A program made the translations under genes and the position numbers. The notes beneath the pieces are model-generated. The model ran no database searches, was not told the DNA's origin, and saw nothing but the letters and a program-made list of their open reading frames with translations. This document shows positions 1 to 64,000 of a stretch of DNA of 64,000 nucleotides, piece after piece. Positions within the stretch are counted from its first letter, which is position 1. Every line of letters begins with the position of its first letter. This DNA is from Hymenobacter nivis (GTDB taxonomy: Bacteria > Bacteroidota > Bacteroidia > Cytophagales > Hymenobacteraceae), in NCBI RefSeq assembly GCF_006439025.1, contig NZ_RCYZ01000003.1:188127-252126 (forward strand). Direction: 5' to 3'.

Positions 1-97
1 TTTTCTGTCAGCTTCTTCATCCCGATTTAATCTAACCCTGGGGGCCCTTGGCTCGTTTGCGGGGCAAGCTATTCGCTTTCACCAGCCTCTTCACACC

Positions 98-898
98 ATG
101 CGCTTACAAAACCGCATCGCCCTCGTTACGGGCGGCAGCTCGGGCATCGGCACGGGCATCGCCCGCCAGTTTGCCGCCGATGGCGCCACCGTATTCGTCA
201 ACTACCACGGGGGCCCCTCCGATAAGGCCGACGCCGTAGTCAAGTCCATCACCGACGCTGGCGGCAAGGCCTTCGCCATTGCGGCCGACGTGAGCAAAGA
301 GGCCGAGGTACAGGCCATGTTTGCCCACATCATCGAGCAGTGCGGCACGCTGCACATTTTGGTGAACAACTCGGGCCAGCAGAAGGACGCGGCCCTTGTG
401 GACATGACCCTAGCGCAGTGGCAGCAGGTGATTGATGTGAACCTGACCGGGCAGTTTTTGTGCTCGCGCGAGGCGGCCCGGGAGTTCCTGCGCCGGGGGC
501 CCCAGCCCGAAATTGCCCGCGCCACGGGCGTCATCCTGCACACCAGCAGCGTGCACGAAGTCATTCCGTGGGCCGGCCACGTGAACTACGCCACCAGCAA
601 GGGCGGCATCATGCAGCTCATGAAAAGCACCGCTCAGGAGCTGGCACCCCACAAAATTCGGGTGAACAGCATCGGGCCAGGGGCCATCAAAACGCCCATC
701 AACACCAGCGCCTGGAACACGCCCGAGGCCGAAACGGCCTTGCTCAAGCTCATCCCTTATGACCGGGTGGGCGAGGTGGAAGACATTGGGGGCCTGGCCG
801 CCTGGCTTTGCTCCGACGAGGCCGACTACATCACCGGCCAAACCATTTTCATGGACGGCGGCATGACGCTTTACCCCGGCTTCGCCACCGGCGGCTAG
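98..898 (+). CDS. SDR family oxidoreductase (glucose 1-dehydrogenase-like)
   Basis: A 266-residue classical short-chain dehydrogenase/reductase, the usual length for the family. The N-terminal Rossmann nucleotide-binding motif TGGSSGIG lies at residues 11-18, followed by a NNSG motif where the family usually has NNAG. The catalytic Tyr and Lys are in the stretch NYATSKGG, and a PGAIKTPIN segment follows. The best guess is an NAD(P)-dependent sugar or polyol dehydrogenase of the glucose 1-dehydrogenase type, cytosolic. It precedes a large glucosidase gene on the same strand, separated by about 150 bp holding an inverted repeat, so co-transcription is uncertain. The family is secure; the substrate is not visible in the sequence. 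Confidence 0.88.
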   Translation: MRLQNRIALVTGGSSGIGTGIARQFAADGATVFVNYHGGPSDKADAVVKSITDAGGKAFAIAADVSKEAEVQAMFAHIIEQCGTLHILVNNSGQQKDAALVDMTLAQWQQVIDVNLTGQFLCSREAAREFLRRGPQPEIARATGVILHTSSVHEVIPWAGHVNYATSKGGIMQLMKSTAQELAPHKIRVNSIGPGAIKTPINTSAWNTPEAETALLKLIPYDRVGEVEDIGGLAAWLCSDEADYITGQTIFMDGGMTLYPGFATGG

Positions 899-903
899 GG
901 CTT

Positions 904-1047
904 AGAATGTGCAGAATGTGGGAATGAGAAGGTGTGAAAATGTGCGGGCTGTGCCCGTTCGTCTTCCCGCCTGGCAGTTGCTGCTTATGGGCAGCGCCGG
1001 CCTTCCCAATTTCCACATTTTCACATCCCCACATTTCTACATTTTAT
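904..1047. repeat. Imperfect inverted repeat rich in AATGTG/CACATT
   Basis: The left arm (about 904-944) carries repeated AATGTG units and the right arm (about 1012-1047) carries CACATTTTCACATCCCC-like units that are the approximate reverse complement. The arms flank about 65 bp of GC-rich DNA. It fills the gap between the SDR and glucosidase genes and could form a long imperfect hairpin. No protein is encoded. Confidence 0.5.
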
Positions 1048-1048
1048 T

Positions 1049-3670
1049 ATGACTGCGGAACACGAACGCCTGCGCGACGTGGGGCCCTGGCGCACTTTTG
1101 GGCCCTACCTGGCCGAGCGGCAATGGGGCACGGTGCGCGAAGACTACTCGGCTAACGGCGAGCCCTGGAACTTCACGACCCACGACATGGCCCGCGCCTA
1201 CGCCTACCGCTGGGGCGAGGACGGCCTGGGCGGCATCTCCGACGACCGGCAGCTGCTGTGCTTCGCGCCCGCGTTTTGGAACGGGCAGGACCCCATCCTC
1301 AAGGAGCGCCTGTTTGGGCTGAGCGGGCCCGAGGGCAACCACGGCGAGGACGTGAAGGAGGCGTATTACTACCTCGACAACACGCCCACCCACAGCTACA
1401 TGCGGATGCTGTACAAGTACCCGCAGCACAAGTTTCCGTACGACTGGCTGGTGCAGCAAAACGCCAAGCGCACCCGCGACGACGCCGAGTTTGAGCTGGC
1501 CGACACGGCCGTGTTCCGGGAGGACAAGTACTTCGATATCTTCGTGGAGTACGCCAAGGCGGGGCCCCAGGACGTGCTCATCACCATCACGGCCCACAAC
1601 CGAGGGCCCCAGGCCGCGCCGCTGCACGTGCTGCCCACGCTGTGGCTGCGCAACACCTGGGCTTGGGGCGATAAAGACGACTACTGCCCCGGCCTAAGCG
1701 CCGCCGACGCCGGCCGCATTGCCGTGCACCACCGCGACCTGCCCGGCCTGGCCCTGCACGCCGACGGGGGACCCGAGCTGCTGTTTTGCGACAACGAAAC
1801 CAACGCGCCCCGCCTCTACCAGGCGGCCCCCCGGCCGGGCGTGCGCTTCTTCAAAGACGGGCTGAACGAGTACGTGGTGGGCGGCCGCGCCGACGCCGTG
1901 AACCCCGACCACAGCGGCACCAAGGCCGCGGCCCACTACGTCCTCACCATTGAGGCCGGCCAAAGCCAGACCCTGCGCCTGCGCCTGGGCCCCCAAGATT
2001 TGGCGGCGCCGTTTGCCGATTTTGACCAGCTGGTGGGCCAGCGCCGGCAAGAGGCCGGCGCCTTTTACGGGGCCCTGCAGCACGGCCTGGCCGGCGCCGA
2101 CGCCCGCGCCGTGCAGCGCCAGGCGTTGGCCGGCATGTTGTGGAACAAGCAGTTCTACTACTACGACGTGCGCCGCTGGCTGGCCGGCGACCCCGCCTTC
2201 CCGGCCCCGCCCGCCAGCCGCCAGGAGGGGCGCAACGCCACCTGGACGCACGTGCGCAACCACGACATCATTTCGATGCCCGACAACTGGGAGTACCCCT
2301 GGTACGCGGCCTGGGACCTGGCCTTCCACGCCGTGCCGCTGGCCCTGGTGGACCCCGCCTTTGCCAAGGACCAGCTCCGGCTGCTGTGCCACGACCGCTA
2401 CATGCACCCCAACGGCCAGCTGCCGGCCTACGAGTGGCAGTTTGGCGACGTGAACCCGCCGGTGCACGCCTGGGCCGCGTTTCGGGTGTTCAAGATGGAC
2501 CAGAAGCACCACGGGGGCCCCGGCGACGTGGCCTTTCTGGAAACCATTTTCCACCGCTTGCTCCTGAATTTCACGTGGTGGGTGAACCGCAAGGACACCA
2601 CCGGGCGCAACATTTTTGAGGGCGGCTTCTTGGGGCTCGACAACATCGGCGTGTTCGACCGCTCGGCCCCGATGCCCGCCGGCGTGTACATCGAGCAGGC
2701 CGACGGCACGGCCTGGATGGCCCTTTACGCCCTGAACCTGATGCGCATGGCCCTGGAGCTGGCCCAAACCAACCCCGTGTACGAGGACCTGGCCGGCAAA
2801 TTCTTCGAGCATTTCCTGGCCATTGCCCAGGCCATGACCGGCTACGGGCCCCACGACATCGACATGTGGGACGAGGAGGACGAGTTTTACTACGACGTGC
2901 TGAAAACGCCCGACGGCCGTACCCCGCTCAAGGTGCGCTCGGTGGTGGGCCTGGTGCCGCTGTTTGCGGTGGAAGTGCTCGACGACGAGCTGCTGCAAAA
3001 ATCGCCCAAGTTCACGGCCCGCCTGAACTGGGTGCTGGCCAACCAGCCCGAGCTGGCGGCCCTCGTGAGCCGCTGGCAGGAACCCGGCCAGGGCGCCACC
3101 CACCTGCTCTCGCTGCTGCGCGGCCACCGCCTCAAGGCCCTGCTGCGCCGCACGCTCGACGAGGCCGAGTTTTTGTCCGACCACGGCGTGCGGGCCCTCT
3201 CCAAGTTCCACAAAGACACGCCCTACGTGTTCCACGGCGACGGCCAGTCGTTCACGGTGACCTACGAGCCCGGCGAATCGACCACGAGCCTCTACGGCGG
3301 CAACTCCAACTGGCGGGGCCCCGTGTGGTTTCCGGTCAACTACTTGCTCATCGAGGGGTTGCAGCGCTTCCACCACTACTACGGCGACGATTTCAAGGTG
3401 GAATTTCCGACCGGCAGCGGGCAGTACAGCACCCTTTTGGCCATTGCCGATGAGCTCAGCCGCCGGCTCACCGGCCTGTTTTTGCGCGGCGAAAATGGCC
3501 AGCGCCCTTGCTTCGGCGCCGATGCCCAGCAGCAAACCGACCCCAATTTCAAAGATTACCTGCTCTTCCACGAGTACTTCCACGGCGACACCGGCCAGGG
3601 CCTCGGCGCCAGCCACCAAACCGGCTGGACGGGCCTTGTGGCCAAGCTGTTGCAACCAAGGGGCAAGTAA
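1049..3670 (+). CDS. GH63/MGH1-like glucosidase
   Basis: An 873-residue protein resembling the bacterial MGH1-like/GH63 glucosidase family with an (alpha/alpha)6 barrel. Recognisable stretches are the N-terminal LAERQWGTVREDYS, the central WEYPWYAAWDLAFH followed by MHPNGQLPAYEW, and the C-terminal SLYGGNSNWRGPVWFP. Such enzymes hydrolyse alpha-glucosidic linkages, often in small glycosides. No signal peptide is obvious, so a cytoplasmic location is inferred. The ATG lies directly after an AT-rich stretch (attttatt), which suits Bacteroidota translation starts. The next gene downstream is separated by a palindromic repeat. The family call is good; the substrate is unknown. Confidence 0.85.
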   Translation: MTAEHERLRDVGPWRTFGPYLAERQWGTVREDYSANGEPWNFTTHDMARAYAYRWGEDGLGGISDDRQLLCFAPAFWNGQDPILKERLFGLSGPEGNHGEDVKEAYYYLDNTPTHSYMRMLYKYPQHKFPYDWLVQQNAKRTRDDAEFELADTAVFREDKYFDIFVEYAKAGPQDVLITITAHNRGPQAAPLHVLPTLWLRNTWAWGDKDDYCPGLSAADAGRIAVHHRDLPGLALHADGGPELLFCDNETNAPRLYQAAPRPGVRFFKDGLNEYVVGGRADAVNPDHSGTKAAAHYVLTIEAGQSQTLRLRLGPQDLAAPFADFDQLVGQRRQEAGAFYGALQHGLAGADARAVQRQALAGMLWNKQFYYYDVRRWLAGDPAFPAPPASRQEGRNATWTHVRNHDIISMPDNWEYPWYAAWDLAFHAVPLALVDPAFAKDQLRLLCHDRYMHPNGQLPAYEWQFGDVNPPVHAWAAFRVFKMDQKHHGGPGDVAFLETIFHRLLLNFTWWVNRKDTTGRNIFEGGFLGLDNIGVFDRSAPMPAGVYIEQADGTAWMALYALNLMRMALELAQTNPVYEDLAGKFFEHFLAIAQAMTGYGPHDIDMWDEEDEFYYDVLKTPDGRTPLKVRSVVGLVPLFAVEVLDDELLQKSPKFTARLNWVLANQPELAALVSRWQEPGQGATHLLSLLRGHRLKALLRRTLDEAEFLSDHGVRALSKFHKDTPYVFHGDGQSFTVTYEPGESTTSLYGGNSNWRGPVWFPVNYLLIEGLQRFHHYYGDDFKVEFPTGSGQYSTLLAIADELSRRLTGLFLRGENGQRPCFGADAQQQTDPNFKDYLLFHEYFHGDTGQGLGASHQTGWTGLVAKLLQPRGK

Positions 3671-3675
3671 TATCC

Positions 3676-3742
3676 GTAGCGTGGGCTCGGCGAGCCCCCG
3701 CGGCTGAATGTTTAACGCGCGGACTCGCCGAGCCCACGCTAC
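3676..3742. repeat. Intergenic palindromic repeat (19-bp perfect arms)
   Basis: Arms 3676-3694 and 3724-3742 are perfect 19-bp reverse complements beginning GTAGCGTGGGCTCGGCGAG, with a 29-bp loop. It sits between the glucosidase and the cyclase gene. It shares the GTAGCG start and general architecture with the repeats at 29852 and 59177 and looks like a REP-type mobile palindrome. It has no T tract, so it is not a typical terminator. Confidence 0.7.
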
Positions 3743-3754
3743 ACCCAATCTTCC

Positions 3755-4369
3755 ATGAACTACCTCGATATCACCACGCCCATTTCCGACCAAATGGTGC
3801 ACTGGCCCGACAACGCCCCGGTGCACTTGCGCCTCACACGCTCGTTTGCCTACGGCGACCCGGCCAACGTGAGCGAAATCAGCATGAGCGTGCACACCGC
3901 TACCCACGTGGATGCCCCGCGCCACTTCATCAAGGACGGGCCCGACGTGACGACGCTCGACCTGAACACGCTGCTGGGGCCCTGCCGCGTGGTGCGCATC
4001 CACGACCCCAAGCTCATCACGCTGGCCGAAGTAGAGCCGCTCGACCCGCAGCCCGGCCAGCGCATCCTCTTCCGCACCCGCAACTCGGACGCGGACTGGA
4101 CGCACCAGCCTTTCAACCCCGACTTCGTAAAGCTCGACTTCCCGGCTGCGCAGTTCCTTCAGCAACGCGGCGTGGTGTGCGTGGGCGTGGACTACATCTC
4201 GGTGGGCGGCTCCGATACCCACCACGCCTTGCTCGACCACAACATCACCGTCATCGAAGCCCTCGCCCTGGGCGACGTGGAGCCCGGCGACTACGAGCTG
4301 ATCTGCCTGCCCCTGCGCATCATCGGCGCCGATGGGGCCCCCTGCCGCGCCCTGTTGCGCCCGCTGTAG
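3755..4369 (+). CDS. Cyclase family protein (kynurenine formamidase-like)
   Basis: A 204-residue protein of the cyclase/KynB superfamily. The metal-binding signature HTATHVDAPRHF (about residues 48-59) matches the family pattern HxxTHxDxPxH. The N-terminal LDITTPISDQMVHWP and the SVGGSDTHH segment are also typical. Members hydrolyse N-formylkynurenine or related amides using a divalent metal; the physiological substrate here cannot be told. It is followed by a bidirectional hairpin and converges on the PfpI-like gene. Confidence 0.88.
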   Translation: MNYLDITTPISDQMVHWPDNAPVHLRLTRSFAYGDPANVSEISMSVHTATHVDAPRHFIKDGPDVTTLDLNTLLGPCRVVRIHDPKLITLAEVEPLDPQPGQRILFRTRNSDADWTHQPFNPDFVKLDFPAAQFLQQRGVVCVGVDYISVGGSDTHHALLDHNITVIEALALGDVEPGDYELICLPLRIIGADGAPCRALLRPL

Positions 4370-4392
4370 AGTAGGCCGGTTTACACAAACGC

Positions 4393-4438
4393 AAAGCCGC
4401 CCCGGGGCCCCTGTTGTAAGGGACTCCGGGGCGGCTTT
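4393..4438. terminator. Bidirectional terminator between convergent genes
   Basis: Perfect 13-bp arms (4393-4405 AAAGCCGCCCCGG and 4426-4438) with A-rich and T-rich ends serve both the cyclase (+) and the PfpI-like gene (-). Confidence 0.8.
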
Positions 4439-4459
4439 GTGCTTAGGTAAGCTGAGAGG

Positions 4460-5140
4460 CTACTTACCCAACTGCTTGAGCAGCTCCTGGGCAGCGGGCT
4501 CCGACGAGGCCGGGTTTTGGCCCGTGATGAGGTGGCCCGCGGCGACTACGTAGGGGCCCCAATCGGCGCCTTTGGCGTAGGTGCCGCCGGCGTTTTTCAG
4601 CATGTCTTCGACTAGGAAAGGCACTACGTCGGTGAGGTGCACGGCCTCTTCCTCGGTGTTGGTGAAGCCGGTGACGGCCTTGCCTTTCACAAGCAGCTCG
4701 CCATCAGTGCCTTTCACGTGGCGGAGCACGCCGGGGGCGTGGCACACCAGGGCCAGCGGCTTGCCGGCGGCGTAGGCGGTTTCGAGCAGAGCGATGGAGT
4801 TTTTATCCTCGGCCAAATCCCAGAGGGGGCCGTGGCCGCCGGGGTAAAAGATGGCGTCGAAATCAGCGGCTTTGATGGTGTCGAGCAATACCGTATGGGC
4901 CAGGGCTTGCTGGGCGGCGGCGTCTTGCTTGAAGCGCTTGGTGGCTTCGGTTTGGGCCCCGGGCTCGTCGCTTTTGGGGTCGAGGGGCGGCTGGCCGCCC
5001 TTGGGCGAGGCCAGCGTGAGGTCGATGCCGGCGTCCTTAAACACGTAGTAGGGCGCGGCAAATTCTTCCAGCCAGAAGCCGGTTTTCTTGCCCGTGGTGC
5101 CCAACTCGTCGTGCGAGGTCAAAATCATGGCGATTTTCAT
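4460..5140 (-). CDS. Type 1 glutamine amidotransferase-like protein (DJ-1/PfpI, Hsp31-like)
   Basis: A 226-residue DJ-1/PfpI superfamily protein. The nucleophile elbow LVCHAPG places the reactive Cys at residue 133 next to His134. A Glu in GFWLEEFA (about residues 21-28) suits the Hsp31/class I type triad. The YPGGHGPLWDL segment (about 99-109) is also characteristic. Relatives act as glyoxalase III or protein/nucleotide deglycases and chaperones under electrophile stress. It lies downstream of an OhrR-like regulator cluster but after a hairpin with a T-rich tail, so it may have its own promoter in the 77-bp gap. Confidence 0.9.
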   Translation of the reverse strand: MKIAMILTSHDELGTTGKKTGFWLEEFAAPYYVFKDAGIDLTLASPKGGQPPLDPKSDEPGAQTEATKRFKQDAAAQQALAHTVLLDTIKAADFDAIFYPGGHGPLWDLAEDKNSIALLETAYAAGKPLALVCHAPGVLRHVKGTDGELLVKGKAVTGFTNTEEEAVHLTDVVPFLVEDMLKNAGGTYAKGADWGPYVVAAGHLITGQNPASSEPAAQELLKQLGK

Positions 5141-5170
5141 AATCTTAGTCAGTTACAAAGTGGAAATAAA

Positions 5171-5205
5171 ACCAGCCGCGCCCGCCCTAAGCGGGCGCGG
5201 CTGGT
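5171..5205 (-). terminator. Hairpin terminator after ABM monooxygenase gene
   Basis: Perfect 15-bp arms (5171-5185 and 5191-5205, ACCAGCCGCGCCCGC). Read on the minus strand it is followed by TTTTATTT, as expected for intrinsic termination downstream of the 5218-5529 gene. Confidence 0.75.
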
Positions 5206-5217
5206 ACGCCGCTGGCT

Positions 5218-5529
5218 TTAGCCTAGCAGCTGGTAAAAGGTGACTTTGCGCTCGGCCAGCAGCGGCACGATCTGGGCCACCACCAGGTCCTGGTAATGCG
5301 CCGAGTCGCGGTGCGCCTCCAGGGCGGCTTGGTCGGCGTACTGCTCGTAGAAAAAGAAGCGGGCCGGGTCGGCGGCGTCCTGGTGGGCCACATAGAGCAG
5401 GTTGCCGGGCTCGTGCTGGCGCACGGCGGCGGCGGCTTGCAGCATCAGCTGGCGCACGGTGGCTTCCTGGCCGGGCTGGGCGCGCCACTCGGCGGCCACG
5501 GCGATGATGTTCTGGGTTTCGGCACTCAT
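5218..5529 (-). CDS. Antibiotic biosynthesis monooxygenase (ABM) domain protein
   Basis: A 103-residue protein starting at the ATG at 5529 (MSAETQ). It has the length and pattern of the dimeric alpha-beta barrel ABM/YgiN family: the N-terminal IAVAAEWRAQPGQE, a central EPGNLLYVAHQD, FFFYEQYADQAALEAHRDS and the C-terminal strand. YgiN-like members oxidise quinols or other small aromatics. It is 26 bp downstream of an NADPH oxidoreductase gene and forms an operon with it and the MarR-type gene. The substrate is unknown. Confidence 0.85.
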   Translation of the reverse strand: MSAETQNIIAVAAEWRAQPGQEATVRQLMLQAAAAVRQHEPGNLLYVAHQDAADPARFFFYEQYADQAALEAHRDSAHYQDLVVAQIVPLLAERKVTFYQLLG

Positions 5530-5555
5530 AATTAAAGAAATAAGGGGGGCCCGGA

Positions 5556-6554
5556 TTAAGCGACTTTCACCACGGCTTTGCCGGTGTTTTCGCCCTCGAA
5601 TAAGCCCAGGAACGCGGCCGGAATCTGGTCGAAGCCATTGGTCACGGTTTCCTCGCCCTTGAGCTGGCCGGCGGCGTACCATTCGGTGAGCTTTTTTACG
5701 CCCTCGGGCCAGCGAGCGTGGTAGTCGCTCACGATAAAGCCTTGGAGCTTGGTGCTGGTTTTGAGCAGCTTGCCTTCGGGCCGGGGCCCCACCGGGGCGT
5801 CGGTGGCGTTGTAGGTCGAAATCTGGCCGCAGAGGGCGATGCGGGCGTGCTTGTTGAGCAGGTCGTACACGGCGTCGGTGATGGCGCCGCCCACGTTGTC
5901 GAAGTAGCAGTCCACGCCGTTGGGGGCGGCGGCGGCCAGGGCCCCGGCCAGGTCGGGCGTGGTTTTGTAGTTAATGGCCTCGTCGAAGCCCAGCTCTTTC
6001 AGGTAGGCCACCTTCTCGTCGGAGCCGGCGGTGCCCACCACGCGGCAGCCCTGGATTTTGGCCAGCTGGCCCACTATCGAGCCCACGGCACCGGCCGCGC
6101 CCGAGACAACCACCGTTTCGCCGGCCTTGGGCTGGCAGATGTCGAGCAGCCCAAAGTAGGCCGTGAGGCCGGGCATGCCCAATAGCCCGAGGAAGTAGCT
6201 GGCGGGGGCCTGGTCCGCGGGCACGCGCTGCACGGCGCTGGCCTCGGCCACGCTGTGCTCCTGCCAGGGCAGGTTGCCCACCACCACGCTGCCCACGGGC
6301 AGGGCTTCGCTGCGGCTCTCCACCACTTCGGCCACCACGCCGCCGGCAATGGGGGCCCCCACTTCGAAGGGCGCGACGTACGACTTGGCGGCGCTCATCC
6401 GGCCGCGCATGTAGGGGTCGACGGATACGTACAGGGTTTTGAGCAGCACCTGGCCCGCGGCGGGGGCGGGCACTTCGCGGGTTTCAAACTGGAAGTTGGC
6501 GGCTGTGGGCACGCCCTGGGGGCGGCTGGCCAATAGGATGGTGTTGGTATTCAT
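5556..6554 (-). CDS. NADP-dependent MDR oxidoreductase (LTB4DH/CurA type)
   Basis: A 332-residue zinc-independent medium-chain dehydrogenase/reductase. The nucleotide-binding motif VVSGAAGAVGSIVGQLAK lies mid-protein. VDPYMRGRMS near residues 50-60 and YFDNVGG are hallmarks of the leukotriene B4 12-hydroxydehydrogenase/prostaglandin reductase/CurA group, which reduces enone double bonds with NADPH. The start is the ATG at 6554 (MNTNTILL). It is 28 bp downstream of the MarR-type regulator, supporting a detoxification operon. Confidence 0.9.
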   Translation of the reverse strand: MNTNTILLASRPQGVPTAANFQFETREVPAPAAGQVLLKTLYVSVDPYMRGRMSAAKSYVAPFEVGAPIAGGVVAEVVESRSEALPVGSVVVGNLPWQEHSVAEASAVQRVPADQAPASYFLGLLGMPGLTAYFGLLDICQPKAGETVVVSGAAGAVGSIVGQLAKIQGCRVVGTAGSDEKVAYLKELGFDEAINYKTTPDLAGALAAAAPNGVDCYFDNVGGAITDAVYDLLNKHARIALCGQISTYNATDAPVGPRPEGKLLKTSTKLQGFIVSDYHARWPEGVKKLTEWYAAGQLKGEETVTNGFDQIPAAFLGLFEGENTGKAVVKVA

Positions 6555-6582
6555 AAGCAACGGTAATAAAAAACCCAGCGGC

Positions 6583-7035
6583 TTAGGCCAGCTGGGCCAA
6601 AATGTGGGTGAGGTGCACGCGCAGGGCCCCTACTTCGGCGGGCGACATGTTGACCTTGGCGAGCATTTGCAGGGGAATGTCGCCGACTTGCGCTTCCAGG
6701 GCGCGGCCGGCGGGCAGCAGGCCCACCACAACCGAGCGCTCGTCGCGCGGGTCGCGGCGGCGGCTGAGCCACTGCCGCTGTTCCATGCGCTTGAGCAAGG
6801 GCGTGAGGGTGCCCGAATCGAGCAGCAGCTTCTCCCCTAGCTCCTTCACCGTCAGCTCCTGGTGCTCCCACAGCAGCAGGAAAACCAGGTACTGCGGGTA
6901 GGTGAGGCCCAGCGCCTGCAAGTAGGGCTGGTAGGCCTTGGTGAGCTGCCGCGACACGGCATAGAACGGAAAGCAAAGCTGGCTTTCGAGCTTCAGTAAG
7001 GAGTTTTTGGCGTCGGGGGCGGGGGTAGCTTCCAT
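6583..7035 (-). CDS. MarR family regulator, OhrR-like
   Basis: A 150-residue winged-helix MarR regulator. The N-terminal LCFPFYAVSR places a lone Cys at residue 21, the position and context of the peroxide-sensing Cys in OhrR (family knowledge). The wing and recognition helix lie around LTVKELGEKLLLDSGTLTPL, followed by RRRDPRDERSV. OhrR proteins repress organic hydroperoxide resistance genes until the Cys is oxidised. Here the co-directional downstream genes encode an enone reductase and an ABM monooxygenase rather than Ohr. Autoregulation through the AT-rich upstream region is likely. Confidence 0.88.
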   Translation of the reverse strand: MEATPAPDAKNSLLKLESQLCFPFYAVSRQLTKAYQPYLQALGLTYPQYLVFLLLWEHQELTVKELGEKLLLDSGTLTPLLKRMEQRQWLSRRRDPRDERSVVVGLLPAGRALEAQVGDIPLQMLAKVNMSPAEVGALRVHLTHILAQLA

Positions 7036-7077
7036 AGGCTTCGGCTTTATAAACGGTGTTCGATTGCCTAATGTTTG

Positions 7078-7098
7078 ATTGTGCGCAATTAAATTTTA
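7078..7098. promoter_or_regulatory. Candidate OhrR/MarR-type operator upstream of the regulator
   Basis: An AT-rich island in otherwise GC-rich DNA contains ATTG-N4-CAAT (7078-7089) overlapping AATTAAATT (7087-7095). This resembles AATT-type OhrR boxes known in other bacteria. It lies about 45-60 bp upstream of the regulator ATG. The assignment is inferred from position and pattern only. Confidence 0.35.
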
Positions 7099-7152
7099 TA
7101 AAAGTAAAATACCCCAGTGGCCTTGCCAGGCCACCGGGCACCCCTCGCTCCG

Positions 7153-8043
7153 CTACGCCTGGGGCAGGAAGTAGGCCAGCACGTCGGCGCTGGTCTGGTT
7201 CAGGGCCCCAATCTGCTCGATGAGGCGGGCGGGACGGGCCCCGCGCTGGCCCGCCGTGGTCAGCACGCCGTCGCGGATGAACACGATGACGTCCTGCACC
7301 AAAAAGGCACCCAGCGAAGTCACCACGTCCTCAAAGCCGGCGGCCAGCGCCTCGTACTCGGCGCTGCGCAGGTAGCCCTCGGCCAGCAGCCGGTTTTCCC
7401 AGCGGATTTCCAGCGCGGCGGTGGTCAGCAGCTGGGCCGGCAGCCGGTGGCGCACGTCGGGGGCCGCGGGGGCGGGCTGGCTATTGTCGTAGGGCTCGGG
7501 CAGGTGCAGGCGCACCTTCAGGATGCCGGCCTGGGCGGCCAGCGACTCGGCCAGCCGGGTGGCGGCGACCCGCAGCGGCTTCAGCTGGGGCCCGTGCAGG
7601 TGCAGCAGCAGCCGGTAAGCGGTTTCCGGGGCGTTGGGCGTGGGGTTGGCGTCGTGGTCCACCAGGGTGCGGGAGCCGTCCGGCAGGTCGTAGGCCGCGT
7701 CTTGCCCAATGAAGTTGCGCTCGTCTTTGAACAGAACCGGGCTGGCTTTCTGAAACTTCCCCTGGTTTTTGGCCGAAGAAAACCCGATTTCCACCATGCC
7801 GTCGAGCACGCTGCCGTCGGCCTGCGCGCCCGGAGGCAGCGGCCAAAGGTTGGCGCTTTGCTCGCGGGCGAAGTGGTACTGCACGTAGTAGCCCAGGCCC
7901 GGCAGCCGGGCGCACAGGGGCCCGTGGGCATCGCTCCAGTAGTAGTGAAAAAGGTCGTTCGGCACGCCTTCGCGGCGGCGCAGAATGGTGTAGGTGAGCA
8001 GCTTGATGTTACTGTCGCGCTCCGAATAATCTGGCTTGGTCAT
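7153..8043 (-). CDS. EthD domain-containing protein
   Basis: A 296-residue protein. Residues about 15-60 contain LLTYTILRRREGV and HYYWSDAHGPLCARLPG, the signature of the EthD/dimeric alpha-beta barrel fold. The long remainder, including a second half with VVTSLGAFLVQDVIVFI, is less recognisable and may be a second ferredoxin-like module. EthD proteins assist or carry out oxidation of small hydrophobic molecules. It lies 117 bp upstream of the OhrR-like gene on the same strand. The substrate is unknown. Confidence 0.72.
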   Translation of the reverse strand: MTKPDYSERDSNIKLLTYTILRRREGVPNDLFHYYWSDAHGPLCARLPGLGYYVQYHFAREQSANLWPLPPGAQADGSVLDGMVEIGFSSAKNQGKFQKASPVLFKDERNFIGQDAAYDLPDGSRTLVDHDANPTPNAPETAYRLLLHLHGPQLKPLRVAATRLAESLAAQAGILKVRLHLPEPYDNSQPAPAAPDVRHRLPAQLLTTAALEIRWENRLLAEGYLRSAEYEALAAGFEDVVTSLGAFLVQDVIVFIRDGVLTTAGQRGARPARLIEQIGALNQTSADVLAYFLPQA

Positions 8044-8175
8044 GGGGCAAGGCGGGCGGTTGCGCAGGCAATGGCCCGCGGCGTAACCGGCCCGCGGTTG
8101 CCTTTCCCTACGGTAAACGCCCCCCCACCGATGCTCCTATTTCTGGCCCGGGGCCCTAAAAACGGCCACGCCGGC

Positions 8176-8940
8176 CTACAGGCTGAAGAAGTACGTGCCC
8201 GTGAGCTGCGCCACGCGGCTGTACGCCTTTTCGTCAGCAAAGCCGCGGCCAGGGTCGTAGCTCGTGCTGCTGGGCGCGAACAGCAGCGGCGGCGCTTGGT
8301 ACAAGTTGCGCAGGCCCAGGCCGTAGCCCAGCTGCACTTGCAGGGGCCCCTGGCGGTAGCCCACTCCAAAGTTCACACCTGCATCGAGGCGCCGGTTGCA
8401 GGTGCCAGTGCCGTAAGCTACCCGGTTGTCAAAGTCAACCGGCCACGTGTCGATGGCCGGGCCTAAGTAGTCCCTGTACGTGCCGGTTTGGCGGCCGCCC
8501 ACGGCCAGCGCCACGTAGGGCCCCGCGAAGAGTTGCAGGCCGTGGTCGCCGTGCAGGGTGTATACCACGTTCAGCGGCAGCTCCAGCCAATTGGTGCGGG
8601 TAGTGCCGGTCGCTATGCGGGCAGTGGCCCCGAATACGCCACCCGTGTAGCGGCCGGTGCTGAACTCGTTGCCTTTTTGCGAGAACAGCAGCGCCGGCTG
8701 AAACGCCAGCTTCCCGAAGCGGGCCTCGAAGGCCACGCCGGCTTGCCAGGCCAGCAGGGCCGACTTGTCGTTTTGCAGTTCGCCGGCCGGCAGATTGGAC
8801 TGGTTGCTGGCCGGGTCCGTCGTGCTCAGGGCCCTATTGAGGCCGCCGCGCAGGCCGAGGCGGTAGGTGGTTTGGGCCGAGGCCGGGGCGACGCCAGCCA
8901 GCAGGGCGGCGCCGAGCGCGAGGGTAAATAGTGATTGCAT
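8176..8940 (-). CDS. Outer membrane beta-barrel (porin/PorT-like) protein
   Basis: A 254-residue protein starting at the ATG at 8940 (MQSLFTLALG). An N-terminal signal peptide ends near ASAQ (about residue 23). Alternating hydrophobic/polar strands with aromatic girdle residues follow: YRLGLRGGLN, AWQAGVAFEARFGKLAFQPA, LELPLNVVYTLHGDHGLQLFAGPYVALAVGG and GVNFGVGYRQGPLQVQLGYG. The chain ends in LTGTYFFSL with a terminal hydrophobic residue after an aromatic pair, usual for barrels inserted by BamA. It matches the porT/outer-membrane-beta-barrel group of Bacteroidota. No specific function can be assigned. Confidence 0.8.
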   Translation of the reverse strand: MQSLFTLALGAALLAGVAPASAQTTYRLGLRGGLNRALSTTDPASNQSNLPAGELQNDKSALLAWQAGVAFEARFGKLAFQPALLFSQKGNEFSTGRYTGGVFGATARIATGTTRTNWLELPLNVVYTLHGDHGLQLFAGPYVALAVGGRQTGTYRDYLGPAIDTWPVDFDNRVAYGTGTCNRRLDAGVNFGVGYRQGPLQVQLGYGLGLRNLYQAPPLLFAPSSTSYDPGRGFADEKAYSRVAQLTGTYFFSL

Positions 8941-9029
8941 AAGCACGGGCGGAAAGGCGTGGTGCTACCACGAGCCCGCTGGGGGCTAAAAGGTTGCAGG
9001 GGCCCCGGCGTCCGGGTGCCGGGGCCCCG

Positions 9030-10241
9030 CTAAAACACTTCGCCCAAGTTGAAAAACACGCCCCGCGAGCCCTGCACGCCCACGGCGTAATCGACGGCCA
9101 GGAAGGTGCCCACCTTCTTGCTCAGGCACAGGCGCAGGCCCGCGCCGCCGGCCGGGGCCACCCGCTGGAAGCCCGTGGCGGGGGCCCGCACCGTTTGGGC
9201 GTTGGCAAACACCGCGCCGCCCAGCACCCGCGAGCGGGTGAGGTTGAAACGGTACTCGGCCTCGCCGTAGAGCAGGCCGGGGCCCCGGAAGCGCCCCTGG
9301 ATGTAGCCGCGCCCGGTCACGCTGTGCGTGTCCCAGCCGGTGGCGGGCAGGTCGAGGTAGGGCGCCGACGAGGCCACGAACTCGCCGTAGAGCCAGAAGG
9401 CCAGCACGTTGCCCGGCCGGCCGGCCGGCAGGTAGCGCCGGGTGTCAAACTGCACCCCGCCGTAGGAGGCATCCGAGGCCAGGGCGCGCAGGTTGGCGCG
9501 CGCTACCACAATCAGGTACGACTCGCCGGCGGCCGGGCGCAGCGGGTTGGCGCGGGTGTCGCGCAGCACCGACGCCACCACGCCCGACGAGGTGGAGCGC
9601 CCGGCCACGCCGCGGCGGTAGCCCGCAATTTCGGCCAGCGGCTGCCCGTCGGGGCCCTGGCTCGTGATGTTCCAGCGCTGGTCGAGGAAGTAGCCCACCC
9701 CGGCGTAGAGGGCCCCGGCGGGCCCCACGCGGTGGTAGTAGCTCTGGTGCAGGCGCAGCAGGTTGTAGTCCATGGCCACGGCCCCGGCGGTGCGCGTAGC
9801 GCTGCCCAAGCCGTAGGTGAGCTGCGGGTAGTGAAGCAGGCGGTGGTCGCTCAGCCACAGGCTGCGGTTGGCGGGCCGCCACACGGCCCCGTTCACCGAC
9901 AGCACCAGCTGCCGGTTCTGGGTGTAGGTGAGCGTGTTGGAGAACACCGACACGTTGGCCCCCGGCCGCCGAAACGTGATGCTGGCCGTGACCGAGGCCA
10001 GCAGCCGCGCCTCCAGGGTGTAGCCCACGGCCGGCAGCACCACCACCGCCACCGCCCGCGGGGGCCGCACGCGCCCCGAATCGGGGGCCGGGCGGGCGGG
10101 CCGGGGCGGCAGCACCCGCCGCACCAGGTCGCCCAGGTCCTGGGTGGGGCGGCGCACCGAATCGGCGGCGGCGGGGGCCTGGGCCTGCGCAGCGCCTCCC
10201 GCAAGCCATAGCACCCCGGGCAAAAGCAAGCCTAATCTCAT
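9030..10241 (-). CDS. BamA/TamA-type outer membrane surface-antigen protein
   Basis: A 403-residue protein starting at the ATG at 10241 (MRLGLLLPG). The signal peptide ends at about AQAQA. No POTRA domain is visible. The body resembles the C-terminal 16-strand barrel of Omp85/surface antigen D15 proteins, with TRANPLRPAAGESYL, the GRGYIQGRFRGPG segment that fits the family's conserved lid-loop region, and a terminal strand ending in F. Short, POTRA-less Omp85-like proteins are common in Bacteroidota and have unknown clients. It follows the LacI gene by 82 bp on the same strand, but a functional link is not supported. Confidence 0.75.
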   Translation of the reverse strand: MRLGLLLPGVLWLAGGAAQAQAPAAADSVRRPTQDLGDLVRRVLPPRPARPAPDSGRVRPPRAVAVVVLPAVGYTLEARLLASVTASITFRRPGANVSVFSNTLTYTQNRQLVLSVNGAVWRPANRSLWLSDHRLLHYPQLTYGLGSATRTAGAVAMDYNLLRLHQSYYHRVGPAGALYAGVGYFLDQRWNITSQGPDGQPLAEIAGYRRGVAGRSTSSGVVASVLRDTRANPLRPAAGESYLIVVARANLRALASDASYGGVQFDTRRYLPAGRPGNVLAFWLYGEFVASSAPYLDLPATGWDTHSVTGRGYIQGRFRGPGLLYGEAEYRFNLTRSRVLGGAVFANAQTVRAPATGFQRVAPAGGAGLRLCLSKKVGTFLAVDYAVGVQGSRGVFFNLGEVF

Positions 10242-10323
10242 CCGTCGTTCGTGCACACGTCCACGCCTTCGAACGCGGCCGGCGGGGCCAGGGTTGGCGC
10301 CGGGGCTTTGGCGGGGGGCCCCA

Positions 10324-11346
10324 CTAGCCCCGCAGCGACGAGGCGCGCACCAGCAAATCGGGCTGAAGCAGCACCCGGCGCGGCGACACGTTCTGGCGCT
10401 TTTCGCCCAGAATTTCGAGCAGCAGGCGGGCGGCGGCCTGGCCCATTTGCTCGCAGCGCTGGTCCACGGTGGTGAGCATGGGCTCGGTGAACGACGAAAA
10501 CAGCTCGTTGCTGAAGCCCGCCAGGGCCACGTCCTGGGGCACGCGCAGGCCGCGCTTTTTCAGCACCTGCAGGGCCCCCACGGCCGAAACATCGCTGGCC
10601 GAAAACACAGCGTCGGGCCGCACCGGCAGCTTCAGCAGCTGCTCCATGCCCTGGCTGCCGTCCTCCAGACGCATGTCGCTGGTAAAAACCAGGGCCTCGT
10701 CGAAGGGCACGTCGTACTCGCGCAGGGCATCGAGGTAGCCCTGGCGGCGGTTTTTGTAGATGTTCAGGTGCTGGGGCCCCGCGAAGTGGGCAATGCGCCG
10801 GCAGCCCTGGGCCAGCAGGTGCCGCGTGCTCTGGTAGGCCCCTTCGCGGTCGTCGAGCACCACGGCGTTCACGTCGCGCCCCTCCAGAATGCGGTCGAAA
10901 AACACCAGCGGCAGGTCGCGCTTAGCAGCCTTGTCGAAGTGCTTGAAGTCGCGCGTGGTGCGGGCCAGCGAGACCAGAATGCCCTCCACCTGGGCGTTGA
11001 TGAGGGTTTCGATGTTCTTGCGCTCGTGGGCCACGTCTTCGTTCGACTGGCAGATGAGGATGTTGAAGCCCGCCTTGGTGGCCACCGTTTCGATGCCCTT
11101 CACCACCATCGTAAAGAAGTGGCCGTCGATGTGCGGCACCAGCACGCCCAGCATGTTGCTGCGGCCCTTGCGCAGGCCCGCGGCCATGTGGTTGGGGTGG
11201 TAATTCAGCTCCTTGGCCAGCTTGGTGACGCGCTTTTTGGTGGCGTCGCTGATGCTGGGGTGGTTGCTCAGGGCCCGCGAAATGGTGGACACCGACACGC
11301 CCAGGGCCGTGGCCATGTCGGTGATGGAAGCGCGCTTGGAAGCCAA
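10324..11346 (-). CDS. LacI family transcriptional regulator
   Basis: A 340-residue LacI/GalR repressor. The helix-turn-helix ITDMATALGVSVSTISRALS starts about residue 8, followed by the hinge helix NYHPNHMAAGLRKGRS and a periplasmic-binding-protein-like sensor domain (NMLGVLVPHIDGHFF to the C-terminus). No ATG lies at the right distance before the helix-turn-helix. The TTG at 11346 gives MASKRASITDMA, normal spacing for the family. It lies downstream of a GH43 gene on the same strand. CAAACGTTTG palindromes at 12637 and 18691 fit LacI-family operators, so it probably senses a sugar released by the neighbouring glycosidases and represses both divergent regions. Confidence 0.9.
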   Translation of the reverse strand: MASKRASITDMATALGVSVSTISRALSNHPSISDATKKRVTKLAKELNYHPNHMAAGLRKGRSNMLGVLVPHIDGHFFTMVVKGIETVATKAGFNILICQSNEDVAHERKNIETLINAQVEGILVSLARTTRDFKHFDKAAKRDLPLVFFDRILEGRDVNAVVLDDREGAYQSTRHLLAQGCRRIAHFAGPQHLNIYKNRRQGYLDALREYDVPFDEALVFTSDMRLEDGSQGMEQLLKLPVRPDAVFSASDVSAVGALQVLKKRGLRVPQDVALAGFSNELFSSFTEPMLTTVDQRCEQMGQAAARLLLEILGEKRQNVSPRRVLLQPDLLVRASSLRG

Positions 11347-11454
11347 CGGGCGGGGGGGGTTAGAAAGGAAGCAGAGAAAACCGCAGCGCAAATATCCACG
11401 CAAAATCTGTGCAATCCCGCGGGGCACCACCGGCACCCCACCGGGGCCCCGCGC

Positions 11455-12537
11455 CTAGCCCGGCAGCGGCTGCGGCGCGTAGGTGGGCCCCAGGCAGCGG
11501 GGCCCTTCGTTCGTCCAGGCCAGCTTATCGATACAGAGCTGGCGCTCCGTCATTTGCGGATTCCAGGCGTGGTACACCAGGTACTCGGTGCGGCCGTCGG
11601 GGCCCAGGGTGTGCGAGTGGTGGCCGGGGCCCCGCACGTGGCCCGGCACCGCGTGCAGCACCCGCGCCCCGGCCCCGCCGCCGGCCTCCGAGTAGGGCCC
11701 CAGGACGGTGTCGGCCACGCAAAAATCGACGCCGTAGCGGTCGGTCAGGAAGTTGGCCCCGCTGTAAAAGCAGTAGTATTTGCCGCCGTGGCGGCGCACG
11801 AAAGGCCCCTCCAGCGTGTGCCACTGCGCAAACACTTGGTTATCATAGAGCGGCATCCGGCGGTTGGCCTCAAAAATCGTCCAGGGGTGGCGGGCGCGCA
11901 GCACGGTACGCGGCTGCTGGGCCAGGCGGGTCATGGTGGCCAGGCGGTCCACGGCCAGGCCGGTGCCGGGGAAGTAACCGCCGTCCGAATCAATGAAATC
12001 GCGGGCGTAGAACAAGTACCACTGCCCGTCGTCGTCGCGGAACGGGTGCGCGTCGATGGTGAACTTACTTTCCGGCACGTCGAGCGCCGCCACTTCGGTG
12101 TAGGGCCCCTGGGGCAACTGGCTGGTTGCTACGTGCAAGCGGTGCCCCTGGGTGGCCGCAATGGCCCCGCCGCCCCGCGAGTAGTACATGTAAAACGTGC
12201 CTTCGTGCAGCACCACCTCGGGGGCCCAAAAGTCGAGCCCCGCGCTGCCGGGCGGCGGCACCAGGGCCCCGCCCGCGTCGCGCCATTTCACCAAATCCTT
12301 GGAAACCAACACGCTGAAGATGCGCCCGTCGGCCGTGCGCCCCTGCCCGGTGGTGCCAAAGGCGTAGTACGTGCCCTGGTGCAGCAGCACGGCCGGATCG
12401 GGGAAGTTGCGCGGCACCACGGGGTTGGTGTAGGTGCGGGCGGCGGCGCGGGCGTTGCGGCCGGGCAGCAGGGCCAGCAGGCCGCCGGCCGCGGCGGCCA
12501 GGCGCAAAAAGGTGCGGCGGGAATCGGGAACGGGCAT
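11455..12537 (-). CDS. Glycoside hydrolase family 43, Tat-exported
   Basis: A 360-residue GH43-type five-bladed beta-propeller. The start is the ATG at 12537, giving an N-terminal SRRTFLRL twin-arginine signal followed by an alanine/leucine-rich stretch. The propeller begins with TYTNPVVPRNFPDPAVL (catalytic-base Asp context), then FWAPEVVLHEGTFYMYYS and, late in the chain, a FEANRRMPLYD region; PGHHSHTLG near the end matches family metal-site loops. Likely activity is an exo-acting arabinofuranosidase, xylosidase or galactosidase. It is divergent from another GH43 operon across a region with LacI operators and lies upstream of lacI. Confidence 0.85.
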   Translation of the reverse strand: MPVPDSRRTFLRLAAAAGGLLALLPGRNARAAARTYTNPVVPRNFPDPAVLLHQGTYYAFGTTGQGRTADGRIFSVLVSKDLVKWRDAGGALVPPPGSAGLDFWAPEVVLHEGTFYMYYSRGGGAIAATQGHRLHVATSQLPQGPYTEVAALDVPESKFTIDAHPFRDDDGQWYLFYARDFIDSDGGYFPGTGLAVDRLATMTRLAQQPRTVLRARHPWTIFEANRRMPLYDNQVFAQWHTLEGPFVRRHGGKYYCFYSGANFLTDRYGVDFCVADTVLGPYSEAGGGAGARVLHAVPGHVRGPGHHSHTLGPDGRTEYLVYHAWNPQMTERQLCIDKLAWTNEGPRCLGPTYAPQPLPG

Positions 12538-12636
12538 GGGGCGGGCAGGAAAAGGGAAACGGGCCAAAACGGGCAGTGGGCGGCGGTAGCGCCTGGCTCA
12601 CAGGGGCCAGCCAAAGGTGGCATTTTCCAAATATAG

Positions 12637-12652
12637 GTGCAAACGTTTGCAC
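12637..12652. promoter_or_regulatory. LacI-type operator O1 (perfect 16-bp palindrome)
   Basis: GTGCAAACGTTTGCAC is a perfect palindrome with the central CG step and AAACGTTT core typical of LacI/GalR operators. It lies 100 bp upstream of the minus-strand GH43 start and overlaps a candidate -33 TTTG on the plus strand. Confidence 0.8.
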
Positions 12653-12748
12653 GAATCGCAAAATAACCTATACCTTGCGGGCGGTGACGCCACGGTGGTT
12701 TCGGCCCGGCCCGGAATAGCATTTTTTGCTCCTTTGGGGTGGTTCGTG

Positions 12749-12760
12749 GCGAACGTTTGC
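12749..12760. promoter_or_regulatory. LacI-type operator O2
   Basis: GCGAACGTTTGC shares the AACGTT core with O1 and has one mismatched base pair between its halves. It lies 134 bp upstream of the plus-strand GH43 start. The pairing with O1 suggests cooperative or looped binding. Confidence 0.6.
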
Positions 12761-12893
12761 TTGCGCGGGCGCCGGGGCGCTTCCCGGGGTCCGCGCCCCC
12801 TCCTGCCCGGCGGCTACCCCGGCGGCGGGCGGGGCCCCTGCCCGCCCCCTCCCACCCGGCGCCCCCCACGCCTTTGCCTCCGCCCTCCTGCCC

Positions 12894-13913
12894 ATGCGTT
12901 GCCAACTGTTGCTTTTGCTGGCGCTGCTCGGGGCCCGGCCGGCCGCCCAAGCCCAGGGCCCCGCGGCCGGCCGCACCTTCACCAACCCCTTGCAGGCCGA
13001 CGGGCCCGACCCGTGGGTGGTGCGCCACGGCGGCTACTACTACCACACCCACACGACGGGCAAAAACATCACCCTCTGGAAGTCAAAAACCCTTGAGGGC
13101 CTGAAGGATGCCCTCGGCACGGTGGTGTGGACGCCGCCCGCCGCGGGGCCCCACTCCACCCAAATCTGGGCCCCCGAGCTGCACTTCCTCGGCGGCAAGT
13201 GGTACCTCTACTACACGGCTTCCGACCGGGCCAACGCCGGCGACCAGACGCGCTACGTGTTTGTGCTGGAAAACGCCAGCCCCGACCCTACCGCTGGCAC
13301 CTGGGCCGACAAGGGCCGGGTGAACACCCGCTACCCGGGCCTCGACGGCTCGGTGTTTGCGCACGGCGGCCGGCGCTACTTCCTGTATTCGGCCTACGTG
13401 GGGGCCCAAAGCGTGCTGGCCATTGCCCCGATGACCAATGCCTGGACGCTGGACGCAGCCCGCGAAACCATCATCGCCCGGCCCACCCACGCCTGGGAAA
13501 AAGGCGGCGGCCGCCAGATTCTGGAGGGCCCCGAGTTTCTGGCGGGTAAGCAAGGGCAGCTTTTTATCGTGTACTCGGCCAGCGCCTGCTGGGACGATAA
13601 CTACTGCCTGGGCCTGCTCACGGCCCGCCCCGGGGCCGACCCGCTGCGGGCCGATTCGTGGGCGAAAGCGCCGGAGCCGGTCTTCCGTCCCTCGGCCGAA
13701 AACGGCGTGTGGGGCACCGGCCACAACGCCTTCACCACCTCGCCCGACGGGCGCGAAAACTGGCTCATCTACCACGCCAAGGCCGCCGCCGATGGCAAGT
13801 GCGAGGGGCGCAGCACCCGGGCCCAGCGCTTCGGCTGGCACCCCGACGGCACCCCCGACTTTGGGGCCCCGGCCGCGTTGGCCACGCCCCAGGCCGTGCC
13901 TTCGGGCGAATAA
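12894..13913 (+). CDS. Glycoside hydrolase family 43 (secreted)
   Basis: A 339-residue protein starting at the ATG at 12894 (MRCQLLLLLALLGARPAAQAQ), a clear signal peptide. GH43 features are the base-Asp context NPLQADGPDPWVVRHGGYYY, IWAPELHFLGGKWYLYY, the LDGSVFAHGGRRY pKa-modulator Asp context, and the acid-Glu context ILEGPEFL. The sequence is strongly similar to the GH43 at 15114-16217, and both flank a cellulase-like gene, so the pair looks like a local duplication. It is the first gene of a three-gene operon read from the LacI-operator region. The likely activity is alpha-L-arabinofuranosidase or similar; specificity is unknown. Confidence 0.87.
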   Translation: MRCQLLLLLALLGARPAAQAQGPAAGRTFTNPLQADGPDPWVVRHGGYYYHTHTTGKNITLWKSKTLEGLKDALGTVVWTPPAAGPHSTQIWAPELHFLGGKWYLYYTASDRANAGDQTRYVFVLENASPDPTAGTWADKGRVNTRYPGLDGSVFAHGGRRYFLYSAYVGAQSVLAIAPMTNAWTLDAARETIIARPTHAWEKGGGRQILEGPEFLAGKQGQLFIVYSASACWDDNYCLGLLTARPGADPLRADSWAKAPEPVFRPSAENGVWGTGHNAFTTSPDGRENWLIYHAKAAADGKCEGRSTRAQRFGWHPDGTPDFGAPAALATPQAVPSGE

Positions 13914-13960
13914 CTATTCCATGTCTACCTGCTTTCCAATTCCTTTTCCCTTTTTCCCGC

Positions 13961-15073
13961 ATGAAGAAATTCTCGTTCCTGCTTTTGCTCGTGGCGCTGC
14001 TGGGGGCCCCCGGGGCCCACGCCCAAAAGGTTAAAACCAAAACCAAGGGCGCCGCCGCGGCCACGGCCGCCGCCCAGGCCCCCCGCTGGACCACCGCCAA
14101 GGCCAACGCCTGGTACGCCGCCCGCCCGTGGATGTCGGGCGCCAACTTCACGCCCAGCACGGCCATCAACCAGCTTGAAATGTGGCAAGCCGCCACCTTC
14201 GACCCGCAAACCATCGACAAGGAGCTGGGCTGGGCCGAGGGCATCGGCTTCAACACGATGCGCGTGTTTTTGCACAGCCTGGCGTGGAAGGAAGACCCGG
14301 CGGGCTTCAAAAAGCGCGTGGGCGACTACCTGGCCATTGCCGACAAGCACCACATCAGCACCATTTTGGTGTTTTTCGACGATTGCTGGAACAAGGACCC
14401 CAAGGCGGGGCCCCAGCCGGCGCCCAAGCCCGGCGTTCACAACTCGGGCTGGGCCCAGGACCCCGGCGACCCGGCCTCGCGCGACTCGGCCACCTTCGCG
14501 CAGCTGCGGCCCTACGTGACGGACGTGCTCACGAGCTTCGCCCACGACAAGCGCATCTTGCTCTGGGACTTGTACAACGAGCCGGGCAACAACGGCAAGG
14601 GCCTGGCCTCGCTGCCGCTGCTGCGCAACGTGTTTGCCTGGGCCACCGCGGTGCGCCCCGACCAGCCCCTGAGCGCCGGCCTCTGGAACTGGGAACCCGC
14701 CTACGGGCCCCTGAACACGTACCAGGCCCTGCACTCCGACGTCATCACCTACCACTGCTACGACGAGGTGCCGCTGCACGAGCGCATCATTTCGCTGCTC
14801 GCCACCCACGGCCGCCCGCTACTCTGCACCGAGTACATGGCCCGGCCCCGCAACTCGCGCTTCGTCAACATCATGCCCCTGCTGAAGAAGTACAACGTGG
14901 CCGCCATCAACTGGGGATTGGTGGACGGCAAAACAAACACCAAGTACCAGTGGGACGTGCCGATTGCCGACGGCTCGGAGCCCACCGAGTGGTTCCACGA
15001 GGTGTTCCGCAAAGACGGCACCCCCTACCACCAGGACGAGGCGGACCTGATCAAGAAAACCAACGGCAAGTAG
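13961..15073 (+). CDS. Cellulase-family (GH5-like) glycosyl hydrolase, secreted
   Basis: A 370-residue clan GH-A type TIM-barrel glycosidase. The signal peptide is at residues 1-22 (MKKFSFLLLLVALLGAPGAHA). The body starts with RPWMSGANFTPSTAINQLEMW; WDLYNEPGN supplies the acid/base Glu and LLCTEYMAR the nucleophile Glu. Relatives in Bacteroidota are often annotated as 1,4-beta-xylanase or cellulase-family proteins without biochemical proof. The ATG at 13961 lies 47 bp after the preceding GH43 stop. The upstream open frame overlapping that GH43 has no role. It sits between two GH43 paralogues in one operon. Confidence 0.82.
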   Translation: MKKFSFLLLLVALLGAPGAHAQKVKTKTKGAAAATAAAQAPRWTTAKANAWYAARPWMSGANFTPSTAINQLEMWQAATFDPQTIDKELGWAEGIGFNTMRVFLHSLAWKEDPAGFKKRVGDYLAIADKHHISTILVFFDDCWNKDPKAGPQPAPKPGVHNSGWAQDPGDPASRDSATFAQLRPYVTDVLTSFAHDKRILLWDLYNEPGNNGKGLASLPLLRNVFAWATAVRPDQPLSAGLWNWEPAYGPLNTYQALHSDVITYHCYDEVPLHERIISLLATHGRPLLCTEYMARPRNSRFVNIMPLLKKYNVAAINWGLVDGKTNTKYQWDVPIADGSEPTEWFHEVFRKDGTPYHQDEADLIKKTNGK

Positions 15074-15113
15074 GGCCCCGGGGCCCTACCCCTCACTTTA
15101 CTACGGCTTTGCG

Positions 15114-16217
15114 ATGCGCACTTTTCGAGGAATGACGCGGCTTTTGGGCGCACTACTGCTGGCGCTGGCGCTCCTGCCCGCCTGCACCCGGCAGCCGCGG
15201 GGCCCCGGGCCCCTGGTGCCGGCCACGGGGGCCCCGCCGGCGGCCACGTTCACCAACCCGCTGCTGCCGGTGGGGGCCGACCCGTGGAGCATCTACCACG
15301 ACGGCTACTACTACTACACCAACACGACCGGCGACAACCTCACGCTCTGGAAAACCAAGAACCTGGCTGACCTTAAGCACGCCGAGCACCGCGTGGTGTG
15401 GACGCCGCCCGCCACGGGGCCCAACAGCCAGCACATTTGGGCCCCCGAGCTGCACTTCCTGCGCGGCAAGTGGTACCTCTACTACGCCGCCGACGCCGGC
15501 GATAACCCCTCGCACCGCCTCTGGGTGCTCGAAAACGCCTCGCCCGACCCGCTGCTGGGCACCTGGACCGACCGCGGCAAGCTGGCCGACCCGGCCGCCG
15601 ACATGTGGGCCATCGACGGCTCGGTGTTCATCAACAATGGGCGGTTGTACCTCGTCTGGTCGGGCTGGGACGGGCGCGTGAACGGCCGCCAGGACATTTA
15701 CCTGGCCCCAATGAAAAACCCCTGGACGCTGGCCGGCCCGCGGGTGCGCATCTCCACCCCCACCTACCCCTGGGAGCGCAACGGCGACCTGCACGGCGCC
15801 AACGACCCGGCCCACGTGGCCGTGAACGAGGGCCCCGAAGTGATTAGGCACGGCAACAAGCTGTTTTTGGTGTACTCGGCCAGCGGCTGCTGGACGGATT
15901 TTTACGTACTCGGCATGCTTACTGCCAACGCGAACAGCGACTTGCGCAACCCCGCGTCGTGGACGAAAACTCCCACGCCCGTGTTCCAGCAGTCGCCCGA
16001 AAACAAGGTGTACGCGCCGGGCCACAACTCCTTTTTCACCTCGCCCGACGGCAAGGAGAACTGGTTCCTTTACCATGCCAACAGCGCGCCCGACCAGGGC
16101 TGCGGCCCCAAGCGCACCCCGCGGATGCAGCGCTTCACGTGGCGCCCCGACGGCACGCCCGACTTCGGCCAGCCCGTGCCCGCCGACCAAGTACTGGCCG
16201 TGCCCTCGGGCCAGTAG
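15114..16217 (+). CDS. Glycoside hydrolase family 43, lipoprotein
   Basis: A 367-residue GH43 enzyme. The N-terminus has a hydrophobic stretch ending LALLPAC, a lipobox with Cys about residue 23, so it is probably anchored to the outer membrane. Catalytic contexts are NPLLPVGADPWSIYHDGYYY (base Asp), IWAPELHFLRGKWYLYY, AIDGSVFINNGRLY (pKa modulator) and NEGPEVI (acid Glu). It shares long stretches with the GH43 at 12894. It is the last gene of the GH43-GH-GH43 operon and ends at a strong bidirectional terminator facing galT. Confidence 0.88.
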   Translation: MRTFRGMTRLLGALLLALALLPACTRQPRGPGPLVPATGAPPAATFTNPLLPVGADPWSIYHDGYYYYTNTTGDNLTLWKTKNLADLKHAEHRVVWTPPATGPNSQHIWAPELHFLRGKWYLYYAADAGDNPSHRLWVLENASPDPLLGTWTDRGKLADPAADMWAIDGSVFINNGRLYLVWSGWDGRVNGRQDIYLAPMKNPWTLAGPRVRISTPTYPWERNGDLHGANDPAHVAVNEGPEVIRHGNKLFLVYSASGCWTDFYVLGMLTANANSDLRNPASWTKTPTPVFQQSPENKVYAPGHNSFFTSPDGKENWFLYHANSAPDQGCGPKRTPRMQRFTWRPDGTPDFGQPVPADQVLAVPSGQ

Positions 16218-16230
16218 CCCGCCCGGCCCC

Positions 16231-16281
16231 CAACCGACAAAAGCCCCGCCAATCGATGATTGGCGGGGCTTTTGTCGGTTG
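16231..16281. terminator. Perfect 24-bp hairpin, bidirectional terminator
   Basis: Arms 16231-16254 and 16258-16281 are perfect complements with a 3-base loop. An AAAAGCCCCGCC core gives T-runs on both strands. It separates the GH43 operon (+) from galT (-). Confidence 0.88.
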
Positions 16282-16298
16282 TTGCAACCCGTGGGGCC

Positions 16299-17411
16299 CT
16301 ACTTGGCGGGCGCTTCGGGCGGAGCCACTTCGTCGGCCACGGGCGCGGCGGTAGCGGCCGCCGTTTGCTTGTAGTGGACTTCGGGTAATGAGCGCAGACG
16401 TTCGGCGGCCCACTCGGCCGTCACGTCGCGCTGGGGGTTGGCCAGCATCTCATAGCCCACCATGAACTTGCGCACCGTGGCCGAGCGCAGCAGCGGCGGG
16501 TAGAAGTGCATGTGCAGGTGCCACTCGGGGTGCTCCTGGCCGTCGGTGGGGCGCTGGTGCCAGCCGGCCGAGTACGGGAACGACAGCTCGAATAGGTTGT
16601 CGTAGCGAATGGTGAGGCGGCGCAGGATGTCGGCCAAGTCGTTCTTCTCGGCGTCGTTCAGCAGCTCCAGCGAGGCCACGGCGCGGCGCGGCAGCAGCAG
16701 CGTTTCGAAGGGCCAGGTGGCCCAGAACGGCACCAGCACCACCCACGTATCGTTTTCGATGACGACGCGCTGCTTTTCGCGCAGCTCGGTGGCCAGGTAG
16801 TCGGTGAGCAGCGTGCGGCCGTGCTCCTCGAAGTACTTGGCCTGCTGCACGGTTTCCTTGGCGGGGTCAACCGGCACGGTGTGCTGGGCCCAGATTTGGC
16901 CGTGCGGGTGCGGGTTCGAGCAGCCCATGATGAAGCCCTTGTTCTCGAAAATCTGCACGTAGTTGATGTCCGGCCGGGCCCCCAGGGTCTGGTACTCGTC
17001 CACCCACACGTCCACCACCCCGCGGATGGCCTCCGGGGTCATTTCGGGCAAGGTCAAGTCGTGCCGCGGCGAGAAGCAGATGACGCGGCCCACGCCGGTT
17101 TCGGCCTCCGCAATCAGCAGGTTGTCAATGTTGATGCCGCCCGCGGGCCCGTCGGGCTGCAAGGCCGCAAAGTCGTTGTCGAACCGGAACGTGCCGGTGT
17201 ACGGCGGGTTGTGGGCGCCGTTGGCGCGCACGTTGCCGGGGCACAGGTAGCAGGTGGGATCGTAGGCGGGGCGGTTGTCGGGGGGCGTTTTTTCCTGCTG
17301 GCCCTGCCAGGGGCGCAGGGCGCGGTGGGGCGACACCAGCAGCCAGTCCCCGGTGAGCGGGTTGTAGCGGCGGTGCGATTGGTGGGTGGGGTCGAAGGCG
17401 GAATCGGACAT
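16299..17411 (-). CDS. galT: UDP-glucose--hexose-1-phosphate uridylyltransferase (GalT)
   Basis: A 370-residue GalT, the second Leloir enzyme, exchanging UMP between UDP-glucose and galactose-1-phosphate. The start is the ATG at 17411 (MSDSAFDPT). [22 protein letters not shown] and CYLCPGN near the N-terminus suit the zinc site. The active-site triad is in [10 protein letters not shown] with the nucleophilic His between Pro and Gly. [14 protein letters not shown] and the C-terminal [13 protein letters not shown] are conserved. It follows galK by 36 bp on the same strand, forming a galKT operon that would take galactose freed by the alpha-galactosidase of this locus. The C-terminal alanine-rich tail is a lineage extra. 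Confidence 0.96.
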
Positions 17412-17447
17412 GGGCGGGAAACGCAAAAGGGAGGAAAAGGGATGGAT

Positions 17448-18617
17448 TTAGGCGGCCACGGTGGCGTCGCGCAGCTCGCTCACGCCGCCCACGATGACCG
17501 TGTGGTAGGTCTCGAGCTTATCGTGGTAGCGCAGCTCAAACGCCTTTTCCATCGCGGCCACAAACGCGTCGACCTCGGCCACGGCCACCAGGTTGATGGT
17601 GCAGCCACCGAAGCCGCCGCCCATCATGCGGGCCCCCAGCACGCCGGGCAGCGGGCGGGCCATTTCCACCAGCGCGTCCAGCTCCGGGCAGCTCACCTGG
17701 TAGTCGTCGCGCAGGCCGGCGTGCGAGCCGAACATGGCTTGGCCCACGGCGGCCATGTCGTTGGCCTTCAAGGCGTCGCAGGCTTCCTGCACGCGCTGGT
17801 TTTCCTGCACCACGTAGCGGCAACGGCGGTACACCACGTCGCCCATGGCGTCGTGCGCGGCCTCCACTTGGGCCAGGGTGGCGTCGCGCAGGCTCTTAAT
17901 TTCGGGGTGCGTTTTTTGGAGTACGGCCACGCCCTGGGTGCATTCCTGGCGGCGCTTGTTGTACTCGGAGCTGGCCAGCGAGTGCTTCACGCCCGAGTTG
18001 CACAGCACGAGGTGGTACTGGTCGGCGGCGAAGGGGAAGTACTCATAGTCGAACGAGCGGCAGTCGAGGCGCACCACGTGGCCGGCGCGGCCGTGCAGGC
18101 TGGCAAACTGGTCCATGAGGCCGCTCATCACGCCGGCGTAGGTGTGCTCGGCCTGCTGGCCCATCTTGGCCAGCGTCATGCGGTCGAAGCCCGTGTGCAG
18201 CAGCTCGTTGAGGGCAAACGCCAGCCCGCACTCGATGGCAGCCGACGATGACATGCCCGCCCCCATCGGTACGTTGCCGCCGAATACGCAATCGAAGCCC
18301 GGCACCGCCACGCCGTGCTTCTGGAACTGGGCCACTACGCCCAACAAGTAATTGGCCCACAAGTGCTTGCTGGGCGCCACGTCGGCCACCGCCACGTCGT
18401 AAGCATCGGCCTTGTCGAACGACACCAGCCGCACCGTATCGCTGCCGTTCAGGCCCACCGCGAAGAAAATCTCCTTGTTGATGGCGGCGGGCAGCACTAG
18501 GCCGTCGTTGTAGTCGGTGTGCTCCCCGATGAGGTTGATGCGGCCAGGGGCCCGCACCAGCAGGGGCTCGTGGCCAAAACGGCGGTGGAAATCGGCGGCG
18601 ATGGCGGCAATGGGCAT
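17448..18617 (-). CDS. galK: Galactokinase (GalK)
   Basis: A 389-residue GHMP kinase phosphorylating galactose at C1. The galactokinase signature GRINLIGEHTDYNDG lies near residues 25-39, the ATP-binding PMGAGMSSSAAIE motif in the middle, and GARMMGGGFGGC near the C-terminus. The start is the ATG at 18617 (MPIAAIAADFH); a TTG 42 bp upstream would add an unlikely tail. It is divergent from a GH43 gene across a region with a CAAACGTTTG palindrome, implying shared LacI control with the polysaccharide genes. Confidence 0.96.
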   Translation of the reverse strand: MPIAAIAADFHRRFGHEPLLVRAPGRINLIGEHTDYNDGLVLPAAINKEIFFAVGLNGSDTVRLVSFDKADAYDVAVADVAPSKHLWANYLLGVVAQFQKHGVAVPGFDCVFGGNVPMGAGMSSSAAIECGLAFALNELLHTGFDRMTLAKMGQQAEHTYAGVMSGLMDQFASLHGRAGHVVRLDCRSFDYEYFPFAADQYHLVLCNSGVKHSLASSEYNKRRQECTQGVAVLQKTHPEIKSLRDATLAQVEAAHDAMGDVVYRRCRYVVQENQRVQEACDALKANDMAAVGQAMFGSHAGLRDDYQVSCPELDALVEMARPLPGVLGARMMGGGFGGCTINLVAVAEVDAFVAAMEKAFELRYHDKLETYHTVIVGGVSELRDATVAA

Positions 18618-18690
18618 GGCGGGAGGGGATGAAAGGGTGGGGAAATAATTGCTAGACAAGCCTAAAGATGGGAAATTTTATTAATTAGAA

Positions 18691-18700
18691 CAAACGTTTG
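18691..18700. promoter_or_regulatory. LacI-type operator O3
   Basis: CAAACGTTTG is identical to the core of O1 at 12637-12652. It abuts the TAAATTTG -7-like element on the GH43 side, so binding would block that promoter. Confidence 0.7.
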
Positions 18701-18756
18701 CATTAAATTTGATCTCATTTTTATTATAATACGCTTGTATCCAAGTCATTATGTCA

Positions 18757-18772
18757 ACAAAAACGTTAGCAC
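18757..18772. promoter_or_regulatory. Degenerate LacI-type operator O4
   Basis: An AACGTT core with right half TTAGCAC, one base from the O1 half TTTGCAC; the left half is weak. Its centre lies 69 bp from O3. Confidence 0.35.
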
Positions 18773-18959
18773 ATTTACCCATAAAAAGAGTCCATTTAAC
18801 GTGCGTTTCATGAAGCTTTCAGGCAGTAATTTGCCCGGTAAAATCGGCTAACCCCGCGGGCCCGCGCTTGGGCGAACGGCTGGCCTTGCCAGCGGCGGCC
18901 GCGCCGCTTGCTGGGGCCCTGGCGGGTGGCTTAGGGCCCCGGTTCATTACTTTCGGCGC

Positions 18960-20558
18960 ATGAGAACTACGACTTTTTACCGCTGCGTGTTGGGGCTGGG
19001 GCTGTTGGGCGCCGCCCGGCCCGGAGCCCAGGGCCAGCGCCTGAGCCCTGCTGCCGCCCCCGCCACCACTGCCTCCGCGGCCATTGCCCTGGCCAACCCC
19101 GTGCTGCCGGGCGATTTCCCCGACCCATCGGTGGTGAAAATTGGGAATACTTACTGGGCCACGGCCACGTCGTCGAACTGGGGCCCCGTGTTTCCGCTGC
19201 TGAAATCGACCAACCTGACGGACTGGACGCTGGCGGGCAGCGTGTTTGGCGGCGAGCGCCCGGCCTGGGCCGACTACTACTTCTGGGCCCCCGAAATCAG
19301 CCAGGACGGCGGCAAAACCTACATCTTTTACACGGCGCACAAGCGCGGCGGCAACCTGGCCGTGGGCGTGGCCAGCGCCGACCGCCCCGAGGGCCCCTAC
19401 CGCGACCACGGCCCGCTGGTGGGCCAGCCCGACGGCTCGATTGACGCCTTCCCGATGCGCGACGAGAAGGGCCAGCCCTACCTTATTTGGAAGGAGGACG
19501 GCAACAGCGCGAACAAGCCCACGCCCATCTGGGCGCAGCCGATGAACGCGGCCCGCACCGCCCTCACGGGCACCAAAACCGAGCTTTTCCGCAACACCGC
19601 GCCCTGGGAAGGCAACCTCGTGGAGGGCGTGAGCATGGTGCGCCACGGCGGCTACTTCTATGCCTTTTACGCGGCCAACGGCTGCTGCGGGGGCGGCTGC
19701 ACCTACGCCACCGGCGTGGCCCGCGCCCGCACCCTGCTGGGGCCCTGGGAGAAGTACGCCCGCAACCCCATCCTCACCCAAAACGCGGCCTGGAGGTGCC
19801 CCGGCCACGGCACCGCCGTGGAGCGCAACGGCCGCTGGTACCTGCTGCACCACGCCTACGCCGCCGTGGCCGGCAGCCAAATGGTGGGCCGCCAGGGCGT
19901 GCTCAGCGAATTTACTTGGGGCCCCAGCGGCTGGCCGGTGTTTGCCGGCGGCGGGGTGGCCACGGGGGCCCCGGCGCGGCCCGCGCCGGCCGTGCGCGAT
20001 GGCTTCGACGGCACCGCGCTGGGCCTGGCCTGGCAGTGGCCGGTGGAGTACCAGCCCACGGCGGCCGTGCGCGATGGCCAACTGCACCTCAGCGCGCGGC
20101 CCGACCACGGCGGCGCGGCCCTGGGCCACACCGTGTACGTGGCCGACTACGATGCCACCGCCACGCTGCTACACCCGGGGGCCCTGCCCGCCGGCACCGC
20201 CGCCGGCCTGGCCGCCCTCGGCGACCCCGACAACGCCCTGGCCCTGCTGGCCGGCGACGGCCGCCTGCGCCTGGTGCGCCGCGCCAAGGGCCAGGAAGAA
20301 GTGCTGGTGGAAACCGCCCTACCCGCCGGCGCGGGGCCCCTGCGCCTGCGCCTGCAGGCCCGCCGCAACACCCAGTTTACCTTCGCCTACAGCACCGACG
20401 AAGGCCGTACCTGGGCCCCCCTGACCACCGGCACCGCCACCAGCGGCGCCTACCTTCCGCCCTGGGACCGCGGCATTCGGGTGGGTGTGCTGGCGCAGGG
20501 CCCCGCCACGGCCGTGGCTGACTTTGATGAGTTTACGCTGACCAGCCAAGCGCCGTAG
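18960..20558 (+). CDS. GH43 enzyme with C-terminal beta-sandwich domain
   Basis: A 532-residue secreted protein with a signal-like N-terminus ending around GAQGQ. Residues about 45-335 form the GH43 propeller: NPVLPGDFPDPSVVKIGNTYW (base Asp), FWAPEISQDGGKTYIFYTAH, GSIDAFPMRDEKGQPYLIWK (pKa Asp) and NLVEGVSMVRHGGYFYAFYA (acid Glu). Residues about 345-530 (DGFDGTALGLAWQWPVEYQP to DFDEFTLT) resemble the concanavalin-like accessory domain of beta-xylosidase/arabinofuranosidase subfamilies. An unusual NGCCGGGCTY loop sits in the propeller. It is divergent from galKT and likely LacI-controlled. Specificity is unknown. Confidence 0.87.
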   Translation: MRTTTFYRCVLGLGLLGAARPGAQGQRLSPAAAPATTASAAIALANPVLPGDFPDPSVVKIGNTYWATATSSNWGPVFPLLKSTNLTDWTLAGSVFGGERPAWADYYFWAPEISQDGGKTYIFYTAHKRGGNLAVGVASADRPEGPYRDHGPLVGQPDGSIDAFPMRDEKGQPYLIWKEDGNSANKPTPIWAQPMNAARTALTGTKTELFRNTAPWEGNLVEGVSMVRHGGYFYAFYAANGCCGGGCTYATGVARARTLLGPWEKYARNPILTQNAAWRCPGHGTAVERNGRWYLLHHAYAAVAGSQMVGRQGVLSEFTWGPSGWPVFAGGGVATGAPARPAPAVRDGFDGTALGLAWQWPVEYQPTAAVRDGQLHLSARPDHGGAALGHTVYVADYDATATLLHPGALPAGTAAGLAALGDPDNALALLAGDGRLRLVRRAKGQEEVLVETALPAGAGPLRLRLQARRNTQFTFAYSTDEGRTWAPLTTGTATSGAYLPPWDRGIRVGVLAQGPATAVADFDEFTLTSQAP

Positions 20559-20598
20559 CACAGCTTTTGCGCGCCCCGCACCGGGGCGAACGACGCCA

Positions 20599-20636
20599 AA
20601 CGGGCGGCTGGCTTATGGCCGGCCGCCCGTTCTTTT
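20599..20636. terminator. Hairpin terminator at converging gene ends
   Basis: Arms AACGGGCGGC (20599-20608) and its complement (20622-20631) are followed by CTTTTT on the plus strand. It ends the GH43 transcript and overlaps the last codons of the minus-strand hypothetical gene. Confidence 0.7.
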
Positions 20637-21068
20637 TGGGGCGGCCGGAGCCGGGCGCGGGGCCCCGGCGGGGTGGCGGCGCGCCTCTTCGGCGGCGTAG
20701 AAGGCGGCCTCGCGGCGGTAGGCATCCTGGTTCCAGGTGGGCTCGACGGCGGCGGCCTGCTCGGCAGCCTGGGCCACGGCTTCGGCCAGGATGGGTGGGA
20801 ACACGGCGGCGGTGGGGCTGGCCGTTAGGGCCCCGTAGGCTTGGGAGAGGAGCGTTTCCAGGCGCAGAATTTCGGCCTGCCCGCCCAGGGGCAGCGCCTC
20901 GATGGGCGTGCGCCGCTGCGGAAACGACTGGCCGCGGTAGCTGGCCATAGCGGGCGCTTCGGGCGGGGGGCCCTGGGCCTGGGCGTGCCCCGGCACGGCG
21001 GGCGCAGCCGCGGCCAACAAGACCAGCAGCAACGGTTTGCGAAGAAAAAAGCGGAGGTGAGTAGGCAT
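20613..21068 (-). CDS. Hypothetical exported protein
   Basis: A 151-residue protein starting at the ATG at 21068 (MPTHLRFFLRKPLLLVLL), with a signal peptide ending near GHAQA. The mature part is rich in Ala, Gln and Glu, probably helical (EILRLETLLSQAYGAL and AVAQAAEQAAAV), and ends in a proline/arginine-rich tail. The C-terminal codons overlap a hairpin. No family is recognised. It is convergent with the GH43 gene and divergent from the GH26 gene. Confidence 0.6.
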   Translation of the reverse strand: MPTHLRFFLRKPLLLVLLAAAAPAVPGHAQAQGPPPEAPAMASYRGQSFPQRRTPIEALPLGGQAEILRLETLLSQAYGALTASPTAAVFPPILAEAVAQAAEQAAAVEPTWNQDAYRREAAFYAAEEARRHPAGAPRPAPAAPKRTGGRP

Positions 21069-21372
21069 GCGTGGGGCCCCCAGGGCCCTGGCGGCCACCG
21101 GTTCCCGAAGGTAGGGCCCCGGGCCGCCAGGAGCCCGGGGGCCCCGCTCCGGCCAGGGGGCCGCCGGGCCCAGGGCCCCTACCCCGCCAAGGCCCGCCAG
21201 CAATGGCAGGTTAAGTGCAAGCAATTGCCGGATTAGTATTAAAGTCAAGTAGTTGATTAACCTACTTTTACAAACACCGCAAACGATTTCTGTAGCTGCT
21301 GCTTGCGGCCGCCAAAACGCCTGCTTTTTAGCTGCTTACTTCTCCTTCCTTTTCACTTTTTTACCCGCTTTT
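21069..21372. other. Divergent intergenic region upstream of GH26
   Basis: 304 bp. The first half is GC-rich with many GGGCCC runs. From about 21220 it is AT-rich, as expected for a Bacteroidota promoter. GCAAACGATTTC at 21279-21290 resembles one half of the LacI operators nearby, 83 bp before the GH26 ATG, but is not palindromic. No gene is seen. Confidence 0.4.
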
Positions 21373-23166
21373 ATGCATTCTTCTCTACTCGACTCGCTGG
21401 GCCGCTGGGGCCGCGGCCTGGCGTTGGCCGGGGCCGTGCTGGCCCCCCTAGCCGGCTGGGCCCAAACCACCGTGGTGCCCCTCACCAACGGCCGCGCCGA
21501 GGCCGAGGCCGGCGTGCTGAGCGGCGTGACGGTGGCCACCACGCCCACCGGGTTTTCCGGCGCGGGCTTCGTCACGGGCTTCGACAACAACGACGCTAAG
21601 AACGTGGCCATCACCTTCGACAACCCCACTGCGGGCCTCTATAAGCTGGCGGTGGGCTACACGTCGCCCTACGGCCCGAAGGTGGCCAACCTGGACGTGA
21701 ACGGGTCCAAGTCGACCGTTTCGTTTGCCAGCACCACCGCCGGGGCCGATTTTGCCGCCGCCGACGCCGGTACCGTCCTGCTGCCCGCGGGCCTGACCAC
21801 CGTCACCATCGGCGGCAACTACGGCTACTATGGCGTGGACTACGTGCAGCTGACGGCCGCCTCGGTGGCCCCCCCGCCCAAGCCGGCCAAGCAACTCTCC
21901 GACCCGCTGGCCACGCCCGCTGCCAAAGCGCTGCACGGCTACCTGGTCGATTTGTACGGCAACAAAATCCTGTCGGGCCAGCAGGACGATAACTACGGCC
22001 GCGCCAACTCGGAAGTGAGCTATGTGCTGGCCACTACCGGCAAGGAGCCGGCCATCGTGAGCATGGACATATTCGACTACTCGGCCGCGCCGGTGGCCAA
22101 GTATGGCACGCCCAGCGGCACCACCGAGCGCTACCTGGGCTGGAGCCGCAGCGGCAACGGCCGCGGCATCACCGCCCTGATCTGGCACTGGCGCGCCCCC
22201 GCCGACAACGTGACGACCGCCAACCCGACCAGCAGCCCGGACGGTGCTTTTTACACCACCAACACAAACTTCAACTTCGCCGCCGCGCTGGCCGACACGG
22301 CCGGTACGAAGTACCACTTGCTGCTGGCCGACATCGACCTGATTGCCGTGCAGCTCAAGAAGTTTCAGGTGGCTGGTGTGCCCGTGCTGTGGCGGCCGCT
22401 GCACGAAACCCCGGGTACGTTTTTCTGGTGGGGCAACCAGGGCCCCGACAATTTCAAGAAGCTCTGGCAGCTGCTCTACACCCGCCTCACGGTGCGCCAC
22501 CAGCTGCACAACCTAATTTGGGTGTACTCGGCCAACGCTACGCCTGACGCGGCCTGGTACCCGGGCGACGCCTACGTGGACGTGGCCGGCGACGACATCT
22601 ACCAATCGTCCGCGACGCCCGACCCCAACGTGAACATCTCGGGCAACTGGACCGCCATGCGGGCCCTGGCCCCCACCAAGCTCATTGCCCTCACCGAGAG
22701 CGAGAGCCTGGTGAATCCCGCCCAGGCGCGGGGCTATGCCACGTGGTGGTCGTGGTTTTGCGCCTGGCAGGGCAGCTACATCCGCACCCAGCCCGTGGCC
22801 TTCCTCACCAGCTTGTATAATGACAACGACATCATTGCCAAGGACAGGCTGGCCGACTGGGCCACCCAATCACCTTTGGCGGCCCGCAGCGGCGCGGCGG
22901 CCACGGCGGCCGGCCTCACCGCCTTCCCCAACCCGGCCAGCGGCTACACCCTCACCGCCAGCCTGCGCCTGGCCACGGCCCAAGCCGTAACGGTGGAGCT
23001 GCTGAACGCCCTAGGCCAGCGCGTGGTCACGCTGCACCCGCGGCTTGCCGCCGGCGCCAACCAGTTCCAGGTGCCGCTGGCCGGTGTGGCCCCCGGCGTG
23101 TACCAGTTGGTGGTGCGCCCCGCAGGCCAGCCCGCCCTGAGCCAGCACGTGCTGATCACCAAATAG
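21373..23166 (+). CDS. GH26 beta-mannanase with CBM35-like and T9SS sorting domains
   Basis: A 597-residue secreted endo-beta-1,4-mannanase. The start is the ATG at 21373 (MHSSLLDSLGR); the signal peptide ends near GWAQ. Residues about 35-175 look like a carbohydrate-binding module of CBM6/35 type (AEAGVLSGVTV, YYGVDYVQL). Residues about 185-510 are the GH26 barrel with ILSGQQDDNYG, the acid/base Glu345 in WRPLHETPGTFFWWG and the nucleophile Glu442 in LIALTESES. The C-terminal 75 residues (FPNPASGYTL, LLNALGQRV, PGVYQLVV) form a T9SS type A sorting domain, so it is exported across the outer membrane. It would start mannan attack outside the cell. Confidence 0.93.
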   Translation: MHSSLLDSLGRWGRGLALAGAVLAPLAGWAQTTVVPLTNGRAEAEAGVLSGVTVATTPTGFSGAGFVTGFDNNDAKNVAITFDNPTAGLYKLAVGYTSPYGPKVANLDVNGSKSTVSFASTTAGADFAAADAGTVLLPAGLTTVTIGGNYGYYGVDYVQLTAASVAPPPKPAKQLSDPLATPAAKALHGYLVDLYGNKILSGQQDDNYGRANSEVSYVLATTGKEPAIVSMDIFDYSAAPVAKYGTPSGTTERYLGWSRSGNGRGITALIWHWRAPADNVTTANPTSSPDGAFYTTNTNFNFAAALADTAGTKYHLLLADIDLIAVQLKKFQVAGVPVLWRPLHETPGTFFWWGNQGPDNFKKLWQLLYTRLTVRHQLHNLIWVYSANATPDAAWYPGDAYVDVAGDDIYQSSATPDPNVNISGNWTAMRALAPTKLIALTESESLVNPAQARGYATWWSWFCAWQGSYIRTQPVAFLTSLYNDNDIIAKDRLADWATQSPLAARSGAAATAAGLTAFPNPASGYTLTASLRLATAQAVTVELLNALGQRVVTLHPRLAAGANQFQVPLAGVAPGVYQLVVRPAGQPALSQHVLITK

Positions 23167-23188
23167 TTAATTCATGAATGGTTTAATG

Positions 23189-23276
23189 CAAACGCTCAAA
23201 AAGGCGGTTGCGCTACGCCTACCGAAGCATCCCTCCCGCGTCGTTGCCCCACACTTTTTCGATACGCTCCAAGCGC
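23189..23276. repeat. Degenerate dispersed repeat, left boundary copy
   Basis: The first part (about 23192-23247) matches, in inverted orientation, 26457-26514 at roughly 85 percent by eye. The adjoining CCCACACTTTTTCGATACGCTCCAA (23248-23272 area) matches 26430-26453 in direct orientation. The GAAGCATCCCTCCCGCGTC core resembles a REP-like repeat family frequent in Hymenobacter-type genomes. It lies directly after the GH26 gene. Confidence 0.5.
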
Positions 23277-23301
23277 TCTGGTTGCCCTTTGGGCTACCCT
23301 T

Positions 23302-23784
23302 TTAGCCAAGGCCGAGGTTGGCGTCCATCCACGCGGCCACATCGGTGACCAGCAGGGCGTGGCGCTGGTTGAACGTCCCGTCTTTGGGCCAGGCCACCCC
23401 ACGCCCTTGGGCAAAAGCGGCGCGGTACTTACGCATCATATTCTGCGGGTCTCGCACCAGATCTTCCATCAGCAAGGGCACGGTCCATTCCAAGCGGCCG
23501 AACGGGCGGTGGAGTGCCGCGGCCAACTTGTCGGCTACCTCGCCGTAGGTCACGGCATCGCCGCCCAGAAGCACCACCTCGTTCTTGATGGTAGTTTCAG
23601 CAAACATGGTTTCGGCGGTCAGCAGGCCAACATTGTCCGGCGTGGTCAGCGTAACGGCGGTGTCAAGGCTGCCCAGCGCTTGCATTTCGCTTTTGGTGAT
23701 GTCAACCACCCCGAACTTAGGCTCAAGCAGATAGCTCACGAACATGCCGGTCGAGATGATGCACGACTCGGTAGCAGCCTGGGG
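23302..23784 (-). pseudogene. NmrA-like NAD(P)-binding protein, 5'-truncated remnant
   Basis: The minus strand encodes about 155 residues matching the C-terminal half of NmrA/isoflavone-reductase-like proteins: STGMFVSYLLEPKFGVVD, then GGDAVTYGEVADKLAAALH and VAAWMDANLGLG at the end. The N-terminal Rossmann half with its GxxGxxG motif is absent. Upstream of about 23770 the reading frame runs into sequence that belongs, on the opposite strand, to an AraC-like gene end. The gene has therefore lost its 5' half and promoter and is unlikely to be functional. Confidence 0.65.
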
Positions 23785-23961
23785 CTGAAGCTGCGCCGCA
23801 TCACGGCCGCCATGGAACTGCTCATCGAAGGCCAACACACAGCGGAGGAAGTGGGCTACGCATTGTGCTACAATATATTACTTGTGTTGAGCAGCGCCCT
23901 CTTTCAGGTAGTGAGGCGTCGGCCTACCGAATTTTTAGCAAGCATCAGAAGCGCAGGGTAG
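23785..23961 (+). pseudogene. AraC family regulator, 3' remnant
   Basis: The plus strand encodes LKLRRITAAMELLIEGQ, then HTAEEVGYALCYN and VVRRRPTEFLASIR before a stop at 23959-23961. The pattern fits the second helix-turn-helix and C-terminus of AraC/XylS regulators (R..A..LL..G, GY, F..P..F), with several key positions altered. Only about 58 codons remain and the DNA-binding domain start is missing. It is joined head to head with the NmrA remnant, as if a deletion removed the intervening promoter and both 5' parts. Confidence 0.5.
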
Positions 23962-24064
23962 CCCCGGCTACTGCTCGCATAATACCCCGGCATGCAGTCG
24001 TGGTACCGCACGTAGAGACAATTCGGATAGGCTATTAGCAAGTTATTAAATAATATTGCCTACT

Positions 24065-24084
24065 ATTGTACCAGCAAGTACAAT
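24065..24084. promoter_or_regulatory. Candidate TetR operator 1
   Basis: ATTGTAC-N6-GTACAAT, a perfect 7-bp inverted repeat 16-35 bp before the TetR start codon. The same TTGTAC-N6-GTAC arrangement recurs at 24702-24719. Confidence 0.65.
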
Positions 24085-24099
24085 AATCCGTTGCGAGCC

Positions 24100-24684
24100 G
24101 TGGCTGGAAGACCCAAACTGTTTGATGAGTACGCCGTGATTGAGCGGGCGCAGCGCGTTTTTTGGCGGCTGGGCTACGCTGCGGCATCTACTGAGGAGCT
24201 GCTGGCGGCCATGGGCATCGGCAAGGGCAGCTTCTACCTGGCCTTTCCAGGTGGTAAAAAAGAGCTGTTTGTCAAAACGGTGCATCAGTTTCACCAGGCT
24301 ACTTTCCAGCAGCTCGCGCAGCGGGTAGCCGCCAGCGCGCAGCCCCTAGAGGAGGTAAAGGACTACTTCCGGCGCATTGCCACCGCCGCCCCGGATGCCC
24401 ACGAAAAGGGCTGCTACCTGGGCAACACGGTCGTGGAAATGTCGGTGCTTGACCCGGCCCTGCAGCAGGAGTCCGGGCGGCTACTGCTGCAGCTGGAGGG
24501 CCTGTTCTTTACCGTCATTCAGCAAGCCCAGGCCAGCGGCCAGCTCACCAACCCCACCGATGCCCGCCTGCTGGCCCGCCACCTGCTCACGCTCTGGAAT
24601 GGCCTCAGCATTACCCGCCGCCTGTACCCCGACAATGCCCAGCTGCACGAACTCATTGATCTTCAGCTAGCGGTGCTGCACTGA
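24100..24684 (+). CDS. TetR/AcrR family transcriptional regulator
   Basis: A 194-residue TetR repressor. The GTG at 24100 gives MAGRPKLFDEYAVIERAQRV, the common start of this subgroup; an upstream TTG would only add three residues. The helix-turn-helix lies about residues 25-45 (AASTEELLAAMGIGKGSFYLAF). The C-terminal ligand domain contains GCYLGNTVVEM, typical of the TetR_C group controlling hydrolases or reductases. It is followed by an alpha/beta hydrolase gene 99 bp away, and matching operators precede both genes, indicating autoregulation and control of the hydrolase. Confidence 0.9.
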   Translation: MAGRPKLFDEYAVIERAQRVFWRLGYAAASTEELLAAMGIGKGSFYLAFPGGKKELFVKTVHQFHQATFQQLAQRVAASAQPLEEVKDYFRRIATAAPDAHEKGCYLGNTVVEMSVLDPALQQESGRLLLQLEGLFFTVIQQAQASGQLTNPTDARLLARHLLTLWNGLSITRRLYPDNAQLHELIDLQLAVLH

Positions 24685-24701
24685 CTTTTTTTTGCGCCAA
24701 T

Positions 24702-24719
24702 TTGTACCGATTAGTACAC
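24702..24719. promoter_or_regulatory. Candidate TetR operator 2
   Basis: TTGTAC-N6-GTACAC has the same half-sites and spacing as operator 1. It lies 65-82 bp before the hydrolase ATG, in an AT-rich promoter-like stretch. Confidence 0.6.
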
Positions 24720-24783
24720 AATTTAATTTCAAACCCGATATTCCTAATTCTTTTTTGTTGCACCCCTTTTTTCCTTCTTGCCG

Positions 24784-25662
24784 ATGAACACGCAACCCCC
24801 AGTTTATTGCCGCACCATTGCCGTCGATGGCCTCGACGTATTTTACCGTGAAGCCGGCCCGGCCGATGCGCCCGTGCTGCTGCTGCTACACGGCTTCCCC
24901 TCCTCGTCGCACCAGTTCCGCCAGCTGCTACCGCTGCTGGCCGACCGCTACCGCGTGCTGGCGCCCGACCTGCCGGGCTTTGGCTTTACCACCTCGCCGC
25001 CAGCCACGGCCTTCGCCTACACCTTCGCCCACTTGGCCGAGGTGGTCGACCACTTTACGCAGGCGCTGGGGCTGGCGCAGTACGCGCTCTACGTTTTCGA
25101 CTACGGCGCGCCGGTGGGCCTGCGCCTGGCCCTGGCCCACCCCGAGCGGGTGACGGCCCTCATCACGCAGAACGGCAATGCCTACGAGGAAGGCCTGAGT
25201 ACCGCATGGGACTCGGCCCGCACGTACTGGCAGCAACCCACGCCCGCAAACCGCGCCGCGATGCGCGCCATGTACACCTGGGATTCTGTGCAGGACCAGT
25301 ACCGCCACGGCACGCTCGACCCCGCGCAGGTGGCGCCCGAAGCCCCGGCGCTGGACTTCTGGGGCCTGCAACGCCCCGGCTACGACGAGATGCAGCTCGA
25401 CCTCATCCTGGACTACCGCACCAACGTGGCGCTGTACCCGCGCTTTCAGGAATACTTCCGGGCCCACCGCCCGCCTACCCTGGCCGTGTGGGGCGAAAAC
25501 GACGCTTTTTTTCTGCCCGCCGGGGCCCTGGCCTACCGCCGCGACAACCCCGCGGCCCAAGTGCAGTTGCTGCCCACCGGCCACTTTGCTCTCGAAACGC
25601 ACGTGGTCGAGATTGCCGGCTTCGTTCGCGCCTTTTTAGCCACCGTGTTGGCAGCGGGGTAG
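24784..25662 (+). CDS. Alpha/beta hydrolase (haloalkane dehalogenase/epoxide hydrolase-like)
   Basis: A 292-residue alpha/beta-hydrolase starting at the ATG at 24784 (MNTQPPVYCRT). HGFPSSSHQFRQL is the oxyanion-hole region. The nucleophile elbow FDYGAPVGLRLA carries an Asp where lipases have Ser, as in haloalkane dehalogenases and epoxide hydrolases. The acid is in WGENDAFF and the catalytic His in PTGHFALET. It is predicted cytosolic. The upstream TetR regulator and operator suggest induction by its substrate or a related compound. Confidence 0.87.
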   Translation: MNTQPPVYCRTIAVDGLDVFYREAGPADAPVLLLLHGFPSSSHQFRQLLPLLADRYRVLAPDLPGFGFTTSPPATAFAYTFAHLAEVVDHFTQALGLAQYALYVFDYGAPVGLRLALAHPERVTALITQNGNAYEEGLSTAWDSARTYWQQPTPANRAAMRAMYTWDSVQDQYRHGTLDPAQVAPEAPALDFWGLQRPGYDEMQLDLILDYRTNVALYPRFQEYFRAHRPPTLAVWGENDAFFLPAGALAYRRDNPAAQVQLLPTGHFALETHVVEIAGFVRAFLATVLAAG

Positions 25663-25754
25663 GGCGGGCCGCTGGCTGCCCTGTTGGCGCGGCCCGGTTG
25701 CCAGCGGCCACTTGATTGCGCAGTAATTCATTCGTTTACAAGCATTTGTATTCC

Positions 25755-26390
25755 ATGCAACTCCTCTCGATTAACGTTGGCCAGCCCCGCTTGCTTAACT
25801 GGAACGGCCGCGAAATCAGAACCGCCATTTTCAAGCAGCCCGTGGCTGGCCCGGTGGCGCTGGCCGGGTTCAACCTAGCCGGCGACGCGCAGGCCGACCT
25901 GCGCGTGCACGGCGGCCCCGACAAGGCCGTGTACGCCTACGATGCCAGCCACTACGCCGCGTGGCGGGGGCTGCTGCCCGCCTGGCAGGACTGGGGCCCC
26001 GGGCTGTTCGGTGAAAACCTGACCACGGAGGGCCTGCTCGAAACGCAGGTGCGCGTGGGCGACGTTTTTGGCCTGGGCACGGCGCAGCTGCGGGCGGTGC
26101 AGCCCCGGCAGCCCTGCTACAAGCTCAACGTGCGCTTCGACGACGGGGGCATGGCCGCGCACTTTGCCCGCGCCGCCCGCCCGGGCATTTATTTCCGGGT
26201 TGAGAAGCCGGGCACGGTGCAGGCCGGCGACGCATTCACCCTGCTCGAAGCGGCGGCCACCACCATCACCATTCAAGACGTCTGGCAATTACTAACCGCG
26301 CGCACCATTGCCCCCGACCGCCTGGCCGACGTGCTGGCCCTACCCCACCTGCCCGCGGAGGTGCGCCGCTACCTCGGCGGCCAGGCGTAG
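25755..26390 (+). CDS. MOSC domain-containing protein (YiiM-like)
   Basis: A 211-residue MOSC protein starting at the ATG at 25755 (MQLLSINVGQPR). Conserved elements are DLRVHGGPDKAVYAYD, GPGLFGENLTTEG, RVGDVFGLGTAQLRAVQPRQPCYKL with the conserved Cys, and a 3-alpha C-terminal segment. YiiM-type proteins use a molybdenum cofactor to reduce N-hydroxylated compounds. It lies 92 bp after the hydrolase and may share its transcript. It ends before the right-hand degenerate repeat. Confidence 0.88.
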   Translation: MQLLSINVGQPRLLNWNGREIRTAIFKQPVAGPVALAGFNLAGDAQADLRVHGGPDKAVYAYDASHYAAWRGLLPAWQDWGPGLFGENLTTEGLLETQVRVGDVFGLGTAQLRAVQPRQPCYKLNVRFDDGGMAAHFARAARPGIYFRVEKPGTVQAGDAFTLLEAAATTITIQDVWQLLTARTIAPDRLADVLALPHLPAEVRRYLGGQA

Positions 26391-26429
26391 TAAGTAACGC
26401 ATTGACGCAGCATCTTTTACTTCAACTGT

Positions 26430-26514
26430 CCCACACCTTTTGATGCGCTCCAATCGGAGCAACGACGCGGGAGAGGTGCTTCGGCAGGCGCAGCACAACC
26501 ACCTTTTTGACGGT
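26430..26514. repeat. Degenerate dispersed repeat, right boundary copy
   Basis: Positions 26430-26453 are a direct match and 26457-26514 an inverted match to parts of the copy at 23189-23276. Differences are mainly transitions. Together the two copies bracket the NmrA/AraC remnants and the TetR-hydrolase-MOSC genes. Confidence 0.5.
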
Positions 26515-26540
26515 CTGCTTATTTTACGCTCAACTACCTA

Positions 26541-26620
26541 GCCCGCCCCCTTTTGGTCACAACAGGGCCCCCGGCTGCGTATGCTGCCGGGGGCCCTGTT
26601 GTGACCAAAAGGGGGCGGGC
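26541..26620. terminator. Very long perfect hairpin (35-bp arms)
   Basis: Arms 26541-26575 and 26586-26620 are perfect reverse complements with a 10-base loop, containing CCCCCTTTTGGTCACAACAGG. It lies between the accessory segment (+) and the convergent GH43 (-) and can terminate both. The arm length is far beyond what termination needs. Confidence 0.75.
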
Positions 26621-26629
26621 AGTTCGGCC

Positions 26630-27628
26630 TTATTTCAGGGGCTGGGCGGCCACGCCTTGGGTGGTGATTTTGACGGGCAGGATGCGGCCGGCCTTGTCGA
26701 AGTGCATCTCGTCGATGCATACCTCGCGGTGGTTGCCGTCGGCGTCGCCGAGCGGGTGGCGGTGGTAGGCAATGTACCAGCGGTCGGTTCCCGGCACCTG
26801 GATGACGGCGTGGTGGCCGGCCCCGGTGCCCACTTTGAGGTCTTGGGCCAGGATTTTACCCACCCGCTGGAACGGACCGAACGGCGAATCGCCCACGGCG
26901 TAGGCCACCGAGTAGTCGGGGCCCGTCCAGCCGCCTTCGCTCCACATGAAGTAGTACTTGCCCTGGCGGCGGAACATCACGGGGCCCTCCACGTAGCCCT
27001 GGGGCGTGATGGACTTGAACGTGGTACCGTCGGCGAAGGGCACGAAGCCCGTGAAATCGGCCTTGAGCTGGGCAATGTTGCAGTGCCCCCAGCCGCCGTA
27101 GATGAGGTAGTATTTCCCGTCGGCGTCCTTAAACACGAACTGGTCGATGGGCTGGGCCCCGTGCTCCACGGTGCCCACCAGCGGCTTGCCCAGGTAGTCT
27201 TTGAAGGGCCCGGCCGGGTTGTCGGCCACGGCCACGCCGATGCCCCCCGGCGGCTCGTTGGGCTTCTCGGGGTGGTAGTCGTTGGCCCCAAAAAACAGGT
27301 AGTACTTCCCGCCCTTCTCCACGATGGCGGGGGCCCACATGGCGCGGTGGGCCCATTTCACGCGGGCCGTGTCGAGCACGTGCGGATGCTTGGTCCAGTG
27401 CACCAGGTCGGGCGACGAAAACGCATCGAGGTACACCTGCTGGTTGTAGGGGGCCGAAAAAGTGGGATAAATCCAGTATTGCTTCCCGAAGATGGCCGCC
27501 TCGGGGTCGGCGTACCAGCCGGGAAAAATGGGGTTGTGGGCCGCCCGGGCGGGCGGGGGCGTAGCCTGTTGAGCCCGGGCGGCGGCAGGGGCGGCCAGCA
27601 GGGCAGCCAGCAAAAGCGCGTGTTTCAT
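26630..27628 (-). CDS. Glycoside hydrolase family 43 (secreted)
   Basis: A 332-residue GH43 enzyme starting at the ATG at 27628 (MKHALLLAALLAAPAAARAQ signal peptide). Features are NPIFPGWYADPEAAIFGKQYW (base Asp), MWAPAIVEKGGKYYLFFGAND, PIDQFVFKDADGKYYLIYGG (pKa Asp) and GYVEGPVMFRRQGKYYFMWSEG (acid Glu). GTGAGHHAVIQ and YHRHPLGD near the C-terminus include the metal-binding His. The set resembles arabinofuranosidase/galactan-type GH43 members. It is divergent from the sialate O-acetylesterase-like gene across 186 bp. Confidence 0.88.
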   Translation of the reverse strand: MKHALLLAALLAAPAAARAQQATPPPARAAHNPIFPGWYADPEAAIFGKQYWIYPTFSAPYNQQVYLDAFSSPDLVHWTKHPHVLDTARVKWAHRAMWAPAIVEKGGKYYLFFGANDYHPEKPNEPPGGIGVAVADNPAGPFKDYLGKPLVGTVEHGAQPIDQFVFKDADGKYYLIYGGWGHCNIAQLKADFTGFVPFADGTTFKSITPQGYVEGPVMFRRQGKYYFMWSEGGWTGPDYSVAYAVGDSPFGPFQRVGKILAQDLKVGTGAGHHAVIQVPGTDRWYIAYHRHPLGDADGNHREVCIDEMHFDKAGRILPVKITTQGVAAQPLK

Positions 27629-27814
27629 GCGGCGTGGAAAGGGGAAGGAATGGGGCCCCAAGGTATTCACCACGATTCGAAAAGCCCCCGGCGGGGCCCC
27701 GGCGCGGGGCCGGCCGCTATGCGTTTTGGTCAAAAAAATACCAGTATTATTCTGCCTGCCTGGCCGATCTTCGCCCGGGCTTAGTGCCCGCTCTTCGCCC
27801 CTAGCCCGCCCGCC

Positions 27815-29812
27815 ATGCCCACCCACCGTTTGCGCCTGCTTCCTTTCGTTTTGCTGGGCCTGGCCGCGCCCGCCGCCCGCGCCGCCGTGCGCCTGCCCGC
27901 GCTGGTGGGCAGCCACATGGTATTGCAGCGCGACCGGCCAGTGCCGGTCTGGGGCTGGGCCGCGCCGGGCGAAAAAGTAACCGTCACGTTCCGGGGCAAG
28001 GCCTACCCGGCCACGCCCGGCGCGGGCGGCCGCTGGCAGGCCACGCTGCCGGCCACGCCCGCCGGGGGCCCCTACGCCCTAGCGGTGCAGGGCAGCAACC
28101 GCATCGAGCTGACGGACATCCTGGTGGGCGACGTGTGGCTGGCCTCGGGGCAGTCCAACATGCAGTTCAAGGTGAAGGACAGCAACGTGGGCGGCTACCA
28201 GCCCACCGACAACGCCGACCAGGAAATTGCGGCCGCCAACTGGCCCAAAATCCGCGTGTTCACCGTGAACCAGGCAGTGGCCTACCGGCCCCAGGCCGAG
28301 GCCGCCGGCAGCGGCTGGCAGGTGTGCAGCCCGGCCACGGTGGCGCAGTTTTCGGCGGTGGCGTACTTCTTCGGGCGCGCCCTGTACCAGCAGTACCAGG
28401 TGCCGATGGGCCTGCTGGTGAGCAGCTGGGGCGGCACCCCGGCCGAGGCCTGGGTGAGCGCCGCGGGCTTAAAAGCCTTCCCCGAGTTTGGCAAAACGGT
28501 GGCCGACTTTGCCAGCCGCCCCACCGACCTCGCCGCCGACCAGCAGGCCTTCGCAGAGCAGCAACGCACGTTTTCTCAAAACCTGGCCGCCCACGACCAG
28601 GGCTACCTGCCCGGCGGCAAAACCTGGGCCAGCCCCGATTTCGACGCCCGCGCCTGGCCCACCATGGCCGTGCCCGGGGCCTGGGAAAGCGCCCCGGCCC
28701 TGGCCGACTACGACGGCGTGGTGTGGTTCCGCAAGGAAATTGAGCTGACCGCCGCCGACGCCGGCCGCGACCTAACCCTGGCCCTGGGGCCCATCGACGA
28801 CGCCGACAGCACCTGGTTCAACGGCGTGAAGGTGGGCGGCACCACCGGCTACGACCAGCCCCGCACCTACCGCGTGCCCGCCGCCCTGGTGCACCCGGGC
28901 CGCAACGTGGTGGCCGTGCGCGTGGTGGACACGGGCAGCGGCGGCGGCCTGATGGGGCCCGCCGAAGCGCTGCGCCTCACCACGCCCGGCCGCACGCTAG
29001 CCCTGGCGGGGCCCTGGCAGTACCAGCCGGGCGTGGCCCCCGGCCTGGTGCCCAAGCCGCCCGTGGCCGGTGGGGCCCAAAACGCCCCCACGGCCCTCTA
29101 CAACGCCATGATTGCTCCACTCGAACCGATGGCTTTCAAGGGCGTCATCTGGTACCAGGGCGAGAGCAACGCCGGCCGCGCCGCCCAGTACCGCACCCTG
29201 TTCCCGGCGCTCATTGCCGACTGGCGCGCCCACTGGGGGCCCCAGTTGCCGTTTTTGTTCGTGCAACTCGCCAACTTCCAGCCCGCCCAGCCGCAGCCCA
29301 CCGAGTCGGCCTGGGCGGAGCTGCGCGAAGCCCAGGCCGGGGCCCTAAAACTGCCCCGCACCGGCATGGCCACCGCCATCGACATCGGCAACCCCGCCGA
29401 CATCCACCCCCACAACAAGCAGGAAGTGGGCCGCCGCCTGGCCCTGGCCGCCCGCCACGCAGCCTACGCCGATAACCAGGTGGTGTACAGCGGCCCCACC
29501 TACGCCAGCCAGGCCGTCGCGGGCCCCACCATCCGCCTGAAATTCGCCCAAACCGGCGCGGGCCTGCAAGCCAAGGGCGGGGCTCCGCTGCAAGGCTTCG
29601 CCGTGGCCGGAGCCGACCGTCAGTTTCACTGGGCCACGGCCAAGTTGGTAGGCAACGAGGTGGTGGTGCAGAGCGCGCAAGTGCCCGCGCCCGTAGCCGT
29701 GCGCTACGACTGGGCCGACAGCCCCAACGGCAACCTATACAACAAGGAAGGCTTGCCCGCCGTGCCCTTCCGCACCGACACCTGGCCGGGCACCACGGAG
29801 GGCCGCAAGTAG
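27815..29812 (+). CDS. Sialate O-acetylesterase family protein (SGNH carbohydrate esterase)
   Basis: A 665-residue secreted esterase with a signal peptide at about residues 1-23. GDVWLASGQSNMQ (about 107-119) carries the catalytic Ser, and GVIWYQGESNA is the second block. DIGNPADIHPHNK supplies the Asp/His pair. Between blocks one and two is an inserted GH2-like beta-sandwich (WFRKEIELTAADAG to NVVAVRVVDTG). The family is named after sialate deacetylation, but among mannanases it more likely removes acetyl groups from acetylated mannan; this is inference from context. Confidence 0.87.
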   Translation: MPTHRLRLLPFVLLGLAAPAARAAVRLPALVGSHMVLQRDRPVPVWGWAAPGEKVTVTFRGKAYPATPGAGGRWQATLPATPAGGPYALAVQGSNRIELTDILVGDVWLASGQSNMQFKVKDSNVGGYQPTDNADQEIAAANWPKIRVFTVNQAVAYRPQAEAAGSGWQVCSPATVAQFSAVAYFFGRALYQQYQVPMGLLVSSWGGTPAEAWVSAAGLKAFPEFGKTVADFASRPTDLAADQQAFAEQQRTFSQNLAAHDQGYLPGGKTWASPDFDARAWPTMAVPGAWESAPALADYDGVVWFRKEIELTAADAGRDLTLALGPIDDADSTWFNGVKVGGTTGYDQPRTYRVPAALVHPGRNVVAVRVVDTGSGGGLMGPAEALRLTTPGRTLALAGPWQYQPGVAPGLVPKPPVAGGAQNAPTALYNAMIAPLEPMAFKGVIWYQGESNAGRAAQYRTLFPALIADWRAHWGPQLPFLFVQLANFQPAQPQPTESAWAELREAQAGALKLPRTGMATAIDIGNPADIHPHNKQEVGRRLALAARHAAYADNQVVYSGPTYASQAVAGPTIRLKFAQTGAGLQAKGGAPLQGFAVAGADRQFHWATAKLVGNEVVVQSAQVPAPVAVRYDWADSPNGNLYNKEGLPAVPFRTDTWPGTTEGRK

Positions 29813-29851
29813 CCCGTAGCATGGGCGTTGCGAGTCCGCACGGTTGAACAA

Positions 29852-29969
29852 GCTCAACGCACTACAGCGCGGACTTTGTGGTCCGCGGCGCTGCCCGGTC
29901 GCCCAACGATAATCGACAGGACGAAGCGAGAGCCGCGGACCACAAAGTGCGCGCTACAGCGCGTTGAGC
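29852..29969. repeat. Palindromic repeat with imperfect 41-bp arms
   Basis: Arms 29852-29892 and 29929-29969 pair with about five mismatches and share the core GACTTTGTGGTCCGCGG. The loop side contains CGACAGGACGAAGCGAG, also present in the repeat at 59177-59300. It lies between the esterase and the convergent AraC gene. Confidence 0.75.
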
Positions 29970-29975
29970 CGCTAT

Positions 29976-30851
29976 TCAAATGAAAATGCGGGTGCCCGAG
30001 AAGTTGCCGCGGAACTCCTTGGGTGTGCAGCCCTTGCGCTTTTTGAAGGTGCGGTTGAAGTTGGAAATGTTGTTGAAGCCGCACTTATAGGCCACTTCGG
30101 CCACGTTGTGGGTGGTTTCGATGAGCATGCGCGTGGCGTGGCCCAGGCGAATTTCGTTCAGGCTGTCGATGAACGTGCTGCCGATGCGCTTTTTGATGAA
30201 GCGGCTGAACGAGGCCACCGGCATATTGGCCACCTTGGCCACCTCCGTGAGCGTGACGGCGCGGCTGTAGTGCAGGTTCATGTACTCAAACACCTTCTCG
30301 ATGCGGCGGCTGTTGTAGTTAAGTTGCTCGTGGTTGGAGCTGGCGTCGGAGAGCGTGCGCATGTTGCGCGACGTGGACAGGTCGTGCAAGATGGAGAGCA
30401 GTTCCAGCACCGAGTCGAACCCGTTTTTCTGGCCCAGCGCCAGGATGCGGGGCTGGAGCCGCTCAATGGTGTCGCGCGAGAACAGGATGCCCCGCTGCGC
30501 CTTCTCAAACATCGTTTTGATGAAGCTGAGCTGGTTTTTGCGCAAAAACCGCTCCTCAAACAAGTCCTGGTGGAACTGGATGGTGAGCTCCCGGATGTCC
30601 TCGGTTTCGCATTTGTGCGTGAACCAGGCGTGGTACAGGTTGGGCCCCACCAGCACCAGCTCCAAATCGTCGATGGCCTCGATGTGGTCGCCCACGATGC
30701 GTTTGGCACCCTTGGCGTTTACGATCAGATTTAACTCGTACTCCTCGTGGAAGTGCAGCGGGAAGTCGAACTTCTTCTTAATGCGGGAAAATAGCGTGAA
30801 GCAGTCGCTTTGGGTGAGCGGCGTGATTTCACGCATGATGTCGGGCTTCAT
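29976..30851 (-). CDS. AraC family transcriptional regulator
   Basis: A 291-residue AraC/XylS regulator starting at the ATG at 30851 (MKPDIMREITPL). The N-terminal cupin sensor includes FPLHFHEEYELNLIVNAKG. The C-terminal double helix-turn-helix comprises VTLTEVAKVANMPVASFSRF and NVAEVAYKCGFNNISNFNRT, ending KGCTPKEFR. It is divergent from the GH5 mannanase gene and therefore the likely activator of the mannanase-symporter-epimerase operon; the inducer is presumably a manno-oligosaccharide. Confidence 0.92.
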   Translation of the reverse strand: MKPDIMREITPLTQSDCFTLFSRIKKKFDFPLHFHEEYELNLIVNAKGAKRIVGDHIEAIDDLELVLVGPNLYHAWFTHKCETEDIRELTIQFHQDLFEERFLRKNQLSFIKTMFEKAQRGILFSRDTIERLQPRILALGQKNGFDSVLELLSILHDLSTSRNMRTLSDASSNHEQLNYNSRRIEKVFEYMNLHYSRAVTLTEVAKVANMPVASFSRFIKKRIGSTFIDSLNEIRLGHATRMLIETTHNVAEVAYKCGFNNISNFNRTFKKRKGCTPKEFRGNFSGTRIFI

Positions 30852-31151
30852 GGCAGGGCGGGCGGGAGAGTTTGCGTCAATAAAAGTACAGCCGGCGGCG
30901 AAAATTCTATCAGTCCGCAATCCTTTGCCACGCAGGGCAAAAGAACATATTTTATTATCCAGCAGCCCTGTTTGAATATATTAGGGCTTTGGGCGGAGCG
31001 TGATGCTGCAATAGCATACAAATAAATGACCTTATAGTATTACGAATTGCTCATCGATTGCGGGACCTTTGTTTCCTTGGCGCCCGCCAATTTCTGGGCG
31101 TTGTTTTCCCTCGTTTTCATTCCTCGTCCGGGGCCCTCACACGGTTTTTGC
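30852..31151. other. AraC / mannanase divergent promoter region
   Basis: 300 bp, AT-rich in its centre (about 30890-31060), as expected for a regulatory region. No LacI-type operator and no well-spaced TTTG/TAnnTTTG pair could be found by eye. No gene is seen. Confidence 0.4.
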
Positions 31152-32456
31152 ATGAACAAGTTTTTTCGGTGGAGCGGCGCGGCAGTGGTGGGCCTGGCCC
31201 TGGCCACGGGGGCCCTGGGGGCCCCGGCGCCGGCGGGCTTCGTGCAAGCCAAGGGCACGCAGTTCACCCTCGACGGCAAGCCCTACCGCTACATTGGGGC
31301 CAACTACTGGTACGGCGGCTTGCTGGCCACCCAGGGCCCCGCCGGAAAGGCCCGCCTGGCCCAGGAGCTGGACTTCCTCAAGCAGCACGGCGTGGCCAAC
31401 CTGCGGGTGATGGTGGGCGCCGAGGGCCTGAGCAGCGGCTACCAGTACCGGGTGCTGCAGCCGCTGCAGCCCACGCAGGGGCAGTTTGACGAGAACATCA
31501 TGGCCGGGCTCGACTACCTGCTGGCCGAGTTGGGCAAGCGCCAAATGAAGGCCGTGCTGCACTTCACCAACACCTGGGAGTGGAGCGGCGGCCTGGGCCA
31601 GTACCTGGAGTGGAACAACTACACCGGCCAGCCCCTGCCCAAAAACCCCGGCTATACTTGGGACAAGTACCGCGCCTACATCGCGCAGTTCTACGGCTGC
31701 GCGCCGTGCCAAGACGCCGTGGCCACCTACATCCGCTACGTGCTGGCCCGCACCAACAGCCTGACCGGCCAGCGCTACACCGCCGACCCGGCCATCATGG
31801 CCTGGGAAATCATCAACGAGCCGCGGCCCATGCTGCCCGCCGCCAACCCCGCCTTCGAGGCCTGGATGCGGCAGACGGCGGCCCTGGTAAAGTCCATCGA
31901 CCCGAACCATTTGCTGACCACCGGCAGCGAGGGCGTGATGGCCTACGACGGCGACCAAGGCGTATTCGAGCGCCTGCACGCCGACCCGCACATCGACTAC
32001 CTCACCATCCACATCTGGCCTAAAAACTGGGGCTGGTTCCGCGACACGGCCACCGCCCAGGGCTTCCCGGCGGTGCTGGCCCGCACCAAGGCCTACGTGG
32101 ACCAGCACGTGGCCGTGGCCGCCCGGCTGCGCAAGCCGCTGGTGGTGGAAGAGTTTGGCCTGCCGCGCGACGGCCAGGTGTTCACCCTGGGGGCCCCCAC
32201 CGCCCTGCGCGACCAGTACTACGGGGCCCTGTTTGGCATGGCCAAGGGCAACACGCCGGCCAGCCGCGTGATTGCGGGCTACAACTTCTGGGCCTTTGGC
32301 GGGGCGGCGCGGCCGGTGTCGGGCCAGGTGTTCTGGAAGCCCGGCGACGCCTACATGGGCGACCCCGGCGGCGAAGAGCAGGGCCTGAACTCGGTGTTCG
32401 ACGCCGACCAATCGACTTGGGCCGTGATTGACCAGTACACCAAAACGCTCCGCTAA
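31152..32456 (+). CDS. GH5 beta-mannanase (subfamily 7-like), secreted
   Basis: A 434-residue enzyme starting at the ATG at 31152 (MNKFFRWSGAAVVGLALATG) with a signal peptide. It matches GH5 mannan endo-1,4-beta-mannosidases: GTQFTLDGKPYRYIGANYWY at the mature start, NTWEWSGGLGQYL, WEIINEPRP with the acid/base Glu223, and LVVEEFGLPRDG with the nucleophile Glu334. The motif spacing fits subfamily 7. It would hydrolyse internal mannan bonds, periplasmic or cell-surface. It is the first gene of a run of same-strand genes ending with GH28, divergent from AraC. Confidence 0.92.
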   Translation: MNKFFRWSGAAVVGLALATGALGAPAPAGFVQAKGTQFTLDGKPYRYIGANYWYGGLLATQGPAGKARLAQELDFLKQHGVANLRVMVGAEGLSSGYQYRVLQPLQPTQGQFDENIMAGLDYLLAELGKRQMKAVLHFTNTWEWSGGLGQYLEWNNYTGQPLPKNPGYTWDKYRAYIAQFYGCAPCQDAVATYIRYVLARTNSLTGQRYTADPAIMAWEIINEPRPMLPAANPAFEAWMRQTAALVKSIDPNHLLTTGSEGVMAYDGDQGVFERLHADPHIDYLTIHIWPKNWGWFRDTATAQGFPAVLARTKAYVDQHVAVAARLRKPLVVEEFGLPRDGQVFTLGAPTALRDQYYGALFGMAKGNTPASRVIAGYNFWAFGGAARPVSGQVFWKPGDAYMGDPGGEEQGLNSVFDADQSTWAVIDQYTKTLR

Positions 32457-32477
32457 CCCTTCGCTAATCCACCGCCC

Positions 32478-33611
32478 ATGAAGCTGTTCCGCACTTTTGC
32501 GCTGGCCGTCGCGGCCGCCGCGCTGGCCCTGGGGGCCCAGGCGCAAGCCCCGGCGCCCATCGCCGACCCGGCCGCCACGCCCGCCACCAAGCTGCTGCTG
32601 GCCAACTTGCACCGCCTGCTGCCCCGCGGCGTGATGTACGGCCACCAGGACGACCTAGCCTACGGCATCACCCAGGACGCCAAGATGTGGAAGGGCGACG
32701 CCAACCGCTCCGATGTGAAAAGCACCGCCGGCGCTTACCCGGCCGTGTTTGGCTGGGAGCTGGGCCACCTGGAGCTGGATAGCGCCCGCAACCTCGACGC
32801 CGTGCCGTTTGCCAAAATCCGCAGCTACGTGCAGCAGGCTTATGCAATGGGGGCCGTCAACACCATCAGCTGGCACCTGGACAACCCGCACAACGGCAAA
32901 ACCGCCTGGGACACGGCCCGCACCGTGCCGTTCATTCTGCCCGGGGGCCCCGACCACGCCAAGTACGTGGCCTACCTCGACCGGGTGGCCACCTTTTTGG
33001 GCAGCCTGAAGGGACCCCAGGGCGAGGCCATCCCGGTCATCTTCCGGCCGTTTCACGAGCACACGGGCTCGTGGTTTTGGTGGGGCAAAAAGGAGTGCAC
33101 CCCAGCCGAGTTCACGGCGCTGTGGCGCTTCACGGTGGACTACCTGCACAACCAGAAGCAGTTGCACAACCTGATTATTGCCTACTCGGCGTCGGACTTT
33201 GCCGACGAGGCCGACTACCTGGAGCGCTACCCCGGCGACGCCTACGCCGACGTGCTGGGCTTTGACGATTACGTGAACGGCAAGGACGTGGCCAAGTTCC
33301 AGCCCGGCATGGCCCGCAAGCTGGCCCTGCTCACGCGCATCAGCAAGGCCCACGGCAAGCTGCCGGCCGTCACCGAAGTGGGCTACGACGGCGTGCCCGA
33401 CCCCGCCTGGTGGACGAAAACCCTGCTCCCGCTGCTCAAGCAATACCCCGTGTCGTACGCCCTCACCTGGCGCAACGGCGACCCGGTGCACTTCTTCACC
33501 GCCCACCCCGGCCAGGCCAGCGCCGCCGATTTCAAGCAGTTCTTTCAGGACAAGCGCACCCTTTTCGCCAACCGCCTGGGGCCCCTGCGCCTCTACACCA
33601 AGCCGATTTAG
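32478..33611 (+). CDS. GH26 beta-mannanase/mannobiohydrolase, secreted
   Basis: A 377-residue GH26 enzyme with signal peptide (about residues 1-23) and no T9SS tail, unlike the GH26 at 21373, so it is probably periplasmic. RGVMYGHQDDLAYG opens the barrel; the acid/base Glu194 is in FRPFHEHTGSWFWWG and the nucleophile Glu300 in PAVTEVGYDG. ISWHLDNPHNG is also conserved. The compact form resembles GH26 enzymes that release mannobiose, which would feed the epimerase-phosphorylase pair downstream. It lies 21 bp after the GH5 gene. Confidence 0.93.
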   Translation: MKLFRTFALAVAAAALALGAQAQAPAPIADPAATPATKLLLANLHRLLPRGVMYGHQDDLAYGITQDAKMWKGDANRSDVKSTAGAYPAVFGWELGHLELDSARNLDAVPFAKIRSYVQQAYAMGAVNTISWHLDNPHNGKTAWDTARTVPFILPGGPDHAKYVAYLDRVATFLGSLKGPQGEAIPVIFRPFHEHTGSWFWWGKKECTPAEFTALWRFTVDYLHNQKQLHNLIIAYSASDFADEADYLERYPGDAYADVLGFDDYVNGKDVAKFQPGMARKLALLTRISKAHGKLPAVTEVGYDGVPDPAWWTKTLLPLLKQYPVSYALTWRNGDPVHFFTAHPGQASAADFKQFFQDKRTLFANRLGPLRLYTKPI

Positions 33612-33622
33612 CCCGTTCTTTT

Positions 33623-33656
33623 AAGCCGTTCCGCGCGCCCTGCGGAACGGCTTTTT
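33623..33656 (+). terminator. Intra-operon hairpin after GH26
   Basis: Arms AAGCCGTTCCGC (33623-33634) and complement (33642-33653) are followed by TTTTT. It could terminate or attenuate transcription before the symporter gene. Confidence 0.65.
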
Positions 33657-33706
33657 CAACAAGCCCCCAGCCAATAACCCTTGGCCGCCGGCTTACCATT
33701 TCCCTG

Positions 33707-35539
33707 ATGAAATTACATTTAATTGACCTCCTGATCATCGCGGCGTATTTGCTGACGACGGTGTTCATCGGCGTGTACTACAGCAAAAAGGCGCGCGAAA
33801 ACAAGGACAGCTACATGCTGGGCGGCCGCACGCTGCCCTGGTACAAGCTGGGCCTGAGCGACGCCTCCGACATGTTCGACATCAGCGGCACGATGTGGAT
33901 GGTGAGCCTGTGCTTCGCCTACGGCATGAAAAGCATCTGGATTCCGTGGCTCTGGCCGGTGTTCAACCAGGTGTTTCTGATGATGTACCTCTCGCGCTGG
34001 CTGCGCCGCTCGGGCGCCAGCACCGGGGCCGAGTGGCTGGCCACGCGCTTCGGCACCAAGGGCCCCGGCGTGCTGGCCTCGCACCAGGTGGTCATCGCCT
34101 TTGCCCTGCTCAGCTGCCTGGGCTTCCTGGCCTACGGCTTCGTGGGGCTGGGCAAATTCGTCGAGATTTTCATCCCCTGGGAGCTAGTGAAAGGGTACGT
34201 GCCCTTCGCCGTGGCCCCACAGTACGTGCCGCACGTGTACGGCATCGTGTTCACGCTCTTTGCCATGTTCTACGCCATCGTGGGGGGCATGCACAGCATC
34301 GTGCTCGGCGACATGATTAAGTACGCCATCATGACGGTGGCCTGCGTGGCCATTGCCGTCATTGCCTACACCAACCTGCAGGGCAAGCAGTTGGCCGTGC
34401 CCAACGGCTGGTTCAACCCCTTCTTCGGCTGGCGGCTGGGGCTCGATTGGTCGAAGCTCATCCCGGAAGTGAACAGCAAGATTGCCAGCGACGGCTACTC
34501 GCTGTTCGGCATCTTCTTCATGATGATGGCCTTCAAGGGCGTGTTTGCCTCGCTGGCGGGCCCCGCGCCGAACTACGACATGCAGAAAATCCTGAGCACC
34601 CGCTCGCCCGAAGACGCCAGCAAGATGAGCGGCTTCGTGTCCATCATCCTGCTGCCGATTCGCTACTCGCTCATCATCGGCCTCACCATCCTGGGCCTGC
34701 TCTATTACCACCAGATGAACCTGAAGGCCCCCGACGGGACCATCGACTTCGAGCGCATTCTGCCGCTCACCATCAACAACTTTTTGCCCGCCGGGCTGGT
34801 GGGCCTGGTGCTCACGGGCCTGCTGGGGGCCTTCATGGGCACGTTCAGCGGCACCGTGAACGCGGCCCAGGCCTACATCGTGAACGACATTTACCTCAAG
34901 TACGTGAACCCCCAGGCCCCCACCGGCCGCATCATTTCGATGAACTACCTGGTGGGCGTGGTGGTGGTGGCCGTGGGCGTGGCCCTGGGCTTCATCGCCA
35001 AAGACGTGAACACGGTGCTCCAGTTCATCGTGTCGGCGCTCTACGGCGGCTACATCGCCTCCAACGTGCTGAAGTGGCACTGGTGGCGCTTTAATGCCAC
35101 GGGATTTTTCGTGGGCATGCTCGCGGGCATCGTGGCGGCGCTGGTGTTCGGGGCCCTCATCCCGGCCGCCAACCTGCTGTACTGGTTCCCGCTGCTGTTC
35201 GGCATTTCGCTCACGGGCTCCATCGTGGGCACCTATATGTCGCCGCCCACCGAGGCCGCGGTGCTCCACTCGTTCTACAAAACGGTGCGGCCCTGGGGCT
35301 TCTGGGGCCCCGTGCTGGCCCAGGTGCAGGCCCAGGACCCCGGCTTCCGGCCCAACCCCAACTTCGGGCGCAACATGTTCAACATTGTGCTCGGCATCGT
35401 GGCCCAGCTCTGCCTCACCATCCTGCCCATGTACCTGCTGCTGAGCCAGCACGTGCCGCTGGCCATCACAATCGCCATCCTGGTGGTGGTGGGCCTCATC
35501 CTGAAAAAAACCTGGTGGGAGCGCCTCAGCGACGACTAG
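33707..35539 (+). CDS. Sodium:solute symporter (SSS family)
   Basis: A 610-residue polytopic membrane protein starting at the ATG at 33707 (MKLHLIDLLIIAAYLL). About 13-14 hydrophobic segments are visible. Family signatures include SYMLGGRTLPWYKLGLSDAS in the first loop, GLGKFVEIF, and GLLGAFMGTFSGTVNAAQAYI. SSS sugar transporters couple uptake to sodium. Placed between mannanases and the mannobiose epimerase/phosphorylase genes, it most likely imports mannobiose or a related disaccharide into the cytoplasm. This substrate is inferred only from context. Confidence 0.92.
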   Translation: MKLHLIDLLIIAAYLLTTVFIGVYYSKKARENKDSYMLGGRTLPWYKLGLSDASDMFDISGTMWMVSLCFAYGMKSIWIPWLWPVFNQVFLMMYLSRWLRRSGASTGAEWLATRFGTKGPGVLASHQVVIAFALLSCLGFLAYGFVGLGKFVEIFIPWELVKGYVPFAVAPQYVPHVYGIVFTLFAMFYAIVGGMHSIVLGDMIKYAIMTVACVAIAVIAYTNLQGKQLAVPNGWFNPFFGWRLGLDWSKLIPEVNSKIASDGYSLFGIFFMMMAFKGVFASLAGPAPNYDMQKILSTRSPEDASKMSGFVSIILLPIRYSLIIGLTILGLLYYHQMNLKAPDGTIDFERILPLTINNFLPAGLVGLVLTGLLGAFMGTFSGTVNAAQAYIVNDIYLKYVNPQAPTGRIISMNYLVGVVVVAVGVALGFIAKDVNTVLQFIVSALYGGYIASNVLKWHWWRFNATGFFVGMLAGIVAALVFGALIPAANLLYWFPLLFGISLTGSIVGTYMSPPTEAAVLHSFYKTVRPWGFWGPVLAQVQAQDPGFRPNPNFGRNMFNIVLGIVAQLCLTILPMYLLLSQHVPLAITIAILVVVGLILKKTWWERLSDD

Positions 35540-35547
35540 CCTTTGCG

Positions 35548-35584
35548 GGCCGCTGGCGCGTGGCGCCGTCCGGCGGCCTTTTTT
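35548..35584 (+). terminator. Hairpin with T tract after symporter
   Basis: Arms GGCCGCTGG (35548-35556) and CCGGCGGCC (35570-35578), with one G-T wobble, are followed by six T. It may attenuate read-through into GH130. Confidence 0.6.
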
Positions 35585-35660
35585 GCCCGGTGCGCCTCTC
35601 CCCCGCTTTTGTACTATCCCATTAACTCCCGGCCGCGCCGGGGCCCCAGCATTTTTTTCC

Positions 35661-36893
35661 ATGGCCTCCCCTGTATTCAACCGCCGCCTGCAGCAGCTGC
35701 AAGCCCACCACGACCAGCTCGTGCACCGCGCCAACCCCCGCGAGGAGGCCGGCAACGGCATTTTTGACCGCTACGCCCACCCCGTGCTCACGGCCGCCCA
35801 CGCCCCGCTGGCCTGGAAGTACGACCTGAACCCGGCCACCAACCCCTTCCTGATGGAGCGCATCGGCGTGAACGCCACGCTGAACGCGGGGGCCCTGAAG
35901 TGGCACGACAAGTACGTGGTGGTGGCCCGCGTGGAGGGCAACGACCGCAAGTCGTACTTCGCCGTGGCCGAAAGCCCCAACGGCGTGGACAACTTCCAGT
36001 TCTGGGACCGCCCCATCACCATGCCCGAAACCGCCGAGCCCGACACCAACGTGTACGACATGCGCCTAGTGGCCCACGAAGACGGCTGGGTGTACGGCCT
36101 GTTTTGCACCGAGCGCCGCGACCCCGCCGCCTCCGACGCCGACCAATCGGCCGCGCTGGCCAAGTGCGGCATCGCCCGCACCAAGGACCTCGTGGCCTGG
36201 GAGCGCCTGGCCGACCTCACCACCAACTCGGCCCAGCAGCGCAACGTGGTGCTGCACCCCGAGTTCGTGGACGGCCAGTACGCGTTTTACACCCGCCCGC
36301 AGGACGGCTTCATTGAGGCCGGTTCGGGCGGCGGCATCGGCTTCGGCCTGTCGCCGTCCATCGAAAACGCCACGGTCATGCAGGAGGTCATCGTGGACAA
36401 AAAGCAGTACCACACCATTTCGGAGCTGAAAAACGGCCTGGGGCCCGCCCCCATCAAAACCGAGCAGGGCTGGCTGCACCTGGCCCACGGCGTGCGCAAC
36501 ACCGCTGCTGGCCTGCGCTACGTACTGTACGTGTTCATGACGGACTTGCACGATTTGACGAAGATTACCCACAAGCCGGCTGGTTATTTCCTGGCTCCGG
36601 AGGGCGACGAGCGGGTGGGCGATGTGTCGAACGTGGCTTTCGGCAACGGCTGGATTGCCGAGCCCGACGGCCGCGTGTTCATCTACTACGCCTCCTCCGA
36701 CACGCGCCTGCACGTGGCCACCACCACCCTGGCGCAGCTGCTCGACTACGTGGTGAACACCCCCGAAGACGGCCTACGCTCGGCCACGTCGGTGCAGGCC
36801 ATCAACGCGCTGGTGGACCGCAACGAGACCTTTCTGGGCGGCTCCGACGTGGCCGCCCACGCCGTGGCCCACGTGGTGGCCAAGAGCCTGTAA
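35661..36893 (+). CDS. GH130 4-O-beta-mannosyl-glucose phosphorylase
   Basis: A 410-residue GH130 family phosphorylase starting at the ATG at 35661 (MASPVFNRRLQQLQ). No signal peptide is seen, so it is cytoplasmic. NPFLMERIGVNATLNAGA and VARVEGNDRKSYFAVAES are typical of GH130 subfamily 1. The catalytic Asp133 lies in TNVYDMRL. The C-terminal half has LGPAPIKTEQGWLHLAHGV. Members cleave mannosyl-1,4-glucose with phosphate to mannose-1-phosphate and glucose. The gene directly downstream encodes the epimerase that makes this substrate from mannobiose, reproducing the known Bacteroides pathway. Confidence 0.93.
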   Translation: MASPVFNRRLQQLQAHHDQLVHRANPREEAGNGIFDRYAHPVLTAAHAPLAWKYDLNPATNPFLMERIGVNATLNAGALKWHDKYVVVARVEGNDRKSYFAVAESPNGVDNFQFWDRPITMPETAEPDTNVYDMRLVAHEDGWVYGLFCTERRDPAASDADQSAALAKCGIARTKDLVAWERLADLTTNSAQQRNVVLHPEFVDGQYAFYTRPQDGFIEAGSGGGIGFGLSPSIENATVMQEVIVDKKQYHTISELKNGLGPAPIKTEQGWLHLAHGVRNTAAGLRYVLYVFMTDLHDLTKITHKPAGYFLAPEGDERVGDVSNVAFGNGWIAEPDGRVFIYYASSDTRLHVATTTLAQLLDYVVNTPEDGLRSATSVQAINALVDRNETFLGGSDVAAHAVAHVVAKSL

Positions 36894-36908
36894 CCTTTGT
36901 CGTACCCG

Positions 36909-36956
36909 TCGCCCGCTGCGGCCGCTCCCGCTTTTGGGGGCGCCCGCAGCGGGCGA
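36909..36956 (+). repeat. Intercistronic hairpin between GH130 and epimerase
   Basis: Perfect 13-bp arms TCGCCCGCTGCGG (36909-36921) and complement (36944-36956). There is no long T tract, so it is more likely an mRNA-stabilising or attenuating hairpin than a full terminator. It ends 16 bp before the epimerase ATG. Confidence 0.6.
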
Positions 36957-36972
36957 TGCTTATTGTAGCCGC

Positions 36973-38139
36973 ATGTACCAAGCCGCCGATTTTCAGCGCG
37001 AACTTGACCGCATCCTCTCCTACTGGGCCACCCGCGCCGTGGACCCCACCGGCGGCTTCTACGGCCGCCTCGACGCCGACGACGCCGTGGTGCCGGGGGC
37101 CCCCAAGGGCGCGGTGCTCAACGCCCGCATCCTGTGGACGTTCGCAGCCGCCTGCAACCACGCGCCCGATCCCGCGCGCCTCGCCCTGGCCCGCCGCGCC
37201 TACGACTACATCCGCCAGCACTTCGTGGACGAAGAATTTGGCGGCGTGTACTGGACTGTGGATGCCCAAGGGGCCCCGCTCGACACCAAAAAGCAGGTGT
37301 ACGCGCTGGCCTTCACCGTCTACGGCCTGGCCGAGTACTACCGCGCCAGCGGCGACGCGGGGGCCCTGGCGCTGGCCCAGGCCCAGTACCGCGCCATCGA
37401 AGCCCACAGCTTCGACGCGGCCCGGGGCGGCTACCTGGAGGCATTCGCGCGCGACTGGCAGCCGCTGGCCGACCTGCGCCTGAGCGCCAAGGATGCCAAC
37501 GAGAAGAAGACCATGAACACCCACCTGCACGTGCTGGAGGCCTACGCCAACCTGTACCGCGCGTGGCCCGACGCCGGCCTGGCCCAGCAAATCAGGGCCC
37601 TGCTGGGCGTGTTCGACACGTATATTATCGACCACGGCACGCACCACTTGCAGCTGTTTTTCGACGAAAATTGGGCGTCAAAGTCCGAAGTCGTTTCCTA
37701 CGGCCACGACATTGAGGCCGCCTGGCTGCTGCTCGAAGCCGCCGAGGTGCTGCGCGACGACGCCCTCGTGGCCCGCCTCCGGCACCTGGCGGACCCCATG
37801 GCCGCGGCCGCCGCCGAGGGCCTCGACGCCGACGGGGGCCTCAGCTACGAGCTGGAGCCCGGCCACCTGGTGCGCGAAAAGCACTGGTGGGTGCAAGCCG
37901 AGGCCCTTGTGGGTTTTCTGAACGCCTACCAGCTCACCGGCAACCCGCAGTTTATGAACTACTTCGACGGCGTGTGGCAATTCGCCCAGGCCCACATCCT
38001 CGACCAGCAGCACGGCGAATGGGTGTGGGGCGTGGAAGCCGACCACGCCCGAATGGCGGGCCAGGACAAGGCTGGCCTCTGGAAGTGCCCGTACCACAAC
38101 GGCCGCGCTTGCCTCGAAATCCTGCGCCGCAGCGCCTGA
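36973..38139 (+). CDS. AGE family epimerase (cellobiose/mannobiose 2-epimerase)
   Basis: A 388-residue (alpha/alpha)6-barrel enzyme of the N-acylglucosamine 2-epimerase/cellobiose 2-epimerase family, starting at the ATG at 36973 (MYQAADFQRELD). Catalytic His contexts are KKTMNTHLHVLEAYANLY, VSYGHDIEAAWLL and REKHWWVQAEALVGF. There is no signal peptide. Beside GH130 and mannanases its role is almost certainly conversion of beta-1,4-mannobiose to mannosyl-glucose; cellobiose would be an alternative substrate. Confidence 0.93.
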   Translation: MYQAADFQRELDRILSYWATRAVDPTGGFYGRLDADDAVVPGAPKGAVLNARILWTFAAACNHAPDPARLALARRAYDYIRQHFVDEEFGGVYWTVDAQGAPLDTKKQVYALAFTVYGLAEYYRASGDAGALALAQAQYRAIEAHSFDAARGGYLEAFARDWQPLADLRLSAKDANEKKTMNTHLHVLEAYANLYRAWPDAGLAQQIRALLGVFDTYIIDHGTHHLQLFFDENWASKSEVVSYGHDIEAAWLLLEAAEVLRDDALVARLRHLADPMAAAAAEGLDADGGLSYELEPGHLVREKHWWVQAEALVGFLNAYQLTGNPQFMNYFDGVWQFAQAHILDQQHGEWVWGVEADHARMAGQDKAGLWKCPYHNGRACLEILRRSA

Positions 38140-38170
38140 ACTTCAATTGTTTTCCTAGATATTTGGCGCC

Positions 38171-39856
38171 ATGGATAGAAGGAATTTTCTTCAAATTTCC
38201 GGCTTGGCGCTAGGAAGTTTAGTAACGCAGGCCGCCATGGGGGCCCCGGCGGGCCCCGCCGAAACCGTGGAATTGCCCACCCGCGTGCTCGTGCGGCTCG
38301 GCCCCGGCCCGGAGGCGCAGGCCCTGGTGGCGTCCGACGGCCTCCGCACCTGGACCCACCGCGACGTGACGGTGCGCCTCACGCCCCAGGCCGGCGGGGG
38401 CCTGGCGGTGGCAGTGCAGTCGCCCACCCTGCCCCTGCACGCCGTGCAGCTGCACTGGCGCTACGCCGTACCAGCCGCGGCCACCGTGCTCGGCGACGCC
38501 TGGGAACGCACCTACGGCGACGTGCAGTTTCAGCCACCTGCCCTGGCCCGCAAGCTGCCCTGGTACCTGGTGCAGCACGACCCGCGCACCGGCCGCACGG
38601 CTTGCTTTGGGGTGCGCACGGGGGCCCGCGCCATGTGCTACTGGCAGGTGGGCGGCGGCCAGCTACAGCTGACGCTCGACACCGAGAGCGGCGGGGTGGG
38701 CGTGCGGCTGGGGGCCCGCACGTTGGCCGCCGCCGCGGTGCTGGCCACCACCGGCCGGCCCGGCGAAAGCGCCTTCGCCGCGGCCCATCGCTTCTGCGGC
38801 CTGATGAGCCCGGCCCCGCGGCTGCCGCGCCAGCCCGTGTACGGCATCAACGACTGGTACTTTGCTTACGGCAACAACTCGGCCGACCTCATTTTGCAGC
38901 ACACCCGGCTGCTGGCCGACTTGATGCCAGCCGGCGACAACCGGCCATTTTCGGTTATCGACGCGGGCTGGGCGGCCTACGCCCCCGAGCTGCCCAACGA
39001 TGGCTCATGGAACGACGACTTCTCGCGGCCCAACGCCAAGTTCCCCGACATGAGCAAGTTGGGCAACGACATCCGGCAGCTGGGCATGCGGCCGGGGCTG
39101 TGGATGCGCCCGCTCTGCGCCAGCCACACCACGCCAGCCAACCGGCTACTGCCCCGCATTCCGGGCCGCAACGACCCCAAAAGGCCCGTGCTCGACCCCA
39201 CCATCCCCGAGAACCTGGCCGGCATCCAACGTAATTTTGCCACCTACCAAGCGTGGGGCTACGACATGGTGAAGCACGACTTCAGCACCTACGACCTGCT
39301 GGGCCGCTGGGGCTTCGACATGAAAGACCGCCTCACGCCCGCCGGCTGGCGCTTCCACGACGACACCCGCACCACGGCCGAGATTGTGCTGGCCCTGTAC
39401 CAGGCCATCCGCGACGCGGCGGGGCCCCTGTACATCATCGGCTGCAACACCGTGGGCCACCTCGCAGCGGGCCTGTTCGAGTTGAGCCGCACCGGCGACG
39501 ACACCAGCGGCCAGGAATGGGACCGCACCCGCAAAATGGGCGTCAACACGCTGGGCTTCCGGCTGGTGCAGCACAACCAATTTTTTGCCGTCGATGGCGA
39601 CTGCGTGGGCATCACACCCAAGGTGGCGTGGGAACGCAACGAGAAATGGCTGCGCTTGCTGGCCGGCAGCGGGGCCCCGTTGTTCGTGTCGGCGCAGCCG
39701 GAAGCCATCGGCGCCGCCCAAAAAGAAGCCCTAAAAGCCGCTTTCGCCCAGGCGGCGCGCCCGCAGCCGGTGGGCGAGCCCCTCGACTGGCTCACCGCGC
39801 TATGCCCCACCCAGTGGCGGCTCGACGGCAAAACCACGGCCTTCGACTGGAGCTAA
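38171..39856 (+). CDS. GH36-type alpha-galactosidase, Tat-exported
   Basis: A 561-residue clan GH-D glycosidase. The N-terminus MDRRNFLQISGLALGS carries a twin-arginine signal. A beta-rich domain occupies residues about 35-210 and a TIM barrel follows: YGINDWYFAYGNNSADLI, FSVIDAGWAAY, GMRPGLWMRPLCAS, and GYDMVKHDFSTYDLLG with the probable nucleophile Asp370. TGDDTSGQEWDRTRK is the probable acid region. It would remove alpha-1,6-galactose from galactomannan and so supply galKT. The family (GH36 or a GH27/36 relative) is fairly clear; exact subfamily and specificity are not. Confidence 0.85.
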   Translation: MDRRNFLQISGLALGSLVTQAAMGAPAGPAETVELPTRVLVRLGPGPEAQALVASDGLRTWTHRDVTVRLTPQAGGGLAVAVQSPTLPLHAVQLHWRYAVPAAATVLGDAWERTYGDVQFQPPALARKLPWYLVQHDPRTGRTACFGVRTGARAMCYWQVGGGQLQLTLDTESGGVGVRLGARTLAAAAVLATTGRPGESAFAAAHRFCGLMSPAPRLPRQPVYGINDWYFAYGNNSADLILQHTRLLADLMPAGDNRPFSVIDAGWAAYAPELPNDGSWNDDFSRPNAKFPDMSKLGNDIRQLGMRPGLWMRPLCASHTTPANRLLPRIPGRNDPKRPVLDPTIPENLAGIQRNFATYQAWGYDMVKHDFSTYDLLGRWGFDMKDRLTPAGWRFHDDTRTTAEIVLALYQAIRDAAGPLYIIGCNTVGHLAAGLFELSRTGDDTSGQEWDRTRKMGVNTLGFRLVQHNQFFAVDGDCVGITPKVAWERNEKWLRLLAGSGAPLFVSAQPEAIGAAQKEALKAAFAQAARPQPVGEPLDWLTALCPTQWRLDGKTTAFDWS

Positions 39857-39903
39857 CCGGCCCACGCTCCGGCCGCGCGTCCGCCTTTCTCAACCCACCC
39901 GCC

Positions 39904-41469
39904 GTGTCCTGCTTATTGCTTGCCCTGTCGTTGCTGTTGCTGCCGGCCGCCGGGGCCCTGGCCCAAACGTATTCCGTGCGTGACTACGGGGCCCTGGCCG
40001 ACGGCAAAACCCTGGTCACGGCCGCCATCCAGCGGGCCATCGATGCTTGCAACCGCGGCGGGGGCGGCACCGTGGAAGTACCGGCCGGCACATACATCGT
40101 GGGCACGATTGCGCTGAAAACCAACGTGAACCTGCACTTGGGCAGCGGGGCAGTGCTCCGGGGCAGCGCCAACCTGGACGACTACCTCGCCTACACCCTG
40201 CCGGGGTACGGGCGCAACCGCTACGGCATCCTCTACACGGCCAACGCCGCCAACGTGGCCCTCACCGGGCACGGCACCATCGACGGCAACAACGGCGTGT
40301 TTTACGACTTTGACCAAGCCAAAAAGCTCGACACCGCCGCCACGCGCTACACCCGCCAGCGCGGCAACTTCCGCCGCTTGCCCGCGGGCGAAGACATCGG
40401 CGACGGGCCCGTGGTGCCCAAGGACCGGCCCCGGCAGATGGTCATCTTTTCGCAGTGCGTGAACGTGCGCGTCGCCGATGTGTCGCTGCTCAATTCGCCG
40501 TTCTGGACGCTGCACTTTGCCGATTGCGACGCCGTGAACGTGGACGGCATCCGCCTGTGGACCAATTTCTTGGTACCCAACGCCGACGGCATCGACGTGA
40601 CCAGCAGCCGCAACGTGACCATTGAGAACTGCGACATCCGAGCCGGCGACGACGCGCTGGCCATCACCGGCTACGACCACCACTTCGAGTTGCCGGGCTT
40701 CACGGGCGTGCGCCACGCCTGCGAGAACATCAACGTCAGCAACTGCAACCTGCAGTCGTATTCCAGCGGCATCCGCATCGGGTTCCTGGACCAGAACGTG
40801 GTGCGCAACGTCAACGTGAGCAACTGCAACATCACCAACTCGACGCGCGGCATCGGCATTTTCCTGCGCGACGAAGGCTCGTTGGAAAACCTGACGTTCA
40901 CCAACATCCGCATCGAAACCAAGCTGCGCACCGGCGACTGGTGGGGCAACGGCGAACCCATCCACATCTCGGCCGTGCGGGGCAAGGAAAACGTGCGGCT
41001 GGGCCACATCCGCAACGTCACCTTCACCAACGTCAGCTGCCGGGCCGAAAACGGCATCTTGCTCTACGGCAGCGCCGAGAGCCCGCTGCAAGACATCACC
41101 TTCAACAACCTGAAGCTGGAGTTCGTCGATAGCCCGCTCAACGACGTGGCCGGCGGCAACGTGGACCTGCGCGGGGCCCTGGGGGCCCCAACCAGTCTGT
41201 TTGCCCGCGACATCCCCGCCTTCCTGGCCGAGCACGTGCACGGGCTTATCCTCACCGATTTTAAGCTGGACTGGACAAAACCCCGGGCCACTTTTCTCAC
41301 CAACGGCGTCGAAGTCAACCACTTCAAAAACGTGCGAATCGGCCACTTCGTCGGCACCGGGGCCCCCAACAACCTCACCGCCCGCCCTGTGGTGCTGCGC
41401 GACGGCACCGCCGCCACCGTGGACCGTCCCAAGGCCGATGTGCAGCGCCGCGACGTACGCAGCCGCTAA
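39904..41469 (+). CDS. GH28 family glycosidase (polygalacturonase-like), secreted
   Basis: A 521-residue right-handed beta-helix protein. The GTG at 39904 gives MSCLLLALSLLLLPAAGALAQ, a good signal peptide directly before TYSVRDYGALADGK, the usual GH28 mature start. GGGGTVEVPAGTY follows. The active-site blocks NADGIDVTSSRNV and AGDDALAI provide the catalytic Asp residues, and SSGIRIGF stands where polygalacturonases have a GHG/RIK site, so specificity may differ from homogalacturonan. It is the last gene of the long plus-strand run and ends at a 33-bp hairpin. Confidence 0.87.
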   Translation: MSCLLLALSLLLLPAAGALAQTYSVRDYGALADGKTLVTAAIQRAIDACNRGGGGTVEVPAGTYIVGTIALKTNVNLHLGSGAVLRGSANLDDYLAYTLPGYGRNRYGILYTANAANVALTGHGTIDGNNGVFYDFDQAKKLDTAATRYTRQRGNFRRLPAGEDIGDGPVVPKDRPRQMVIFSQCVNVRVADVSLLNSPFWTLHFADCDAVNVDGIRLWTNFLVPNADGIDVTSSRNVTIENCDIRAGDDALAITGYDHHFELPGFTGVRHACENINVSNCNLQSYSSGIRIGFLDQNVVRNVNVSNCNITNSTRGIGIFLRDEGSLENLTFTNIRIETKLRTGDWWGNGEPIHISAVRGKENVRLGHIRNVTFTNVSCRAENGILLYGSAESPLQDITFNNLKLEFVDSPLNDVAGGNVDLRGALGAPTSLFARDIPAFLAEHVHGLILTDFKLDWTKPRATFLTNGVEVNHFKNVRIGHFVGTGAPNNLTARPVVLRDGTAATVDRPKADVQRRDVRSR

Positions 41470-41519
41470 CCCTTTACTACCCCACCGGCGCCCCAGGAGG
41501 AAGCTGAAACCCCATTTTT

Positions 41520-41586
41520 GGTTGCTAAAAGGCCCGGCACCCGCCGGCCCCAGTGGGGCCGGCGGGTGCCGGGCCTTTTAGCAACC
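41520..41586. terminator. Perfect 33-bp palindrome, bidirectional terminator
   Basis: Arms 41520-41552 and 41554-41586 are perfect complements with a 1-base centre, containing GGTTGCTAAAAGGCCCGG. It closes the polysaccharide region and faces the small minus-strand gene. Confidence 0.78.
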
Positions 41587-41656
41587 ACCCAGCGCCATCG
41601 GCACTGCGGGACACTGCGAATATATAATTTATCTAATTCTATTTATTGCGCAGCCG

Positions 41657-41836
41657 TTACTCAGCGGTAACCAAGCGAAAATTCAAAAATCCAAAAGCCA
41701 TTGTGACCAAAGCACTGCCGCGGAAGAAGTAGTTTATCACCGTGGGCACGTCAAAAAAGTGGTTTAACACCATGTTAACGATAAAAATACCCATTCCCAT
41801 TACCAGCATCAGGTGCGAAAGCGTGAACTTCTTCAT
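41657..41836 (-). CDS. Small hypothetical membrane protein (59 aa)
   Basis: The minus strand from the ATG at 41836 encodes 59 residues starting MKKFTLSHLMLVMGMGIFI and ending LNFRLVTAE. Two hydrophobic segments (about residues 8-25 and 38-54) are separated by a short loop NHFFDVPTVINYFFRG, suggesting a two-helix inner-membrane protein with both ends inside. Lys-rich start, good hydrophobic periodicity and AT-rich upstream sequence argue that it is real. No family is recognised and codon usage is more AT-rich than neighbours. Confidence 0.6.
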   Translation of the reverse strand: MKKFTLSHLMLVMGMGIFIVNMVLNHFFDVPTVINYFFRGSALVTMAFGFLNFRLVTAE

Positions 41837-42257
41837 AAGGGTGACTTTAATTTAGAATAAACAGGATATGTCCAACACCACGCAGTGCAATCGTATGTGT
41901 CGTCCCAAATGTAAACAAAAATGTAACACGGCAAAGAAAATAACTTGTCTCCGAAATATAATTTAATCCGGAGCAGTGCCTCACTGCTGACTTTAGAGCG
42001 CATTGGCGCGCTACTTTGGGCGGCGGGGGCCAGCGGCCAGGGCCGGCCTTGCGGGCACCCGGGCGAAACCCCACTTTCTTTGCACAGCAGTTGCGCTGGG
42101 GCCCCACCGGCACGGGGCCCCGGCGCCTGCCTGCGGTGCGCGCCGGGCGGCCCCACGCCGCGGCCCACTACCCCCGCCCTATCCTATTTTCCGACGATGC
42201 TTTCCAACTTCCTGGCCCTTTCTTTCTCCTACCGCACCCCGGCAAATACGGACGCAA
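41837..42257. other. Intergenic region without a convincing gene
   Basis: About 420 bp. The first 110 bp are AT-rich and probably hold the promoter of the small membrane protein. From about 42010 the DNA is GC-rich; open frames here lack start, signal or family features and run through the tRNA, so none is called. Confidence 0.5.
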
Positions 42258-42289
42258 AAAAGCCCCTGCCGTTACCGACAGGGGCTTTT
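42258..42289 (-). terminator. Terminator of tRNA-Lys
   Basis: Arms AAAAGCCCCTG (42258-42268) and CAGGGGCTTTT (42279-42289). On the minus strand the hairpin is followed by further T residues, just downstream of the tRNA. Confidence 0.8.
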
Positions 42290-42291
42290 GG

Positions 42292-42364
42292 TGATCCCGC
42301 TGGGATTCGAACCCAGGACCCGTACATTAAAAGTGTACTGCTCTACCAGCTGAGCTACAGAATC
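42292..42364 (-). tRNA. tRNA-Lys (anticodon TTT)
   Basis: 73 nt on the minus strand, GATTCTGTAGCTCAGCTGG at the 5' end. The D arm has AGCTCAGCTGGTAGAGCA, the anticodon stem GTACA/TGTAC encloses loop CTTTTAA with anticodon TTT, and the T arm has GGTTCGAATCC. The acceptor stem closes with two G-T wobbles. No CCA is encoded. Confidence 0.96.
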
Positions 42365-42454
42365 GTTTTGGAGGAAACAAGTAAGGCGTTTCCTTCTTTG
42401 TGGGTACAAAAGTACAGCAACCTTTTGGGCTACGCAACACCAACGCAAAAAAAA

Positions 42455-43213
42455 GTGCCTTGGCACTTTGCTGGGGCCCTATTGCTAGGGTTTATGGCGC
42501 TGCCTTTCTGGGGATTGGGTGCTGACGGCGGCTTGAAAAAAAATTTGCCGGCAACCGCGGCGGCTACTGCCGGGGCCCCACTTGGCGTCGATTCGCTGCT
42601 GGCGGCGCGCCAGTACGCGGCGGCCACGGCCCTGCTGCGGCGGCAAGTGTGGGGGCAGCAGCGGGCCTCGGCGCGGGCGCTGCTGCAGCTGGCCTACGCC
42701 CAGCAGCAGCTGGGCCACTACCCGGCCGCGCTGCTATACCTGGGCTTGGCACAGGCCCGCCAGCCCCGCCTCGATACCTGGCGGCAGCAGGCCGCGCTGG
42801 CCGCCCGGCACCGCCTGGTGGGCTACCCCACCACCTGGCAGCAGGAACTGCGCGTGCGCGCCCAGCGCTACTACTACCCCGGCCTGCAGCTGCTGCTGGC
42901 CGGGGCCGTGCTGGGGGCCGTGGGGCTGGGGTGGCGCTGGCGGCGCACCCGCCCGGCCGCCTGGCTCGGCTACGCGGGCTACCTGGGGGTGGCGGGGGCC
43001 TACCTGCTGGCCCTGGCTCCGGCCCCGGTGGGCCTGGTGGCCCGCCCGGGCGCGGTGCTGATGGCCGGGCCGGGCGCGGGCGCGGCCTGGCTGAGCACCG
43101 CCGCGGCCGGCGACCGCCTGCTGGTGCTGGGCCACGAAGACATTTGGCTACGCGTGCGCTGGCAGGACCGCGTGGCCTACGTGCGCGAAGCCGACACCTT
43201 CGTTATCGAGTAG
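42455..43213 (+). CDS. TPR-like membrane protein with C-terminal SH3-type domain
   Basis: A 252-residue protein with the GTG start at 42455, which gives a hydrophobic N-terminus (PWHFAGALLLGFMALPFWG); the ATG at 42494 would cut this signal in half. Residues about 60-125 have tetratricopeptide-like character (LLAARQYAAATALLRRQ, ARALLQLAYAQQQLGHYPAALLYLGLA). Two transmembrane helices follow (about 150-167 and 175-195). The C-terminus (VLMAGPGAGAAWLSTAAAGD, LGHEDIWLRVRWQDRVAYVRE) resembles a bacterial SH3 domain. The architecture recalls BatE of aerotolerance operons, but no other bat gene is nearby. Confidence 0.62.
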   Translation: MPWHFAGALLLGFMALPFWGLGADGGLKKNLPATAAATAGAPLGVDSLLAARQYAAATALLRRQVWGQQRASARALLQLAYAQQQLGHYPAALLYLGLAQARQPRLDTWRQQAALAARHRLVGYPTTWQQELRVRAQRYYYPGLQLLLAGAVLGAVGLGWRWRRTRPAAWLGYAGYLGVAGAYLLALAPAPVGLVARPGAVLMAGPGAGAAWLSTAAAGDRLLVLGHEDIWLRVRWQDRVAYVREADTFVIE

Positions 43214-43232
43214 CGCGGCCCCGTGAAACGCC

Positions 43233-43264
43233 GAACGGCCGGGGCCCTAGGGCCCCGGCCGTTC
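43233..43264. terminator. Perfect palindrome between convergent genes
   Basis: A 32-base perfect palindrome starting GAACGGCCGGGGCCC sits between the TPR/SH3 gene (+) and the SDR gene (-). It may act as a terminator; the flanking T tracts are short. Confidence 0.6.
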
Positions 43265-43297
43265 TATGCGTTAGGGAAATGCAGCGGCCCTGGGGCC

Positions 43298-44098
43298 TTA
43301 AAAGTCGCCTTCTTCTTTACGGAAGTTATTTAGCACCATCTTATCCATCAGGCCTGGCAGCCACTTGTTTAGAAAGACCACCAATTTTCCTTCTCCGGTG
43401 AGCACCATGGTGCGGCGGCGCTGGGCCACGGCGCGCAGCAGATGGGCGGCCACTTCCTCGCTGCTCATCATCTGGCCCTCGTCGCGGGGGGTTTCGTTTT
43501 GGGGCTGGCCGTTGGCCACCAGGGCCGCGTGGCGGATGTTGGAGGCCGTGAAGCCCGGGGCGGCCGTGAGCACGTTCACGCCCGCGGGCAGCAGCTCGGT
43601 GCGCAGGGCTTCGAGGAAGCCATTCATGGCAAACTTGGAGGCCGAGTAGCCCGTGCGCCCCGGCAGCCCCCGGTAGCCGGCGATGCTGCTGATGCCCACC
43701 ACCGTGCCCTTGCGGGCCAGCAGGTGCGGCAGGGCGGCCTTGGTGGTGTACACGGTGCCGAAGAAGTTGGTTTGCATGAGCTGCTCCAGCACCTTCACGT
43801 CCACATCGGCAAACTTGGCGCGCATGCTCAGGCCGGCGTTGTTGATGAGCACGTCGAGCCCCCCGAAGCGGGCCACGGTGTCGACCACGGCGCGGGCGGC
43901 GGCGGCGGCATCGCCCACGTCGGCCTGCACGGTGAGGTGGGCGATGCCGGCGGCGGCCAGGGCCCCGGCGGTGTCGGCGAGGCGGGCCGCGTCGCGGCCA
44001 GTCACGGCCACGGCGTAGCCGGCGCGGCCGAAGGCCAGGGCGCAGGCCCGACCAATGCCGGAGGTGCCCCCGGTGATGAGCACAGTTTTTTGAGACAT
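43298..44098 (-). CDS. SDR family oxidoreductase (DhrsB / 3-ketosphinganine reductase-like)
   Basis: A 266-residue classical SDR starting at the ATG at 44098 (MSQKTVLITGGTSGIG). The nucleotide motif TGGTSGIG is at residues 9-16, NNAGLSM near 87-93, and the catalytic Ser-Tyr-Lys in SSIAGYRGLPGRTGYSASK. The C-terminal VVFLNKWLPGLMDKMV is hydrophobic and may contact the membrane. This extended C-terminus resembles lipid-acting SDRs such as 3-ketodihydrosphingosine reductase, and these bacteria make sphingolipids, but the substrate is not proven. It is monocistronic. Confidence 0.88.
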   Translation of the reverse strand: MSQKTVLITGGTSGIGRACALAFGRAGYAVAVTGRDAARLADTAGALAAAGIAHLTVQADVGDAAAAARAVVDTVARFGGLDVLINNAGLSMRAKFADVDVKVLEQLMQTNFFGTVYTTKAALPHLLARKGTVVGISSIAGYRGLPGRTGYSASKFAMNGFLEALRTELLPAGVNVLTAAPGFTASNIRHAALVANGQPQNETPRDEGQMMSSEEVAAHLLRAVAQRRRTMVLTGEGKLVVFLNKWLPGLMDKMVLNNFRKEEGDF

Positions 44099-44273
44099 AG
44101 CAAACGCTGAAAAGAACGCCCAAAAATACGCCCGCCCGCGCCGCACGGGGCCCTGGCCCGCACGGGCCGGAAACCCGGCGACGAAAAATGCTCATTGGCC
44201 GACTCTTACGCGGGGGCCCTGGTTTCATTCTTACATTTAACCACGGAAAAAATCTACCCTTCGCTCCCTGCTT

Positions 44274-46538
44274 ATGCGCCACGGTGTACGCCTTTGGAAA
44301 TCGTTGCTGGCGGCCGCTGTGCTGGCGGCGCTGGGGGCCCCGGCGGCCCGCGCTCAAACCTGCCCGGCGGCGGCCGCCTGCACCCCGGGCCCGGCCGGCG
44401 CGGCAACCGGCGCAGTCACGGCCTTCAACATGGGCATCCTCAACGTGACGCTGGGCAGCATCAACAACACCACCCTGGGGCAAGCCGACGGCTACCAGGA
44501 CTACAGCTGCCGCGCGCCCGGTACCACCACGGCCACCACGCTCACAGTGGGCCAGAACTACACCCTCGCCGTGCGCACCAGCCTCAACAACAACGAGACG
44601 GTGCTGGCCTGGATTGACTACAACAACGACGGCGCGTTCGACCCCGTGACGGAGGTGATTATGGCCGCCACCCCGGCCACCGGCACGGGCACGGCCGGGG
44701 GCCTGCACGCCGCCACCTTTGCCCCGCCCGCCACGGCCCGCACCGGGGTGCCGTTGCGCCTGCGCATCGCCGCCGATTACACCAACAGCCCCGTGCCCAC
44801 GCCGTGCTCCACGCCCCAGTTCTCGCAGGACGAGGACTACGCCGTGACGCTGGCCGCCAGCACCGGGCCGCCGGTGGCGGCCTTCACCACCAACGGCACT
44901 ACCACCTGCTCGGGCTGCGTGCAGTTCGCCGATGCCAGCCAGGGCCTGCCCACCTCGTGGGTGTGGAGCTTTGGCGACGGCACCGCCAGCACCGCCCAAA
45001 ACCCCAGCCACTGCTACGCCGCCGCGGGCACCTACCGGGTGCAGCTCACGGTGGCCAACGGCAACGGCAACGCCATCAGCGCGGCCACCACCATTACCTA
45101 CCCCGGCACCGCGCCCGCCGCCACCTGCGCGCCGGCCACCACCGCCTACTGCTGCCTCTACGGCGTGGTGCGCGTGCGCCTGGGGGCCCTCGACAATGCC
45201 TCGGCCGACGGCAGCGCGGGCTACCAGGACTTTAGCTGCGCCCAGCGCGCCACCCTAACCGTGGGCACAACCTACACGCTGCAAGTGACCACGGGCGGCA
45301 CCCTGCCCCACGACACCCGCGTTTACCTCGACCTGAACAACGACGGCGCCTTTGCGGCCTCCGAGCTGGTGGGACAGGCCCTGAACACGGCCAGCCCCAC
45401 GTTTTCGCTGAAGCTGCCCGCCACCGCGCCGCTGGGCCAGCCGTTGCGCCTGCGCCTGGTGGCCGACTACGTGGGCAGCGACCCGCAGCCCTGCAAGGCC
45501 CCCACCAACGGCCAGGTGGAGGACTACAGCGTGGTGCCGGCGGCCAACCTCAACCCGCCGGTGGCCGCCTTCGCCTCGACCTACGTGAGCGGGGGCTGCG
45601 TGAACCCCGTGCAGTTCACCGACCAGACCACCAACGCGCCCACGGCCTGGCGCTGGGATTTTGGCGACGGCACCACCAGCACCCAGCAAAACCCAACGCA
45701 CCAGTTTGCCGCCGGCACCTACACGGTGGCCCTCACCGCCACCAGCGCCAATGGCACGAGCAGCACCTCGCGGGCGGGCTTCGTCATCAGCGTGCCCTGC
45801 CTAAGTTACTGCGCCTCAAACGGCACGGGCTTCGGGGCGGGCACCAGCAGCCCCCTCTGGATCACCAACGTGAGCGCCGCGCCGGGCGGCTTCAGCAACG
45901 CCAGCGGGCTGGAGCCCGGCGGCTACGGCAGCTACGTGGCCAAAACCATTACGCTGGCCGCGGGCACCACCGCCACCCTCACGGTGGGCGTCAGCAGCGT
46001 CGCCACGCACCGCACGGTGGCCTGGGCCGACTTCAACCAGGACGGGATATTTGCGGATAACGAGCTACTGTTCAGCACCACCGCGAGCGGCAACACCTAT
46101 GCGGGCACCTTCACACTGCCCGCCACCGCCCGCCTGGGCAGCACCCGCCTGCGCATAGAAACCGACCAGACCACCCGGGCTCCCGACCCCTGCGCCGCTG
46201 ACATCGCCAACGGCGAAGTGGAGGACTACACCCTGCTCGTTCAGCCGGCCACCCCTACCGCCACGGCGGCCACGGCGGCCCTGCCCGGCCTCACGGTGGC
46301 GCCCAACCCCACCGCCGACGGCCGCCTGCGCCTGCACTTGGCCGGCGCCGGGGCCCCCGGGCCCTACGCCGTAGAAGTACAGAACCTGCTGGGGGCCACC
46401 CTACTCACCACCGCCGTCCGCCTGGCCCCCGGCACCGACGCCACCCTCGACCTGGGGCCCCTGGCCGCCGGCCTGTACCTGCTGCGCCTGCGCGACCCCC
46501 AGGGCCAGGTGGCCGTGCGCCGCGTGGTGCGCGAGTAG
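44274..46538 (+). CDS. Secreted GEVED/PKD repeat protein with T9SS sorting domain
   Basis: A 754-residue cell-surface or secreted protein. Signal peptide about residues 1-28. Three GEVED modules are recognisable by WIDYNNDGAFDP, YLDLNNDGAFAASE and WADFNQDGIFADNE, each followed by a D/E-EDY motif. Two PKD domains lie between them (SWVWSFGDGTAS and AWRWDFGDGTTS). The C-terminal about 80 residues (VAPNPTADGRLRLH, GLYLLRLRDPQG) are a T9SS type A sorting domain. It is probably an adhesin or matrix protein. The next gene is another T9SS substrate, 100 bp downstream. Confidence 0.9.
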   Translation: MRHGVRLWKSLLAAAVLAALGAPAARAQTCPAAAACTPGPAGAATGAVTAFNMGILNVTLGSINNTTLGQADGYQDYSCRAPGTTTATTLTVGQNYTLAVRTSLNNNETVLAWIDYNNDGAFDPVTEVIMAATPATGTGTAGGLHAATFAPPATARTGVPLRLRIAADYTNSPVPTPCSTPQFSQDEDYAVTLAASTGPPVAAFTTNGTTTCSGCVQFADASQGLPTSWVWSFGDGTASTAQNPSHCYAAAGTYRVQLTVANGNGNAISAATTITYPGTAPAATCAPATTAYCCLYGVVRVRLGALDNASADGSAGYQDFSCAQRATLTVGTTYTLQVTTGGTLPHDTRVYLDLNNDGAFAASELVGQALNTASPTFSLKLPATAPLGQPLRLRLVADYVGSDPQPCKAPTNGQVEDYSVVPAANLNPPVAAFASTYVSGGCVNPVQFTDQTTNAPTAWRWDFGDGTTSTQQNPTHQFAAGTYTVALTATSANGTSSTSRAGFVISVPCLSYCASNGTGFGAGTSSPLWITNVSAAPGGFSNASGLEPGGYGSYVAKTITLAAGTTATLTVGVSSVATHRTVAWADFNQDGIFADNELLFSTTASGNTYAGTFTLPATARLGSTRLRIETDQTTRAPDPCAADIANGEVEDYTLLVQPATPTATAATAALPGLTVAPNPTADGRLRLHLAGAGAPGPYAVEVQNLLGATLLTTAVRLAPGTDATLDLGPLAAGLYLLRLRDPQGQVAVRRVVRE

Positions 46539-46638
46539 GCGGCTGGTCCATAATTTAGGCCGTCGTGCCCAGCTGGTGGGGCTCGGCGCCCCACCGGGCT
46601 GAGGCTTCTTTTCCTGCTTGCTGCTTCTGTTTTTCAAT

Positions 46639-49600
46639 ATGCTAACAATTCTACTTCGGCGGTTTTGGGGCCTGGGGGCCCTGCTGGTTTTATTGGTGCT
46701 GGGCCTGGCCGGGCCGGCGCGGGCCACCCATTTGCTGGGCGGCGAAATGAGCTACCGCTACCTCGACGCCAACGGGCCGGCCGCGGCCCCGTTCCGCTAC
46801 GAGCTGACGGTGACCATCTACAACAACTCGCTGCCGGGGGCGGCCCAGCCCAACAACGAGGCCATCGTCGGCATCTACAACCGCACCACCGGGGCCCAGA
46901 TTGTGCTCACCGCCACGAACTACCCGCGCATCGCGGCGCAGGGCGGCACGCCCGGGCTGATGAGCATCGCCTCCACCTCGCTCTCGCAGGTGCTGCTGCC
47001 GCCCACGGCCACGGGCTGCACCGTAACGGGGCCCCAGCAGCCGTTTCGCCTCCAGAAATTTGTGGGCGTGGTGAACCTGCCGGTGTCGTTTGACGGCTAC
47101 TACGCGGTGTTTACGCGCAGCGCCCGCAACGTGGACGTGACCAACCTGAACGCCAGCAGCAACAACCAGCCCCTGACCCTGTACACGAGCATGGCCCCAG
47201 CCCTGCTGCCCAACCACGCGCCGGTGTTTTCCGACACGGCCGTGGCCGTGGTGTGCCAGAACGATACGACCATCAGCCTCAACAACGCCGTGGACGCCGA
47301 CGGCGACCGGCTGGTGTACACCTTCGGCTCGCCTTATGGGCAGTTTGCCAGCTCGGGCTCGAACCTACCCCGGCAGTTTCCGCCCCTGCCGCTGGCCATT
47401 AGCTACAACGCCGGCTACTCGCTGGCCAACCCCTTCGGCAGGGGCCCCGGCAATTTCGCGCTGCTGAACGCCAACACCGGCGTGGCCCGCTACGGGGCCG
47501 CCAACCAGGGCAAGTACGTGGTGGCCGTGGACGTGGCCGAGTACCGTACCATCAACGGGCGGGAGGTGCTCATTGGCACCACGCGGCGCGACTTGCAGCT
47601 GGTGGTGGCCCTGTGCCCGGCCACGCAAGCCCCGGCCCTTGCCCCGGCCGTCACGCTGCCCCGCGCCTACACCATCGAGGAAGGCCAGGCGCTGACCATT
47701 CCCATCACGGCCACCCAGCCGGCCGGTAATCCCTTGGTGCTCACCGCCAACAGCGCCCTGCTCGACGGGGCGGGCGGCTTTAGTGCCACCTTCAACGGCA
47801 GCCCGGGCACAGTGGCAGCGGGCGGCCTCACGGGCACGGCCACGGCCACCGGCCGCGGCACTGTGGCGGGCACGTTCGTGTACAATTCGGCCTGCGGCGA
47901 AGCCCGCGCCACGCCCTACGACGTGGCCCTGACCGTACGCGACGTGGCCTGCGGCGGCAAAACCGTGGCCGACGTGCTGCGCATCACCGTGACGCGGGCC
48001 GCGGGCCCCACGGCCATTGCCGGCGATGCCACCGCTTGCACCCAAACCGCCCACGCCTACACCGCCAACGGCGCCACGGCCACCTACCGCTGGCGTGCCA
48101 CGGGCGGCACCGTGGTAGGCAACGCCACGGGCCCCACGGTGCAGGTGCTGTGGGGCCCCGCCGGCACCGGCACGCTGGTGGCCCGGGGCGTATCGACCTA
48201 CGGCTGCCTCACCGATTCAACCAGCCTGCCGGTGGCCATTCTGGCGGCCCCGGTGCTGGCCGTGGTGGGCCCGCTCAGCGTCTGCCAAGGCGCCGCTACT
48301 ACGCTGAGCGTGAGCGGCGGGGGGCCCTACATCCTCACCGGCGGCGGCACTACCCAAACCGGCCCGGGGCCCTTCGTGGTGGCTCCTACCCAAACCACGA
48401 CTTACACCATTACGGGCGCGGCCAACCCCAGCGGGTGCGTCGGCACCGTCCAAGCAACGGTAACCGTGCTGCCGCTGCCCACCGTGGTGCCGGGCGCGGC
48501 GGTGGCCATTTGCTCGGGCGGCACGGGGCAGCTGGGGGCCCCGGCGGTGCAGGGCGTCACGTATAGTTGGAGTCCCGCCACGGGCCTCAGCAACCCGGCC
48601 AGCGCCAACCCCACCGTGACGCTGACCAACGCCACGGCCGGGGCCCTCACCGTCACCTACACCCTCACGGCTACGCTGGTCACCGGCTGCACGGCCAGCG
48701 GCACGGTGGCCGTTACCGTCAGCCCCGTGCCGGTGGTGCGCGCGGGCACGGCCGCCACCGTGTGCGCCGGCCAACCCGTGACGCTGGGGGCCCCCGCCCA
48801 AACCGGCTTCACCTACGCCTGGACGCCGACCGCGGGCCTGAGCAGCGCCACCGCAGCCCGGCCCGTGTACACCGCCATTAACACCACCGGGGCCCCCATC
48901 GTGGTAAAGTTCCGGGTGACGGGTACCTCGCCCCAGGGCTGCGCCGGGCGCGATTCGGTGCTGATTACCGTGAACCCACTGCCGCCCCAGCGCACCATCA
49001 CCGGGCCGGCCTTCGTCTGCGACCCGTCGCAGGAATTCACGGGCACCTACGCGGTGGCGGGGGCCAGCGCCACTTCCACCTACCAGTGGGCGGTGGTGGG
49101 CGGCACCCTTACCGGCGGGCAGGGCACGGCCCAGGTCACGGTGCGCTTCGCCTCCGGGGCCCCCAGCCGCTCGCTGAGCGTGGTGGAAACCTCGGCCTTC
49201 GGCTGCACGGGCACGGCGGTTTCCAGCCTGAATATCCTGCTCGACCAGCCCACCATCAGCCTCACCACGGCCTCGGTGGACGCGACTAGCAACGCCCGCA
49301 TCATCCTCACCTTCAGCGTACCCAACGGCCAAAACACGCCCAACCAGGTGCAGGTACTACGCCGCGTGGCGGGCACCGGGGCCTTCGCCGTGGTGGGCAC
49401 CGTGGCCCCCACCGCCACCACCTACACCGACGCCAACGCGGTAGACGCCGGCGCTAATTCCTACGAGTACCAGCTCTCCCTCGCCAATGGCTGCGGCACG
49501 GTGCTGACCACCGCCGTGGCCCAAACCGTGCGCCTGCAGGCCACCGCCACGGCCGGCGCGGGCGGCTTCAGCCAGGGCAGCGTGTCCTTGAACTGGAACC

Positions 49601-50088
49601 CCTACGTCGGCTTCGCGGTGAGCGGCTACCGCGTCTATCGCCGCCTCGATGGGGCCCCGGCGGCGCTGCTGGCCACCGTGCCGGCCACCACGCTCACGTA
49701 CACGGTGCCCAACGGGGCCCTGGATACGAGCAGCGACGGCGCCGGCTTTGCCCAGTATTTCCGGGTAATCGCCTTCAGCACCAACGACACGCCGCTGCTC
49801 TCCAATTCCAACGAGGCCCTGGTGAGCTTCGCTAACCCGCTGGCATTCTACAACATCATCACCCCGAACGGCGACAACCGCAACGACCGCCTCGTGATTG
49901 ACAACGTGGCCCTCTACCCCGGCAACTCGCTCACCATCTTCAACCGCTGGGGCCGCGAGGTGTACGCCGCCACCAACTACCAAAACACCTGGGGCGACGC
50001 CCCCGACGTAGCCCCGGGCAAGTACTACTACCTCTTCAAGCTGGCCGACGGCAGCACCACCAAAGGCTGGGTAGAAGTGGTGAAATAG
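46639..50088 (+). CDS. Large gliding-motility-type surface protein (T9SS type B C-terminal domain)
   Basis: A 1149-residue protein starting at the ATG at 46639 (MLTILLRRFWGLGALL). After the signal peptide it opens with THLLGGEMSYRYLDANG, a widespread start in Bacteroidota surface proteins. The middle (about 400-880) contains tandem PKD/Ig-like modules with repeated CQGAATTLSVSGG-like and YSWSPATGLSNP-like motifs. A fibronectin-like pair follows (about 880-1065). The last about 85 residues (NIITPNGDNRNDRL, TIFNRWGREVY, GWVEVVK) are the gliding-motility-associated C-terminal domain used for type B T9SS export. Likely a cell-surface adhesin. Confidence 0.92.
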   Translation: MLTILLRRFWGLGALLVLLVLGLAGPARATHLLGGEMSYRYLDANGPAAAPFRYELTVTIYNNSLPGAAQPNNEAIVGIYNRTTGAQIVLTATNYPRIAAQGGTPGLMSIASTSLSQVLLPPTATGCTVTGPQQPFRLQKFVGVVNLPVSFDGYYAVFTRSARNVDVTNLNASSNNQPLTLYTSMAPALLPNHAPVFSDTAVAVVCQNDTTISLNNAVDADGDRLVYTFGSPYGQFASSGSNLPRQFPPLPLAISYNAGYSLANPFGRGPGNFALLNANTGVARYGAANQGKYVVAVDVAEYRTINGREVLIGTTRRDLQLVVALCPATQAPALAPAVTLPRAYTIEEGQALTIPITATQPAGNPLVLTANSALLDGAGGFSATFNGSPGTVAAGGLTGTATATGRGTVAGTFVYNSACGEARATPYDVALTVRDVACGGKTVADVLRITVTRAAGPTAIAGDATACTQTAHAYTANGATATYRWRATGGTVVGNATGPTVQVLWGPAGTGTLVARGVSTYGCLTDSTSLPVAILAAPVLAVVGPLSVCQGAATTLSVSGGGPYILTGGGTTQTGPGPFVVAPTQTTTYTITGAANPSGCVGTVQATVTVLPLPTVVPGAAVAICSGGTGQLGAPAVQGVTYSWSPATGLSNPASANPTVTLTNATAGALTVTYTLTATLVTGCTASGTVAVTVSPVPVVRAGTAATVCAGQPVTLGAPAQTGFTYAWTPTAGLSSATAARPVYTAINTTGAPIVVKFRVTGTSPQGCAGRDSVLITVNPLPPQRTITGPAFVCDPSQEFTGTYAVAGASATSTYQWAVVGGTLTGGQGTAQVTVRFASGAPSRSLSVVETSAFGCTGTAVSSLNILLDQPTISLTTASVDATSNARIILTFSVPNGQNTPNQVQVLRRVAGTGAFAVVGTVAPTATTYTDANAVDAGANSYEYQLSLANGCGTVLTTAVAQTVRLQATATAGAGGFSQGSVSLNWNPYVGFAVSGYRVYRRLDGAPAALLATVPATTLTYTVPNGALDTSSDGAGFAQYFRVIAFSTNDTPLLSNSNEALVSFANPLAFYNIITPNGDNRNDRLVIDNVALYPGNSLTIFNRWGREVYAATNYQNTWGDAPDVAPGKYYYLFKLADGSTTKGWVEVVK

Positions 50089-50115
50089 GGCCCCGGGCTG
50101 AGAAAACGCAACAGG

Positions 50116-50155
50116 TGCTGGGGGCCCTAACCGATAAGTTTTGGGGCCCCCAGCA
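50116..50155 (+). terminator. Hairpin after gliding-type protein gene
   Basis: Arms TGCTGGGGGCCC (50116-50127) and complement (50144-50155). It lies between the surface-protein gene and rlmD; the T tract is weak. Confidence 0.55.
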
Positions 50156-50238
50156 GTGCCCAGCACCATCCGTTTTCATTCGTTAAATGTGCACAATTCG
50201 CGGTTCGGACATTCCGGGGGTTATTTTTGCGGCTCCTT

Positions 50239-51651
50239 ATGAGCAAATTCAAAAATATCCCCGCCGAGCTGCTGCGCAACGTCAAAATCCAGGACATGGT
50301 GGCCGAGGGCAAGTGCCTGGTACGCCTCGAAAACCTGGTGATTTTCGTAAGCCAAGTGGCCCCCGGCGACGTGGTGGACCTGCGCGTGACGAAGGCCAAA
50401 AAGAACTTCCTGGAGGCCGTGCCCACGAAGTTCTACCAGTACTCCGAGCTGCGCGTGGAGCCCTTTTGCCAGCACTTCGGCACCTGCGGCGGCTGCAAGT
50501 GGCAGCACTTGAGCTACGACGCCCAGCTGCGCTACAAGCAGCAGCAGGTGGAAGACCAGCTCAGCCGCATCGGCAAGGTCGAGCTGCCCGAAATCGCCCA
50601 GATTCTGCCCTCGCCGGCCCGCACCTACTACCGCAACAAGCTCGAATTCACGTTCAGCGACAACGGCTGGCTGACCACCGAGCAGATCAACGACGATTCG
50701 CGCACCTACAACCGCGAGGTGGTGGGCTTCCACACCCCGGCCCGGTTCGACAAGATCATCGACGTGGAGCACTGCTGGTTGCAGCCCGAGCCGAGCAACG
50801 AAATCCGCCTCTTCATCCGCGACTACGCCCACCAGCACGGCCTGCCGTTCAACAACCTGGTGCGCCAAACCGGCTTGCTGCGCAACCTCATCGTGCGCAC
50901 GGCCCAGAGCACCGGCGAAACGATGGTGATTTTGCAGTGCTACCACGCCCACGACGCCATCGAGCCGCTGCTGGACGCCGTGCTGGCCAAGTTCCCCGAA
51001 ATCACGTCGCTCAACTACGTGCTGAACAGCAAGGGCAACGAAACCTTCCACGACCTGGAGGTGGTGTGCTACCGCGGCAAGCCCTACATCGAGGAGGACA
51101 TGGAAGGCCTGCGCTTCCGCATCGGCCCCAAGTCGTTCTACCAAACCAACTCCGCCGGGGCCCACCAGCTGTATAAAGTGGCCCGCGACTTCGCCGATTT
51201 GCAGGGCACCGAGCTGGTGTACGACCTCTACACCGGGGCCGGCACCATCGCCAGCTTCGTGGCCAAAAAGGCCCGCAAGGTCATCGGCGTGGAGTACGTG
51301 GAGCAGGCCGTGGCCGACGCCCACGTGAACGCCGAAATCAACGGCATCACGAACACGGAGTTCTACGCCGGCGACATGAAGGACATCCTCACCGCCGCCT
51401 TCACCGAAACCCACGGCCGCCCCGACCTCATCATCACCGACCCGCCCCGCGCCGGCATGCACCCCGACGTGGTGCAGCGCCTGCTGGAGCTGCGCACCCC
51501 GCGCATCGTCTACATCAGCTGCAACCCAGGCACCCAGGCCCGCGACCTAGAACTGCTCGACCCCGCCTACCGCGTCACCCGCGTGCAACCCGTGGACATG
51601 TTCCCCCACACCCACCACGTAGAGAATGTGGTGCTGCTAGAGTTGAAGTAA
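50239..51651 (+). CDS. rlmD: 23S rRNA (uracil-C5)-methyltransferase RlmD
   Basis: A 470-residue RlmD/TrmA-family enzyme that methylates U1939 of 23S rRNA. The start is the ATG at 50239 (MSKFKNIPAELL). A TRAM-like domain occupies the first about 60 residues. The iron-sulfur cluster motif CQHFGTCGGC has Cys77, Cys83 and Cys86. S-adenosylmethionine binding is at YDLYTGAGTIASF, with DPPRAGMHP and the catalytic Cys in YISCNPGTQARDL. RumA homologues in Bacteroidota are usually this length. The next gene starts 7 bp after the stop. Confidence 0.93.
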   Translation: MSKFKNIPAELLRNVKIQDMVAEGKCLVRLENLVIFVSQVAPGDVVDLRVTKAKKNFLEAVPTKFYQYSELRVEPFCQHFGTCGGCKWQHLSYDAQLRYKQQQVEDQLSRIGKVELPEIAQILPSPARTYYRNKLEFTFSDNGWLTTEQINDDSRTYNREVVGFHTPARFDKIIDVEHCWLQPEPSNEIRLFIRDYAHQHGLPFNNLVRQTGLLRNLIVRTAQSTGETMVILQCYHAHDAIEPLLDAVLAKFPEITSLNYVLNSKGNETFHDLEVVCYRGKPYIEEDMEGLRFRIGPKSFYQTNSAGAHQLYKVARDFADLQGTELVYDLYTGAGTIASFVAKKARKVIGVEYVEQAVADAHVNAEINGITNTEFYAGDMKDILTAAFTETHGRPDLIITDPPRAGMHPDVVQRLLELRTPRIVYISCNPGTQARDLELLDPAYRVTRVQPVDMFPHTHHVENVVLLELK

Positions 51652-51658
51652 TTCGTTT

Positions 51659-52204
51659 ATGGACGAGGACATTTGGCATCAATCCATTTTTAATCGAAAA
51701 CTGATTGTAAAACGTGATTGGTTTGCCGACGTGTTTGGCCTCATTCCATACGTATTACCCCTTTTAATAAGCGGCTTATTCTTATTCTCTAAAAACGGAA
51801 GCATCGTTTCATTTGCCTTCTTCTTTCTATTTTCCTGCACTGTTTTTCAAGGAATTTATTCTTTACACCAAGAAAACAACTTGTCGGAAATACAAACAGA
51901 ATACTCAGCTGCGCATAACAAACAGGCGCTGCTTTTCGCAATAGATCACCTCAATTGGTCACTCTTAATGAATGAGGATACTACTGTGACAGCGGTAATA
52001 GACAACAGATTAGGTTTTATTAATCAAAACCTAATTGCGCTAATTACAGATCAGGCTATTTATTTCAACATTAAGCACGAAGGCACCAGTAAAGGCAGAG
52101 TGCCTTTCTTCTTTGGTTTAAACGAGAAAAGAGGCATTCAATTAGTTCAGGCAATTGAGCAATATAATTTCGATCAAAACAATGGATTACTTCAACGACC
52201 CTGA
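51659..52204 (+). CDS. AT-rich hypothetical membrane protein
   Basis: A 181-residue protein starting at the ATG at 51659. Two transmembrane helices are predicted (about 28-44 LIPYVLPLLISGLFLF and 50-66 VSFAFFFLFSCTVFQGI), followed by a soluble domain with HLNWSLLMNEDTTV. This layout resembles YcxB-like small membrane proteins, but no clear motif is present. Base composition is far lower in G+C than the surroundings (two sampled 60-base lines are 43 and 30 percent), suggesting horizontal acquisition. The downstream gene overlaps its end by 23 bases. Confidence 0.7.
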   Translation: MDEDIWHQSIFNRKLIVKRDWFADVFGLIPYVLPLLISGLFLFSKNGSIVSFAFFFLFSCTVFQGIYSLHQENNLSEIQTEYSAAHNKQALLFAIDHLNWSLLMNEDTTVTAVIDNRLGFINQNLIALITDQAIYFNIKHEGTSKGRVPFFFGLNEKRGIQLVQAIEQYNFDQNNGLLQRP

Positions 52205-52556
52205 ACTGAACGGCAAATACCTGGGCACCATCACCAAGGATTTTGCGACCGTATCCGATACGCTGAAGGAGGCGTCGTACCAGATTCGCAAGCGCGACAT
52301 CAGCAAATACCCCATCTTCGTGTTTGCCAAGCAGGAGGTGCCGCTGGGCAGCCTACTGGTGAACGCCGACGAGCTGAACCTGCAGTGGCACGTGTACGCC
52401 AGCTACGTCGAATTATTTATCCAGCAAGGCATTATCGGCGCCGATGGCGTTGACAGCTTCGAGGAGAATTACAAGAACGCCGACGAGTTTTGCTGCTTGT
52501 TTGTGCTGGATGAGGAGTTCACGAAATTCGTGTTCGTGCCCTACCCGGAGGATTAA
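52182..52556 (+). CDS. Conserved hypothetical protein
   Basis: A 124-residue soluble protein starting at the ATG at 52182 (MDYFNDPELNGKYLG). It overlaps the preceding gene by 23 bases, implying translational coupling. It is acidic, with FEENYKNADEFCCLFVLDEE and YPIFVFAKQEVPLGS; mixed alpha/beta composition with no membrane segment. No family is recognised. Its composition is closer to the host than the preceding gene. It ends just before a long palindromic repeat. Confidence 0.72.
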   Translation: MDYFNDPELNGKYLGTITKDFATVSDTLKEASYQIRKRDISKYPIFVFAKQEVPLGSLLVNADELNLQWHVYASYVELFIQQGIIGADGVDSFEENYKNADEFCCLFVLDEEFTKFVFVPYPED

Positions 52557-52565
52557 TTCCCCTCT

Positions 52566-52677
52566 CTGTCATCCTGAACGCAGTGAAGGATCTGAGGACA
52601 GCCGAACGGCTTGCAGTGAATAATTACTGCGCGTCGTTTCGCTGTCCTCAGATCCTTCACTGCGTTCAGGATGACAG
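52566..52677. repeat. Perfect 36-bp inverted repeat (TCATCCTGAACGCAGTGAAGGATC family)
   Basis: Arms 52566-52601 and 52642-52677 are perfect reverse complements, starting CTGTCATCCTGAACGCAGTG. The 40-base loop is unrelated. The motif belongs to a widespread REP-like repeat in which both arms carry TCATCCTGA and GAAGGATCT. It sits between convergent genes and lacks a T tract, so it is a mobile palindrome rather than a simple terminator. Confidence 0.8.
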
Positions 52678-52701
52678 GATTGGCGAATTAATTACCTCTA
52701 C

Positions 52702-53730
52702 CTAAAATGCTTTCCAGCCTTGGGCTTGCAGGGGCACGGCTTGGCCGGCTTTGGTGACGAGGTTTACGGCGTCGTCCTTGTCGGTGAGGTGGCCGATGAT
52801 GGTGATGTCGGGGTGGTTTTTGATTTTTTCGTAGGCCGTGACGGGCAGGGTGAAAAGGAGCTCGTAGTCCTCGCCGCCGTTGAGGGCGCAGGTGAGCGGG
52901 TCGAGGTTGAACTCGGCGGCGGCTTCGAGCGTGGGGTTGGCCACCGGAATGTTGTCGGTGAACACGCGGGCCCCGGTGCCGCTGGCGGCGCACAGGTGCA
53001 TCACCTCCGAGGCCAGGCCGTCGGACACGTCGATCATGCTGGTGGGCGTCAGGCCCAGCTCGCGCAGCTCGTGCACCACGTCGAGGCGGGCCTCGGGGCG
53101 GAGCTGGCGCTGCACCACGTACTCGTAGTTGTCGAGTTCGGGCTGGGCCTCGAGGTCGGCCAGAAACACTTGCTTCTCGCGCTCCAGCACTTGCAGGCCC
53201 AGGTAGGCCCCGCCGAGGTCGCCGCTCACGCAGAGCAAATCGGTGGGCTTGCCGCCCGAGCGGCGCACCGCCTGGCCGGCGGGGGCCTCGCCCAGCACCG
53301 TGATGGCCAGCGTGAGGCCGGTGCGGGTGCTGGTGGTGTCGCCGCCCACCAGGTCCACGTTGTAGGCCTCGCAGGCCAGGCGCACGCCTTCGTACAGCTC
53401 CTCGATGGCCTCCACCGAGAAGCGCGAGGGCACGGCCAAGCCTAGCACGAGCTGGGTGGGCAGGGCGTTCATGGCGGCAATGTCGGACACGTTTACGGCC
53501 ACGGCCTTGTAGCCCAGGTGCTTGAGGGGGCAGAACGAGAGGTCGAAGTGCACGCCTTCCACCAGCAGGTCGGTGGTCATCACCACTTCCTGCCCGGCGG
53601 TGGGGGCCAGGATGGCGGCGTCGTCGCCGATGCCGAGCACGGTGCCGGGCTGGCGCAGGGTAATTTTTTGCTGGAGGCGGCGGATGAGGCCAAATTCGCC
53701 GAGGGCGTGGAGCGGGGTGAGGTCGGACAT
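52702..53730 (-). CDS. thiL: Thiamine-phosphate kinase (ThiL)
   Basis: A 342-residue ThiL, which phosphorylates thiamine monophosphate to the diphosphate with ATP. The start is the ATG at 53730 (MSDLTPLHALGEFGLI). Key motifs are GIGDDAAIL (metal/ATP), TTDLLVEGVHF, LVGGDTTS, SMIDVSDGLASE and ALNGGEDYELLF, all of the PurM-like kinase fold. Length is normal. Neighbouring genes do not belong to thiamine synthesis. Confidence 0.95.
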   Translation of the reverse strand: MSDLTPLHALGEFGLIRRLQQKITLRQPGTVLGIGDDAAILAPTAGQEVVMTTDLLVEGVHFDLSFCPLKHLGYKAVAVNVSDIAAMNALPTQLVLGLAVPSRFSVEAIEELYEGVRLACEAYNVDLVGGDTTSTRTGLTLAITVLGEAPAGQAVRRSGGKPTDLLCVSGDLGGAYLGLQVLEREKQVFLADLEAQPELDNYEYVVQRQLRPEARLDVVHELRELGLTPTSMIDVSDGLASEVMHLCAASGTGARVFTDNIPVANPTLEAAAEFNLDPLTCALNGGEDYELLFTLPVTAYEKIKNHPDITIIGHLTDKDDAVNLVTKAGQAVPLQAQGWKAF

Positions 53731-53881
53731 GGGCGGGGAGCGGGAAACGGGCCGGTGGCGGCCCGGCCCCAAAGGTACGGCCGGGGCCCCCGGGGCGTTT
53801 GGCGCGGGGCCCCGGGGGCCCGACACCACACTACGCGGTTACCTTTGCCGTTGTCATTTTCTACTTCACTTGCCCGCTGTT

Positions 53882-54511
53882 ATGCCGCGCCCGCTTCGCT
53901 CCGCTTTTTCCATTAAATCCGTTTTGGGGGCCCTGTTAATCGTGGTGGCCTGCGCCGCCTCGTGCAAGCGCGACGGCAGCACCGCCCGCACCGCCGCCGA
54001 CCCCGCCTCGGCCACTGCCGTGCAGTCGCAGCTGACGGTGCTGCGCGACTCGGCCGACGCCAAGTGGCAGGCCATGGTGGCCAGCGACGACCAGAAAATC
54101 GGCATCACCCGCCTGCTGCTCCGCGAGTTGCAGCAGCAGCCCGGCTCCAACCCCACGCAGCTGGGGGCCCTGGCTGCCGCCAACAGCCGCCTCAAGGCCC
54201 GCCGCTACACCCAAACCAACTTGCCCTCGGCCCAAATCGACGCCTACGACGCCGCCCAGGACTCGCTGCTGCACGCCCTCTACCCCGTGGCCGCGCCCGC
54301 CGGTGGGGCCCCCACCGAAAACGCCCGCAACTTCGTGGAAGGCATCCAGCAACTCGACGCCGGCGTGGCCAGCTTCCGCATTCAGTACGACCGCGCCGCC
54401 AAGCAGTACAACGCCTACCTGGCCCTGCACCAGGCCGACGTGGCCCACTTTGGCGGCAAGTACCCGGTGCCGCAGCCGCTGCCCATCTTCGAGCTGGCGG
54501 CCCCGCAGTAG
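53882..54511 (+). CDS. Hypothetical lipoprotein
   Basis: A 209-residue protein with N-terminus MPRPLRSAFSIKSVLGALL followed by VACAASC, a lipobox. The mature part is alpha-helical (VQSQLTVLRDSADAKWQAMV, ITRLLLRELQQQPG, VEGIQQLDAGVASFRIQYD) with NAYLALHQADVAHFGGKYP near the end. The helical bundle pattern recalls LemA-type proteins but is not close enough to name. Start chosen at the ATG 53882, downstream of AT-rich DNA. It is followed by a 17-bp hairpin. Confidence 0.72.
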   Translation: MPRPLRSAFSIKSVLGALLIVVACAASCKRDGSTARTAADPASATAVQSQLTVLRDSADAKWQAMVASDDQKIGITRLLLRELQQQPGSNPTQLGALAAANSRLKARRYTQTNLPSAQIDAYDAAQDSLLHALYPVAAPAGGAPTENARNFVEGIQQLDAGVASFRIQYDRAAKQYNAYLALHQADVAHFGGKYPVPQPLPIFELAAPQ

Positions 54512-54534
54512 AGCAAGCTTATTCCTAAATCAGA

Positions 54535-54581
54535 AAATTAGGCCGTTATGCAGCGCGCAGCGAAGCATAACGGCCTAATTT
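54535..54581. terminator. Bidirectional terminator after lipoprotein gene
   Basis: Perfect 17-bp arms AAATTAGGCCGTTATGC (54535-54551) and complement (54565-54581), with AT-rich ends that suit termination. Confidence 0.75.
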
Positions 54582-54600
54582 GTGCTTCACCACCTGATAT

Positions 54601-54921
54601 ATGTCCTTTTCCTTCAAATCATTACGTACCGCCGCGCTGCTTGCCGTAGCCGCGGCGGGCACGGCCTGCCACCGGGGCCCCAGTGCCGCGGCCTGCGGCA
54701 CGCCCGCCACCGTGCGCGACCTCAGCGGCCTCGACGGCTGCGGCAAAGTACTGGAGCTAGCCGATGGTACGCGCCTGCTGCCGGCGGGGCCCGCGTGGCA
54801 AGGCTTTGCGGCTGCCGATGGCCAGCGCGTCACCATCGCCTACACGCCCCTGGCGGGCGTGATGACGACCTGCATGGCGGGCAAGTCCGTGACCATTACC
54901 TGCATCGAGGCGGCCCGGTAG
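54601..54921 (+). CDS. Small hypothetical lipoprotein
   Basis: A 106-residue protein with signal MSFSFKSLRTAALLAVAAAG and lipobox AGTAC. The mature part has four further Cys residues (AACG, DGCG, TTCM, ITCI), which could form disulfides in the periplasm. It ends in a compact beta-rich segment (GVMTTCMAGKSVTITC). No family is recognised. The ATG at 54601 follows AT-rich DNA 20 bp after a terminator. Confidence 0.65.
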   Translation: MSFSFKSLRTAALLAVAAAGTACHRGPSAAACGTPATVRDLSGLDGCGKVLELADGTRLLPAGPAWQGFAAADGQRVTIAYTPLAGVMTTCMAGKSVTITCIEAAR

Positions 54922-55050
54922 CGTGTTTTTAGGGCCTTGGCCGTAGTGATGCGGCGGTGGTAGGGACGGGTACCAGTTTGGCATGATGGTTGGCAATGCA
55001 ATCACAAGTTGTTGCTATTTTTTCCATCCATCTTATCAATTCCCTGCGCC

Positions 55051-55224
55051 ATGTTAAATTTCGTATTGCGGCGGTTGCTGCCCCTGGTTGTGCTCAGTAC
55101 TCTTGGTTTATCTTCTTGCGTGGTGCGCGAACCGCGTCGCGGTTATGGCTACGGCTACGACCGCCACGGTCGGCACGACCACCACGACAGACATGATCGT
55201 TACGACCGCTATGACCGCCACTAA
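55051..55224 (+). CDS. Small His/Asp/Arg-rich lipoprotein
   Basis: A 57-residue peptide starting at the ATG at 55051 (MLNFVLRRLLPLVVLSTLG) with lipobox GLSSC. The short mature chain is VVREPRRGYGYGYDRHG followed by repeated HD/RY/DR units to the end. Charged, His-rich tails can bind metals or polyanions; no known family fits. A lead-in of 42 bases would add 14 residues, but the ATG used gives a normal lipoprotein signal. It is followed by a long hairpin. Confidence 0.6.
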   Translation: MLNFVLRRLLPLVVLSTLGLSSCVVREPRRGYGYGYDRHGRHDHHDRHDRYDRYDRH

Positions 55225-55240
55225 ATAGCTTGGCCCCGTG

Positions 55241-55298
55241 GGGCCCCAACGCAACGAGCCGCCCGGAGTATTCCGGGCGGCTCGTTGCGTTGGGGCCC
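55241..55298. terminator. Perfect 27-bp hairpin terminator
   Basis: Arms 55241-55267 and 55272-55298 are perfect complements with a 4-base loop, including GCAACGAGCCGCCCGG. It lies between the small lipoprotein (+) and the M3 peptidase (-). Confidence 0.78.
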
Positions 55299-55306
55299 TA
55301 TTGCGT

Positions 55307-57049
55307 TTACAGCGCGGCCATCTCTTCGCGCACGAAGTCGGTCAGCGTGCGCAGGTAGTCGGTGCTGAAGTCGAAGCGAATCCCGGCAGCGGCGTAAATC
55401 TGGCCGATGGGCGCGGTGTAGCCCAGAGCCAGGGCCCGCTTGTAGGCAGCCAGGCCCTCGGCGGGGTTCTGGCGGTAGTGACGCCACACGGCAATGGCCC
55501 CGAGCTGCGCCATGGCGTACTCGATGTAGTAGAACGGCACTTCGTAGAGGTGCAGCTGCTTCTGCCACAGGTAGGGCTTGATGCCCTCCAGCCCGCGCCA
55601 ATCCACGGTGCGCTGGTTAAACTCGTCGAAGATTTCCGTCCAGCGGTGGTGGCGCTCGGTTTCGGTGTGCTGCGGGTGCTCGTACACCCAGTGCTGAAAC
55701 TTGTCGATGGTGGCCACCCAGGGGAAGGTTTCGAGCACGCTCTCAAGGTGCGTTTTCTTGGCCCGGCGCAGGTCTTCAGGGTTCTCAAAAAACACGTCCC
55801 AGTGGTCCATGCTGATCAGCTCCATGCTCATCGAAGCCAGCTCAGCCACTTCGGACGGCGGGTGCTTGTCGGCGCCCAGCGCCAAGTGGCGCGTGAGGAA
55901 GCTGTGCACGGCGTGGCCGCCCTCGTGCAGCATCGTCACCACGTCGCGCAAACTGCTGGTGGCGTTCATGAAAATGAACGGCACGCCGGTTTCATCCAGC
56001 GGGTAGTTGTAGCCGCCGGGGGCCTTGCCCTTGCGGCTTTCCAGGTCGAGCTGGCCCATTTGGCGCATGGTGCGCAGGCAGTCGCCCAGGTACGGGTCAA
56101 GGGCCTGAAATACGGTAATGGTCTTCTCCAACAGCTCGGCGCCGGTGGCGAAGGGGCGCAGCGGCGGCTGGCCGCTGGGGTCCACGTCGAGGTCCCAGGG
56201 GCGCAGGGCGGGCTGGTTCAGGTCCTGGCGGCGGGCCAGGTCAAGGTCGTCAATCAGGGGCACCACCGTTTCGCGGATGGCGCGGTGAAAGTTGAAGCAG
56301 TCCTGCGCCGTGTAGTCGAACCGGCCCAGCGCGGCAAACATATAGTCGCGAAAGTTCTCAAAATCAGCGTTCAGGGCCACCTGGTGGCGCAGGCCCACCA
56401 GCTCCGTGAATAGCGCGTCGAGGCTTTTGGCGTCGAGCAGGCGGCGCTGCTGCACGGCGCGCCAAGCGGTTTCGCGCACGGCGCGGTCGGGGCTCTTGAG
56501 GCGGTCGGCGGCCTGGGGCAGGGTCAGTTCCTCGCCGTCGAGCGTCACGGTCATGGCCCCGGCGGTAGCGGCATACTGCTGCTGCTTGGTGCTGATTTCG
56601 GTTTTCAGCGGGATGTTGTCGGCCCGGTAGATTTCCGACGCCCGGCGCACCGAGCGCAGAAACACGCCGTAGCGCGCCTGGTCGAGCCCGTCGAGGTAGG
56701 GCGAGGCCAGCATCTTCTCGTTCAGGGCGTGGTCGTAGGGGGCCACGCTGGGCTCAATCTCGTTCACGAAGTACTGGAACGCTTCGGAGCGGGCGGTATC
56801 CTGGGTGGCGCACGTCATGCGGATGTAGCGCCAGGCGAGGTCTTCGCTCAGCACGGCTTCCAGCTCCGAGCGGTCGAGCAGCCAGCGTTCTAGCTCCTCA
56901 GCCGAAGCCACGGGGCGGGCCGCCAGCTCCTGGAAATAGGGCTCCAGCGCCGCCCAGTCCGTTACCTGAAAATCTTCGGGCACGTAGTGGCGCGGGGGGC
57001 GCTGGGTATCGGTGGCCGAGGCGGCCGAGGGTTCAGCAAGTTGAATCAT
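55307..57049 (-). CDS. M3 family oligoendopeptidase
   Basis: A 580-residue zinc peptidase starting at the ATG at 57049 (MIQLAEPSAASATD). The metal motif HEGGH in TMLHEGGHAVHSF carries the catalytic Glu, and the third ligand Glu lies in SEVAELASMSMEL. YVPEDFQVTDWAALEPYF opens the chain, as in the PepF/oligoendopeptidase F-like group of Bacteroidota. It hydrolyses short peptides in the cytoplasm. No signal peptide is seen. Confidence 0.92.
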   Translation of the reverse strand: MIQLAEPSAASATDTQRPPRHYVPEDFQVTDWAALEPYFQELAARPVASAEELERWLLDRSELEAVLSEDLAWRYIRMTCATQDTARSEAFQYFVNEIEPSVAPYDHALNEKMLASPYLDGLDQARYGVFLRSVRRASEIYRADNIPLKTEISTKQQQYAATAGAMTVTLDGEELTLPQAADRLKSPDRAVRETAWRAVQQRRLLDAKSLDALFTELVGLRHQVALNADFENFRDYMFAALGRFDYTAQDCFNFHRAIRETVVPLIDDLDLARRQDLNQPALRPWDLDVDPSGQPPLRPFATGAELLEKTITVFQALDPYLGDCLRTMRQMGQLDLESRKGKAPGGYNYPLDETGVPFIFMNATSSLRDVVTMLHEGGHAVHSFLTRHLALGADKHPPSEVAELASMSMELISMDHWDVFFENPEDLRRAKKTHLESVLETFPWVATIDKFQHWVYEHPQHTETERHHRWTEIFDEFNQRTVDWRGLEGIKPYLWQKQLHLYEVPFYYIEYAMAQLGAIAVWRHYRQNPAEGLAAYKRALALGYTAPIGQIYAAAGIRFDFSTDYLRTLTDFVREEMAAL

Positions 57050-57198
57050 CAGAAGAAATAATAAGCAGCGCGGGGCACGAACGGGCACCGCCAACGCGGC
57101 ATGCAATATCTGCAATATTCCGTAAAACAGGGCCCGGGGCCCCATGCCATGCGAAGGCCTGCAAACCCGCATCCGCGGCAAAAAGTTGCCCAGGGGCC

Positions 57199-58302
57199 CT
57201 AGCCGATTTCAATCACTACGTCGTCGGTTTGGGGGTGGGCCACGCAGGTGAGGATGTAGCCTAGCTTCAGTTCCGAATCCGATAAACCGTCGCGCTCATC
57301 CAGGTGTACCTTGCCGCTCAGGCACTTGCCGCGGCAGGCGGTGCAAACGCCCGCCTGGCACGAGTAGGGCAGGTCGATGTCCTGGTCAAGGGCGGCGTCG
57401 AGGATGGTGGTGCCGGCGGGCACGGCCACCACGTACTCGGCCCCTTCGTACTGCACCGTCACGCGCCGGGCCCCAGCGGGGGCATCGGCCGGGCTGGCCG
57501 ATACGTCGCCGTGCGCACCGGCCGCCGCCACGGCCGCTTCCTCAAACGTGCTGGTGGAGGCCGTGAAGCTCTCCCAGTGCACGCGGCTTTCGGGCACGCC
57601 CAGCAGGTCGAATGCGGCGCGGGCCTCCGTCATCAGCCCCTCGGGCCCGCAGAGGAAATACTCGGCCTGCTCGGCCGGGAACTGGTGGCGCTGCTCCAGA
57701 ATGCGCAGCAGCGTGGTGCGGTTGAGGCGGCCAGTGTGCTGGTGGGGGCCCCCGGGGCGCAGCGGCTGGCTGTACACGTGCTCCACTTGCAGGCGGCCGC
57801 GGCTGCTGGCTTCCAGCTGCGCGAGCTGATCTTTAAAGATGACGTTTTCCTCGTTGCGGTTGCCGTAAATGAGCAGCACGTGGCTGGCCGCCTCGCCGTG
57901 CAGCACGGCCTTGAGCATGGCCATCAGGGGCGTGATGCCCGAGCCGGCCCCCACCAGCACCAGCGAGCGGGCGGCCTTGGGGCTGGGCTTGAGGGTGAAG
58001 TTGCCGAGCGGGTTCATCACTTCGATTTGCTGGCCCACGCGCACGGTATCCAGCAAGTAGTTGCTCATCAGGCCACCCAGCACGCGCTTCACCGTCACGG
58101 CCAGGCGCGGGGCCTCGTGCGGAGTGCTGCTGAGCGAATAGGCGCGGCGCTCCTTTTTGCCGCCCGGGCCGCAGGGTAAAATCAGGGTCAGGAACTGGCC
58201 AGGCTGGGCCGCAATGGGCTGCCGGTCGGGCCGCTCCAGGTGAATGGTGATGGCATCGGGGGTTTCCTGGGTCAGCGCAACAACGGTCAGGGTTTGGTAC
58301 AT
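57199..58302 (-). CDS. Ferredoxin--NADP reductase with 2Fe-2S domain (PaaE-like)
   Basis: A 367-residue reductase starting at the ATG at 58302 (MYQTLTVVALTQETPD). An FAD-binding domain has RRAYSLSSTPHE; the NAD(P) domain has VGAGSGITPLMAMLKA and EYFLCGPEGLM. A C-terminal plant-type 2Fe-2S domain carries Cys315, Cys320, Cys323 and Cys353 (CQAGVCTACRGKC). The order matches phenylacetyl-CoA epoxidase subunit E and related electron-transfer reductases. No paaABCD genes are nearby, so the electron acceptor is unknown. Confidence 0.9.
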   Translation of the reverse strand: MYQTLTVVALTQETPDAITIHLERPDRQPIAAQPGQFLTLILPCGPGGKKERRAYSLSSTPHEAPRLAVTVKRVLGGLMSNYLLDTVRVGQQIEVMNPLGNFTLKPSPKAARSLVLVGAGSGITPLMAMLKAVLHGEAASHVLLIYGNRNEENVIFKDQLAQLEASSRGRLQVEHVYSQPLRPGGPHQHTGRLNRTTLLRILEQRHQFPAEQAEYFLCGPEGLMTEARAAFDLLGVPESRVHWESFTASTSTFEEAAVAAAGAHGDVSASPADAPAGARRVTVQYEGAEYVVAVPAGTTILDAALDQDIDLPYSCQAGVCTACRGKCLSGKVHLDERDGLSDSELKLGYILTCVAHPQTDDVVIEIG

Positions 58303-58472
58303 CTTAATATAGTAGCGGAGGGAATGAATACTGGAAAGCGGCGGCTGGGCACGGGCCGGGCCGCCGGGCCCCCACGGGGCGGCCGGCGGCCGGCACAAAA
58401 CCGGGCCCCAAAGGTAACTTGCCGCGGCCCCAGGGGTTTCGCCACCGGGGCCCCCGCGCCAAAATCTTGCCC

Positions 58473-59156
58473 ATGCCCACTCCTTTTCTCCGCGCCCTGG
58501 CGCTGGTTCCGGCCGCGCCGGTGGTGCCCCTGCCCCTGGGGGCCCCCAGCGCCGCCCGCCTCGATTTCACCGCCGCCAACCCGCTGCTCACCCCCGAAGC
58601 CCTGCGCGACACGCCCGCCTTCGACGCGCTGGTGCAGCAGATGCTGGCCGACCAGCACGCCGCCACCGGCCTCGGCGGCTACCTCGAAAACCGCGTTATC
58701 TATCGCCGCAGCGCCCATTTTGGGGCGGCCGAATTGGCCCGCTCCCTGCACCTGGGGGTGGACGTGTGGGTGCCCGCCGGCACACCCGTGGCCGCGCCGC
58801 TGCCCGCCATTGTGCACAGCCTAGCCGACAACAATAATTTCGGCGATTACGGCCCCACCGTTATTCTGCAGCACGAGCTGGACGGCACCGTTTTCTACAG
58901 CCTGTACGGCCACCTGAGCCGCGCTGAGTGGCTGGGCCTGCGCCCCGGCCAAACCTTGGCGGCTGGCGAAACCTTCGCCACTGTGGGGCCCTACCCCGAA
59001 AACGGCGACTGGCCCCCGCACCTGCACTTCCAGCTGATGCTGGACCTGCAAGGCCGCCAGGGCGATTTCCCCGGCGTGGCCCGGCCCGACGAGCGCGCCC
59101 AGTGGGCCGCCCGCTGCCCCGACCCGAACCTGCTGCTGCGCTCGCCGCTGCTGTAG
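58473..59156 (+). CDS. M23 family peptidase (LytM-type)
   Basis: A 227-residue protein starting at the ATG at 58473 (MPTPFLRALALVP). Zinc ligands are found in HLGVDVWVPAGTPVAAP (His and Asp) and PPHLHFQL, with LYGHLS between. This is the usual LytM core, here near the C-terminal half, without coiled-coil or LysM domains. The first 20 residues are hydrophobic but contain no clear cleavage site. Probable role: cleavage of peptidoglycan cross-links; alternatively a nonhydrolytic regulator. Confidence 0.86.
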   Translation: MPTPFLRALALVPAAPVVPLPLGAPSAARLDFTAANPLLTPEALRDTPAFDALVQQMLADQHAATGLGGYLENRVIYRRSAHFGAAELARSLHLGVDVWVPAGTPVAAPLPAIVHSLADNNNFGDYGPTVILQHELDGTVFYSLYGHLSRAEWLGLRPGQTLAAGETFATVGPYPENGDWPPHLHFQLMLDLQGRQGDFPGVARPDERAQWAARCPDPNLLLRSPLL

Positions 59157-59176
59157 CTTAGGCGCTGTTGAACGAT

Positions 59177-59300
59177 GTAGCGCGGACTTTGTAGTCCGCG
59201 GCTTTCGCTTCGTCCTACCAGTCGCTGAATGGTAATTTAATTGCCCAACGATTAACCGACAGGACGAAGCGAGCGCCGCGGACTACAAAGTCCGCGCTAC
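59177..59300. repeat. Palindromic repeat with perfect 26-bp arms
   Basis: Arms 59177-59202 and 59275-59300 are perfect complements around GTAGCGCGGACTTTGTAGTC. The inner loop contains GGACGAAGCGAG near its right side and its complement near the left, giving a longer imperfect stem. It shares the CGACAGGACGAAGCGAG element and ACTTTGT core with the repeat at 29852-29969. It lies 4 bp after the FtsX-like gene end. Confidence 0.8.
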
Positions 59301-59304
59301 GTTC

Positions 59305-60522
59305 TTAATCGAACTTGATGGCCACTACGGGCTTAATCCGCGAGATTAAGTACGTGGGAATGAGGATGGCTAGCAGCGTGGTGCCGAAGGTGGCCACGTT
59401 GAGGATGAGCAGCACCTTGAGGTCCCAGAAAATCGGTACCCGGTCCATGTAGTAGTTCTCGGGGTCGAGCGGGATAACCTTGAAAAAGTACTGGATGGCG
59501 CAGAAACCCAGGCCTACCGCGTTGCCGATGAGCATGCCGCGCACCGTGAGCGAGAGGCCCCGGAAGAAGAAAATCCGCCGGATTTGGTTATCCGTCGAGC
59601 CCAGCGCCTTCAGCACGCCAATCATGTTGGTGCGCTCCAGAATCATGATGAAAATGGTGGCCACCATGTTGAACGTAGCCACGAAGATGATGAGCACCAA
59701 GAAGATAATGACGTTACGGTTGAGCAGCTGCAGCCAGTCGAAAAGCTGGGCGTACTGCTCGGTAATCTTGTCAATTTTCAGGTCGTAGGGCAGCGCCTCG
59801 TAGAGCTGGTCGGCGGTGCGGTCGAGGTGCTTGAAGTCCTTGAGCACCACCTCCAGGCCGCCCACCAGCGAATCGGGCCAGGCGTTCAGCTCCCGGATCT
59901 GGCGGATGTCGCCCACCACGTAGGCATCGTCGAACTCGTCGAGCCCGGTTTGGTAAATGCCGCTCACCCGGAAGCGCCGGATGCGGGGCGGGTTCTGGAT
60001 GAAGTAAAACAGGGCCTCGCTGCCCACCCTGAGGTTCAGCTTGTTGGCCATCTTGCGCGAGAGCAGCACCTCGTTGCTGGCCGAGTCGGTGGGGAAGTGA
60101 AGGAACTGGCCCGCCACCAGGTTCTGGCGCATGGGCGACTGGCCCTCCTTCTCGTCGATGCCCTTCACCACCACGCCCAGCACCTCGTCGGGGGTTTTGA
60201 TGATGGCCGTTTTATAGGCGTAGGCCTGCACCGTTTTCACCTGCGGGAACTGGTGCAGGCGCTTCTCCACGGACGGGGCCCCGATGGGGGCCACTTCGAG
60301 CGAATTGTTCGTATCGAAGCGCGACACCTGGAGGTGGGCGCCGAACGAAAAAATCTTGCTTTGGATCTCGTTGCGAAACCCTTGCAGGATGGCAAATGAC
60401 ACAATCATCACGCCCAGCCCCATGGCGATGCTGATGATGGCTATTTTTGTGACCGACGAAGTGAAGGAGCCGGAATCGGCCCCGCCGTCGATTTTGTGCG
60501 ATATGTAGCGGGCAACGTTCAT
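59305..60522 (-). CDS. FtsX-like / LolC-type ABC transporter permease
   Basis: A 405-residue permease starting at the ATG at 60522 (MNVARYISHKIDGG). Helix 1 is at about 27-50 (KIAIISIAMGLGVMIVSF), followed by a long extracytoplasmic MacB-like domain (GIDEKEGQSPMR, SNEVLLSRKMANKLNLRVG). Three C-terminal helices follow (about 275-295, 320-345, 375-397), with MILERTNMIGVLKALGST, the FtsX family hallmark. Lipoprotein release (LolCE) is a plausible role. No ATPase gene is adjacent. Confidence 0.9.
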   Translation of the reverse strand: MNVARYISHKIDGGADSGSFTSSVTKIAIISIAMGLGVMIVSFAILQGFRNEIQSKIFSFGAHLQVSRFDTNNSLEVAPIGAPSVEKRLHQFPQVKTVQAYAYKTAIIKTPDEVLGVVVKGIDEKEGQSPMRQNLVAGQFLHFPTDSASNEVLLSRKMANKLNLRVGSEALFYFIQNPPRIRRFRVSGIYQTGLDEFDDAYVVGDIRQIRELNAWPDSLVGGLEVVLKDFKHLDRTADQLYEALPYDLKIDKITEQYAQLFDWLQLLNRNVIIFLVLIIFVATFNMVATIFIMILERTNMIGVLKALGSTDNQIRRIFFFRGLSLTVRGMLIGNAVGLGFCAIQYFFKVIPLDPENYYMDRVPIFWDLKVLLILNVATFGTTLLAILIPTYLISRIKPVVAIKFD

Positions 60523-60604
60523 GCAGTGCCGTAAAGCTACGCAGATTGCGCACCCCCAAACCCAGAAGTTTCGCTTTTCACCCCAAACTAACGCCCCCGC
60601 CGCC

Positions 60605-61834
60605 ATGCCCAGCCCTGCTTCCCTTCCTTTCGTGGCGCTGCTGCTGGCGCTGCGCACCTGCGCCGCCGCCCCCGCACCCGCTGGGGCCCCGGCCGCGGCG
60701 AGGGCCCCCAGGGCCCCAGGGGCCCCCGCGCCGGCTGGCCCGGTGGTGGGCGCGGCCCAGCTGGCCAAGTACCTGCCGCTGCTGCAAGGCAAGCGCGTGG
60801 GCCTGGTCGTCAACCAATCGAGCCGCGTGGGCAACGCCTACCTCGTGGACACGCTGCGCAGCCGCGGCGTGAACGTGGCGGCCATTTTCGCGCCCGAGCA
60901 CGGCTTCCGCGGCGAGGCCGCCGACGGGGCCCTCATCCAGGACGGGCGCGACGCCCGCAGCGGCGTGCTCGTGCGCTCGCTGTACGGCAAAACCCGGAAG
61001 CCCACCCCCGAAATGCTGGCCGACGTGGACGTATTAATCTATGACATTCAAGACGTGGGGGCCCGGTTCTACACCTTCATCAGCACCCTGCACCTGGTGA
61101 TGGAAGCCGCCGCCGAGCAGGGCAAATCCGTCATCGTGCTCGACCGGCCCAACCCCAACGGGGCCGCCGTGGACGGCCCCGTGCGCGAGCCCGCCTTCGT
61201 TTCATTCGTGGCCCAAGACCCGCTGCCCATTGCCCACGGCCTCACGGTGGGCGAGCTGGCGGGCATGATAAACGGCGAAAAATGGCTGGCCGGGGGCCGC
61301 CGCTGCCGCCTCACGGTGGTGCCGTTGGGCCCCGGCTACACCCACGCCACGCCCTACGCCCTGCCCGTGCGCCCCTCCCCCAACCTGCCCACGCCGCACG
61401 CCGTGGCCCTCTACCCCACCATCTGCTTGTTTGAAGGCACCAACATCAGCGTGGCCCGCGGCACCGATTTCCCGTTCGAGGCCATTGGGGGCCCCACGCA
61501 GCCGGCCAGCCGGCCGTTCACGTTCACCCCCCAGCCCAACGCCGGCTCACCCACCCCGCCCCTCAACGGCCAGCTGTGCCGCGGCCTCGATTTGCGGGGG
61601 GCCCCAGCGCCGCCCACCGGCTTCTCGGTGCAGTACCTACTCGATTTTTATCAACAGAGCACCGACAAAGCGCATTTTTTCAGCAATAAGTTTGAGCAAC
61701 TGAGCGGCACGGTGGCCCTGCGCCAGCAAATCATCGCCGGCAAAACCGAGGCCGAAATCCGCGCCTCCTGGGAGCCGGGGCTGGGCCAGTACAAGCAAAT
61801 GCGCCAGAAGTATCTGCTGTACCCGGAAAAATAG
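60605..61834 (+). CDS. DUF1343 protein (exo-beta-N-acetylmuramidase NamZ-like)
   Basis: A 409-residue secreted protein starting at the ATG at 60605 (MPSPASLPFVALLLALRT) with a signal peptide and a Pro/Ala-rich linker up to about residue 45. The DUF1343 core is recognised by GKRVGLVVNQSS, FAPEHGFRG, VDVLIYDIQDVGARFYT, VLDRPNPNG and LFEGTNISVARGTDFPFE. Characterised relatives release N-acetylmuramic acid from peptidoglycan fragments, suggesting cell-wall recycling. It is 112 bp upstream of fmt with a repeat in between. Confidence 0.9.
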   Translation: MPSPASLPFVALLLALRTCAAAPAPAGAPAAARAPRAPGAPAPAGPVVGAAQLAKYLPLLQGKRVGLVVNQSSRVGNAYLVDTLRSRGVNVAAIFAPEHGFRGEAADGALIQDGRDARSGVLVRSLYGKTRKPTPEMLADVDVLIYDIQDVGARFYTFISTLHLVMEAAAEQGKSVIVLDRPNPNGAAVDGPVREPAFVSFVAQDPLPIAHGLTVGELAGMINGEKWLAGGRRCRLTVVPLGPGYTHATPYALPVRPSPNLPTPHAVALYPTICLFEGTNISVARGTDFPFEAIGGPTQPASRPFTFTPQPNAGSPTPPLNGQLCRGLDLRGAPAPPTGFSVQYLLDFYQQSTDKAHFFSNKFEQLSGTVALRQQIIAGKTEAEIRASWEPGLGQYKQMRQKYLLYPEK

Positions 61835-61942
61835 TTGGCCGTTGTTCGTTGCCGGTTGCCAGGCGCAAAGGGCGCTAGCCACCGGCATCTCGAACGCAGC
61901 ACCTACTCGATTACTAACAACCGACAACGAATAACCGACAAC
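61834..61942. repeat. Imperfect inverted repeat upstream of fmt
   Basis: The 25-bp arms 61834-61858 and 61918-61942 match at 21 of 25 positions (CAACCGACAACGAATAACC on the right arm). The right arm ends 4 bp before the fmt ATG, so a hairpin could influence fmt expression. Confidence 0.55.
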
Positions 61943-61945
61943 TAC

Positions 61946-62869
61946 ATGCTGAACATCATTTTCATGGGCACGCCCGACTTTGCGGTGGCCACCCTGGAGG
62001 CGCTGCTGGGCTGGCCCGGTGGCCGGGTGGTGGCCGTCGTCACGGCCCCCGACCGGCCCGCTGGGCGCGGCCGCCAGCTCCAGGCCTCGGCCGTGAAGGC
62101 CGCCGCCGAGGGCCACGGCCTGCCCGTGCTGCAACCCACCAACCTAAAGTCGCCCGAATTCCAGGCCGAATTAAAAAGCTACGGCGCTGATTTGCAAGTA
62201 GTGGTGGCCTTCCGGATGCTGCCCGAGGCGGTGTGGGCCATGCCGCGGCTGGGCTCCATCAACATTCACGCCTCGCTGCTGCCGCAGTACCGCGGGGCGG
62301 CCCCCATCAACTGGGCCCTCATCCGGGGCGAAACGGAAACCGGCGTGAGCAGCTTCTTTTTGCGCCACGAAATCGACACCGGCGACCTGATTTTCCAGGA
62401 CCGCGTGGCCATCCTGCCCGAGGATGATTTCGGCACGCTCTACACCAAGCTCCAGCACGCCGGGGCCCTGCTGGCGCGCCGCTCGGTGGAGGCCCTGGCC
62501 GCCGGCACCGCCCCCAGCCTGCCCCAGCAAATGGACGGCGACCTGCGCCCGGCTCCCAAAATCAGCAAGGAAACCGGCCGGCTCGACCTCACCCAGTCGG
62601 CCGTCGATTTGGTGAACCTGGTGCGGGGCCTCTCCCCGGTGCCCACGGCCTTCGCGCCGCTGCCCGACGGCCGCACGCTCAAAATATTCCGCGCTGGGGC
62701 CCTACCCGCGGGCTCGCAGGAAGAACCCGGCACCTGGGCCACCGACGGCCGCCGCTACCTGCGCGTGCGCGCCGCCGACGGCTGGCTCGACCTGCTCGAC
62801 GTGCAGGCCGAGGGCAAAAAACGCATGAGCGTGGAGGAGTTTTTACGGGGTAATAAACTGGTTTTCTGA
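61946..62869 (+). CDS. fmt: Methionyl-tRNA formyltransferase (Fmt)
   Basis: A 307-residue Fmt, formylating initiator Met-tRNA with 10-formyltetrahydrofolate. The start is the ATG at 61946 (MLNIIFMGTPDFAVATL). The catalytic Asn/His/Asp context is SINIHASLLPQYRGAAPINW, with the loop RHEIDTGDLIFQ. The C-terminal OB-like domain runs from about residue 205. Overlap-like spacing (1 bp) to folA gives a one-carbon-metabolism operon. Confidence 0.96.
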   Translation: MLNIIFMGTPDFAVATLEALLGWPGGRVVAVVTAPDRPAGRGRQLQASAVKAAAEGHGLPVLQPTNLKSPEFQAELKSYGADLQVVVAFRMLPEAVWAMPRLGSINIHASLLPQYRGAAPINWALIRGETETGVSSFFLRHEIDTGDLIFQDRVAILPEDDFGTLYTKLQHAGALLARRSVEALAAGTAPSLPQQMDGDLRPAPKISKETGRLDLTQSAVDLVNLVRGLSPVPTAFAPLPDGRTLKIFRAGALPAGSQEEPGTWATDGRRYLRVRAADGWLDLLDVQAEGKKRMSVEEFLRGNKLVF

Positions 62870-62870
62870 G

Positions 62871-63362
62871 ATGGTAGCATTGGTAGTGGCCGTGGCCGAT
62901 AACGACGTGATTGGCCGCGATGGGCAGCTGCCCTGGGGCCGGATGAAAACCGATTTGCAGCACTTCAAGGCCCTCACGCTGGGGCATCCGGTGGTGATGG
63001 GCCGCAAAACCTACGACAGCATCGGCCGGGCCCTGCCGGGCCGCCCCAACCTGGTGGTGACGCGCCAGGCCGGCTGGGCCGCGCCCGGCTGCGAGGCCGT
63101 GGCGTCGGTGCTGGGGGCCCTGGCCCGCGCCCAAGAGCTTGATAATGAAATGGTATGCGTCATCGGCGGCGGCGAAATCTACCGCGAAGCCCTGAACGCG
63201 GCCGACGTGGTGTACCTCACCGAAGTGCACCACGCCTTTGAGGGCGACGCCACCTTCCCGGCCCTCTCCCCCACCGCGTGGCGCGAGGAAACCCGCGAAC
63301 GGCACGAAGCCGACGCCGATAACCCCTACGCTTTCAGCTTCGTGACGCTGCGCCGCCGCTGA
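62871..63362 (+). CDS. folA: Dihydrofolate reductase (FolA)
   Basis: A 163-residue DHFR reducing dihydrofolate with NADPH. The N-terminus MVALVVAVADNDVIG is followed by GQLPWGRMKTDLQHFK, VVMGRKTYDSIG, and CVIGGGEIYREAL. The usual catalytic acid lies in the active-site helix (Asp28 in MKTDLQHF). It starts 1 bp after fmt, so the two are co-transcribed. Length is normal for the chromosomal type. Confidence 0.95.
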   Translation: MVALVVAVADNDVIGRDGQLPWGRMKTDLQHFKALTLGHPVVMGRKTYDSIGRALPGRPNLVVTRQAGWAAPGCEAVASVLGALARAQELDNEMVCVIGGGEIYREALNAADVVYLTEVHHAFEGDATFPALSPTAWREETRERHEADADNPYAFSFVTLRRR

Positions 63363-63387
63363 GCCGGGGCCCCTATTTTCTTTGCTA

Positions 63388-63795
63388 ATGGACATCCGGC
63401 CCATTCCCTTTGCCGCCACGTACCCGCTACGCCACCAGGTGCTGTGGCCCGATAAGCCGGTGGAATACTGCCACCTGCCCGATGACCCGACGGGCCAGCA
63501 CTTCGGCGCATTTCAGGGCGAGGAGCTGGTGGCGGTGATTTCGCTGTTCGTGCCGGGGCCCCTGGCGCAGTTCCGCAAGTTTGCCACCCGGCCCGACTGC
63601 CAGGGACGGGGGCTGGGCACGGCGTTGCTACGCCACGTGCTAGCGGAGGCGGCCCGGCTGGGGGCCCAGCGCATTTGGTGCAGCGCCCGGCTGGCCACGC
63701 TGCCGTTCTACGAGCGGTTCGGCCTGGGACCCGACGGGCCGGCTTACGAAAAGGAGGGCATCCCCTACGTGCGGCTGCAGAAGGAATTGCCGTAA
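63388..63795 (+). CDS. GNAT family N-acetyltransferase
   Basis: A 135-residue acetyltransferase starting at the ATG at 63388 (MDIRPIPFAATYPLRH). The acetyl-CoA binding motif A is FATRPDCQGRGLGTALLRHV (Q/RxxGxG/A), followed by ARLATLPFYERFGL. This compact layout is that of GNAT proteins of unknown substrate. It is 25 bp after folA and ends at a strong terminator. Confidence 0.87.
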   Translation: MDIRPIPFAATYPLRHQVLWPDKPVEYCHLPDDPTGQHFGAFQGEELVAVISLFVPGPLAQFRKFATRPDCQGRGLGTALLRHVLAEAARLGAQRIWCSARLATLPFYERFGLGPDGPAYEKEGIPYVRLQKELP

Positions 63796-63811
63796 CCCGG
63801 AGCCCTAAAGT

Positions 63812-63851
63812 GCACAAAAAAAGCCGCCCATTTAGGCGGCTTTTTTTGTGC
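63812..63851. terminator. Bidirectional terminator after GNAT gene
   Basis: Arms GCACAAAAAAAGCCGCC (63812-63828) and complement (63835-63851) with seven T on each side. It separates the fmt-folA-GNAT operon (+) from the minus-strand gene at the window end. Confidence 0.9.
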
Positions 63852-63869
63852 GTTGGCAGTTGGCTACAA

Positions 63870-64000
63870 TTAGCGCAGCAGCACCAGCTTGCCCCAGTCG
63901 TTCTTAAACGCTTGGTCGCCGCTGGTGGCGCGCTGCGAGAACTTGCCGTCCGGGTCGTCGAGGCTGACGCGGTAGAGGTAGGTGCCGTTGGCGAGGCGGT
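63870..64000 (-). CDS. 3' end of a T9SS-type protein (PorU-like C-terminus), partial
   Basis: The minus strand encodes the last 42 residues of a protein whose start lies beyond the window: LANGTYLYRVSLDDPDGK and a final DWGKLVLLR before the stop at 63870-63872. The NGTYLYRV...GKLVLLR pattern matches the C-terminal beta-sandwich of T9SS cargo or of the C25 sortases PorU/PorU2. Only the tail is visible, so the choice among these is uncertain. Confidence 0.55.
   Translation of the reverse strand, partial: RLANGTYLYRVSLDDPDGKFSQRATSGDQAFKNDWGKLVLLR

Follow-up and report, generated by a model that had tools for sequence, protein, structure and literature searches.

How does Hymenobacter nivis take up the products of a glycan-degradation locus that encodes no SusC/SusD pair? 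The window, that is, the whole stretch of DNA analysed, comprises 64,000 nt (C17:188,127-252,126), and the interval studied occupies 10.3-41.5 kb of it. The first-pass annotation had described this interval as one large galactomannan locus. Only one half concerns mannan: a LacI-associated arabinan/galactose-type module (10.3-20.6 kb) lies beside an AraC-associated beta-mannan module (21.2-41.5 kb), and the interval does not form a single catabolic unit because TetR, alpha/beta hydrolase and MOSC genes (24091..26390, + strand; Pfam), which belong to neither module, separate the halves. Co-localised CAZymes with their own regulator, as in a polysaccharide utilisation locus (PUL), are present, and nearly every gene that had been named is backed by Pfam, NCBIfam, PDB-sequence and fold results. 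Judged from gene content and promoters, the interval is probably a composite of two SusCD-less modules, with a dispersed AraC mannan regulon that uses a remote SusCD.

Genes of the beta-mannan half

The first gene encodes a GH26 mannanase (GH26a; 21373..23166 in a frame open from 21253, + strand; PF02156, PF16990; PDB relative 3zm8) with a signal peptide (by eye), a CBM35, the GH26 domain and a T9SS type A tail. The C-terminal sorting domain exceeds the TIGR04183 cut-off (24.0 bits versus 23) and falls below that of Pfam PF18962 (23.8 bits versus 27); by this tail, GH26a is a predicted T9SS-secreted enzyme. Beyond the separating genes lie a GH43 (GH43e; 26630..27628, - strand; PF04616, E 5.2e-50) and a SASA/SGNH carbohydrate esterase (27815..29812, + strand; PF03629) with a signal peptide by eye, which matches PDB 9h4u, 'Carbohydrate esterase FI8', at E 3e-167. 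The proposed activator of the mannan regulon, an AraC-family regulator (29976..30851, - strand; HTH_18), has a relative on the strand opposite the mannan core in all 40 relatives' neighbourhoods.

On the + strand follow two enzymes with signal peptides by eye: a GH5 resembling exo-beta-mannosidases and mannanases (31152..32456, frame from 31047; best PDB match 1uuq, Man5A, E 6e-96) and a second GH26 (GH26b; 32478..33611; PF02156; best PDB match 4zxo, presumably BoMan26A, E 1e-96), in which neither a T9SS tail nor an NCBIfam match was found. An SSS-family sodium:solute symporter of the inner membrane (33707..35539, frame from 33410, + strand; PF00474, with TIGR00813 below its cut-off) precedes a GH130 (35661..36893, frame from 35583, + strand) whose PDB matches are mannosylglucose phosphorylases (MGPs; 3was, E 1e-176; 5ay9, E 6e-150), the next match reaching only E 6.5e-26. 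The enzyme is thus of MGP type, with predicted activity on mannosyl-glucose. The adjoining cellobiose/mannobiose 2-epimerase (36973..38139, frame from 36934, + strand; PDB 9l8i, 3wkf), in which no signal peptide was seen, matches cellobiose 2-epimerases in the PDB at E 1e-120 to 1e-82 and N-acylglucosamine 2-epimerases at best at E 1e-37; it scores 397.5 bits against NCBIfam EpiA, below the 800-bit cut-off. Its predicted activity is that of the cellobiose 2-epimerase type, not of an AGE epimerase.

The alpha-galactosidase (38171..39856, + strand), with an RR-type N-terminus, matches no Pfam family or PDB sequence, and the GH36 assignment holds at the level of fold: the AlphaFold2 model (pLDDT 89.3) retrieves GH36-type alpha-galactosidases as top Foldseek matches at 13-20% identity (first 1zy9; E 6e-24, query TM 0.65). 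A KxD motif (K368, D370), which we take to be the nucleophile motif, is invariant in 32 sequences. The GH36 alpha-galactosidase of a BoManPUL-type locus would therewith be represented by fold only. As a marker of mannan systems, GH36x alone was rejected, an MGP or epimerase being within the stretch examined at only 5 of 80 named GH36x loci. The last gene encodes a GH28 pectinase-type enzyme (open frame 39253..41469, with a later start, at about 39.9 kb by eye; + strand; PF00295, E 3e-25).

Genes of the arabinan/galactose-type half

A LacI-family regulator (10324..11436, - strand; Pfam LacI and Peripla_BP) adjoins GH43a (11455..12567, - strand; RR-type N-terminus by eye; PF04616, E 8.5e-46), as it also does in G098, G082 and G136. 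GH43a is divergent from GH43b (12894..13913, frame from 12726, + strand; signal peptide by eye; PF04616, E 1.2e-55), and between them lies a LacI-type palindrome (12636..12653), one of two AACGTT-centred sites in the window with at least 6/9 symmetric positions. The gene that had been called a cellulase-like glycosidase is present (13961..15073, + strand) and adjoins GH43b and/or GH43c in several relatives; searches against Pfam, NCBIfam and PDB sequences gave no match at the thresholds applied, and it is kept as a candidate without a family. GH43c (15114..16217, + strand; PF04616, E 7.7e-71) has a lipoprotein-like N-terminus (lipobox by eye) and is followed by galT (16299..17411) and galK (17448..18617), both on the - strand and assigned by Pfam. 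The gap between galK and GH43d (18618..18959) contains the second palindrome, at 18687, and is the place of the relatives' SusC-SusD-GH43 genes. GH43d (18960..20558, + strand) combines PF04616 (E 9.9e-65) with a GH43_C2 domain (PF17851).

SusC-SusD-GH43 genes sit 5' of GH43d in 18 of 20 relatives' neighbourhoods of this half, and also in the sister genome G098. The half is classed as an arabinan-type PUL without its usual SusCD, for which an orphan SusCD at C1:894 kb, putatively LacI-controlled, would be a possible replacement. SusC and SusD of G098 share 80-81% identity with those of G059 and 46-59% with those of the other 17 neighbourhoods having them. Because they are nearer those of G059, whereas GH43d of the window is 67% identical to its G059 counterpart, G098 may have regained its SusCD cassette by transfer.

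Absence of SusC and SusD genes

That the locus has no SusC/SusD pair proved correct for the whole 64 kb window. Profile searches found neither the TonB plug (PF07715; 72 matches in the genome) nor SusD_RagB (PF07980; 29 matches in the genome) in the window, so adjacent SusC and SusD genes, the anchor of SusCD-based Bacteroidota PULs, are lacking there. No SusC/SusD relics in the window are claimed either: the best tblastn match had E 0.098, the queries being 12 SusC/SusD proteins from five relatives (G098, G088, G021, G082, G059), six of the genome's own (three pairs) and SusC/SusD of G098. The nearest same-contig pairs lie at C17:134.9-139.2 kb (~49 kb upstream) and C17:330-334 kb (~78 kb downstream). 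The former was rejected as importer: it adjoins a GH16 and a T9SS-tailed GH5, and its promoter has no box of the type described below (-0.1 bits).

Both halves carry SusCD in many relatives, as would be expected had assembly dropped a SusCD segment from the locus. Such an error is nevertheless extremely improbable: the locus is contiguous within a 577 kb contig, G098 likewise lacks a mannan-half SusCD, and the own SusDs that come closest to the two missing types share just 39-40% identity with them and lie on other contigs.

Among 40 relatives' mannan neighbourhoods, SusCD is present at the core in 24 and no pair occurs within the stretches examined in 16; seven of 11 SusCD-less neighbourhoods still had none when extended to wider stretches. 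Since SusCD-less mannan cores are this common in the family, the arrangement in the window is not singular. Across close relatives the predicted mannan transporter is present, absent, exchanged or unlinked, and the predicted intracellular core is fixed.

A shared promoter box and an unlinked SusCD pair

A weight matrix for a 23-bp box was trained on 33 relatives' mannan promoter sites, with the own genome left out, and used to scan 520,424 bases of that genome, taken from SusC-rich stretches, reversed sequence serving as control. The highest site, at 21.6 bits, is the SusC promoter of an orphan SusCD pair on another contig (G000:C6:69.7-74.4 kb), and the second, at 20.8 bits, is the mannan operon promoter of the window (31021..31071, + strand), where the AraC-type box is followed by a 25-nt spacer and TTTG. 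The spacer of the C6 promoter has the same length. Ten own sites reached at least 10 bits, versus three in the control (maximum 13.4). Upstream of GH26a, a box with a 25-nt spacer and TTTA (21220..21270, + strand; pattern match C17:209360) scores 12.5 bits, which alone is not above the control maximum.

C6 also ranks first among 29 own SusC upstream regions, all from SusC genes with a SusD, and none of 300 Markov resamples of these regions reached 21.6 bits (maximum 18.5). The own SusC promoter at C1:894 kb contains a site of 18.3 bits, a score obtained in 1 of 300 resamples. The pattern TAGTATTA-N25-TTTR, composed with the C6 site already known, which means that its genome-wide count is not blind, has three sites in 5.44 Mb: C6 SusC, GH26a and the mannan operon. 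Three other genome-wide box-pattern matches (C7, C19, C23; spacer 26) were rejected because ORF lists gave no correctly stranded gene downstream. In relatives the box is conserved beside AraC across the family, and 15 of 62 sites of at least 17 bits lie in front of SusC; the training set did not include 11 of the 15, nine of which have 25-26 nt spacing. These observations suggest that AraC activates the mannan regulon by putative binding to the box. The box also provides a promoter signature with which to assign orphan SusCDs in the family.

The C6 SusC is sister to the SusC in the G059 mannan cluster (0.998), followed outward by the own C12 SusC and then by the mannan-linked SusCs of G111, G115 and G097. 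The SusD tree does not repeat this result, because the C6 SusD groups first with its C12 paralogue (0.934), the mannan-linked SusD of G059 being next. C6-type transporters occur with MGP in 22 of 47 genomes (Fisher 4.9e-6, phylogeny ignored); the family also occurs without MGP, in 25 genomes of the genus, partly as a paralogue like the own one at C12:693 kb, whose promoter lacks the box (1.6 bits). However the contigs are ordered, at least ~200 kb separate the C6 pair from the locus, and at least 223 kb separate it from the mannan operon. The co-regulated SusCD that the first-pass annotation had envisaged just outside the window was thus found, in silico, only in this far-away pair.

Other candidate importers

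A second candidate is an orphan SusC-SusD-SGBP set at C2:91.4-97.6 kb, which has mannan-linked orthologues. Its SusC is sister to the other SusC of G059, one beside the mannan core (0.992), followed by that of G149; its SusD is sister to the SusD in the G149 mannan locus and is the nearest own relative of the SusD in the G088 mannan operon (290 bits versus 109 for the next), and its SGBP has its best match among the loci compared in the G149 mannan locus (63%). C2-type transporters occur with MGP in 14 of 15 genomes (Fisher 1.5e-9, phylogeny ignored), and both types lie within 25 kb of MGP in G059, G156 and G202. On these grounds C2 could be the main importer, with C6 serving something else; yet the boxes in the C2 promoter are weak (13.3 and 13.2 bits) and are not followed by TTTG at the usual distance, and G098, which has the same locus, has no C2-type SusD at E 1e-70, so that this assignment is unlikely. 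The C2-type SusC of G059 has no box of at least 9 bits in front.

Alternatively, a SusCD-bearing enzyme locus could serve mannan in trans. The SusC-SusD-GH30-GH3-GH26 locus on C18 encodes the third GH26 of the genome, whose PDB matches are mannanases and further GH26 enzymes. Its SusC promoter scores 6.3 bits only, its enzyme set is different, and, according to the portion of the source available, deletion of a B. ovatus GH26/GH3/SusCD locus left growth on galacto- and glucomannan unaffected (PMC5217682), which also counts against C18; a role for such a locus is very improbable. The SusC-SusD-GH130 locus on C19 was set aside because its GH130 is of another type, as judged from PF04041 scores (155 bits versus 66 for the MGP of the window).

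Proposed route of uptake

Uptake across the outer membrane had been ascribed to porins or a remote SusCD, and of these the remote SusCD is favoured, with C6 and C2 as candidates. Secreted GH26a might instead yield di- and trisaccharides outside the cell that diffuse through porins to the SSS symporter, a route with which the T9SS tail of GH26a and the SusCD-less neighbourhoods of relatives, including those extended, are consistent. It is improbable, since the mannan-promoter box, with a spacer of equal length, also stands 5' of the orphan C6 SusC and the same SusC types adjoin the mannan core in some relatives; moreover, the export signals (by eye) of GH5, GH26b, GH36 and the esterase, none of which showed a T9SS tail in Pfam scans, suggest that oligosaccharides larger than disaccharides reach the periplasm. 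That the mannan module works without any SusCD, with GH26 finishing digestion outside, general porins admitting the products and the C6 box being incidental, is quite improbable; if true, the 16 SusCD-less mannan neighbourhoods of the family would represent recurrent SusCD-free glycan use in Bacteroidota.

In the favoured reading, a dispersed regulon with an unlinked SusCD, GH26a with its CBM35 and T9SS tail would cut mannan outside the cell, and oligosaccharides would cross the outer membrane most likely through the C6 pair, possibly assisted by the C2 set. GH36, the esterase, GH26b and GH5 would trim them in the periplasm, the symporter would import the disaccharide, and the epimerase and MGP would take mannobiose via mannosyl-glucose to mannose-1-phosphate and glucose; galactose would be handled by galK/galT. 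Both modules lack SusCD here, and the mannan module apparently relies on a SusCD encoded elsewhere, seemingly under the same regulator. PUL catalogues anchored on neighbouring SusC/SusD would miss or mis-assign this system, in which it can be tested concretely whether a single regulator can pair a glycan locus with a SusCD hundreds of kilobases distant.

Comparison with known systems

The mannan half has, by its predicted enzymes, a core of the B. fragilis/B. ovatus type (symporter, mannosylglucose phosphorylase, cellobiose 2-epimerase). In B. fragilis, the small BF0771-BF0774 mannan cluster, which shares MGP with the window, reportedly also contains an epimerase, a symporter and a GH26 (the Senoura 2011 pathway). 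The excerpts available give its MGP as BF0772 (3WAS; PMC8950772) and describe a locus with no possible alpha-galactosidase gene that is flanked by a GH26-containing PUL (PMC5094572), whereas the nearest SusCD of the window is tens of kb away.

BoManPUL of Bacteroides ovatus (bacova_02087-97) comprises, in the part of the source available, an isomerase, a symporter, mannosylglucose phosphorylase, a GH36 alpha-galactosidase and two GH26 mannanases (PMC5217682), all with counterparts in the window, and the best PDB match of GH26b adds to the likeness. Within its locus, BoManPUL also encodes SusC and SusD, a protein in the SusE position and an HTCS regulator. The window differs in that it lacks SusCD, has a regulator of AraC type and a mannanase with a T9SS tail, and carries an arabinan-type module next to the mannan half. 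No HTCS-like protein appeared when the locus was scanned with Pfam, and the AraC regulator has no other domains.

A precedent for an orphan SusCD pair, for a different glycan, is BT1682/BT1683 of B. thetaiotaomicron, whose rhamnogalacturonan-II (RG-II) PUL reportedly also has its own SusCD. The source, as excerpted, calls BT1682/BT1683 an orphan transporter, and its authors suggest that in an RG-II PUL deletion the pair still imports the labelled glycan at a basal level (PMC6776043). Set beside these systems, the arrangement in H. nivis appears to be a known system in dispersed form rather than a new way of sugar uptake.

Gene content of the locus

In this locus a variant of a known mannan system, lacking SusCD, is joined to a module of arabinan type. 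The window occupies positions 188,127-252,126 of contig C17. Profile searches of the 5.44 Mb genome (23 contigs; GC about 65%) returned 72 TonB plug and 29 SusD matches, none of them in the window, which bears out the absence of SusC and SusD reported in the first-pass annotation. Pfam identified five GH43 proteins, two GH26, a GH130, an AGE-type epimerase, a SASA esterase and a GH28 in the locus, together with galK, galT, an SSS symporter and LacI and AraC regulators. Sequence comparison with PDB entries typed the GH130 as a mannosylglucose phosphorylase (MGP) and the epimerase as a cellobiose 2-epimerase. The GH5 has as its nearest PDB match Man5A (1uuq; E 6e-96), presumably a Cellvibrio enzyme, and exo-beta-1,4-mannosidases are also close. 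GH26b (at 32478) is nearest to 4zxo, and GH26a (at 21373) carries a CBM35, the GH26 domain and a T9SS tail that barely exceeds the NCBIfam cut-off. The protein encoded at 38171-39856 had no match in sequence searches of Pfam and PDB; its structure model, made with 31 homologues added (pLDDT 89.3), gave Thermotoga and Thermus alpha-galactosidases as the top Foldseek matches (best E 6e-24, 15% identity). The closest named loci for this GH36-like protein are those of Hymenobacter coccineus (91%), H. caeli (75%) and Hymenobacter sp. UV11 (70%).

The earlier enzyme list agrees with Pfam and PDB for nearly every gene, the GH36-type call through the predicted fold only. The gene listed as a cellulase-like glycoside hydrolase (13961-15073) gave no sequence match in Pfam, NCBIfam or the PDB and is a glycosidase candidate outside any assigned family. 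The interval had been read as a single galactomannan locus; this holds for a mannan module in the right half (21.2-41.5 kb), but the left half (10.3-20.6 kb) is an arabinan-type module.

The two modules are separated by 23302-26390, which holds an ORF that Pfam did not match as well as genes of TetR, alpha/beta hydrolase and MOSC type. Two outer-membrane barrel genes of putative locus membership adjoin the LacI gene at 8176-10256 (-), one OMP_b-brl_2 and one Omp85-family-like (48.7 bits, far under the NCBIfam cut-off of 200). Directly downstream of the locus, 44274-50088 (+) encodes two large proteins, one with GEVED and PKD domains and one with a CHU_C T9SS tail. Two adjoining ORFs with no Pfam match lie at 51659-52556 (+) in a patch of lower GC content (58-61% against about 65%).

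Mannan core across the family

MGP genes (E <= 1e-40) were found in 39 of 150 Hymenobacteraceae genomes, including the present one. In 40 other neighbourhoods from 38 genomes, covering about 20 kb on each side and in some cases ending at contig ends, AraC, SSS, MGP and epimerase genes occur together in all except that of G063, where no epimerase was seen. Of the 40, 24 contain a SusC-SusD pair, which lies no more than 7 kb from SSS-MGP in 18; the other 16 have none, an edge-cut pair in G003 being scored as absent. Extension of 11 of these 16 located a pair farther out in four (G098, G042, G027 and G054a) and none in seven.

The core tree places G098 as the sister of the window and G082 as the next branch, followed by G088, G021, G056 and G059. 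SusCD stands exactly between AraC and GH5 in G088, G021 and G082. Because the SusC proteins of these three genomes form one clade and their SusD proteins likewise, a SusCD at the AraC/GH5 site would most simply be ancestral here; it is absent from the window, G098, G056 and G059. Among the composite loci, G098 has SusCD in the arabinan half only, G082 in the mannan half only, and the window in neither half.

Orphan SusCD pairs

Two SusCD pairs elsewhere in the genome stand out, both with no CAZyme in the subset of neighbours scanned: one on contig C2 (91.4-97.6 kb; SusC, SusD and an SGBP_B-like protein) and one on contig C6 (69.7-74.4 kb; SusC and SusD). The C2 SusD is the best own-genome match to the SusD of the G088 mannan operon (39%, 290 bits; next 109) and is sister to the SusD of the G149 mannan locus (support 1.0). 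The C2 SusC is sister to one SusC beside the G059 core (support 0.992), and the adjacent SGBP is 63% identical to that of the G149 mannan locus. The C6 SusC is sister to the SusC of the G059 mannan cluster (0.998), followed by its own C12 paralogue and mannan-linked SusCs of G111, G115 and G097; the SusD tree differs, pairing C6 with the C12 paralogue (at 693 kb; 0.934) and placing the G059 SusD next.

Both types lie near MGP in G059 (C2-type SusD 19 kb, C6-type 6 kb), G156 (23 and 5 kb) and G202 (6 and 5 kb). The C2 type is also near MGP in G149 (6 kb), and the C6 type in G186 (5 kb), G198 (11 kb) and G149 (26 kb). In the remaining genomes they are distant from MGP or on another contig, for example in G180 and G201. 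MGP occurs in 29 of 120 genus genomes and C2-type SusD in 15, 11 of them at 67% identity or more and four at 37-40% (G088, G082, G021 and G189), these four beside MGP. All C2-type genomes except G136 encode MGP (14/15; Fisher 1.5e-9, kinship ignored), as do 22 of the 47 C6-type genomes among the 120 (Fisher 4.9e-6, kinship ignored), a count that takes in the commoner paralogue as well. In the two-contig sister genome G098 a C6-type SusD (90%) lies about 246 kb from MGP on the same contig; in the present genome the C6 pair is at least about 200 kb from the locus under any contig order.

A shared promoter element

The AraC/first-gene intergenic region of most relatives contains a box, A[AG]nAA[AT]TGATAAAATAGTATTA[CT], 25-26 nt ahead of TTTG/TTTA. 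A weight matrix trained on 33 such sites (from 33 of 40 relatives' neighbourhoods), with the present genome left out, was run on 520,424 bases of that genome and scored the C6 SusC promoter at 21.6 bits, the window mannan promoter at 20.8 and a site at C1:894 kb at 18.3. Ten sites reached 10 bits, against three in a reversed-sequence control (maximum 13.4). The only other window site above 8 bits, upstream of GH26a, scored 12.5 and does not exceed the control maximum.

The spacer is 25 nt in the C6 SusC, mannan operon and GH26a promoters, and GH26a genes of G014, G003 and G097 have a box with the same spacing. The box core followed by N24-26 and TTTR has six matches in the genome and none in the control, its N25 instances being those same three promoters; this pattern was picked after the C6 site had been seen, and the matrix was made blind to that site. 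The N26 matches at C7:66428, C19:339387 and C23:13046 (stretches L259, L262 and L263) were judged not to precede a gene on the correct strand.

In 1.55 Mb from relatives, 62 sites scored at least 17 bits, many of them training sites; the first labelled gene within 900 bp was GH26 in 27 cases, SusC in 15, SSS in 12, GH5 in two, GH130 in one and another gene in five. Eleven of the 15 sites preceding SusC lie outside the training set, and nine of these 11 have the 25-26 nt spacing. In G059 the matrix found a site of 16.7 bits (spacer 26 nt) upstream of the C6-type SusC and none of 9 bits or more upstream of the C2-type SusC. On this genomic evidence, the candidate importer with the best support is a remote SusCD linked to AraC, which probably serves the locus.

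Arabinan half

Relatives carry, whole or in part, a recurrent set of LacI, GH43a / GH43b, GH5-like, GH43c / galT, galK / SusC, SusD, GH43 / GH43d. GH43d has a match in 96 of 120 genus genomes, and among 20 neighbourhoods, mostly the best-scoring, SusC-SusD-GH43 immediately precede it in 18, nine of which have galK on the far side. The pattern is broken in G082, which retains the GH43 without SusCD, and in G166, which lacks both. G098 is collinear with the entire window locus, its MGP being 94% identical; SusC-SusD-GH43-GH43 occupy its galK-GH43d interval, the window equivalent being the gap 18618-18959 only. The SusC and SusD of this G098 cassette share 80-81% identity with their G059 counterparts and 46-59% with those from 17 other neighbourhoods, suggesting that the cassette may have been transferred between species.

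Two LacI-type palindromes were observed, at 12636-12653 between the divergent GH43a and GH43b and at 18687-18704 in the galK/GH43d gap; in G098, visual inspection showed a similar element between galK and SusC. The SusCD at C1:894 kb (L130, G000:C1:884000-903999, 10510-15146 (-)) has no CAZyme among four scanned neighbours and is in trees the sister of relatives' arabinan-half SusCDs; the 18.3-bit box in its promoter overlaps an AACGTTTG element.

Comparison with known systems

In the titles and openings of abstracts searched, no account of dispersed mannan SusCDs from this family was found, and the portion of PMC11892949 retrieved for Hymenobacter and polysaccharides does not describe the system of the window. 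An orphan SusC/D with a suggested role in RG-II import is reported for B. thetaiotaomicron in an extract of PMC6776043. The B. fragilis mannan cluster, as presented in part of PMC5094572, contains no gene for a possible alpha-galactosidase, and the strains tested there failed to grow on galactomannan. On contig C18 of the present genome, a SusC-SusD-GH30-GH3-GH26 locus (L022, G000:C18:197000-216500, 8067-17859 (-)) encodes the genome's third GH26; this locus shares GH26, GH3 and SusCD with B. ovatus bacova_03386-03406 (PMC5217682, in part). BoManPUL of B. ovatus has, in the sections seen of PMC5217682, the same pathway genes as the window, but with SusCD and an HTCS in place.
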